Source of the DNA: an uncultured Erysipelotrichaceae bacterium
Lineage (GTDB): Bacteria > Bacillota_I > Bacilli_A > RFN20 > CAG-826
NCBI GenBank assembly: GCA_902773005.1
Contig: CACYCS010000025.1
Coordinates: 1 to 32,381, forward strand
Length of the DNA stretch: 32,381 nucleotides
Reading direction: 5' to 3'
Position 1 is the first letter of the stretch. Each line of letters begins with the position of its first letter. The notes beneath the pieces were generated by a model. It saw only the letters and a list, made by a program, of their open reading frames with translations. It was not told the DNA's origin and did not search any database. This document shows positions 1 through 32,381 of the stretch, in pieces. Both the position numbers and the translations under genes were made by a program.

Positions 1-287
1 AAAGGGCGTCCCGAAACTTCACGGTTTACATCTCTAAGCCGATTCAAAATACCGACCGCTGAGGTCCGCCGCGCGACCGTCGGGGTTCGCCCCGGCGGCC
101 GTTGCGCTCCGCAGAACGCACTTTGTGCTTTTTCCCATTTTTATATGCCAATCAAAGATGAACTATATTTTTATCATTTCTAAGCCGCAAAAAAGGCTAT
201 ATTTAGTTAATTAATGCAGGATTTCACGTTCTTGTGATAGATTTTGATTGTTCGAAAAAACGCAGCCATCGGCCACGTTCATTTTTC
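1..287. other. Intergenic stretch with GC-rich UUCG hairpin
   Basis: I see no coding region here. Positions 71-107 fold on the plus strand into a long stem: 71-77 pairs with 101-107 and 77/78-85 pairs with 90-98 around a TTCG tetraloop (86-89), with a small internal bulge. A weak GCAC-TTT-GTGC hairpin followed by T residues lies at about 118-135. This could be the 3' end of a structured RNA cut by the window edge, or a terminator of an upstream gene. I cannot name the RNA. The right part (180-250) is AT-rich and then runs into the terminator of the response regulator gene. Confidence 0.4.
255..278 (-). terminator. Rho-independent terminator of the response regulator gene
   Basis: On the minus strand ACGTGGCC (278-271) pairs with GGCTGCGT (267-260) around a 3-nt loop, with two G-T wobbles, and is followed directly by six T residues (260-255). 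It lies just after the stop codon of the response regulator. Confidence 0.8.
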
Positions 288-1058
288 CTATTCTTCGTAG
301 GTCGCGTCGAATAACGCCCACGAATATTGGCTCATGTATTCGCCGCGATAGCTTCTTATCGCCTCCGGATCGCCTTTCTTATAGGCGTAGGCATCGCATT
401 CGATCTTGCTCGGATCGATGAAGCACTCCTTGTACCGCTTCACGAACACATCGCTTTGGCCAAGGGAATTCAAGGTATCCTGAATGTCGGCGATCAGATT
501 GCGCAGATACGACTTATGGTCCTCTTCCCAGAGAACCGCATTCAGCTCATTGATGTTCGTGGCCGCGCCTTCGCGGTCGACGAGATAGGCGAATAGCTCC
601 TTCGATTTCTTATAGGAGAATTTGACGGGCACTCCCCCATAGAATACCTCAAAGCTTCCGAAACATTTGACTTTGAGGCCCCTGCTGAAATTCTCCCCTA
701 CGGGGTTGCGGAGGTTCTCTAGCTCAAAAAGGACCTTCTCTTTGGTGACGGGCTTGCTGATATAGCCAGAGGCGCGGATCTTCAGCGCATCGAAGGCGTA
801 AGCGTCATAGGCGGTCACGAAGACGATATTCACCTTGGGATTCACGCCCTTCAGGGATTTCGCGAGGCGGATGCCATTCATCCCGGTCATCTCGATGTCG
901 AGGAAGGCGATGTCGATCTGCTTGTCCTGGCACTCCTCCCAGGCTTTGAGGGGATTCGAAAAGGAAAGGATCTCTTCCTCTTTGTTCAAAGCGGAAGTCA
1001 CGGCCTTCTCAAGTCGCAACAGCTGAAGCGGCTCATCGTCGACAAGCAGAATCCTCAT
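288..1058 (-). CDS. Response regulator, REC plus SARP-like winged-helix output domain
   Basis: Two-component response regulator and probable transcription factor. The N-terminal receiver domain (about residues 1-118) has the acidic pair D7/D8, the phospho-acceptor D54 in AFLD, T82 in VFVTAY and K102 in SKPV, so it should be phosphorylatable. The C-terminal part (about 128-256) starts KVKCFGSFEVFYGG and continues KKSKELFAYLVDREG...LNAVLWEE, the pattern of winged-helix domains of the SARP/OmpR type, with a short BTAD-like tail. No histidine kinase is in the window, so its input is unknown. The ATG at 1058 is preceded by AAGGAG at good spacing. The gene has its own promoter and terminator and points the same way as the large operon upstream of it, but is separated from it by 513 bp and a terminator. 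Confidence 0.85.
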   Translation of the reverse strand: MRILLVDDEPLQLLRLEKAVTSALNKEEEILSFSNPLKAWEECQDKQIDIAFLDIEMTGMNGIRLAKSLKGVNPKVNIVFVTAYDAYAFDALKIRASGYISKPVTKEKVLFELENLRNPVGENFSRGLKVKCFGSFEVFYGGVPVKFSYKKSKELFAYLVDREGAATNINELNAVLWEEDHKSYLRNLIADIQDTLNSLGQSDVFVKRYKECFIDPSKIECDAYAYKKGDPEAIRSYRGEYMSQYSWALFDATYEE

Positions 1059-1571
1059 CGATCATTTCTCCTTTTTATATGGCCTTGGGGATGCGGCTAA
1101 CCCTCTATTCAATATTAGCAGTCGCATCTATCGGAATAAATTCCGAGGCAAGCACACAAAAACAAAATCGGCGTTTGCCTAACTACCATATCTTGCGCCA
1201 CAAAGCGCCACAAAAGTGTCACTAAATGAAAGGGCAATCAAGACAAGCGGATCATAATTCTTGCATCAGACTAAGGCAAAATAGAGAAACGCCCACTGGT
1301 GAGTCTATAGCCTCTGTTTGCGTGTCTAAGAATGTATTTGTTCTAAAATGGCGCCTCTAGGAATGGCCAACGCAAAAAAGACATTCTATGTTGTTTATTC
1401 GAAAGGCCGAATTGGGGAAACACTGTTTACCCAATCTCAAAACGCCCCCATCGCGAGGGAAGGACGGAGGTTCTGCCAAAAGGCAATGCCTCGATCTTTG
1501 CAAGCGAATATCAGACCATCATTCCGTCAAAGGAAGAGCTATTGAAACTGATAGACGAAAAAGAACCCGCA
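1059..1571. other. Intergenic region between response regulator and large operon
   Basis: This stretch holds the response-regulator promoter and palindrome (1112-1145), a tandem 11-bp repeat containing GCGCCACAAA (about 1195-1216), a copy of GCCACAAAAGTG at 1207-1218 that recurs at 30110-30121, a coding relic on the plus strand (1470-1589) and the terminator of the large operon (1558-1584). Between 1220 and 1465 I see no gene with a ribosome site. Confidence 0.5.
1112..1145 (-). promoter_or_regulatory. Promoter of the response regulator gene with palindromic operator candidate
   Basis: On the minus strand an extended -10 element TGC-TAATAT occupies 1120-1112. The perfect palindrome CGGAAT-AA-ATTCCG at 1132-1145 covers the -35 region, which has no good -35 hexamer. 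This layout suits an activator or repressor site; self-regulation is only an inference. Confidence 0.5.
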
Positions 1572-1589
1572 TCACTGCGAGTTCAATAA
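1470..1589 (+). pseudogene. Remnant of the C-terminus of a YhcG/DUF1016-type nuclease
   Basis: One plus-strand frame reads VLPKGNASIFASEYQTIIPS then KEELLKLIDEKEPASLRVQ and a TAA stop at 1587-1589. The pattern ASEYQ...PSKEELLKLIDE resembles the last residues of YhcG/DUF1016 (PD-(D/E)XK) family proteins, which often end with FAS-x-Y-x-x-x-L-P-x-x-E-E-L. Upstream of 1470 the frame gives no recognisable protein and no start with a ribosome site, so I read it as a decayed 3' end. Recognition is by eye from a 39-residue match. The relic runs 18 bp into the 3' end of the convergent 1013-residue gene and contains that operon's terminator. Confidence 0.35.
1558..1584 (-). terminator. Terminator of the large operon
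   Basis: On the minus strand GAACTCGCA (1584-1576) pairs with TGCGGGTTC (1571-1563) around a GTGA tetraloop, followed by five T residues (1562-1558). The stem overlaps the last codons and the stop codon (1574-1572) of the 1013-residue gene. It is the only strong minus-strand terminator I found between 19632 and this point. Confidence 0.85.
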
Positions 1590-4500
1590 GGTGATGAAGT
1601 CGTTCCTCTCCATCGGGGCGTAGAAGTAATACCCCTGCATGTTGACGGTCGGATCGATCTCCTTGATGAGGTTGTACTGGTCGAGGTTCTCGACGCCGAC
1701 GACGGTAGCCGGGAGGGATTTCTCCTTCGCGTGATTAAGAAGCATCGTGAGGTCTTTGAGCTTCGTCTGGTTCGTGTCGATGCCGTGGACGTTGTAGCGG
1801 CCGATCTTGATCTCGGAGAAGCCAAGGCGCAATACCTCATCGCAAGAGAGGTATTTGCCGCTATACTGGTCGACGACGAGGACGACGTGGAAGGACTGGA
1901 GCATCTTCGAGATCGCGATGAATTGCTCGGCATGGTCGAAGGCGTCCTTCTCGGTGATCTCGAACGAGACGAAGTTCCGCGGGAACTCGAATTCCCTTTG
2001 TATCGCCTCGAGGTCCTTGGCGAAGAATTCGTCGAGGAAGAAGGAGACATCGGTATTGATGGCGAGGCGGTTGAAGCCCATTTGCTTCAAGGTGAAGCCG
2101 CCGACGGTCTGGAAGGATTGGCCAAGGTAGCGGAGCAAGGCGGTCGAGATCATGGCGATCTTGCCGTTGGCGGCCGCGACCCTGACGAGTTCGTCCGGGT
2201 TGAAGACGATGTGGCGGTAAGTATCTTGAATACGGAGGAGGAGCTCCGCGCCATAGATCTTCTTGTCGAGGGGATGGACCATCGGCTGGAAGTTGACGCC
2301 GAAGGTCGCGTTGCCGAACTGCTCGTTGATGACCGAGAGGATGAATTCCCTTCTCGAGGCCGGACGGATGTAGTCGGAGTCATCGAAGTAGACGCGGTCC
2401 TTGAAATACTCGTACTTCTTTCCGCCATAATCGCGATAGACGTGGCGGACGAAGTCGAGGGAGGTCGCAAAGCCCTGCGGGTAGTTCATCGGGAGGTAGG
2501 TGATGTCAAGGGAGTACTTGTCATCGCCTTCGTAGACGATGTCCTTGGTGAGGAGGTAGATGTCCTCGACGCGGTTCAATAGGTCAACCTGACCCGTGAC
2601 GGGGAGGACGAGGCCGAGGCATTGCTGGTCGAAGCGGAACACCGCTTCTTTTTCGTTCAGGACCTTCTTGACCTTCTCGATGAAGCTGCGGAGCAATAAT
2701 AGGTAGCCTTCGCTTCCGTATTTGGCGACGAGCTCGGATTGGTTATCGATGCGAAGAAGCAGCAAATACCCGGAGTCGCCGACAAGATAATGGTTATCCA
2801 TCTCTTCCATGAGCGAAGCGAAGGAGTTGATGAGGAGGTCGCGGTCGTAGCGGTCCGCCGCTCCTTCCGCAGCTTCGGTCTTCATGACCATGAGGGTCGG
2901 GTTTACGACGCGGCGCGTCTCCAAGGCGAGCGAGATCTCATAGGTCCCCTTCTTGTCGGAGAAGACCTTCTTGTCGCCGACCTTAAGCGGGCAATCCTTG
3001 CAAGGCGATTTCCTATCGAAGAGGCATTCGTGGCAAATCCCGCCGAGTTTGGCGCTAGGGAATAGCCTACTGGCCGATTCGCTTAAGGCGAGCAATTTGT
3101 AGGATTCCCTATCGATCTGATAGGTCGCGGTCGAAGAGGCGGTAAGCAGCGCCTCGAACCTGCGATGCGCCTCAACCGTTTGCTCAATCGATTGCCCGAT
3201 CACGTAGCTGGCCGCGATATGGTAGCAAGCTGCGCTCAGCGCTTCTTGCTGGTAGGAATCGATCCAGGGCCTTCTGGAACGATGGACCATGTAGATGAAC
3301 CCATCGGGCTCGCCTTCTCTAATAAGGATATATAGGAAGCCGGATTCGAGTCCGAAGCGGTCGCAGAACTTGGCGAATTCGCCGGTCGCGTGGTCGCGGC
3401 GCGAGAAGAAATAGACGTGGCTCTTATCGGCCACCGCGTTCAAGGCGGTGACGAATCTATTTTCGACGCGCATCCCTAGGCGGAATGGCTCATCCGTCCC
3501 GACGGCATCCTTCACGATGTAGCCGCCGATCTCGGAGTCGAAGGCCACGATGCCGGCCGATTCGAATCCCGATTCGCGCATCATGGAATTGAGGACGTCC
3601 GCCATCTTGGCGCGGACCTCTTCCTTGTTCCCTCGGTCAGAGGTAATCGCGGAGATATTGTAGAGGATGCGCGACATCTGGTTGAAGTACATCGAGTCCT
3701 TCATCACGGTGATATCGTCGATGCCGTGCAACCTATTCGGCAAATAGAGGTTGCTGATCTCGCCTTGGCGCTTCGCGTAATAGAGGTCAGGGAAGATCTC
3801 GTGGACCGCGGAGAAAGGATAGGCGACGATCGAATAATGGGCCGGGATGATCTTCATGCCGCTAGGCGAGCGGATCGAGAAGGCGATCGAGCCAAGAAGC
3901 ATATCGAAGCGGTCCTTGACGCCCGAGAAGCTATCGATGCGCGGGAGGAAGATATAGGCGCTTCGATGGTCATCGGAAGTCATGAGGAGGCGATCATCAT
4001 AAGAGGAGAACGCCTCGTCCATGCGCTTCAATAGGCGCGCTAGGTCATCATTGGACAGCCCTTCTTTGCCGGATTCGTAATAGACCTCGGCGACGACGTT
4101 GCGGAAGTTCTTCGAGGAGGCGATGATGTTGCCTAGCGACTCGATGAAGCTCTTGACGGTGACCGCGCCTTCATAGACGGGATCCTTCACGAGGTCGAAC
4201 GTCGAATAATCGAGGCTGCCGAAGATCAGCACGCTATTGGCGAAGCTTTCCTTGACTTGCTTGACCGCTTTGTTGAGCTCATCGAATTCCTCGACGCTCC
4301 CTTGCGGATAATAGGCAAGGTCGCTCGAGGCGCTATTGATCTTGCGGTAATTCTCTAAGGTCGCGGCATATAGCCCATCGTTATAATAGGTCCCCATCGT
4401 CTTGATGATGAAGTAGATGAGGAAGGCGAATCCCCCGCCGAAAAGCACCGATAAAACGATCACGGCGATCAGGAATCCGATCCCTCCGATCGTCGCATAT

Positions 4501-4613
4501 AGGACCAAAAGGATCACGGCGATCAGCACGAAGCTAGATAAGGCCGCGACGCAGATGATCGCGTAATGCGAGAATAGTTTCCGTAGTGTCGGGGTTTTGT
4601 TCACGTTTTTCAT
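1572..4613 (-). CDS. Membrane protein with degenerate GGDEF and EAL domains (probable c-di-GMP receptor or scaffold)
   Basis: 1013 residues. Two membrane helices span about 15-72. A GGDEF-like fold without signature follows (about 100-290), then a GAF-like region (about 305-480), a PAS-like segment with a four-cysteine cluster C527-x2-C530-x7-C538-x2-C541 (metal or redox site candidate), a second degenerate GGDEF domain (about 611-745, reading RFDQQC where RxGGDEF should be) and an EAL domain (757-1013). In the EAL domain E790, N853, E885, K936, E975 and Q993 are present, but the metal-binding DD pair is D915-Q916 and the acid of AEGVE is V972. Loss of both makes phosphodiesterase activity unlikely; c-di-GMP binding or protein docking is more plausible. 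It is last in the operon, 5 bp after the preceding gene, with a weak ribosome site, which suggests translational coupling. Confidence 0.8.
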   Translation of the reverse strand: MKNVNKTPTLRKLFSHYAIICVAALSSFVLIAVILLVLYATIGGIGFLIAVIVLSVLFGGGFAFLIYFIIKTMGTYYNDGLYAATLENYRKINSASSDLAYYPQGSVEEFDELNKAVKQVKESFANSVLIFGSLDYSTFDLVKDPVYEGAVTVKSFIESLGNIIASSKNFRNVVAEVYYESGKEGLSNDDLARLLKRMDEAFSSYDDRLLMTSDDHRSAYIFLPRIDSFSGVKDRFDMLLGSIAFSIRSPSGMKIIPAHYSIVAYPFSAVHEIFPDLYYAKRQGEISNLYLPNRLHGIDDITVMKDSMYFNQMSRILYNISAITSDRGNKEEVRAKMADVLNSMMRESGFESAGIVAFDSEIGGYIVKDAVGTDEPFRLGMRVENRFVTALNAVADKSHVYFFSRRDHATGEFAKFCDRFGLESGFLYILIREGEPDGFIYMVHRSRRPWIDSYQQEALSAACYHIAASYVIGQSIEQTVEAHRRFEALLTASSTATYQIDRESYKLLALSESASRLFPSAKLGGICHECLFDRKSPCKDCPLKVGDKKVFSDKKGTYEISLALETRRVVNPTLMVMKTEAAEGAADRYDRDLLINSFASLMEEMDNHYLVGDSGYLLLLRIDNQSELVAKYGSEGYLLLLRSFIEKVKKVLNEKEAVFRFDQQCLGLVLPVTGQVDLLNRVEDIYLLTKDIVYEGDDKYSLDITYLPMNYPQGFATSLDFVRHVYRDYGGKKYEYFKDRVYFDDSDYIRPASRREFILSVINEQFGNATFGVNFQPMVHPLDKKIYGAELLLRIQDTYRHIVFNPDELVRVAAANGKIAMISTALLRYLGQSFQTVGGFTLKQMGFNRLAINTDVSFFLDEFFAKDLEAIQREFEFPRNFVSFEITEKDAFDHAEQFIAISKMLQSFHVVLVVDQYSGKYLSCDEVLRLGFSEIKIGRYNVHGIDTNQTKLKDLTMLLNHAKEKSLPATVVGVENLDQYNLIKEIDPTVNMQGYYFYAPMERNDFITLLNSQ

Positions 4614-4618
4614 AATTG

Positions 4619-5350
4619 CTACCCCATGATGTCGGTTCGCCCGATGTCGCCGATCGTGGTGACGATGGCTTTGCCGATGTCGTTGAATTTCGATAAGGCC
4701 GCCGCGTATTCGTTCACGGTGTAGGGCTTATCGAGGAAGCGCGCGATGACCTTGACCCCAAGGAAAGGGATCTGGCAAAGGCTGCAAGCCATGGCCACGC
4801 CGCCCAAAGTGCTATCTAGCACCACTCTTTCCCTTTTCCCGAAGAGCTTGCCGTCCACATCGTATTCGACGAGCTGGGTGCTTGCGGTGAAGACGACGTT
4901 GGTCGAGACGTAGGTCGCGCGGTAATAGGCGGCATCAGTTTTGGACTCGAGGGATTTCTCGAGGTAGGAGAGGACGTCTGGCTGGCTAGCGTAGTTTGCA
5001 GGCATGAGCGGGATCTGCCCGAAATGGGTCTCGATGTCGGCGGTCTGGTCGACATCGGCGGCGTAGGTGATCTGGGAAATCGCGATGTCGCCGAGCTTCC
5101 AGTCCTTGCTATAGGCGGTCGCTTTGCCGACCGAGAAGACGAGGATCACCATGTATTTCTGGACGAGGTAAAGGACGAGGGAAGAACTCAAATAGTTCGA
5201 ATACACTTGGCCTAAGACGAGGACCTCCTGGTTGAAGATCCGCCCGAGGACGATCGGGAAGCGGTCGAAGACGACTTCCCTGCGCTTGTCGGACATGATC
5301 GATTCGAAATAGAGGACGTCGTCATGGCTCGAGCCGACGATCATGATCAT
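4619..5350 (-). CDS. Nucleoside phosphorylase/MTAN-fold protein, probably inactive
   Basis: 243 residues with the layout of the PNP/UDP phosphorylase superfamily, closest by eye to 5'-methylthioadenosine/S-adenosylhomocysteine nucleosidase: MIMIVGSSHDDV matches the GAMEEEV start, KLGDIAISQITYAADVDQT and FGQIPLMP match the mid-domain substrate loop, and VAMACSLCQIPFLGVKVIARF matches the C-terminal core. The three MTAN catalytic acids do not align well: E12 corresponds to D11, E174 to T181, and D197 to R204. I infer a sensor or regulatory pseudoenzyme rather than a nucleosidase. The ATG at 5350 has AAGGAGG at 9-nt spacing and overlaps the previous stop by 4 bp. It lies between two c-di-GMP-domain genes, an unusual place for this fold. 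The alignment is by eye. Confidence 0.6.
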   Translation of the reverse strand: MIMIVGSSHDDVLYFESIMSDKRREVVFDRFPIVLGRIFNQEVLVLGQVYSNYLSSSLVLYLVQKYMVILVFSVGKATAYSKDWKLGDIAISQITYAADVDQTADIETHFGQIPLMPANYASQPDVLSYLEKSLESKTDAAYYRATYVSTNVVFTASTQLVEYDVDGKLFGKRERVVLDSTLGGVAMACSLCQIPFLGVKVIARFLDKPYTVNEYAAALSKFNDIGKAIVTTIGDIGRTDIMG

Positions 5351-6909
5351 TGTTCACTGCCTCCTTCCTCTTCGGACTGGGTCTCGAACGGATTGTCGAG
5401 GAGGAACCTCTCGTATTTTTCGCGGGGCAAGGCCTGCGAATAATAGAATCCCTGGATGACGTCGCATCTAGCGCGGCGCAAGATGTCGATCTGCTCCTTG
5501 GAGTCAGCGCCTTCTGCGATGACTTCTAGGCCCGAGATTTTGCAAAGTCCGATCGAGAGGCGGACGACTTCGCGGGCGCGCTCATCGGTTGCGATGTTAT
5601 CGACGTAGGACTTATCGATCTTGACCGCGTCGAAGGGGATACGACGGAGGTTCGAGATGTTGGAATAGCCGATTCCGAAGTCGTCCATGAGGATGCGGAT
5701 CCCCTGCTGGCGGAGCTTCTTGATGATCGAGACGGAGAGGAATTGGTTGGCTTGCGAGGTGGTCTCGGTGATCTCAATCTCGATGAGGTTATGCTCGATT
5801 TTGGCATCGTCGATCATCTTGATGACCGAGGTTAGGAAGTCGCTAGAATAGAATTCGTAAAGCGAGAAGTTGACCGAGACGGGAATTAGCCTCCTGCCGC
5901 GCCTTTTCGCGTCTCCTAGGTCTTTGCAGACCTGACGGAAGACATAGGTATCGAGCTCATGGATAAGGCCCGCAGCCTCGATCTTGTCCATGAATTTTCC
6001 AGGTCCCAATAGGCCGCGGGTCGGAGATTCCCAGCGGACTAGAGCCTCAGAGGAGGTGAATCTTTCTTGCTTAAGCGAGTACTTCGGCTGGTAGAAGACC
6101 TTGAACTCGCCTTTCTCAAAGGCTTGGATGATCTCATCGATCTCGCTTTTGGAGTTGGTCTTCTTCATCGAGGGATCGAAATAGGTGATGGCCTCGAAGT
6201 TGCTCTCGGCGGCGTCTCTAGCGAGCATCGCGTTGCCGATATTGTCGATCAAATTGGTTGCCTTATCGACCGGAGCGATGCCAAAGAAAGGCTGGACGTA
6301 GATATGGTAACGATGCTCCTCGACCATCGCGTAGATCTCGTCGCGAATCGCGACGGCGAGGTCGTTCACATCCTTCTCGTCGCGGTCGATCGCATAGACT
6401 AGGAAGGTGCCGCGGTCGAAGCAGAAAAGGTGCTTCCTGTGGTCGAATTTGCCGGTGCGCTTGGCAAACATCTTGTCGAGGATCGCGGCGATGCGGCGAT
6501 TGACGTCGGCCATTTCGCCGTTTGTCCTGATGCCGCGGCCCGCCGCATATTCCGAAGGCGAGAAAGCGATGATCCACTGCTCCTTGCCCGCGTATTTCTT
6601 CCTCTTGGAGCGGAGCAACACCGCCTGCTGGAAGGCATAGAGGTTAAATAGGGGCATCGATTCGCCAAGGGAGTAGAGGTTTTCGAATTCGAGCGATTTG
6701 TTCATCCTCGCCTGGCTATAGAAGCGCGCGAAGAAGAAGAACGCTACCCCGAGGAAGACGATCATGAACCCTAGCATCATGAGGATGATGCCTACTCCTG
6801 CGCCAAAGCCGTTAGTGGCGCTCGTCGCAATCGTTAGTCCCAAGGCGATGAGGGCAAGGCTCCCCGCCACGACCATCAGGGTGAAGAAAGGGGTTTTTAC
6901 GGTTTTCAT
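5347..6909 (-). CDS. Membrane EAL-domain c-di-GMP phosphodiesterase with degenerate GGDEF domain
   Basis: 520 residues. Two N-terminal membrane helices (about 8-30 and 36-62), a degenerate GGDEF domain (about 85-250; CFDRGTF at 163-169 replaces the signature), and a full EAL domain (255-505). The catalytic set is present: E288 in SSEAL, N347 in VSVNFS, E379 in EITE, D409/D410 in MDDFGIGYSN, K430 in VKIDKSYV, E466 in AEGAD and Q486 in IQGFYY; only the second acid of EGVE is changed to D469. It should hydrolyse c-di-GMP to pGpG at the membrane, with the GGDEF-like domain as regulator. The ATG at 6909 overlaps the stop of the signal peptidase gene by 4 bp behind AGGAGGAAGG. Because the operon is led by a c-di-GMP riboswitch, this gene could close a feedback loop. 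Confidence 0.88.
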   Translation of the reverse strand: MKTVKTPFFTLMVVAGSLALIALGLTIATSATNGFGAGVGIILMMLGFMIVFLGVAFFFFARFYSQARMNKSLEFENLYSLGESMPLFNLYAFQQAVLLRSKRKKYAGKEQWIIAFSPSEYAAGRGIRTNGEMADVNRRIAAILDKMFAKRTGKFDHRKHLFCFDRGTFLVYAIDRDEKDVNDLAVAIRDEIYAMVEEHRYHIYVQPFFGIAPVDKATNLIDNIGNAMLARDAAESNFEAITYFDPSMKKTNSKSEIDEIIQAFEKGEFKVFYQPKYSLKQERFTSSEALVRWESPTRGLLGPGKFMDKIEAAGLIHELDTYVFRQVCKDLGDAKRRGRRLIPVSVNFSLYEFYSSDFLTSVIKMIDDAKIEHNLIEIEITETTSQANQFLSVSIIKKLRQQGIRILMDDFGIGYSNISNLRRIPFDAVKIDKSYVDNIATDERAREVVRLSIGLCKISGLEVIAEGADSKEQIDILRRARCDVIQGFYYSQALPREKYERFLLDNPFETQSEEEGGSEQ

Positions 6910-8162
6910 TTCTTTCCTTCCTCCTGTTTCATCTTCATTAGCATCTCCGCCTTGAGCCGTGCCTTATCTTCTGGGGATAAGTCCGACAGGGCGTCGCTTT
7001 TTGGTTTTTCTTCTTTGGGCTTAGACGCTTTCTTTTCTTGCTGCATCTTCGCGAGCATCTCGGCCTTAAGCCTTGCCTTGTCTTCGTCTGATATCCCGGC
7101 GAGCTTATCGTCTTCTTTCCTCGGCTGAGTCTTCTTTTCTTGCTGCATCTTCGCTAGCATCTCAGCCTTTAGCCTCGCCTTGTCTTCGTCTGATATCCCG
7201 GCGAGCTTATCGTCTTTGGGCTTCTCTTCTTTGCCCATCTTCGCGAGCATCTCAGCTTTAAGCCTCGCTTTGTCTTCTTCGCTAAGCCCAGCGAGCTTAT
7301 CGTCTTCTTTCTTTGGCTCATCCGTTTTAGGGGCTTGCTCTATCTTTCTCGAGGCTTGCTTCTCACGGAACATCTCGGTCAGCATCTCTTGCTTAAGTCT
7401 AGCTTTGTCTTCTTCGGTTAGAGTCGGTCCAGCCCCGGACGAGGCTTCTTCCGCTTCGCCTTCTTTCAAGGTTCGGAAGATATCGATCACGGAGGTGATC
7501 ACCAAATAGAACGCCGGGATGAGCAGCAATGCGAATAGCCCTAGAGGGGAGGCGATGAATCCGAACACCCCGCCGAGGAATTGGCTGTTCATCACGACCT
7601 GTCCTAGCACATATTGCTCGGTCACGACCTGGTATTGGTTGATCTTCCATTCGCCGGACATATCGTTGATCCCGGCGAGGATGAAGATGTACCTCCCTTG
7701 CCCCACGGGCTGGGATTCATCGATATGGACCTCGCGAAGCCTATGGGTCATCGGGGTCCCATAAAGCCTATCCGCGGAAGACGCATTGGTCTGATAGGTC
7801 AATGCCGTATCATCGGGCTCGAACCTAGGCGCGGGCGCGTAAACGAAAGTCAGATCGACCTTCTGCCCGTCATTGAAAAGATCAACGATCTCCTCGATCG
7901 GCTTCTTGTAGGTGACGATCGCGGATTTGACCTTGTATTCCGGCTCCATGGAGTCGGTCTGGACGACGAAAGTCCCAACCCCGAATCTTAGCGACTGCCC
8001 ATAGTTCTCGTTCTTATGGATCATCCCGTCGATCGTCGCGGCCGCGGCAAAGGCAAAGATCGCGCCGAAAATCCCGACAAGCACCCACTCGATGATCTTT
8101 CGAGCTTTGCTCTTCGGGCGTTTGGGCTTCTTCTCTTTGTCTTTTCCGAATAGGCCAAGCAT
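6906..8162 (-). CDS. sipW: SipW-type signal peptidase I with repeated C-terminal tail
   Basis: 418 residues. A basic N-terminus precedes a membrane helix (about 22-44). The catalytic serine is S71 in VVQTDSMEP and the histidine of the Ser-His type (ER/SipW class, without the bacterial Lys) is H140 in PMTHRLREV. A second helix lies at about 197-228. Family members usually end there; this one goes on for 190 cytoplasmic, highly charged residues that hold five copies of a 17-residue helix, consensus LSEEDKARLKAEMLAKM, starting at 248, 293, 323, 357 and 395. It presumably cleaves the SipW-cognate signal peptides of the TasA-like proteins encoded upstream in the operon. The start at 8162 follows AAGGAAG and lies 3 bp after the previous stop. 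The symbol reflects family resemblance, not orthology. Confidence 0.85.
   Translation of the reverse strand: MLGLFGKDKEKKPKRPKSKARKIIEWVLVGIFGAIFAFAAAATIDGMIHKNENYGQSLRFGVGTFVVQTDSMEPEYKVKSAIVTYKKPIEEIVDLFNDGQKVDLTFVYAPAPRFEPDDTALTYQTNASSADRLYGTPMTHRLREVHIDESQPVGQGRYIFILAGINDMSGEWKINQYQVVTEQYVLGQVVMNSQFLGGVFGFIASPLGLFALLLIPAFYLVITSVIDIFRTLKEGEAEEASSGAGPTLTEEDKARLKQEMLTEMFREKQASRKIEQAPKTDEPKKEDDKLAGLSEEDKARLKAEMLAKMGKEEKPKDDKLAGISDEDKARLKAEMLAKMQQEKKTQPRKEDDKLAGISDEDKARLKAEMLAKMQQEKKASKPKEEKPKSDALSDLSPEDKARLKAEMLMKMKQEEGKK
6930..7421 (-). repeat. Five-copy helical repeat in the signal peptidase tail
   Basis: Encodes the five copies of [LI]-[ST]-x-E-D-K-A-R-L-K-x-E-M-L-x-x-M separated by variable Lys/Glu/Pro linkers (residues 248-411). 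Copies 3 and 4 are identical in protein and nearly so in DNA, pointing to recent duplication. The same motif ends the 116-residue membrane protein at 19674-20024. Confidence 0.85.
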
Positions 8163-8165
8163 CCT

Positions 8166-10853
8166 TTATTCTTCCTTCTTCCGGCGGAGCTTAACGTTAG
8201 GACGGTCTCTGAGAGTGAATGGCTTCCTCTCGCGTTTCTTGGCGCGGCCTTTTTCCTTAGCCCCTTCATCCATATCCTGGATATCAATTCCAATAGGCGC
8301 GACAAAGCCACTAGGTATCTCAGGCTTCTCAATCTTCTCTTCGGAGGGTTCATGCGAAGGAATATCCTCGATATGCTCTTCGATATCGGGTAGTCCCGGC
8401 TCTTCTTCTGGAATCTCATGGGGCTCTTCTTCCGAAGATGCTTCCACGGAAGCAGGCTGCTCTTCGCCAGGAACTTCCTCTTCGCCAAGTTGGCTCTCTT
8501 CTGTCGGGGCAATCTCTTCTCCAGCGGCTTCCACGGAAGCAGGCTCTTCTGCAGTTTCCACTGAAGCGGGCTGCTCCTCGCCGCCAGCAGGATGTTCCTC
8601 GGCTGGGGGGAGTTCTCCCTCGGCAGGCTGCTCGCCTTCTGCGGATTCTTCTTTAATAGCTTTCTCAGAAGCGGGTTCTCCTTCGCCAGCAGGTTGTTTC
8701 TCGGCTGATGGAGCGGGTTCTTCTGCAACTTCCACGGAAGCGGGCTGCACCTCGCCAGCAGTTTGCTCTTCGCCAGCAGGTTGTTTCTCGGCTGATGGAG
8801 CGGGTTCTTCTGCAATTTCCACGGAAGCAGGCTGCTCCTCGGTAGGCTGTTCCTCGGCTGGGGGAAGTTCTCCCTCAGCAGGTTGCTCGCCTTCTGCGGA
8901 TTCTTCTCCAGTAGCTTCCTCGGAAGCGGGTTGTTCTTCGGGCGCTTGCTCTATGGATTCCTCTTCTGTCGAGGCAAGTTCTTCTTCCGGTTGCTTGTTT
9001 TCTGCAGATTCTTCGCCTGAAGGCTCTTTCATCGCATCAATAGAGGCGGATTCTTCAGAGGGCTGCTCGCCTTCTGCAGGTTCTTCTTCCGCGGCTAGTT
9101 CGCCTTCTTGAGGCTCTTCTTCGACGAGTCCCACTTCCCCTTCTTCGAGGGCTTTGATCTCTTCGATCACCGAGGAAGCTTGCTTATCGAGCAATTCCTG
9201 TTGTATTTCTTCGGGAGACTTTTGCTCATCTTCGGCCTGCTCGATATAGGAGTCGAGGTCAGCGAGTTCTTCGCGCAGCGCCTCTTCTTCGAGTTTGAGC
9301 TGCATCTCTTCTTTTCTTCTCGCCTCAAGCGCGGCTTGGGCGGCTTTCTCTTCTTCGGAAAGCTGATACGGGGTCATCGAATCGCGATACGGGAAGGTCT
9401 TGTTCGGATCGCGGAGGATGGATTCGCCGTCTAAAGCCGGCTCCATCGCTTCGTCCATTCTCTTAGCCGATTCTTCGGGATCAGGCATATAGGGAACGTA
9501 TTCGTCGCGATAGCTCTCGGCGGAGCGGACGATCTCGGCGCGGATCTTGTTCAATAGGTCCTCCTGCTCCTTGTTCACGATTTCTAGCTCTAACGCCTCA
9601 AGGCGCTTCTTCTCTTCCTCGCGTTTCGCAAGGATTTCATTGATCTCGGTCTCAAAGGAAGCGCCTTCCTCGGCTTTCCTCTTCAAAAGCTCAGCGAGTT
9701 CCTTGTCGAATTCGGCAAGGTCGGATTTGGCTTCGTAATCCTCTTTGAAATAGCCTTTCTCCGCCTCGGTTGGGTTTTCGGGGAGGTCTTTTGGCTCTAG
9801 CCTCCCTAGGAAATCGCGATACCCTTTGTCGGCCCTGACGAATTCGATCGGGCCCTTGAGGTAATCGTGATAAAGGAAAGACTCGTCATCGATGGAAGTC
9901 AAAATCCTCGGCTTATAGGTCTTGGAATTGGATTTGATCTCGCCTGATTTCTTCTTGCCCCTTAAGGACAAGTAGCTCGCGAGCAAAGAGTAATTGAGCT
10001 CGCGCAGCTCCTCATCGGTGAATAGGCTATAGTCCTCATCGATCTGATAGGATACGCCTAGGTGCTCGAATCGCTCGATGTAGCGATAGACTTCGTAGCA
10101 ATGATGGTATTTGACGTTCTTGCGGATGATGTTCGTCTGCAGGATCGGATTGCGGACGTTCTTCTCGGTCTTGAACATCTTCATGAACGGGGAGCCGTAA
10201 TAATAAAGCAAATACCTTCTTACCTCGGAGATGCGCCTGAAATAGGCGTTGTTCTCCTTGGCTTGGGTGGTCTCGGAGGCGCTCACGACCTTGATGCGGG
10301 TCTCGATCGAGACGTCGGCCCCGCGGACCTCGGAACGGTTTTTGATGTAGAGGACCTCTTCGTCGTGGAGCTGGGCGAATTTCTGGACGAATTCGTATCG
10401 CTTCTCCACGAACAATATGAGTTTGCGGATGAAAGTCGCGATGAAGCGGTTCTCGTAGGTAAGATAATCGTCTTCGTTGGAGAAGGACATGATCTTGGAT
10501 GGGATGACGTTGCCGTAGTCATCGACTTCCTTGATGTATTGGGTGTGGGAGGCTAGATGCTGGACGGATTCCCCGGTTATTTTTTTGGCGAGCTCAATCG
10601 GGGAGACGTCGCCCACGGTCTTGGTGTTGATGCGCGGGACGTTGATGATGTCGCCTAGGTCGAAAAGCACTCCTTCGATCATGTCGATCCAAGAGGGATC
10701 ATAGGAAGAGGACTCGAGGCGGTCCAAGCGCATGTAGGAATTCTGGCCACTAGAAAGCGCGTCGAGGATGTCCTTCTCCTCGCCGCCTTTCTCCACGGCG
10801 CGCATGCGCGCGATGAAGCGCTTATATAGTTCTTCGTCTGTGTGGCGTTTCAT
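8166..10853 (-). CDS. DUF2357-like protein with coiled coil and long acidic repeat tail, partner of McrB-type ATPase
   Basis: 895 residues, no signal peptide. Residues 1 to about 340 look like the DUF2357 domain found next to McrB-type ATPases: SPIELAKKITGESVQHLASH followed by ENRFIATFIRKLILFVEKRYE is the typical core. DUF2357 proteins usually end in a PD-(D/E)XK nuclease; I find none here. Instead there are charged coiled coils (about 370-445 and 500-570), an acidic Glu/Pro/Ala/Ser-rich tail made of imperfect repeats (about 570-830), and a strongly basic end (865-895, with KKRERK and KLRRKK). The ATG overlaps the ATPase stop by one base (TGATG), so the two are translationally coupled and probably form a complex. 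The lost nuclease argues against restriction. The tail may be a cytoplasmic spacer or docking platform; that is inference. Confidence 0.65.
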   Translation of the reverse strand: MKRHTDEELYKRFIARMRAVEKGGEEKDILDALSSGQNSYMRLDRLESSSYDPSWIDMIEGVLFDLGDIINVPRINTKTVGDVSPIELAKKITGESVQHLASHTQYIKEVDDYGNVIPSKIMSFSNEDDYLTYENRFIATFIRKLILFVEKRYEFVQKFAQLHDEEVLYIKNRSEVRGADVSIETRIKVVSASETTQAKENNAYFRRISEVRRYLLYYYGSPFMKMFKTEKNVRNPILQTNIIRKNVKYHHCYEVYRYIERFEHLGVSYQIDEDYSLFTDEELRELNYSLLASYLSLRGKKKSGEIKSNSKTYKPRILTSIDDESFLYHDYLKGPIEFVRADKGYRDFLGRLEPKDLPENPTEAEKGYFKEDYEAKSDLAEFDKELAELLKRKAEEGASFETEINEILAKREEEKKRLEALELEIVNKEQEDLLNKIRAEIVRSAESYRDEYVPYMPDPEESAKRMDEAMEPALDGESILRDPNKTFPYRDSMTPYQLSEEEKAAQAALEARRKEEMQLKLEEEALREELADLDSYIEQAEDEQKSPEEIQQELLDKQASSVIEEIKALEEGEVGLVEEEPQEGELAAEEEPAEGEQPSEESASIDAMKEPSGEESAENKQPEEELASTEEESIEQAPEEQPASEEATGEESAEGEQPAEGELPPAEEQPTEEQPASVEIAEEPAPSAEKQPAGEEQTAGEVQPASVEVAEEPAPSAEKQPAGEGEPASEKAIKEESAEGEQPAEGELPPAEEHPAGGEEQPASVETAEEPASVEAAGEEIAPTEESQLGEEEVPGEEQPASVEASSEEEPHEIPEEEPGLPDIEEHIEDIPSHEPSEEKIEKPEIPSGFVAPIGIDIQDMDEGAKEKGRAKKRERKPFTLRDRPNVKLRRKKEE
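8364..9146 (-). repeat. Imperfect DNA and protein repeats encoding an acidic tail
   Basis: Encodes about residues 570-830 of the DUF2357-like protein. Modules such as EGEQPAEGELPPAEE, EEQPASVE and EEPAPSAEKQPAGE recur. At DNA level two blocks are near-identical: about 8598-8653 against 8849-8908, and about 8685-8747 against 8774-8836. Such a tract is prone to length change by slippage or recombination. Confidence 0.85.
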
Positions 10854-12376
10854 CAGTTGTTCTTCATGAGGTTCTCGATCGTGGCGTGGGCCATCTGGAA
10901 GGTGCCCTTGCCATAAAGCTTATCGAGATAGGAATCGAGTTGGGAAAGCTCGTCCTTCAAGAAGGCGAGGTTCAAGGCCTCGAATTTCTTGAGGATCTTG
11001 TTGGTGAAGATGAAGTCGAAGCCATCGATCTCCTTGCCGCCGCATCCGACGTAGACCGGGATGAAGGATTCGAGCTGCTTCAGAATACGGTTACCGAAGG
11101 CGAGCTTGAATTTCTTGATGACGAAGTTGTCGAGCTCCTCGAACTTCTTGGTCATCGATTCGGAGATCGGGAATTGGCGGATCGCCTCATCGTATAGGGC
11201 GCGGAGCTGGAAGTAAGGCATCTGGATCGCCTCTTGCGGCTGCGGCTGGAAAGGACGGCCTTTGTCGTCGAAGAATAGCGACACCGCGCGGTCATAGACC
11301 TTATCGGAGATCGTGAAGGTCGAGTCGTCGTTATTGGCGGTGCCGAAGAAGATGACGTTCTGCGGGATAAGGAGCTTTCCTTCCTTTAGCATCACGGGGT
11401 CGCCAGGCTGGGGAGACGGGATCAGATCGACCACCCAGTCATTGGGGTCCCTCATTTCCATGACGGAGAGGAATTCGGCGAAGTAGTACTCGATGCGGGC
11501 CAAGTTCATTTCGTCGAGGACGATGATGTCGAGGTCCTTGCGGTACCCGGCTGCGTAAAGCGCCTTCAGGAATTCGGATTCGTTGAATCTCTTGGTGAAT
11601 TCGTTGTAGTAGCCGAGTAACTCCGAGCGGTCCTTCCAAGAAGGCTGGACTGGGATGATGCTAGAGTCGTTGCGGAAGAATTTGCCTAGGGCGTAGGTGA
11701 TCGAGGTTTTACCGGTACCGGAGATACCTTCGAGGATGATGAGCTTCGAGGTGGCCATGCCGGCGAAGAGGTGCCTGATCGCGTCGATTTTGTAATATAG
11801 GCCTAGCTTGCTGGCCGCGAAGTTGCGGAAGGCGTTGCATAGCTCTTCCAAGGTGAGGCCTTTCTGGAAGGGGATGTCCATGTCTTTGCCGCGATACATC
11901 GCATCAACTGAGGAGAGCTTCGGGAAGCGCGAATCGCTTGCGGCTTCTTGACTAGCTTCGGCGGATTGCCCCGCTTCTTCTCCGGGCTTAAGCCCCATAT
12001 AGCCGACCTTGAGGTTCAGGATCTTGTCCTTTTCCTTGGTGGCGAGCCAAAGCTCGTAATTGAGCTTCTCGATCTGGTTGCGGAGCTCTTCTTTGTCGAG
12101 CTCCTTCCTCACGAAGCGGACGTATTTGCGGATCCCTAGGAAGATCAGGAAGCCTAACGCCCCAATAGCCGCGACGAAAAGAAGCAAGAAAAGCACCCAG
12201 AAGAACCATCCCCAGAAGCCGAACTCTTGGCTAGAGACGACGAGATAAGAATGGTAATCGGAGAAATTGTTCGGCACGTCCGACCAGGGGACGGCGAATG
12301 TTTTGGTGAACCAGGTGCCGATGTCAGAGAAGACGCGGAGGATGATCTGGCGCAGATATTCGAAGTAAGCGGTCAT
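10853..12376 (-). CDS. Membrane-anchored McrB-type AAA+ ATPase
   Basis: 507 residues. One strong membrane helix (about 52-82) followed by a coiled coil (about 88-122) and an AAA+ module of the McrB/MoxR clade: Walker A EGISGTGKTS (K223, T224), Walker B DIIVLDEMNLAR (D288, E289) with the McrB-like continuation IEYYFAEFLSVME, sensor 1 GTANND (345-350) and an arginine-finger candidate R363 in KVYDRA. McrB proteins that restrict DNA are soluble and have N-terminal DNA-binding domains; this one has a membrane anchor there instead. With the coupled DUF2357-like protein it probably forms a membrane-attached NTP-driven motor. The start at 12376 follows AAGGAGG at 10-nt spacing, 15 bp after the preceding stop. 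Placement between fibre-type proteins and their signal peptidase suggests a role in assembling or secreting them. Confidence 0.85.
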   Translation of the reverse strand: MTAYFEYLRQIILRVFSDIGTWFTKTFAVPWSDVPNNFSDYHSYLVVSSQEFGFWGWFFWVLFLLLFVAAIGALGFLIFLGIRKYVRFVRKELDKEELRNQIEKLNYELWLATKEKDKILNLKVGYMGLKPGEEAGQSAEASQEAASDSRFPKLSSVDAMYRGKDMDIPFQKGLTLEELCNAFRNFAASKLGLYYKIDAIRHLFAGMATSKLIILEGISGTGKTSITYALGKFFRNDSSIIPVQPSWKDRSELLGYYNEFTKRFNESEFLKALYAAGYRKDLDIIVLDEMNLARIEYYFAEFLSVMEMRDPNDWVVDLIPSPQPGDPVMLKEGKLLIPQNVIFFGTANNDDSTFTISDKVYDRAVSLFFDDKGRPFQPQPQEAIQMPYFQLRALYDEAIRQFPISESMTKKFEELDNFVIKKFKLAFGNRILKQLESFIPVYVGCGGKEIDGFDFIFTNKILKKFEALNLAFLKDELSQLDSYLDKLYGKGTFQMAHATIENLMKNN

Positions 12377-12391
12377 GTTGACGTAGCCTCC

Positions 12392-13735
12392 TTAGCTATA
12401 GATCCGGTTCATCGAGGAGATGACGCGGAAGGAAACGTTGGAATAGAAGTGCCCGCCCATGGAGGCGTTCACGCAATCGAGGTCCCAGCCCTCTAGGTAG
12501 ATGCTTAGGTAGATGGCTTTCGGAACGTTCGCATAGCATTTTATCACGACGGGGTTCGGCTTGCTCACGGTTACGATGAGCTTATCGCCTTCTTTTAGCG
12601 CTTCCCCAGAAACTAGATTCGCTTTGAGCCCATATTCGGATAGATCCACCGCTTCCTCGTTGTAATTCCAATTCGCCCCATCGTAGGCGAATACGTACTC
12701 CGCAGTATCCGAGGTATCGATCTTGGATTTTAGCTTTTCCTCATCGATGGAGCCAGGGGCGAAGCGAGTAGGATCGCTAGAGAACACCTCGATCGACCTC
12801 GCCTCAGGATCATCTGAGACGAAATCGGAATCGCATTCTTCTAGTAGCCTAGAGGGTTCCTCGGCAATTTGGAGTCCATTCGACAAAGAGGCCTCTAGGT
12901 CGAATGGCATTGTGTTGGCCCTGCGGTTTGCATTGAAGCAAGTGAGCTCGCCTATGGCTTCTTGCTTATCTTCTAACGGCTCTCCATATACGGCGAGCTC
13001 CCTATGGTAGACTTCGCCATAGATTAGGTCGCGGGGCTTATCATCGGAACCGTAATATGTATCAAAGTAAGTATCTTTATCGTTATCAAGCACCCCGCCG
13101 TATAAAGTCGTACCATCTTTATGCGGGTCGAAAATGTTATATTGGAACACGTAATCCTCTGGATCGTAGATGGAGATGCGCATCGCCTTCTCCAAGGAAT
13201 TAAGGCGTTCCAATAGAACTTCTTCGGAATACCCTGCCAGATTCTCGATCTCCCCCGCTTCGATTGCGCGGCGGTTCGCTTCGACCAAAGAATTCACGAA
13301 GGTCGATTTGGCGTCGATAGTCACATACGAATCGGCATCGGTCAATAGATAGATGGGATTCGAGAAATAGCCCTGTATCGCGGCGTACATCCCATTTGGC
13401 TCGCCAGACCTGCTCCCGAACCCTCCATGGTAATCATAAAAGACGGGCTTCTCGCCACCCATCCAAGTGTCGCTTTTCATCGCCGAGACGGGGAAGAACG
13501 GCTTATCGATCTTGTCGAGGTCCGAAGCGTTTGCCCTCTCACCAAACTGCGATAAGTCATCCTTTTGGATTGAGACCTTCAAATCGGGGCCGCCTGAGAC
13601 CTCGACGTCGAAATATTGGACGCCCACGTTGGCTGAGCTAGCATACCACGCAACGGAGGAAGAAACGGAAAAACTGGCCAAGGCGATGATGCCGACCAGT
13701 ATTCCTATCACGATCTTGCTCCGCTTCATGGTCAT
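12392..13735 (-). CDS. Secreted TasA/camelysin-like protein with SipW-cognate signal
   Basis: 447 residues. The N-terminus has a hydrophobic signal segment (about 7-28) running into SSSVAWYASSANVGV, the SipW-cognate pattern (small residues, A-W-[YF], then beta-rich sequence). The mature part is acidic and without cysteines in the signal-proximal region. Near the C-terminus it has AIYLSIYLEGWDLDCV, the [IA][YW]-[LIF]-E-G-[WTE] signature shared with the other members here, followed by a last beta strand. Probably exported by Sec, cleaved by the SipW-type peptidase and assembled at the cell surface. The ATG overlaps the preceding stop by 4 bp; M1 or M3 could be the true start. No enzyme motif is visible; camelysin-type protease activity should not be assumed. 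Confidence 0.7.
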   Translation of the reverse strand: MTMKRSKIVIGILVGIIALASFSVSSSVAWYASSANVGVQYFDVEVSGGPDLKVSIQKDDLSQFGERANASDLDKIDKPFFPVSAMKSDTWMGGEKPVFYDYHGGFGSRSGEPNGMYAAIQGYFSNPIYLLTDADSYVTIDAKSTFVNSLVEANRRAIEAGEIENLAGYSEEVLLERLNSLEKAMRISIYDPEDYVFQYNIFDPHKDGTTLYGGVLDNDKDTYFDTYYGSDDKPRDLIYGEVYHRELAVYGEPLEDKQEAIGELTCFNANRRANTMPFDLEASLSNGLQIAEEPSRLLEECDSDFVSDDPEARSIEVFSSDPTRFAPGSIDEEKLKSKIDTSDTAEYVFAYDGANWNYNEEAVDLSEYGLKANLVSGEALKEGDKLIVTVSKPNPVVIKCYANVPKAIYLSIYLEGWDLDCVNASMGGHFYSNVSFRVISSMNRIYS

Positions 13736-14928
13736 GACCTGCTGTTATTGATCTGGAAGGTGAGGCCGAGATTGAAGCCGAAGCTAATCTCGGTGTCGAT
13801 GACCGCATGGTCCCAGCCTTCGATATAGACGTACATATCCGTGGTGCCCACCGCTTTGTAAGAATTTGCTTCGCCACCCTCGAAATTGGCGGTTTTGGCG
13901 ACGTAAACCCCGCCAGAGAGATTTCCATAGCCATCGTCGGTCGGAGCGATCTTGGCTTTGGTGTAATAGGTCGCGGTTTTGGCGTTAAGCTGATTGACGA
14001 AGGTCCCGGAAAGATAGCCGTTCATCCCTTCTTCGTGACGAGCGAGGAAGGTTGAGGCGTTAGCGGGTTTAGAGGTATCTAGCCCCGTGGCATTGACGTC
14101 GTCTAGCCCTGTGGCTTGCTCGGCAGAGAAAGAGGTGGTTTTCGTGAACGAATTGCCACTGTAATCGCCATAGATGATCTCCTCGCCATCGGCGTCGCAA
14201 TCATAGTATTCGTCGTTATTGAGGTTCAATAATCCGGCGACTTTGTTGGTGCCTTGTAGGATTTGGCCGCCATGGCCATCATCGAAGTTGGCCGAGGGGG
14301 CCACGACGAACTTGTGGCCGGTCTCACCGTTATTGAAATATAGACGCAGCGCCTTATCGATCTTATGACCATCCGCAGTGGATTCCGCGGTGGCGTCGCT
14401 AAGCCAGATCTCGCGGTTTGCGCGATAGGTGACGGAATTTAGCGTCGGCTGGAGGACGCGGAAGGCAAGCTGGATCTTGCAATAGGCGCTTTTGAGGGCG
14501 GCCTTATTGATTTCCGCGGTGAAGGCGGTCGGGCATTTATAGAGGTTAAACGTGCCATCGGGGGAATATTCCCTTGTAGTGACGGGTTCTAGCTCAGTCG
14601 TGGCATAGCCTTGCTTGCCTAGATATGCGGTCACTAGCTCCTTGGTAAGGCCGTGCCCTGGCTCGACCCAATAATAGGTCGTGCCATCAATATCTTGGGC
14701 GGTGAGCTCGTGTGTTTTTCGCTCTTCAGAGGTGAAATTATAGTCGCCAGTGAAATAGAGTCCGATCTGAAGCTGTTGCGAGCTAGAGACCGAGGTGCCG
14801 GTGTATTCGACGGTCACGTGGTTGCTATTGGCGTACCATGCGATGGTGCCGGTCATAGCCCCAGCGAAGGACGCCAAAGAAGCCACAGACATGAGGCCGA
14901 TGAACAGTGATGTTTTGCGGAATTTCAT
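13732..14928 (-). CDS. Secreted TasA-like protein with SipW-cognate signal
   Basis: 398 residues. Signal segment about 7-27, then MTGTIAWYANSNHVTVEYTG, the SipW-cognate pattern with W31. The body is rich in Thr, Asn and Tyr and lacks obvious catalytic motifs. The C-terminal portion has DMYVYIEGWDHAVIDTEI and ends in FGFNLGLTFQI, the EGW signature plus terminal beta strand typical of this set. It follows a 106-nt spacer with two competing hairpins and has only a purine-rich weak ribosome site (AAAGAAAGAAG), so its expression may be tuned apart from its upstream neighbour. Likely a surface or fibre component. Confidence 0.7.
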   Translation of the reverse strand: MKFRKTSLFIGLMSVASLASFAGAMTGTIAWYANSNHVTVEYTGTSVSSSQQLQIGLYFTGDYNFTSEERKTHELTAQDIDGTTYYWVEPGHGLTKELVTAYLGKQGYATTELEPVTTREYSPDGTFNLYKCPTAFTAEINKAALKSAYCKIQLAFRVLQPTLNSVTYRANREIWLSDATAESTADGHKIDKALRLYFNNGETGHKFVVAPSANFDDGHGGQILQGTNKVAGLLNLNNDEYYDCDADGEEIIYGDYSGNSFTKTTSFSAEQATGLDDVNATGLDTSKPANASTFLARHEEGMNGYLSGTFVNQLNAKTATYYTKAKIAPTDDGYGNLSGGVYVAKTANFEGGEANSYKAVGTTDMYVYIEGWDHAVIDTEISFGFNLGLTFQINNSRS

Positions 14929-14961
14929 GGATTTAGGCTTCTTTCTTTTGCGAACTAGGTC

Positions 14962-15000
14962 CGCGTGCGTTTATAGACACGCGCAAGATTTGCTGCGCGT
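14962..15000 (-). promoter_or_regulatory. Two mutually exclusive hairpins in an operon spacer
   Basis: In the 106-nt gap between the 707- and 398-residue genes, 15000-14994 pairs with 14985-14979 (ACGCGCA/TGCGCGT, 8-nt loop) and 14983-14978 pairs with 14967-14962 (CGCGTG/CACGCG, 10-nt loop). The two stems share 14979-14983 and cannot form together. No T tract follows, so it is not a standard terminator; mRNA stabilisation, processing or partial read-through control are possible. Confidence 0.5.
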
Positions 15001-15034
15001 CCCCCGCTAGGAAAATATCAAATAATCAAATGGA

Positions 15035-17158
15035 TCAATAGGCATCGACCGCGAAGGTCATGCCGACGTTGAAGGAAGCTCCAACGTATTCTTTGTCGTC
15101 CCAGATGTTGCCGCCGACGCGGGCTTTGAACTCACCCGCTTGCTTGGCATAGACTTTGCCATCGGCTGCGTTGACGACGACTTCGTTCATCTCGAGGTCG
15201 CGTGCGGTCCAATTGCCATCGTCTGTGGAATAGACGTATAGCTTCATGGTGTCGGAGGCAAGATATGCGTCTCCATCGGCCATGCCAGTCATCCCGGCGA
15301 TGTCAGCGTCTTCGACGAAATCCTTGACCTCGACGTAATGAGAGCCGCGATCGGCTGGGGAGATTTCGTTCAGGCCGCCTTTGGAGTAGCTATAGAAGGA
15401 ATTGCTGATAACGTAGACTTTGCTAGGATCAGCTTCTGCGCCTTGCCATTGCACGCCATCATGGGTATAGACCTTGAGGTCATCGCTAGCGATATAGGCT
15501 TTCTCGGTGTCGCCATCGGAAGCGATTTGGGCCGCAGTCAAGGAATTGCTTTCGATCTTGACCGCGCTTTCTAGCGTCGGATCGAGGTTTTGCCAGCCTT
15601 CGAGGTAGATGCGGACGGTGACGGAGAACCAATCTTCGTCATCCATTGCGGCATCGCCAACGCTCCAAGGGACGGTTACGCCCAAAGGCTTTCCGACGAC
15701 ATGCTCATAGTCGCTATCGTCAGCGAGCATCCTAGAAGAAGCGGCAACGATATCTTTGCGGGTGACGACGTGCCCAGCGCCGCTAACATCGGTATAGATC
15801 TTCGCAGCAGGCTGAGTGGGCGCGTATTCCTCGGAGAAGGTGAATGCGCTGCCATCGTAATAGGCGACGCGATAGAAATCGGTTGAGCCAGATACCAAGG
15901 CAATCGAAACGACGCCATAGGTTGGTTCATCTTCGATTGGCAACGCAAGGCCAGTGGCTACGCCATCGACTTTGAAGCCGTTCTCGACTTCGACTGCAAT
16001 GTCAACGCCAAGAGCCGCATAGTCGCCGCCATAAGCAGCGATCAATAGCTCATTGTCATCGCTATCGGTCAATTTGTAGATGAGCGCGTCGCTAGAAGTC
16101 AAGGCGGGATCATTGATTGCATCCACGCCATCGATCTTCCAGACGTCGCCTTCTTTGGTGACGATGTGCCCTGCTCCGATTGTCTTATACGCAGGGCTTC
16201 CATTATCGTCATATTCGACGAAATCGAATGGTACGCCTTCATTGTCCTGCAAGGTATAGGACTTGACATCTTGATAGGCAAGCTCAGCGGTGTGGTAATA
16301 GGTGCCTTCCCTATTGCCGACGGTTTCGATGCCGGTATCGGCGCCATCGATCACCCAAGAGGGGCCGAAATCCGCTTTTAGGATCTTCGTCGATTTGGCG
16401 ACCTTGTTCTTATCGCCATAGACGATGTCTTCACGGTCATTGAATTCGTAATCGGTGCCGTTGCCATCGATCTTGTCGAATTCGCCATCCCCGTCCATAT
16501 CGAGCTTCGAATAGACGTCGACGTCTTTGCCATGGGTCGAGAAGGTCACGTCACTAGTCGCGTCGAAGGAGACGCGGAGGGCGTTGGTGATGTCTTTCTT
16601 GCCATCGGGTGAGGTCGATTTCATGGTGAGATCGGCCAAATATAGGTTCTTAGCTAGGAATTCGCGTTCTACCGCGGAATTCCCATTATTGTCCTCGACG
16701 CGGAACTGCAAAGGCAATTCGACGTAGTCGTCGAGGGTTGCTTTGCCCCAGGACTCGGTAGAGCCATGGTAGCGGACCGGGTTAGAGTAGAAAGAGGTCG
16801 CGACTTTATATTCATCGAGCTCGCCGCTAGTGACGGGCTTAAGCGAAGCATCATCGGCATTGGTCCTGACGTCATTGAGGTAATTCTGGACGTCGGCGAT
16901 GCGAAGGTCGCTCCTCCACTCCGTCTTGTAGCCATTGTCGCCCCGGACGCCATTTTCTAGATCTTCCTCAACCGACGGACGGAAAATCCTGACCCGCAGG
17001 TTCTCAGTGCACTTGGCCGAAGCTCCGCTATAGGCGACGCTCGCCCTAGTCGAGTATTGGTACCAAGCGACGGTGCCGGTGACCGAGCCTACCATGGACG
17101 CGACCGCGAGGGTGGACAAGACGACGGTCGTGACTTTTGCTTTGTTGATGTTCTTCAT
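15035..17158 (-). CDS. Large secreted TasA-like protein with repeated beta modules
   Basis: 707 residues, the largest member. Signal segment about 8-28, then VTGTVAWYQYSTRASVAYSG with W32 and a lone cysteine C50 in SAKCTENLRVRI; the 431-type neighbour has the same AKCTE[FN]L motif, so the two are close paralogs. The EGW signature (VRIYLEGWQNLDP) is followed by an extra stretch with modules of the form AY[IL]ASD-x-[LM]K[VL]Y (TEKAYIASDDLKVYTHDG and GDAYLASDTMKLYVYS), and the mid-region has two GAGH[IV]VT units. It ends GASFNVGMTFAVDAY, the shared terminal strand. Highly acidic, Asp-rich, possibly calcium-binding. Good ribosome site AAGAGG before the ATG at 17158. Flanked on both sides by GC-rich spacer hairpins. 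Confidence 0.7.
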   Translation of the reverse strand: MKNINKAKVTTVVLSTLAVASMVGSVTGTVAWYQYSTRASVAYSGASAKCTENLRVRIFRPSVEEDLENGVRGDNGYKTEWRSDLRIADVQNYLNDVRTNADDASLKPVTSGELDEYKVATSFYSNPVRYHGSTESWGKATLDDYVELPLQFRVEDNNGNSAVEREFLAKNLYLADLTMKSTSPDGKKDITNALRVSFDATSDVTFSTHGKDVDVYSKLDMDGDGEFDKIDGNGTDYEFNDREDIVYGDKNKVAKSTKILKADFGPSWVIDGADTGIETVGNREGTYYHTAELAYQDVKSYTLQDNEGVPFDFVEYDDNGSPAYKTIGAGHIVTKEGDVWKIDGVDAINDPALTSSDALIYKLTDSDDNELLIAAYGGDYAALGVDIAVEVENGFKVDGVATGLALPIEDEPTYGVVSIALVSGSTDFYRVAYYDGSAFTFSEEYAPTQPAAKIYTDVSGAGHVVTRKDIVAASSRMLADDSDYEHVVGKPLGVTVPWSVGDAAMDDEDWFSVTVRIYLEGWQNLDPTLESAVKIESNSLTAAQIASDGDTEKAYIASDDLKVYTHDGVQWQGAEADPSKVYVISNSFYSYSKGGLNEISPADRGSHYVEVKDFVEDADIAGMTGMADGDAYLASDTMKLYVYSTDDGNWTARDLEMNEVVVNAADGKVYAKQAGEFKARVGGNIWDDKEYVGASFNVGMTFAVDAY

Positions 17159-17201
17159 AGTTGCATCCTCTTTATATTAGATGTGATACCCGATTATCCC
17201 C

Positions 17202-17227
17202 GGGCGGCCGAGCTCAACCGGCCGCCC
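17202..17227 (-). promoter_or_regulatory. Strong GC hairpin in the spacer before the 707-residue gene
   Basis: CGGCCGCCC/GGGCGGCCG form a perfect 9-bp stem (17202-17210 with 17219-17227, 8-nt loop). There is no following T run on the minus strand, so simple termination is unlikely. Its place between two fibre-type genes suggests an mRNA stabiliser or processing boundary that sets relative amounts. Confidence 0.6.
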
Positions 17228-17284
17228 ATGGGATCATAAGGAAATATTTATAGGATAGGATTGATACAGAATGATGGATGGGGA

Positions 17285-18565
17285 TTAGTCAAGCGTGGTG
17301 ACGCCGAAGGACATACCGATGTTGAACTCGGAGCCAATGTAGCTAGCACTATTCCAAATCGTGTTCGCAGGACTGGTAACCGCAGCAGCTCCGTTAGCAG
17401 GCTCAAGCGGCTGCCATCCTTCAAGATAAATCGTGACGGTCAACGTGAAATATTCAGCATCGGTTGCGGGAACGTCAGTTCCATCGGTGGTTCCGAGGGC
17501 GCGCCCGCCTTCCAAGTGGCCGACGCTATCGTTGGTTGGATAAAGGCCGTTTGCTGCATAGAGGTTCGAATATGCTGCAGAAGTCCCCATGCCAGCGTCC
17601 TTGCCGTATTGAAGCGCAACAGGATTCTCAGGATCCGCAGCGTTGAAGCTGTAATGGGAACCCGGGACGTCCCTTTCGTCATCAACGTGGCCATCGAGAT
17701 TGAGATCGAGAGAGCCGGTGGTAACGGTGCTGATGTTAGCCGCGTTGGTGCCTTTGCCAATGTGGGCATAGGTAGTATCGTGAGCCAAATGGACGCGGAC
17801 GGCACTCGAGATATCCGAAGTTGCAGGAGAGGTCACTTTCTGAGCGATGGTCAAATCGGTCAAGTAAAGAGGCTGTGCAATCAAGGCATTCGGGTTTGCT
17901 TCCTTGCCGTCGATGTCAAGGACGCGGAACTGAAGCTGGAATTGCATATAGTCGGATGTTTCCGCGGTCTGCCACTTGTAATCGCCGTGAGCATACTGTT
18001 CATATCCGCAGACAGGCTGGCCATAAAGGGTTGGCAAAGCGCCATCAACGGTTGCACCAGGAGCGGTGACAGGGGCAAGTTTGCCATTGGCGCGGCCAGC
18101 GGCCTCAAGGATGTCGGCGTTCTGAAGGCTGGTGCCCCAAGAGCCATAATCTTTGGTGATGGTCTCCCACGCGGCGGGTGCAGCTGCTTTGTACTTGTAA
18201 ACGGTGCCGTTAACATCGTATTTAGCTCCGTCAACAGCAGCGACGCCTGCGCCAAAAGACTCTGCACCTTTGGTGAAGACCTTGAAGTCATCGGTGATGA
18301 CGATATCGCCTTCGGCATAGCTTGCAGCGGCTGCAGTAACAGCAGCTTCGTTAGCAAGTTTCGCTTTCGCCACAGTGCCAGTAGCGTCTTTAATGGTCCT
18401 GACTTGAAGGAATTCAGTGCATTTCGCGGTCGTTCCGGTGAATTCGGAAGTCACGCGCGTATTGTATTGGAACCAGGCTACGGTTCCGGAGATGGAGCCA
18501 GCTATACCGGCAGCCATCGCGATCGCCATAGTGGCTATGATCGCCTTTTTGCCATTAGTTTTCAT
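17285..18565 (-). CDS. Secreted TasA-like protein with SipW-cognate signal
   Basis: 426 residues from the ATG at 18565. An in-frame TTG at 18580 directly abuts AGGAG with no spacing, so I prefer the ATG, although its distance to AGGAG (15 nt) is long. Signal segment about 6-28, then SGTVAWFQYNTRVTSEFTG with W31 and C49 in TAKCTEFLQVRT, shared with the 707-residue protein. Very Ala-rich body. The C-terminal end has VTIYLEGWQPLEPANG and EFNIGMSFGVTTLD. Lacking the extra modules of its larger paralog, it may be the basic subunit. It overlaps the end of the upstream gene by 11 bp, and the next gene follows after a 126-nt spacer with a strong hairpin. Confidence 0.72.
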   Translation of the reverse strand: MKTNGKKAIIATMAIAMAAGIAGSISGTVAWFQYNTRVTSEFTGTTAKCTEFLQVRTIKDATGTVAKAKLANEAAVTAAAASYAEGDIVITDDFKVFTKGAESFGAGVAAVDGAKYDVNGTVYKYKAAAPAAWETITKDYGSWGTSLQNADILEAAGRANGKLAPVTAPGATVDGALPTLYGQPVCGYEQYAHGDYKWQTAETSDYMQFQLQFRVLDIDGKEANPNALIAQPLYLTDLTIAQKVTSPATSDISSAVRVHLAHDTTYAHIGKGTNAANISTVTTGSLDLNLDGHVDDERDVPGSHYSFNAADPENPVALQYGKDAGMGTSAAYSNLYAANGLYPTNDSVGHLEGGRALGTTDGTDVPATDAEYFTLTVTIYLEGWQPLEPANGAAAVTSPANTIWNSASYIGSEFNIGMSFGVTTLD

Positions 18566-19406
18566 AAGCGTTGATTTCAACTCCTAATTTGATTGATGCT
18601 CCTACTGGAGCTTTCAGCTTTTCCATATCGTCGGAGAACTGATACGACTGCGGGTCCTCCCCTTCTAGCCAGAGCACCGCGGTATACCTTTGCATCGCGC
18701 GGATGCCGAATCCGTTCACCCGGAACTTCGCGATCACATCGTCTGAGACGAAGTTCGTCGCTAGAGGATGATCGAGGACCGAGGGGATCGGCTTGCCGAG
18801 AGGATAGAAGTTCACGAATTCCTGATAGGTGTCGTGAAGGTCGCCCTCCTCGTCATAATACTCATGGACGTAGGCCGATTTCTTGGCGAATATGCCATAG
18901 TCATGGGTTTCGGATTCCGCGTCATTGGAATAGACCATGACCCGGAGGGTGTCGAGGAGGCTTCTGCCATCTTCCGACAGCTGATTCTCCACGACGTTGA
19001 TACTCATGACGTAATTAGCGATCTCGCTTCCCACGTTTTTGACGTAGAAGGTGTACTTGAAGTAATTGACCGACTCAATCGCACCGTCTTCGTTCACTCG
19101 GCAGGGGCTGAATGACTCACTCTCTTCGCTATCGAGCACATCGTCGCTAGGGAAGGCGCTATAGGTGAATTCCTCATAGGGGTAAGCCTCGCTCACCCTT
19201 AGCAGGGATTCGGGATTCTGGAACGCCTTCTCGGTTGCAAGCGACAGCGAGATCTCCCCGTTATTGACCGAAACCGTGAAGGTTCCGGTGTAACGTCCGA
19301 GGAATGCGATGATGCCCAAAGCGACGACTCCGGTCGTGCCGATGCCGCCCACTATGGCTGCTACCCGCCTTCTCAAGCGCTTTTTAACGTAATCGAGTTC
19401 GTACAT
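18555..19406 (-). CDS. Membrane-anchored camelysin/TasA-like protein, first gene of the operon
   Basis: 283 residues from the ATG at 19406; an in-frame TTG at 19451 would add 15 residues of unlikely sequence (MGHIQPFHILENGHF). No clear Shine-Dalgarno precedes either. A basic N-terminus (KKRLRRR) leads into a hydrophobic helix (about 15-36), then GRYTGTFTVSVNNGEISLSL. The A-W-[YF] signal of the sibling proteins is absent, so it may stay membrane-anchored and act as a base or adaptor. The C-terminal half has YTAVLWLEGEDPQSY, a variant of the EGW signature, and ends in ASIKLGVEINAYEN. It is the first gene after the c-di-GMP riboswitch and overlaps the next gene. Confidence 0.65.
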   Translation of the reverse strand: MYELDYVKKRLRRRVAAIVGGIGTTGVVALGIIAFLGRYTGTFTVSVNNGEISLSLATEKAFQNPESLLRVSEAYPYEEFTYSAFPSDDVLDSEESESFSPCRVNEDGAIESVNYFKYTFYVKNVGSEIANYVMSINVVENQLSEDGRSLLDTLRVMVYSNDAESETHDYGIFAKKSAYVHEYYDEEGDLHDTYQEFVNFYPLGKPIPSVLDHPLATNFVSDDVIAKFRVNGFGIRAMQRYTAVLWLEGEDPQSYQFSDDMEKLKAPVGASIKLGVEINAYEN

Positions 19407-19470
19407 AAAATGCCCATTTTCGAGGATATGAAACGGCTGAATATGTCCCAATGGCTTTGAATCTAATAAG

Positions 19471-19526
19471 CCAGCTGCCTTTCATCCATTTTCACTGGCG
19501 GCTTGATTCAAGCCTAAGGCAGCTGG
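19471..19526 (-). promoter_or_regulatory. Long hairpin overlapping the riboswitch 3' end, candidate expression platform
   Basis: CCAGCTGCCTT (19526-19516) pairs perfectly with AAGGCAGCTGG (19481-19471). Inside the loop GGCTTGA/TCAAGCC (19500-19506 with 19508-19514) forms a second possible stem. The 5' arm is also the last part of the c-di-GMP aptamer, so aptamer closure and this hairpin should compete. The following bases (CTTATTAGATT) are only mildly T-rich, so the mechanism is not settled. Confidence 0.55.
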
Positions 19527-19592
19527 CAATCTAACTTTTTAAGGGTTAGACCCTGTAGCTTTGCGACGCCGCGTCACCACGGTTTTGCTATT
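19516..19592 (-). ncRNA. c-di-GMP-I (GEMM) riboswitch
   Basis: The minus strand reads AATAGCAAAACC, then the hairpin CCGTG-GTGA-CGCGG with a GNRA tetraloop, then CGCAAAGCTACAGGGTCTAA, then a second hairpin (CTAAC/GTTAG), and ends ATTGCCAGCTGCC. The order GCAAA-stem-GNRA-stem-CGCAAAGC-hairpin-TTGCCAGCTGCC is the class I c-di-GMP aptamer pattern. It lies just downstream of a good promoter and upstream of the first operon gene, and the operon itself encodes an EAL phosphodiesterase and degenerate GGDEF/EAL proteins, which fits c-di-GMP control. Recognised by eye, without a covariance model. Confidence 0.85.
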
Positions 19593-19603
19593 TTCTCACC
19601 CAA

Positions 19604-19632
19604 AATATACCGATGCTGTCCCCCCAAGTCAA
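19604..19632 (-). promoter_or_regulatory. Sigma-A type promoter of the large operon
   Basis: On the minus strand the -35 hexamer TTGACT (19632-19627) and the -10 hexamer TATATT (19609-19604) are separated by exactly 17 bp. Transcription should start near 19597, a few bases before the c-di-GMP aptamer. Confidence 0.85.
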
Positions 19633-19634
19633 GC

Positions 19635-19667
19635 ATTTTTAATAAATTAAAACGGCCCGCGGGCCGT
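19635..19667 (-). terminator. Terminator of the 116-residue membrane protein gene
   Basis: Palindrome ACGGCCCGCGGGCCGT (19652-19667) followed on the minus strand by TTTTAATTTATTAAAAA (19651-19635), right after the stop codon of the 116-residue gene. It overlaps the -35 side of the large-operon promoter only marginally, so it also insulates that operon from upstream transcription. Confidence 0.85.
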
Positions 19668-19673
19668 CCATAA

Positions 19674-20024
19674 TCATTTGTTATCGTTCTCGAGGTCTTT
19701 GAGAAGTTCTGCTTTAAGCGCTTCCCTCTGCTCATCGGTGAGGTCATTGACCTGGATCGGTTCCTTCTTGGTGGATTTCCTGACGTAGATCACTAGCCCG
19801 ATGATGTTGGCGGCTAGTAGCACGAATAGCGGGATGACGAATGCGACGAGATATACCGTCGGATTGTTCTGAAGATATCCGATGAATCCTTCGGAACCAA
19901 GGATCTCGGCTGCGGTTTTGCCGACCGTATTGGCGAGCATGATGATATTGAAAACCGCTAGACCAAGCGTCAATACCAAATCCACGGCAAGCAACGTTAT
20001 GAACAGCGGCTTCTTGTTTTTCAT
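19674..20024 (-). CDS. Small two-helix membrane protein with a SipW-tail-like C-terminus
   Basis: 116 residues, unknown function. Two membrane helices (about 7-31 and 56-83) with a short extracellular or periplasm-equivalent loop, then a charged cytoplasmic tail ending VNDLTDEQREALKAELLKDLEN. This tail matches the helical repeat in the SipW-type peptidase (LSEEDKARLKAEMLAKM) in spacing and key residues (L-[TS]-x-E-x-x-x-x-L-K-A-E-[ML]-L). It recalls SHOCT-type short C-terminal domains, but I do not claim membership. It is transcribed alone, ends at a strong terminator just before the operon promoter, and may share a partner with the peptidase. The ribosome site before the ATG at 20024 is weak. 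Confidence 0.65.
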   Translation of the reverse strand: MKNKKPLFITLLAVDLVLTLGLAVFNIIMLANTVGKTAAEILGSEGFIGYLQNNPTVYLVAFVIPLFVLLAANIIGLVIYVRKSTKKEPIQVNDLTDEQREALKAELLKDLENDNK

Positions 20025-20082
20025 CGATTTAAACTTTGCAAAAAGGCCTATTCGTTCGGTTAGGCTGCCTATAGTTTAGCAC

Positions 20083-20102
20083 GGTCTAAGCGGAATTCCA
20101 CA
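20083..20102 (-). promoter_or_regulatory. Possible extended -10 promoter of the 116-residue gene
   Basis: Minus strand TGC-TAAACT at 20091-20083, with GCGGAATTCCAC (about 20091-20102) near the -35 position. The GGAAT/ATTCC core resembles the palindrome at 1132-1145 upstream of the response regulator. Weak evidence. Confidence 0.3.
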
Positions 20103-20225
20103 TTATTTTTTCACCTGTTACGCGTATTAGCGCATTATGCGTCATCGAAGGAATTCGTTTTTCTTGTTCATTTGCTATATATCGTTAGGAGACGCTCAAC
20201 CGCTTGAGTCTCAAAAGAGGAGATA

Positions 20226-20269
20226 GGCTGGGCGCCATGCCTGGGATTAAATAGAGATGGCTGTTCGCC
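20226..20269 (+). repeat. Two copies of the GGYTGNGCRCC-type intergenic motif
   Basis: GGCTGGGCGCC at 20226-20236 and GGCTGTTCGCC at 20259-20269, 33 bp apart. Part of a motif family found only between genes in this window. Confidence 0.5.
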
Positions 20270-20485
20270 AGAATTAGGAAAAAAGATCTATGCTAGGTGC
20301 ACTGCTATAAAAAGAATGTTGACATGGATTTTTGACTGGGCGAAAATAATATCGCAAAGCAAAAACCTACGAGGGCGTCCCAACTCCCGGCGGCAAAGCG
20401 ATGCGAGCTCTAGCCATTCATCCATTGATACAGCAATGTTCAATGATTTTTGTCGTTTATAACGACACGAACAAGGAAAATATTT

Positions 20486-21694
20486 ATGAAAAAATTAAAG
20501 AAATCACTACTGGTGGTTCCTGCTCTTGGCGTGTTGATGCTTGCCGCTGCCGGATCTGTCGGCGGAACCGTTGCTTGGTTCTCGTCGGTGAACACATTCA
20601 ATACTGCCATAAGTTCATTCAGCGTCGGAAGGGTCAATGGTAACCTTTCTGTTGAAATGACTGCTGATCGCGGAACCAAAAAGGTCGGAGATGCGATTGT
20701 CGTAGGCGCAGCTGACGGAAACGTGAAAATGACACACGGGTCCTTCAAGCACACCGTTGCAACGGTGGGTGACGATTCGGTCTACACAGTTACAAATCAA
20801 TCAGTTGCCAGACTAACCGGGGAGCACAATGAAGGTGGTACATACACTGGCGCGGTCGCCATTGATGCTGCGAAGTTTTTGTTAGCGTCAAAGCAGATCG
20901 CCGGAACGTATACCTTTACTTCCCATGGCACTCCGACCGATCACTATTCGATGGCCGGTACGGAGGGCATTACAGCTGTGGCCACCATCACGGCTAGCAA
21001 CCTCTCTGATGTTTGGGGTCTCACCTGCACCGGAGACCACACTGACGGTGACACTATCATAATCGCTCTTACAAACACCTATGCTAAAGATGCCGATTGG
21101 ATGTACAGCGCAGCCAAGATAGGCGACGACTATTGGTACTACGCAGTCAGTTGGAACATGACTTTCACCTATGATTTCGGATCCGACAGGAATACTAGAA
21201 AGGTCTATTTCGACGTGGACAATTCCAACGTTGACCCCAGCGTGGGCACAGCCGCCCAAGGAAGCGCTTCCGAGAAAACAAAGAAGGGCTTCCGCATGGC
21301 TTTCCATAACAAAACTACTCGTAATTTGATTTGGGCGCCGCTCCAAGACGAGCCGAGCGATATTCATTATGTCACTGGCACCAACACGATTGGTTCCTAT
21401 GGCAACAGCGACTCTGAGCATCTTATCTATTCTGGACTAGCAGAAGATCCAAACGACGATGATGACAATAACATGTTTGTCGAGTTGGGCAGCGCCTCAG
21501 TCAGTCCGGATGAAGACGAGGGCATGAACTACATCTGCACACTTGCGCCGAGTGATGGAAATGACGGAAACGGAATCGAAAATGTAGTGACCATTAATTG
21601 TGTTGCTTGGTTCGAAGGAACCGATCCCAATGTAATTAATAGAGCCGAAATGAACAACATCGCTGCGTCCTTGTCATTCTTCGCGACCGTCTGA
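20486..21694 (+). CDS. Secreted TasA-like protein with SipW-cognate signal, outside the operon
   Basis: 402 residues from the ATG at 20486, which has AAGGA at good spacing; an upstream in-frame TTG at 20450 lacks a ribosome site. Signal segment about 6-28, then VGGTVAWFSSVNTFNTAISSF with W31. The end has NCVAWFEGTDPNVINRAEM and AASLSFFATV, the EG[TW]D signature and terminal strand shared with the operon proteins. It is a monocistronic plus-strand gene diverging from the operon region and ends at a strong terminator. Its base composition looks less GC-rich than that of the operon members, so it may have a separate history. Likely a surface protein processed by the same signal peptidase. Confidence 0.7.
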   Translation: MKKLKKSLLVVPALGVLMLAAAGSVGGTVAWFSSVNTFNTAISSFSVGRVNGNLSVEMTADRGTKKVGDAIVVGAADGNVKMTHGSFKHTVATVGDDSVYTVTNQSVARLTGEHNEGGTYTGAVAIDAAKFLLASKQIAGTYTFTSHGTPTDHYSMAGTEGITAVATITASNLSDVWGLTCTGDHTDGDTIIIALTNTYAKDADWMYSAAKIGDDYWYYAVSWNMTFTYDFGSDRNTRKVYFDVDNSNVDPSVGTAAQGSASEKTKKGFRMAFHNKTTRNLIWAPLQDEPSDIHYVTGTNTIGSYGNSDSEHLIYSGLAEDPNDDDDNNMFVELGSASVSPDEDEGMNYICTLAPSDGNDGNGIENVVTINCVAWFEGTDPNVINRAEMNNIAASLSFFATV

Positions 21695-21716
21695 TCAATT
21701 CCTGCTTTGATCTACT

Positions 21717-21740
21717 GGGTCTCCTCACGGAGGCCCTTTT
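21717..21740 (+). terminator. Terminator of the plus-strand TasA-like gene
   Basis: GGGTCTCC (21717-21724), loop TCAC, GGAGGCCC (21729-21736), then TTTT. Eight pairs with one G-T wobble, 23 bp after the stop. Confidence 0.85.
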
Positions 21741-21850
21741 CCTTATTTATATATAAGGATAGGAGCGCAAACGCTTTGCCCTACTTCTATTGCAGGCGCA
21801 TAATATGGAAAGTCACTCTGCGGCGAGCTTATATCCTTATGATTCGGATT

Positions 21851-21929
21851 GGCTGTGCGCCTGAAGAAGTAGGCTGAACGCCTGGCAAAGTAGAATAGGC
21901 TGCGCGCCAGAAGATGTAGGCTGAGCACC
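21851..21929 (+). repeat. Four tandem copies of the GGYTGNGCRCC-type motif
   Basis: GGCTGTGCGCC (21851), GGCTGAACGCC (21872), GGCTGCGCGCC (21898) and GGCTGAGCACC (21919), at steps of 21, 26 and 21 bp, just before the CDF transporter gene. The spacers share AGAAG/GAAGTA-like bases. Steps near two helical turns would place most copies on one face of DNA. Confidence 0.6.
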
Positions 21930-21951
21930 ACATGAAGAAGGAAAGCAAGGT

Positions 21952-23109
21952 ATGGATAAGAAAGAGAAGATGAAGAAAGAGATAAGCCCTGCGAAGAAGA
22001 GGGAGAGGACGATCGTCACCACTTCTTCCGTGGGGATTGGGGGCAATTTGCTTCTAGTTGGGTTTAAGGCATTCGTGGGATTCTTGACGGGATCGATTTC
22101 GATTGTATCGGATGCGTTGAATAACTTATCGGACGCGCTTAGTTCATTGATTACGATCATAGGGACAAAGCTATCTGGCAAGCGGCCGGATAAGAAGCAT
22201 CCCTTTGGACACGGGAGGATCGAATACCTTACTTCCTCTATCATTGGGGTTTTGATTTTGTTCGCCGGTGGGCTCGCCCTATACGAATCGATCCTCGACA
22301 TCGTGAAATACTATCAAGGCGGCGAACTATCCAATTTCGATAACCTCGCCTTCATCATCATCTCCGTCGCGATTGCGGTCAAAGTCGGACTAGGGACTTT
22401 GTTCCGGATTGTGGGGAAACGCGTGAGTAGCGATGCGCTTAAGGCAAGCGGGATCGACGCATTATTCGATGCGTTACTCTCATTAGGCACCTTGGTCGGG
22501 GCTTTGGTGACGCGGTTCGCCGGGTTCTATATCGAGGGCTATATCGGCTGCGTGATCGGCGTTTTCATCATTAGAAGCGGCATCGGGGTGCTCCGCGAAT
22601 CGGTCTCCTCGATCATCGGCGATAGGGCTGAGGAAGGATTATCCGCCAAAATCAAAGCCATTTGCCTTGCCCACAAGGAAGTGCATGGGGTGTATGACGT
22701 GATCTTAAATAACTATGGGCCAAATAAGACGATCGGGTCGCTCCATATCGAGCTTGATGACGATACGACCGCGAAGGAGATCCATGGCCTATGCCGCATC
22801 ATCGAGTCGGAGATCTATATCGCGACAGGCGTGATAACGACCATGGGTATCTATGCCTCTAACGACTCGTCGCCTGAAGGGGCCCTCATCAAAGAGAAAT
22901 TGCTCGAGGTATTGAAGGGATACCCAACCTTGCTTCAGATGCATGGCTTCTACGTCGATTCGAGCAAGAAGATCGTGACCTATGACCTGATCTTCGATTT
23001 CTCCGATTCGAAGGTGGAGCACCACGCCTCGGAGATCTGCGCGGCAATGAAGGACGCCTTCCCGGAATATAGCTTCTATCCGATTTTGGATCAGGACTAT
23101 TCCGATTGA
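21952..23109 (+). CDS. Cation diffusion facilitator (CDF) metal transporter
   Basis: 385 residues. Divalent metal/proton antiporter of the CDF family in the cell membrane. After a basic N-terminus come six predicted membrane helices (about 28-210). TM2 holds SDALNNLSDALSS with N57-x3-D61, TM5 holds DALFD (D169, D173), and the TM2-TM3 loop has the family hallmark HPFGHGRIEY (83-92). The C-terminal cytoplasmic domain (about 215-300) has the usual ferredoxin-like pattern (HKEVHGVYDVILNNYG...SLHIELDDD), and about 80 further residues extend beyond it, longer than most members. The metal cannot be assigned; the Asn/Asp site is unlike the HxxxD of zinc-specific types. Ribosome site AAGGAAAGCAAGG precedes the ATG. 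Confidence 0.9.
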   Translation: MDKKEKMKKEISPAKKRERTIVTTSSVGIGGNLLLVGFKAFVGFLTGSISIVSDALNNLSDALSSLITIIGTKLSGKRPDKKHPFGHGRIEYLTSSIIGVLILFAGGLALYESILDIVKYYQGGELSNFDNLAFIIISVAIAVKVGLGTLFRIVGKRVSSDALKASGIDALFDALLSLGTLVGALVTRFAGFYIEGYIGCVIGVFIIRSGIGVLRESVSSIIGDRAEEGLSAKIKAICLAHKEVHGVYDVILNNYGPNKTIGSLHIELDDDTTAKEIHGLCRIIESEIYIATGVITTMGIYASNDSSPEGALIKEKLLEVLKGYPTLLQMHGFYVDSSKKIVTYDLIFDFSDSKVEHHASEICAAMKDAFPEYSFYPILDQDYSD

Positions 23110-23170
23110 TCTTGTTTTGCCTTACAATTTGTTTTGACCTCGCAGCGAGTAGGCTAGGCGCGTCAAGTGA

Positions 23171-23264
23171 TGGCGGATGGGAGGTCGCCGCCATACGAAG
23201 GATGGTTCGACCATCCGCGATGCCTATCCGCAGCCGCGCTGCGAACTGACCTCCCTTTTGGAGG
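23171..23264 (+). promoter_or_regulatory. Structured leader of the ECF S component, candidate riboswitch
   Basis: GGGAGGTC (23179-23186) pairs perfectly with GACCTCCC (23248-23255), enclosing two hairpins: GGATGGT/ACCATCC (23200-23206 with 23210-23216) and GCAGC/GCTGC (23230-23234 with 23238-23242), i.e. a three-way junction. The 3' strand of the closing stem contains CCTCC (23250-23254), which can instead pair with the Shine-Dalgarno GGAGG (23260-23264) over a 5-nt loop. TGGCGG/CCGCCA (23171-23176 with 23188-23193) is a further alternative. This is the architecture of a translational switch. I cannot match it to a known class (no TPP-type CTGAGA box). Confidence 0.55.
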
Positions 23265-23273
23265 AAATTGCCA

Positions 23274-23834
23274 ATGGGGAATTTCATGATTCGGCGAATC
23301 GTCTACGACGGGATGCTCGCCGCGATTTACGTCGTTTTATCTACTTTGGGGATACATTTCGGCAATGTGCTGACCATTACCTTCGCATCTTTGCCCACGA
23401 CCCTCGCCGCGATCGTGTTCGGACCGGCGGATGCGTTTTTGATCGGACTGCTCGGCGAATTCCTCGCCCAGTTCATGAAATACGGGCTCACTCTTACTAC
23501 GCCCCTATGGATCTTGCCGTCTGCGATCAGGGGATTATTGATCGGGATCGTCGCGATTATCTACAAGAAAAAGGGGACGGACATGATGGACCACCGCTTC
23601 CAGGCTTTGGGGTGGTTGCTTGGCATTGCGGTCATCGTGAGCTTCGTGAATACGCTTGTGATGTTCCTAGACGCGACGATCTACGATTATTCCTTCTTGT
23701 TCGCGGCTTGGAGCACGCTCACGCGGTTTGGGACGTCTTTGCTTACGGCCATCGTCGTGTGGTTAGTGTGCATGCCGCTATATAGCGCAATCAAGAAGAT
23801 CCTTCCAAAGCCAATCAAGGAGGCAGAGCAATGA
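23274..23834 (+). CDS. ECF transporter S component (substrate-binding membrane subunit)
   Basis: 186 residues, about six membrane helices. MIRRIVYDGMLAAIYVVLST at the start, then LTITFASLPTTLAAIVFGPADAFLIGLLGEFLAQ and LWILPSAIRGLLIGIV match the pattern of energy-coupling-factor S components of the folate/queuosine/pantothenate type (small residues in helix 1, FGP turn, charged helix ends). It would bind a vitamin-like substrate and use a shared EcfA/EcfA'/EcfT module, which is not in this window. The substrate is unknown. The ATG at 23274 lies 9 nt after GGAGG; the TTG at 23268 is too close to it. The gene overlaps exonuclease III by 4 bp. Confidence 0.75.
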   Translation: MGNFMIRRIVYDGMLAAIYVVLSTLGIHFGNVLTITFASLPTTLAAIVFGPADAFLIGLLGEFLAQFMKYGLTLTTPLWILPSAIRGLLIGIVAIIYKKKGTDMMDHRFQALGWLLGIAVIVSFVNTLVMFLDATIYDYSFLFAAWSTLTRFGTSLLTAIVVWLVCMPLYSAIKKILPKPIKEAEQ

Positions 23835-24589
23835 GGCTAGCATCATGGAACGTCAACGGCATCAGGGCCGTGCTCAAGAAAGGATTCGCGGAAAGCTTCG
23901 ATCGCCTTGACGCGGACATCGTGGGGATTCAGGAATCCAAGTGGAGCGAGGAAACCCATGAGGAATTCCCCTTCCATAAAGATGGCTATTTGACCTATTG
24001 GACCGTGAGCAAGGTGAAGAAGGGCTATTCCGGGGTTACCGTATTCACGCGGATCAAACCTCTTTCGGTGCATTATGGGTTGCTTAATGGCAAATACGAC
24101 GATGAGGGGCGCGCGATCACCTTGGAATTCGATAATTTCTATTTCGTGTGCTGCTACGTCCCAAATGCCGGGGATGGGCTCAAGCGCCTCGACTTCCGGA
24201 TGGGATTCGAAGAGGACCTGAAGGCGTATTTCGCTTCGCTAGATAAGCCAATCGTCTATTGTGGCGACCTGAACGTCGCCCATAAGCCGATCGACCTGAA
24301 GAACCCGGAATCGAATACCCATAATCCTGGCTACACCCCCGAGGAGCGCGAGAAGATGGGGCTGCTTCTAGAGGCAGGCTATATCGATTCCTTTCGCTTG
24401 CTGTATCCTGACGTCATCAAATATTCCTGGTGGAGCTATCGGTTCCACGCGAGAGAAAATAACGCGGGCTGGCGCATCGACTACTTCTTGGTGTCGGAAT
24501 CCCTCAAAGACAAGATCAGGGGCGCTTCGATCGAGAACGACATCTACGGCTCCGACCACTGCCCCGTCACCCTCGACATCGACCTATGA
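23831..24589 (+). CDS. xth: Exodeoxyribonuclease III (AP endonuclease)
   Basis: 252 residues, normal length for the Xth/ExoA family of base-excision repair enzymes that cut at abasic sites and trim 3' ends. Motifs: ASWNVNGIRA (N7), VGIQESKW (E35; Ser replaces the usual Thr of QETK), YCGDLNVAH (D146, N148), YSWWSYRFHARENNAGWRIDYFLVS and GSDHCPVTLDI (D242, H243). All metal and catalytic residues seem present. Start by ATGA overlap with the ECF gene, with AGGAGGC ahead. Ends in a strong terminator. Translational coupling to an ECF S component looks like operon chance rather than shared function. Confidence 0.93.
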   Translation: MRLASWNVNGIRAVLKKGFAESFDRLDADIVGIQESKWSEETHEEFPFHKDGYLTYWTVSKVKKGYSGVTVFTRIKPLSVHYGLLNGKYDDEGRAITLEFDNFYFVCCYVPNAGDGLKRLDFRMGFEEDLKAYFASLDKPIVYCGDLNVAHKPIDLKNPESNTHNPGYTPEEREKMGLLLEAGYIDSFRLLYPDVIKYSWWSYRFHARENNAGWRIDYFLVSESLKDKIRGASIENDIYGSDHCPVTLDIDL

Positions 24590-24616
24590 AAGATGGGCTT
24601 GCTCCCGTCTTTTTTT
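24590..24616 (+). terminator. Terminator after exonuclease III
   Basis: AAGATGGG (24590-24597), loop CTTGCT, CCCGTCTT (24604-24611), continuing into a T run to 24616. One G-T wobble. It starts right at the stop codon. Confidence 0.88.
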
Positions 24617-24714
24617 CAATAAGTCAAAGCAGGCTGTGCGCCACAGCCGCAGCCTCCATATGAAAGCATCTTCCCACAAGGGACGCCTGAGGCGATGCGG
24701 ACATTTTGTGTCCG
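24602..24714 (+). repeat. Upstream element copy 1 before the first AAA/PD-(D/E)XK gene
   Basis: From CTCCCGTCTTTTTT through AGTCAAAGCAGGCT, GCCTCCATATGAAAGCATC and GATGCGGACATTT this stretch matches 26391-26502. It contains the 3' half of a terminator, a GGCTGTGCGCC motif (24632-24642), a CGCC-TGA-GGCG hairpin and a GCGGACA/TGTCCGC hairpin (24697-24715). Substitutions between copies tend to keep pairs (G-C to G-T, C-G to T-G in the middle hairpin), hinting at RNA structure. Confidence 0.75.
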
Positions 24715-24744
24715 CCCTCAAAACGGCCATTCCTATCGGTTTCC

Positions 24745-24753
24745 TGCTATGAT
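24745..24753 (+). promoter_or_regulatory. Extended -10 promoter of the first AAA/PD-(D/E)XK gene
   Basis: TGC-TATGAT at 24745-24753, 18 bp ahead of AAGGAGG; no good -35 hexamer. Extended -10 sites of the same TGC-TANNAT form occur before several genes here. Confidence 0.5.
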
Positions 24754-24785
24754 TGGCATAGCCATACGAAAAGGAGGCCAAACGC

Positions 24786-26360
24786 ATGCAATCATCTTTG
24801 CTCATCACTTCTTTCGCGGATCAGCGCTGCGATCCCATTTTCATTGACAAGACGGGGATGCTCTCCTACCTCAACGAGGCGATCGACAGGAAGGAGCGCT
24901 TCCACTGCGTCACCATGCCCTCAAGGTTCGGCAAGACCTACATCGCCGACATGGTCGCCGCCTACTACACGAACGAGGGCGACTCCCGCGAGGCGTTCAA
25001 GGGCCTCTCAATCGAATCGGACCCCTCCTTCGAGAAGCATCTGAACAAGCACAACGTCATCAAGCTCGACATCGGCGGAATCTGCGCCTTCGTGCCAAAG
25101 GAGAAGGCGATCGAATCAATCTGCGGAAACATCCTCGGCTATTTGTGCGACCATTTCCCCCTCACGGACGTATCGGGGTTATTGCCCGCCCAGGCGATCG
25201 CGAGGGTGAACGCGAAGGTGGGCGCCACCTTCGTCTTCGTGATCGACGAGTGGGACTACCTCCTCAGGAATCATCCCGAGGACACCGCCCTATTCGACTC
25301 CTACATCGGGCTTCTCCGCTCCCTATTCAAAAGCAGCCACACCATCAGCGCGATCGACCTCGTCTACATGACCGGCATCTTCCCGATCAAACGTTCTAGC
25401 GACATGAGCGGCCTCAACGTTTTTGAGGAATACACCATGCTCCAGCCGAGGGGGCTTGCAGAATACTATGGCTTCTCGGAGGCAGAGGTTCTTGAGGTAA
25501 TGCGCCAATCCGGGACGAGCCTCACCCTCGCGGAGCTCAAGGAATGGTACGATGGGTACTTCTTCCCATCCATTGGCAAGGTCTATTGTCCGAACTCAGT
25601 GGTAAAAGCCTGCAAACGCAATTCCTGCGACAGCTACTCCGCCGACACGATGGCCAATACCGCTATCACGAACTCGCTTAGGAACAACCGCATCAGCCTC
25701 TCCGCCGAGAGCGCCGTGCTCCTCGAGGGCGGAGAAATCACGATTAAACGTCCCAAAACCTTCAACGACATCTCGAATCTCGACACGCCCGATAAAGGGC
25801 TTATCGCCCTCGTCCACTCCGGCTTCCTCCTCTTCGACCGGGAAAGGTCCACTGTCCGCATCCCCAACAAGGAGGTCATGGCGAAGTTCGCCAAGGCAGT
25901 CAAGTCCCTCGGATGGGGCCAATTGCCCCAAGGCGCTGCCGCCTACGGGGCGAGGCTAGTCGACGCCATCCTAGAAGGCGACTCCGAAAAGGCAAAGTCC
26001 ATCCTCGACGGGATCCATTATCCGCTCGCCGGCCCCTTCCACCACGGAAGCGAGGACAACTTCGCGGTCTGCATGAGGGCCCTGATCTTCCCCGACCCCC
26101 GCTACGCAGCCCTCTCCGAGACCTACATGGGCTACGGGAGGGCCGACCTCGTCTGCCTGCCAACCCCAGAAAAGGGCAAAGGGCTGCCCGCGATCGTGAT
26201 CGAACTCAAGGTCGATAGAAGCGCGCTGGCCGCCATCAGCCAGATCAAGGACAGGGCCTACTCCTCTTCCCTAGTGGGATACGAGGGCAACATCATCGAG
26301 GTCGGCATTGACTACGACCCAAATAACAAATCCCACGAAGTCGAGATCGACCGGGCGTAA
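24786..26360 (+). CDS. AAA-ATPase-like / PD-(D/E)XK nuclease family protein, copy A
   Basis: 524 residues of the AAA-ATPase_like (PF09820) plus PD-(D/E)XK nuclease (DUF1703/PF08011) family, common and often multi-copy in gut bacteria, with unclear function. N-terminal FIDKTGMLSYL is the usual start motif, Walker A is CVTMPSRFGKTY (K50, T51), Walker B is FVFVIDEWDYLLR (D154, E155), and the C-terminal nuclease core is GYGRADLVC (D454) with AIVIELKV (E473, K475) and a following Gln in SQIKD. All expected nuclease residues are present. Good ribosome site AAGGAGG before the ATG. It is followed 357 bp later by a paralog; residues of about 210-365 are near-identical between the two while N-termini differ. 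Candidate roles are defence or mobile-element biology; not proven. Confidence 0.85.
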   Translation: MQSSLLITSFADQRCDPIFIDKTGMLSYLNEAIDRKERFHCVTMPSRFGKTYIADMVAAYYTNEGDSREAFKGLSIESDPSFEKHLNKHNVIKLDIGGICAFVPKEKAIESICGNILGYLCDHFPLTDVSGLLPAQAIARVNAKVGATFVFVIDEWDYLLRNHPEDTALFDSYIGLLRSLFKSSHTISAIDLVYMTGIFPIKRSSDMSGLNVFEEYTMLQPRGLAEYYGFSEAEVLEVMRQSGTSLTLAELKEWYDGYFFPSIGKVYCPNSVVKACKRNSCDSYSADTMANTAITNSLRNNRISLSAESAVLLEGGEITIKRPKTFNDISNLDTPDKGLIALVHSGFLLFDRERSTVRIPNKEVMAKFAKAVKSLGWGQLPQGAAAYGARLVDAILEGDSEKAKSILDGIHYPLAGPFHHGSEDNFAVCMRALIFPDPRYAALSETYMGYGRADLVCLPTPEKGKGLPAIVIELKVDRSALAAISQIKDRAYSSSLVGYEGNIIEVGIDYDPNNKSHEVEIDRA

Positions 26361-26378
26361 TCCGAAGCCAAGCACAAA

Positions 26379-26404
26379 AAGAAGGTCTCACTCCCGTCTT
26401 TTTT
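26379..26404 (+). terminator. Weakened terminator after copy A
   Basis: AAGAAGG (26379-26385) against CCCGTCTT (26393-26400) with a mismatch, then TTTT. It corresponds to the 24590 terminator, whose T-rich 3' arm belongs to the duplicated element. Confidence 0.6.
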
Positions 26405-26502
26405 CTCTAAGTCAAAGCAGGCTTTGCGCCATAGGCGCAGCCTCCATATGAAAGCATCTTCCTACAGGGGACGTCTGACGTGATGCGGACATTTCGCGTC
26501 CG
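26391..26502 (+). repeat. Upstream element copy 2 before the second AAA/PD-(D/E)XK gene
   Basis: Copy of 24602-24714 with scattered changes. It carries GGCTTTGCGCC (26420-26430), a TGCGCC-ATA-GGCGCA hairpin, and a CGGAC/GTCCG hairpin (26486-26490 with 26498-26502). Confidence 0.75.
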
Positions 26503-26679
26503 ATTGGGCTGGCCTTGTCTCGTTCCTTTTCAATGCATGCAGTGTAAAATTCCAATCGGAAGGAGGCCACTTCGCAAAAGGCGAGGTCTGATGCGGCGCT
26601 TGCCCGATACCCTTTCTAGACCACCAATAGAAAGCGAATGAATGCCATGCGCAAGGATAAGGGAATCCGGCTTAAAACA

Positions 26680-26688
26680 TGCTATAAT
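26680..26688 (+). promoter_or_regulatory. Extended -10 promoter of the second AAA/PD-(D/E)XK gene
   Basis: TGC-TATAAT, a consensus extended -10, at 26680-26688, followed by AAGGAGG at 26704-26710. No clear -35. Confidence 0.65.
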
Positions 26689-26717
26689 CTTATCTAGAAT
26701 CAGAAGGAGGCGAAGAC

Positions 26718-28301
26718 ATGGGAAAATATTTGAATCCGTCGGCCGCTTATTACCGTCAAATCGCAAACGGCCGGGTTTTCATCGACAAGTCCTCCCTCAT
26801 CGGAGCCCTCAACCAGGTGATAAACGACAGCGGAAGGCTGCTCTGCGTGACCATGCCATCGAGGTTCGGCAAGACCTACCTCGCGAGGATGATCTGCGCC
26901 TACTATACCAAAGGCGATGACTCGAGGGATATCTTCGCGAAGCTCGAAGCCGCGAAGGCCCCTGGGTTCGAAGAGCATCTCAACAAGCACAACGTCATCC
27001 GCCTCGACATCGCCGAGCTTTGCGCTCCGAAAGGTCTAAAGGACGCCGAAAGCGCGATCTTAAGCCGCGTCGGGGCGGAGCTCCTCGAAGCGTATCCCTC
27101 TGCCAAAGTCAGGGAAGGCGATTCCTTTGCCGACCTCCTGTGGTCAGTTTACGACGCAACAGGCGAAAAGTTCGTCATCGTAATCGACGAATGGGACTAC
27201 CTGCTCCGCACCTATCCCGATGAGCCGGAGGTATTCGACAATTACATCAACTTCCTGAGGTCGCTTTTCAAATCGGATTTGGTTGGGCCCGCCATTGAAC
27301 TCTGCTACATGACCGGTATCATGCCGATCAAGCGCTACGGAACCATGAGCGCCCTCAACGTTTTTGAGGAATACACCATGCTCGATCCTGCCGACTTAGC
27401 CCCATATTACGGCTTCTCCGAGGCAGAGGTCCTCGAGGTTATGCGGCAGTCCAAGACGAGCCTCACCCTCGCAGAGCTCAAGGAATGGTACGACGGATAC
27501 CGCTTCCCCTCAGTCGGGGAGGTCTATTGCCCGAACTCCGTAGCGAAAGCCTGCAAACGCAATTCCTGCGACAGCTACTTCGCCGACACGATGGCCGACT
27601 CCGCGATCACAAACTCGCTGAAGAACAACCGCATCAATCTCTCCGCTGAGAGCGCCGTTCTCCTCGAGGGCGGAGAAATCACGATCAAGCGCCCCAAAAC
27701 CTTCGGCGACATCTCAAATCTCGACACGCCTGACAAGGGCTTGATCGCCCTGGTCCATTCCGGGTTCCTCCTCTTTGATCGGGAGAAATCGACGGTCCGC
27801 ATCCCCAACAAGGAGGTGAGGGGCAAGTTTTCCGACGCGATCGACGCGCTCAAGTGGACTTCTTTGATCGAACGCGCGCCCCTATCCGGCGCGAAGCTCA
27901 TCGACGCGGTGATCGATTGCGACGCCACGCGCGCCGCCGCTACCCTCGACGAGATCCACTACGCCATCGCCGGGCCTTTCCACCACAGGGAGGAGGACAA
28001 CTTCGCCGTCTGCATGAGGGCGTTGCTTTTCTCGGATTCTAGATATATGACCCTGTCCGAGACCTACACTGGAAATGGAAGGGCGGACCTGATCTGCCTC
28101 CCGACGCCTCAAAAGGGCAAGGGGCTGCCCGCGATCGTGATCGAACTCAAGGTCGGGCAAAGCGCCGAAATTGCCCTCGAGCAGATCAATGACAGGGACT
28201 ACTCCTCCTCGCTTAAGGGATTCGAGGGGAGCATCCTCCAGGTCGGAATCAACTATGATCCCGACTCGAAAACCCATCAGGTCAAGATCGACCGGGCGTA
28301 A
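26718..28301 (+). CDS. AAA-ATPase-like / PD-(D/E)XK nuclease family protein, copy B
   Basis: 527 residues, tandem paralog of copy A with the same domain order: FIDKSSLIGAL, Walker A VTMPSRFGKTY (K52), Walker B FVIVIDEWDYLL, and nuclease core NGRADLIC with AIVIELKV and EQINDRDYSSSL. The central segment (from ALNVFEEYTML to RIPNKEV) and the last 70 residues are very close to copy A; the first 200 residues and a stretch before the FHH motif have diverged. This patchwork suggests duplication followed by gene conversion of the core. Start ATG behind AAGGAGG. Ends at a strong bidirectional terminator. Both copies look intact, so neither is a dead duplicate. Confidence 0.85.
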   Translation: MGKYLNPSAAYYRQIANGRVFIDKSSLIGALNQVINDSGRLLCVTMPSRFGKTYLARMICAYYTKGDDSRDIFAKLEAAKAPGFEEHLNKHNVIRLDIAELCAPKGLKDAESAILSRVGAELLEAYPSAKVREGDSFADLLWSVYDATGEKFVIVIDEWDYLLRTYPDEPEVFDNYINFLRSLFKSDLVGPAIELCYMTGIMPIKRYGTMSALNVFEEYTMLDPADLAPYYGFSEAEVLEVMRQSKTSLTLAELKEWYDGYRFPSVGEVYCPNSVAKACKRNSCDSYFADTMADSAITNSLKNNRINLSAESAVLLEGGEITIKRPKTFGDISNLDTPDKGLIALVHSGFLLFDREKSTVRIPNKEVRGKFSDAIDALKWTSLIERAPLSGAKLIDAVIDCDATRAAATLDEIHYAIAGPFHHREEDNFAVCMRALLFSDSRYMTLSETYTGNGRADLICLPTPQKGKGLPAIVIELKVGQSAEIALEQINDRDYSSSLKGFEGSILQVGINYDPDSKTHQVKIDRA

Positions 28302-28315
28302 TCCGAAACCAAACA

Positions 28316-28348
28316 CAAAAAGAAAGGCCCGATCGGACCTTTCTTTTT
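28316..28348. terminator. Bidirectional terminator between convergent genes
   Basis: AAAAAGAAAGG (28317-28327), near-palindromic centre CCGATCGG, CCTTTCTTTTT (28338-28348). It has A and T runs on both sides, so it can stop copy B on the plus strand and the 546-residue gene on the minus strand. Confidence 0.88.
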
Positions 28349-28364
28349 GTTATGGGATGATGAG

Positions 28365-28424
28365 TGGCTGTGCACCAACTACTTCTGCTGTGGGACGGAG
28401 AATGGCTGTGCACCAACTACTTCT
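28365..28424 (+). repeat. 22-bp direct repeat carrying the GGCTGTGCACC motif
   Basis: Identical 22-bp units at 28365-28386 and 28403-28424, 38 bp apart. Each starts TGGCTGTGCACC. The second unit overlaps the stop codon and last codons of the minus-strand 546-residue gene, so part of the repeat is coding. Confidence 0.75.
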
Positions 28425-30057
28425 TGAGTTCGGGGGCAGCTTCTTCTTTCTCGGGGGCCATGTTTTTGATGTTATCCATCGATTTGTTATGGATGTCGTA
28501 ATCATCGTCTTCCAGGAACATGGGGTCGTTCTCCGGGAATGCTGGCTCACGGACGATTTTGTTCTCTTCCGGCATCTTCACGAAGCGGGAGCCTGGGACC
28601 AGTTTCTTCTCATTGGCGGGCTCGGCTTTCTGGAAGCCTTCGAGCAAGTCGAAGCATAGGATCGAGCGTTCTTTGGATGGGGATGGGAGAATCATGGCCT
28701 CTTCCCTGGTGCGCACGCCTTTATGGATAAGATAATCGTTTGCGGCGAGCTTCACGGGCATCGAGTCGTGATACCCGACGTGATTCTTGTTATCGTAATC
28801 CTTCATCGTCTGGATCAAGGTCTTGTATTGGCGGGACGTGGTGTTGAAGAGCCTTTCCCCCACGCCTCCTTTGATGGCCTCGGGGATTAGGTTCCAGCCC
28901 TCTCCGTCGATCTTATGCATCGGGATGTTGTATTTGGCGGCATACTCGAACGAGATGTCCTCGCGGACCGCCTTGAGGGGCGAATCCTTGAATTTGGCGG
29001 GGAGCTCCGGCTCCTTATAGCCTTCTTCCTTGGTGTAATCGACCTTGAAGACCTTCTTGAATCCCTCGATTTGGTCGGGGGTCATCTTCTTGAGGGTGGA
29101 TTTGCCTTCGACCTTGGAGTTGGCCCAGGCCTGGAGGGATATCTTGCCCTTTTTGTCGTTCTCGACGTAATACTCGGATAACGCGCCGGGTTTGGTGACA
29201 TCGATATTGTTCTTCTCTAGCTTCTGGAAGAAATTCACGAATTTGGCTTTTGGGTCTAGCGAATCCGCGAGACCCGCGGCCATGTTCTTTTTGGAGACCT
29301 GGGCGGAGAGCTCAGGGTGGTCTTGGCTAAAAGAAGACAAGTTGAGCAGATTCTCCTGGTCCTCGGTGATGGAGGCGGGGAGGACCAAATCGATGTCTTT
29401 GACCTTGAGGATCTTATTGGTCGAATCGATCATGGGCTCGTAGTTTCTTCCGACGGAATCCAAGAACTCATTCATCTCCGGGGTCATCATGTCCTTCGGG
29501 AATTTGCTGAGGGTCCCATACATCTCAAACGCCTCGAAGGCTTGGGCCATGTTCTTTGGATTGCTGGACCAAGCCGCCATCTTGGCTTCGATGTCGGAGT
29601 TCTTCGAAAGGTTCGCGAGGGTCTCGACATTGGTGTTCAATAGCTCTTTGAACTTCCTTTGGGTAACGGCCTCCGGATGGAGGTAGTACATCTTGATCTT
29701 CTCTTCGTTATAGGCTTCGGCCTCGGGGTCGTCGCTAGGGATGAGCTCGTCGTGCATGAAGCGCTCCATGTGGTAGCGATTCGGATGGTCGGCGTCTTTT
29801 AGATGGGCGAGCTTCTTGCCGAGCCTTTCGTGGATTTCCTCTCGTTTGCTCTCGTTTGCGATGATTTCGAGGCTCTTCTTGTGGAAATAGGCGTAATCTG
29901 GGTCATTGAGCTTCTTGTTGAGGGCATCCATGTCGAGCTTGACTCGAAATTCCTTCCTATCCCCATTGGGGTCGATGTAGGAATTGATGGTCTCGATGTT
30001 CTGGCGATACCTCTCACGAATCGCCTGTTTTTCTTCTTCGGTGAATTTATATGGCAT
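28417..30057 (-). CDS. Unrecognised 546-residue cytoplasmic protein
   Basis: Function unknown; I do not recognise the family. I start it at the ATG at 30057 (MPYKFTEEEKQ), which follows AAAGGAG at 6-nt spacing; the frame is open for 32 more codons but these read through the promoter. No signal peptide, no membrane helix, no Walker or metal motif, and one Cys in the body. It is highly charged and mostly helical, with a Lys/Glu-rich tail (EKEEAAPELKK). Segments such as RYHMERFMHDEL, FMHDELIPSDDPEAEAYNEE and GVGERLFNTTSRQYKTLIQTMKDYDN look like folded protein rather than low complexity. Single gene with its own promoter and a shared terminator. A structural, effector-like or lineage-specific protein is possible. 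Confidence 0.7.
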   Translation of the reverse strand: MPYKFTEEEKQAIRERYRQNIETINSYIDPNGDRKEFRVKLDMDALNKKLNDPDYAYFHKKSLEIIANESKREEIHERLGKKLAHLKDADHPNRYHMERFMHDELIPSDDPEAEAYNEEKIKMYYLHPEAVTQRKFKELLNTNVETLANLSKNSDIEAKMAAWSSNPKNMAQAFEAFEMYGTLSKFPKDMMTPEMNEFLDSVGRNYEPMIDSTNKILKVKDIDLVLPASITEDQENLLNLSSFSQDHPELSAQVSKKNMAAGLADSLDPKAKFVNFFQKLEKNNIDVTKPGALSEYYVENDKKGKISLQAWANSKVEGKSTLKKMTPDQIEGFKKVFKVDYTKEEGYKEPELPAKFKDSPLKAVREDISFEYAAKYNIPMHKIDGEGWNLIPEAIKGGVGERLFNTTSRQYKTLIQTMKDYDNKNHVGYHDSMPVKLAANDYLIHKGVRTREEAMILPSPSKERSILCFDLLEGFQKAEPANEKKLVPGSRFVKMPEENKIVREPAFPENDPMFLEDDDYDIHNKSMDNIKNMAPEKEEAAPELKK

Positions 30058-30092
30058 GGGGATCTCCTTTCGAGTGCCTCTTTTATTAGCGT

Positions 30093-30121
30093 ATTTTAGC
30101 ACGTCAATTGCCACAAAAGTG
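30093..30121 (-). promoter_or_regulatory. Promoter of the 546-residue gene with palindrome near -35
   Basis: Minus strand extended -10 TGC-TAAAAT at 30101-30093. CACTTTTGTGGC (30121-30110) lies at the -35 position and holds the palindrome CAC-TTTT-GTG. The same 12-mer occurs upstream of the response regulator at 1218-1207. Confidence 0.5.
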
Positions 30122-30671
30122 CAATGGGACGACGGATTGCTTGATTTGTTCATGCGCGTTGCGAATTTCGCTCATTCTATTCGATAAGGCTTAGGCTTTT
30201 GGATATGAAATCTGCTTCACGAACAAGAAAACCGTCGTCATGGCGGAAGGCAAACGCGGTGAACGGCTGGGCGCCACTAACGATCAAGCAGGCGATAATA
30301 GCCAAAGGGGGCCTAACATGGTTGGGCGCCAAATAGCTAAGAAAAGCAACAACCAATTTCTTAATATTTCTTAGGCATCATCGATTCTTTTTAATGATTT
30401 CTCGCCATAATTCAATTAAGAAAAACGCATTATTTTTCAGCCATAATTCCAATAATAATTCCGACTATATCTTTATTTTTGCTACTGATTCCTAGATTAT
30501 ATGCCACAAGAATAATCACTATATGAGGCGCATTAAATTCCGATATCCAAAGCGGTTGAGCAACATCGGAAAGTAGGTTGGGCACCACTAGAGAGAAGGT
30601 TGGGCACCATTTATCTTTATTTCTATGCCTGCGCGCGTAACTGCGCGTAGACGGGGGAAGCGAATCGCGTT
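30122..30671. other. Long intergenic region with motif repeats and an AT-rich core
   Basis: No gene recognised. It contains four clear motif copies (see 30265-30608) and an AT-rich block at 30356-30540 with repeated AATTCC/AATAAT strings. I see no convincing promoter for the acyltransferase gene at 30672; candidates lie in the AT-rich block. Confidence 0.4.
30265..30608 (+). repeat. Dispersed copies of the GGYTGGGCRCC motif
   Basis: GGCTGGGCGCC at 30265-30275, GGTTGGGCGCC at 30320-30330, GGTTGGGCACC at 30576-30586 and 30598-30608 (22 bp apart), plus a weaker GGTTGAGCAAC at 30554. All on the plus strand and all between genes. Confidence 0.55.
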
Positions 30672-31508
30672 ATGATTAGCCCTGAAATGATACTGTTCCT
30701 CATCTTTTTAGCCCTTGGCTTAGGGAGCGCCTCATGGCTTTATCTAGGGTTAGGCCTATACGCTGACTGGTGGTGGTTCTTCGTTCCGATCCTCGCCACG
30801 TTCGGTTTTTTCTGGGTTTGCTTCTTGCTGCATATCGTCTTGCTCTTCCTGACTTCCTTCTTGATCAACGGGAACAAGGAGAGGACCAAGGCCAACCGCT
30901 TCGCGATGTGGATGATCCACGACACTTGCTTCGTGCTTCTCATCTTCCTCCGCGTCAAGGTGTCGATGAAGGGATTCGATAAGCTTCCGAAGGATAAGCC
31001 CTTTGTGATCGTGAGCAACCACCTATCGATGTTCGACCAGATCGTGATGCTAGGAAAGCTAAGAACCACGAACATCATCTGCATCTCGAAGCCCGAGAAC
31101 TTCCATATCCCGATCGCCGGCAAATGGATCCAGCTCGCCGGCTACATCGCGATCAACCGCGACAACATGGCCGAAGGCGTAAGCGCGATCGAGAAAGCCA
31201 AAAGCTACCTCCGTCAAGGGACTTCGATCTACGTGTGCCCCGAAGGGACTAGGGCCAAAGACCATGAGCTTCAGCCCTTCCATCACGGCACCTTCCGCTT
31301 GGTGTGCGACGAAGGGTTCGACCTCGCCGTATGCGCGATCCGCGGCACTTGGCGGATCAAAGAGGGCGTGATGCTATTCGCCCACCACGTTTACTATGAG
31401 CTCATCGACCATATCGAAGGCGCCAAACTGAAAGGGCGCGCGACGGATGAGGTGGCCGAAGCGAGCCATAACGCCATCGCCGAATATCTCGCCGGATGGC
31501 TCATATGA
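30672..31508 (+). CDS. plsC: 1-acyl-sn-glycerol-3-phosphate acyltransferase (PlsC family)
   Basis: 278 residues. Transfers a fatty acyl group to lysophosphatidate or a related lipid at the inner face of the membrane. Two membrane helices (about 7-30 and 36-64) precede the catalytic domain. Motif I is SNHLSMFDQ (N116, H117, D122), motif II region is INRDNMAEG, motif III is VCPEGTRAKD (E191-R194), followed by FHHGTFRL and the conserved pocket end PLAV-like LAVCAIRGTW. Length and layout are usual. A purine stretch GGGGGAAG lies 12 nt before the ATG. It overlaps or nearly abuts a lipid kinase gene, so the two probably form a phosphatidate-related unit. Symbol by family only. Confidence 0.88.
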   Translation: MISPEMILFLIFLALGLGSASWLYLGLGLYADWWWFFVPILATFGFFWVCFLLHIVLLFLTSFLINGNKERTKANRFAMWMIHDTCFVLLIFLRVKVSMKGFDKLPKDKPFVIVSNHLSMFDQIVMLGKLRTTNIICISKPENFHIPIAGKWIQLAGYIAINRDNMAEGVSAIEKAKSYLRQGTSIYVCPEGTRAKDHELQPFHHGTFRLVCDEGFDLAVCAIRGTWRIKEGVMLFAHHVYYELIDHIEGAKLKGRATDEVAEASHNAIAEYLAGWLI

Positions 31509-31522
31509 AAGGATTACCAACC

Positions 31523-32374
31523 ATGAATTATCTCTTGTTCAACCCCAAAAGCGATTCCGGGGCGGGAAAGCTCGCCGCCGAGGAGAAATCCAAATCCCTC
31601 GCCGAGCGCTTCCCTAACCTCGAATTAATCGACGTCACCGCCGAGTCGGCGGCGAGCTTTTTCGCGCGCATCAAAGACGATGACGTCGCGATCATCTCCG
31701 GCGGAGACGGGACCCTCAACCATCTCGTCAATGACTTAGGCGGCAAAGCCCCGAAGGCCAAATTGTACCTTTCCCCCGCCGGAACCGGGAATGACTTCCT
31801 TAATGACGTAAAAGATGCTGAAGAAGATGGCCTCGTCTTGCTTAACCCCTTTATCGATAACCTCCCTTATGTGGAAGCCAACGGCAAAAGGATGTATTTC
31901 GTAAATGGCGTCGGATTCGGGATCGATGGGGAATGCTGCAGGGTCGCCGAGCAAAAGATCGCCAAGGGGGCCAAAAAGGTCGACTACACCTCGATCACCA
32001 TCAAATTGATCCTCCTCTCCTTCAAGCGTCCTAACGCGACCGTTAGAATCGATGATGGCGAGGCGAAGCACTACAAAAAGGTCTGCATCGCCCCAGCCAT
32101 GAAAGGGCATTATTATGGCGGCGGCATGAACGTCGCCCCAACCCAGGACCGGAAGGATGGCTTGCTCACCTCGGTTGTGTTCCACGGCGGTACAAGGCTA
32201 GGAACCCTTCTCCGCTTCACCAAGATCTTCACCGGGGAACACGTGAAGTTCACCAAATACGTTGATCTCGTCCGCGGCAAGAAGATCGAGGTGGAATTCG
32301 ATCGCCCCTGCACGGTGCAAGTCGATGGCGAGACCATCTACGACGTCACCAAATACGTCGCCTACGCCTCCTAA
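31523..32374 (+). CDS. Diacylglycerol kinase family lipid kinase (DagK/YegS type)
   Basis: 283 residues from the ATG at 31523 (MNYLLFNPKSDSGAGK), which has AAAGGAT ahead and matches the usual family start; upstream in-frame ATGs at 31496 and 31505 would overlap the acyltransferase gene. Motifs: NPKSDSGAGK at the N-terminus, ISGGDGTLNHLV (60-69), SPAGTGNDFLND (84-95), NGVGFGIDGECC, and the C-terminal VQVDGETI. It would phosphorylate diacylglycerol (or another lipid) to phosphatidate, feeding the PlsC pathway product pool. The gene is complete and stops 7 bases before the window end. Confidence 0.9.
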   Translation: MNYLLFNPKSDSGAGKLAAEEKSKSLAERFPNLELIDVTAESAASFFARIKDDDVAIISGGDGTLNHLVNDLGGKAPKAKLYLSPAGTGNDFLNDVKDAEEDGLVLLNPFIDNLPYVEANGKRMYFVNGVGFGIDGECCRVAEQKIAKGAKKVDYTSITIKLILLSFKRPNATVRIDDGEAKHYKKVCIAPAMKGHYYGGGMNVAPTQDRKDGLLTSVVFHGGTRLGTLLRFTKIFTGEHVKFTKYVDLVRGKKIEVEFDRPCTVQVDGETIYDVTKYVAYAS

Positions 32375-32381
32375 TAGCGCG

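Follow-up and report, generated by a model that had tools for sequence, protein, structure and literature searches.

In the tapA-sipW-tasA operon of Bacillus subtilis and the sipW-tasA/calY loci of B. cereus, a dedicated SipW-type signal peptidase is encoded together with secreted fibre proteins. The TasA of these operons forms beta-sandwich donor-strand fibres, whose assembly by donor-strand exchange is reminiscent of chaperone-usher pili (PMC9674648); control is exerted by SinR, and no AAA+ motor is described in the literature examined. The sipW-bsaABCRSD locus of Clostridium perfringens, under two-component control and with no McrB/DUF2357 genes described, likewise specifies SipW-dependent, secreted, polymer-forming matrix proteins, among which BsaA, in recombinant form, polymerises unaided in E. 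coli (PMC7395162). McrBC proteins are known as DNA-cutting restriction enzymes. One clade of McrB GTPases with an NxD motif, distinguished by FtsB-like membrane segments and associated signal peptidases, has been named "CoCoPALM" (Bell et al. 2024, PMC11090510); that report gives it a single paragraph, defers its analysis, and mentions neither TasA nor c-di-GMP in the main text.

The locus described here occupies much of a window (the whole stretch of DNA analysed, 32,381 nucleotides) from an uncultured Erysipelotrichaceae bacterium, a gut-type member of the Bacillota, and resembles each of these systems in part. Like the Bacillus operons it encodes a SipW-type peptidase alongside secreted proteins, but it is preceded by a c-di-GMP riboswitch, and the TasA/CalY family model does not recognise its secreted proteins; weak BsaA-family similarity is seen in members of the cluster. 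With the E. coli type IV restriction system it shares the McrB AAA+ domain and the DUF2357 fold of the McrC N-terminus, yet no DNA-recognition domain was recognised, no PD-(D/E)XK nuclease was found, and the system is membrane anchored and coupled to a peptidase. The closest likeness is to CoCoPALM, in an NxD-type McrB AAA+ protein whose motif is followed by D/E, an N-terminal membrane segment, a DUF2357 partner and a signal peptidase; the window cluster differs by its fibre proteins, a c-di-GMP circuit, a DUF2357-peptidase fusion in relatives and a tail shared between two of its proteins. The initial annotation, which knew TasA/SipW operons and McrBC systems only separately, took their combination to be undescribed. 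This holds in part: the pairing of the McrB clade with a signal peptidase is already named, if uncharacterised, and both the motif and the peptidase association of the cluster agree with CoCoPALM, whereas the four additions just listed are new as far as the literature searched shows. Neither a later paper on CoCoPALM nor a relevant one on McrB with TasA was found in that literature.

With moderate confidence, and in the absence of experimental data, we favour the view that this operon specifies a c-di-GMP-induced, SipW-coupled, McrBC-type machine that exports or assembles TasA/BsaA-type pilin-like surface fibres, the motor step being inferred. The architecture itself is plain (Table 1). Eleven minus-strand ORFs, from about 19451 to 1572, lie between a promoter with riboswitch (19632-19515) and a terminator (1584-1563), in the order genes A, B, C, D and E, McrB, DUF2357, SipW, EAL, MTAN-fold protein and degenerate GGDEF-EAL protein (EAL2). 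Successive junctions measure -26, 126, 106, -4, 15, -1, 3, -4, -4 and 5 bp. The single promoter, riboswitch and terminator that had been read around eleven same-strand genes are thus all in place, and the further claim that most of these genes overlap by 1-26 bp or lie less than 20 bp apart is borne out at eight of ten junctions, B/C and C/D being the only gaps above 100 bp. That the eleven genes form one transcript remains an inference, there being no transcript data. Three products had been passed over in the initial annotation: the MTAN-fold protein, the small protein upstream of the riboswitch (19674-20024), which has its own terminator, and a divergent secreted protein (20450-21694) that in relatives lies upstream on the same strand.

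Table 1. Features of the cluster and its flanks (window coordinates)
Feature	Coordinates	Strand	Remarks
Divergent AWF-signal secreted protein	20450..21694	+	divergent from operon
Small 2-TM protein	19674..20024	-	LTDEQREALKAELL tail shared with SipW; just upstream of riboswitch; position conserved
Terminator of small 2-TM protein	19669-19650
Promoter-like site	19604..19632	-	TTGACT-N17-TATATT; best of 11 matches in 20 kb, 10/12; adjoins riboswitch
c-di-GMP-I riboswitch aptamer	19515..19599	-	Rfam RF01051, 59 bits, E 2.7e-9
Predicted expression platform	19463..19529 (limits approximate)	-	alternative pairing of the P1 3' strand with GGCAGCUGGC further down, giving a stem followed by a U-rich tail
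Gene A, secreted/membrane-anchored	18555..19451	-	basic cytoplasmic N-end, one TM, C-terminal WLEGxD motif
Gene B, AWF-signal secreted protein	17285..18580	-	VAWFQ after signal TM
Gene C, AWF-signal secreted protein	15035..17158	-	707 aa; VAWYQ after signal TM
Gene D, AWF-signal secreted protein	13732..14928	-	IAWYA after signal TM
Gene E, AWF-signal secreted pilin-like protein	12392..13735	-	AlphaFold model pLDDT 82.9
Membrane-anchored McrB-like AAA+ NTPase	10853..12376	-	507 aa; TM 61-79; Walker A/B intact
DUF2357 (McrC N-terminal domain) protein, nuclease-less	8166..10853	-	895 aa; core 1-320, then charged low-complexity tail
SipW/Sec11-type (S26) signal peptidase	6906..8162	-	418 aa; Ser71/His140; repeated cytoplasmic LSEEDKARLKAEML tail
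2-TM EAL protein	5347..6909	-	degenerate GGDEF, intact EAL; EAL E 2.2e-63
MTA/SAH-nucleosidase-fold (MTAN) protein	4619..5350	-	PF01048, 8.6e-12
EAL2, TM protein	1572..4613	-	degenerate GGDEF, degenerate EAL; candidate c-di-GMP receptor
Intrinsic terminator-like hairpin	1563..1584	-	9-bp stem + TTTTT, at end of last gene

The grouping of these genes is conserved well beyond this genome. A relative of the McrB protein occurs in 44 of 61 genomes (its own and 60 relatives), including 25 of 31 from the same genus at E < 1e-130, and a scan of named genomes returned at least 559 relatives, of which 80 were kept; these span Erysipelotrichaceae-type Bacilli, Acholeplasmatales, Izemoplasmatales, Oscillospiraceae, Lachnospiraceae and Ruminococcus. 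Loci of the Bacilli type run A - AWF - McrB - DUF2357 - SipW - EAL - MTAN - EAL2, while the typical order in Clostridia is EAL - A - AWF - SipW - McrB - DUF2357 - SipW2 - large surface protein; in loci of a third type the McrB has four TMs and is accompanied by AWF-like proteins and an ABC transporter. Across the 56 loci with good flanking sequence, McrB is immediately followed by DUF2357 in 54 and SipW lies nearby in 55; gene A is present in 54, members of the AWF family are present in 52, and EAL is present in 46. Part of this set had gone into building the profiles, and MTAN is itself a criterion of the class split. Separately, an unbiased, phylum-wide sample supplied 20 DUF2357 loci and, as controls, 12 distant McrBC-type loci: SipW was found in 19/20 against 1/12 (Fisher P 1e-6) and AWF proteins in 15/20 against 0/12 (Fisher P 3e-5). 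In both collections the signal peptidase association of CoCoPALM is observed. The initial annotation had conceded that its reading would fall were gene order not kept in relatives; the order is conserved in Bacilli relatives, and the co-occurrence search it proposed shows that, throughout the Bacillota, McrB/DUF2357 is accompanied by SipW and by secreted proteins of the AWF type. Synteny in dozens of loci also rules out chance grouping or mis-assembly. Weighing against the proposed machine as a whole, MTAN and EAL2 are limited to the Bacilli type, and EAL, present in 28/28 loci of that type, drops to 18/28 in the other.

The identities first assigned to McrB, its nuclease-less DUF2357 partner, SipW and the c-di-GMP domain proteins are all confirmed. 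The McrB-like protein matches AAA_5 (PF07728, E 4e-5) as well as McrB structures, and carries an NxD-type motif within GTANNDDST (NND[D]), aligned homologs reading N[NKRT]D[DE]. For its partner, direct Pfam, PADLOC and PDB searches with the full-length protein gave no match, only the core and the family being recognised: PF09823 (DUF2357) is recovered for 26 of the 27 members of the family, with a best value of 8.5e-11 and one of 0.0015 for the window core. In its structural model (pLDDT 86.6) McrC chains are the four best matches (Z 7.2-7.5; next 4.4), although Foldseek alone gave no significance to the McrC match (E 0.085, prob 0.51) and it was a second aligner that recovered it. No PD-(D/E)XK nuclease was found in the window DUF2357 protein or in ten family proteins.

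Such proteins could instead form an anti-phage system of the McrBC/CoCoNuT kind, with the AWF proteins, SipW and the c-di-GMP genes as passengers or surface decoys. In favour of this, the McrB protein matches the PADLOC candidate PDC-M26A (E 7.5e-41) and shares its NxD-type motif with the CoCoNuT branch. However, neither the DUF2357 proteins nor the rest of the operon contains a recognisable nuclease domain, DUF2357 members match no PADLOC model, a close copy is present in most genomes of the genus, unlike patchy defence genes, and the distant McrBC-type controls all but lack SipW and AWF neighbours. We therefore regard this alternative as unlikely.

A link between the McrBC-type proteins and secretion is supplied by gene fusion. 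The peptidase matches NCBIfam SipW (4e-6) and SEC11A (3.6e-12 by profile), its Ser71 and His140 being invariant in 17 sequences. In Ruminococcus albus KH2T6 (L119) a single 991-aa protein contains both DUF2357 (31.1 bits) and Peptidase_S26 (27.1 bits), each above its Pfam cut-off, and the same fusion occurs in four further loci (L103, L122, L126 and L140), making five genomes in all; the Ser/His pair is intact in each of the five, and the further four retain the stretches around the GSMEP serine and the VTHR histidine together with the flanking TMs. In the Bacilli type, SipW and the small upstream 2-TM protein have in common a tail of the form LSxEExxxLKxEML, which among the families scanned is limited to these two.

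The five fusions also count against a second alternative, in which the genes share a promoter merely through a common response to c-di-GMP and McrB/DUF2357 does a different job in the envelope, such as one in division by way of an FtsB-like segment. The gaps of 126 and 106 bp could hold other promoters, and one of 22 McrB members does match DivIC/FtsB (E 7e-4); a simple heptad test for coiled coil in the McrB family was not significant and is uninformative. Yet Clostridia lineages retain McrB, DUF2357, SipW and AWF together despite their different gene order, and a separate role seems improbable to us.

Harder to dismiss is the possibility that McrB/DUF2357 and SipW constitute a regulated proteolysis or quality-control unit, in which the ring extracts unassembled or misfolded AWF preproteins from the membrane or gates the peptidase but has no part in powering fibre growth. 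Both the fusions and the gene adjacency link DUF2357 with the peptidase and not with any single subunit, and the cytoplasmic tail common to SipW and the small membrane protein could dock on the ring. Moreover, TasA and BsaA fibres are described without an McrB motor, which means that a motor is not strictly needed, and because known SipW fibres can form in this way quality control stays a serious rival. Against it, the operon encodes no degradative protease, and the wide variation of AWF subunits around a constant module fits an assembly role as well.

The fibre interpretation rests on the secreted proteins themselves, for which the evidence is uneven. In genes B-E a signal-type hydrophobic segment ends in [VI]AW[FY], the feature for which we call them AWF proteins. 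In the gene E model the nine best VIA rows are all chaperone-usher or CFA/I pilins, at Z 6.1 (FimA) to 4.5 (CfaB/CfaE), the rows below (4.3) being unrelated folds. This likeness is modest (Z <8), and a common sandwich could possibly account for it; by analogy with the donor-strand exchange of TasA it lends the fibre reading some support. No match to the TasA/CalY (Peptidase_M73) family was obtained for the window AWF proteins or in their own genome, 28 AWF proteins compared with NCBIfam and Pfam included no TasA family member, and profile searches of AWF proteins against the PDB gave nothing useful. In a related cluster (L184), a protein at 8619-9248 does match Pfam TasA/camelysin, at 27.5 bits against a cut-off of 22.5, which counts in favour of the fibre reading. 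The label "TasA-like" first given to the window proteins is thus based on their AWF signal and their fold, no protein of the window giving a family match; this shortfall, with the low pilin score, counts against a fibre machine.

Control by c-di-GMP is predicted from the riboswitch. The aptamer scores above the RF01051 gathering score of 35 bits, and a riboswitch precedes gene A at the same place in ten relatives. The alternative pairing of its P1 3' strand is computed at -25.8 kcal/mol, a value reached in 0/500 shuffles, and is similar in L037-L040 and L052. Since ligand would stabilise P1, whose 3' strand can otherwise pair into a terminator-like stem, modelling predicts an ON switch by which c-di-GMP induces the operon; pairing and prediction are weak in several relatives (L041, L043b, L045, L045b, L048 and L048b). 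The genome has five c-di-GMP-I riboswitches, three of them before AWF-protein operons (this one and two others) and two before diguanylate cyclases with intact GGDEF, and it gives 16 GGDEF matches; with a completeness of 82% and a contamination of 5%, this census is provisional. Within the operon, the EAL protein retains EAL, N, E, DDFG, K, E and Q on motif reading and is predicted to be an active c-di-GMP phosphodiesterase, hydrolysis being inferred from the family. The EAL domain of EAL2 is also recognisable (E 9.5e-28), but DDFG has lost its second Asp and the EGVE motif its Glu, and its candidacy as a receptor is inferred from sequence alone. By analogy EAL2 may be compared with the degenerate GGDEF-EAL receptors of the FimX/LapD type, since it is a membrane protein with both GGDEF and EAL degenerate, encoded beside a proposed surface-structure machine; no partner proteins have been shown in common. 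The catalytic carboxylates of E. coli MTA/SAH nucleosidase are E12, E174 and D197. Alignment of the MTAN-fold protein to 5dk6 places H/D, T and R at these positions; the catalytic carboxylates are replaced, and the protein is a predicted pseudoenzyme.

Returning to the fibre machine, its operation can be sketched as follows. Binding of c-di-GMP would stabilise P1, allowing the transcript to escape the terminator and turning the operon on. AWF subunits B-E and membrane-anchored A would pass through Sec and be processed by the SipW/Sec11-type peptidase, as inferred from its family. The DUF2357 protein may stimulate the membrane-anchored AAA+ ring as McrC does McrB, and the ring would be physically coupled to the peptidase, a step supported by fusion and synteny. 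That the ring uses NTP hydrolysis to power or gate the release of subunits and their assembly is pure inference, neither nucleotide nor substrate being established. The intact EAL protein would then lower c-di-GMP, with EAL2 and the MTAN-fold protein as putative sensors tuning the machine. The surface-fibre or matrix machine under c-di-GMP control originally proposed is, in sum, supported by fixed Bacilli gene order, co-occurrence in both locus collections, and fusion; architecture, conservation, fusion and riboswitch are established, while the machine is an inference from them, with no fibre or transcript data.

A bolder formulation, which we judge may well not hold, sees here an energised counterpart, in Bacillota, of the chaperone-usher pathway: a McrBC-type ring, co-opted by being fused with or docked onto a SipW-type peptidase, would use NTP to power both the export and the assembly of fibres built by donor-strand exchange, with c-di-GMP switching the motor on at the riboswitch and a built-in phosphodiesterase and receptor tuning it. 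Were the favoured reading true, one large McrBC branch would have been repurposed for surface structures with a signal peptidase as partner, proteins now listed as defence candidates would be reclassified, Gram-positive SipW fibres would gain a dedicated motor, and c-di-GMP control of surface matrix in many uncultured gut Bacillota would be explained. R. albus, with its single-chain version, offers a cultured test organism.

Gene A merits a final comment. Its family alignment (A5, 32 members), in which M16 is nearly invariant, begins at ATG 19406, which is for this reason probably the true start. The EGxD core of its C-terminal motif is also present in AWF proteins.

Besides the operon's own, four c-di-GMP-I riboswitches are found in the same genome (C94, C133, C29 and C4; L213-L216), two of them leading operons of secreted proteins with the AWF signal ([VI]AW[FY]), a 1348-aa protein among the products, and the remaining two leading intact GGDEF diguanylate cyclases. 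At L043, L045 and L048, an additional c-di-GMP-I riboswitch lies immediately upstream of the gene for EAL2, the degenerate GGDEF-EAL protein; judged from sequence, the candidate receptor is thus under separate c-di-GMP control in some species.

A small protein encoded immediately upstream of the operon's riboswitch, a position kept in relatives, carries a cytoplasmic tail, LTDEQREALKAELL, that matches the tail repeats of the signal peptidase SipW. In Ruminococcus-type genomes, DUF2357 and a catalytically complete SipW-type peptidase form a single protein (L119:11580-14555; also L103, L122, L126 and L140). A third cluster variant (L062, L063) combines a four-TM McrB, DUF2357 and AWF-like proteins with an ABC transporter (ATPase/permease, with lipoprotein). 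The window's genome also encodes a second McrB relative (L217, C155:20000-25356), cut off by the contig end and preceded by several membrane proteins.

The tandem AAA-ATPase_like/PDDEXK_9 paralogues elsewhere in the window appear to represent a duplication, and the THF riboswitch with its transporter gene fits a role in folate uptake.

Further features of the window
Feature	Position	Strand	Remarks
Response regulator receiver protein	288-1058	-	directly downstream of operon; C-terminal region beyond receiver unassigned
Small 2-TM protein	19674-20024	-	
THF riboswitch	23143-23241	+	69.9 bits; ECF transporter S component downstream
AAA-ATPase_like/PDDEXK_9	24786-26360	+	
AAA-ATPase_like/PDDEXK_9	26718-28301	+
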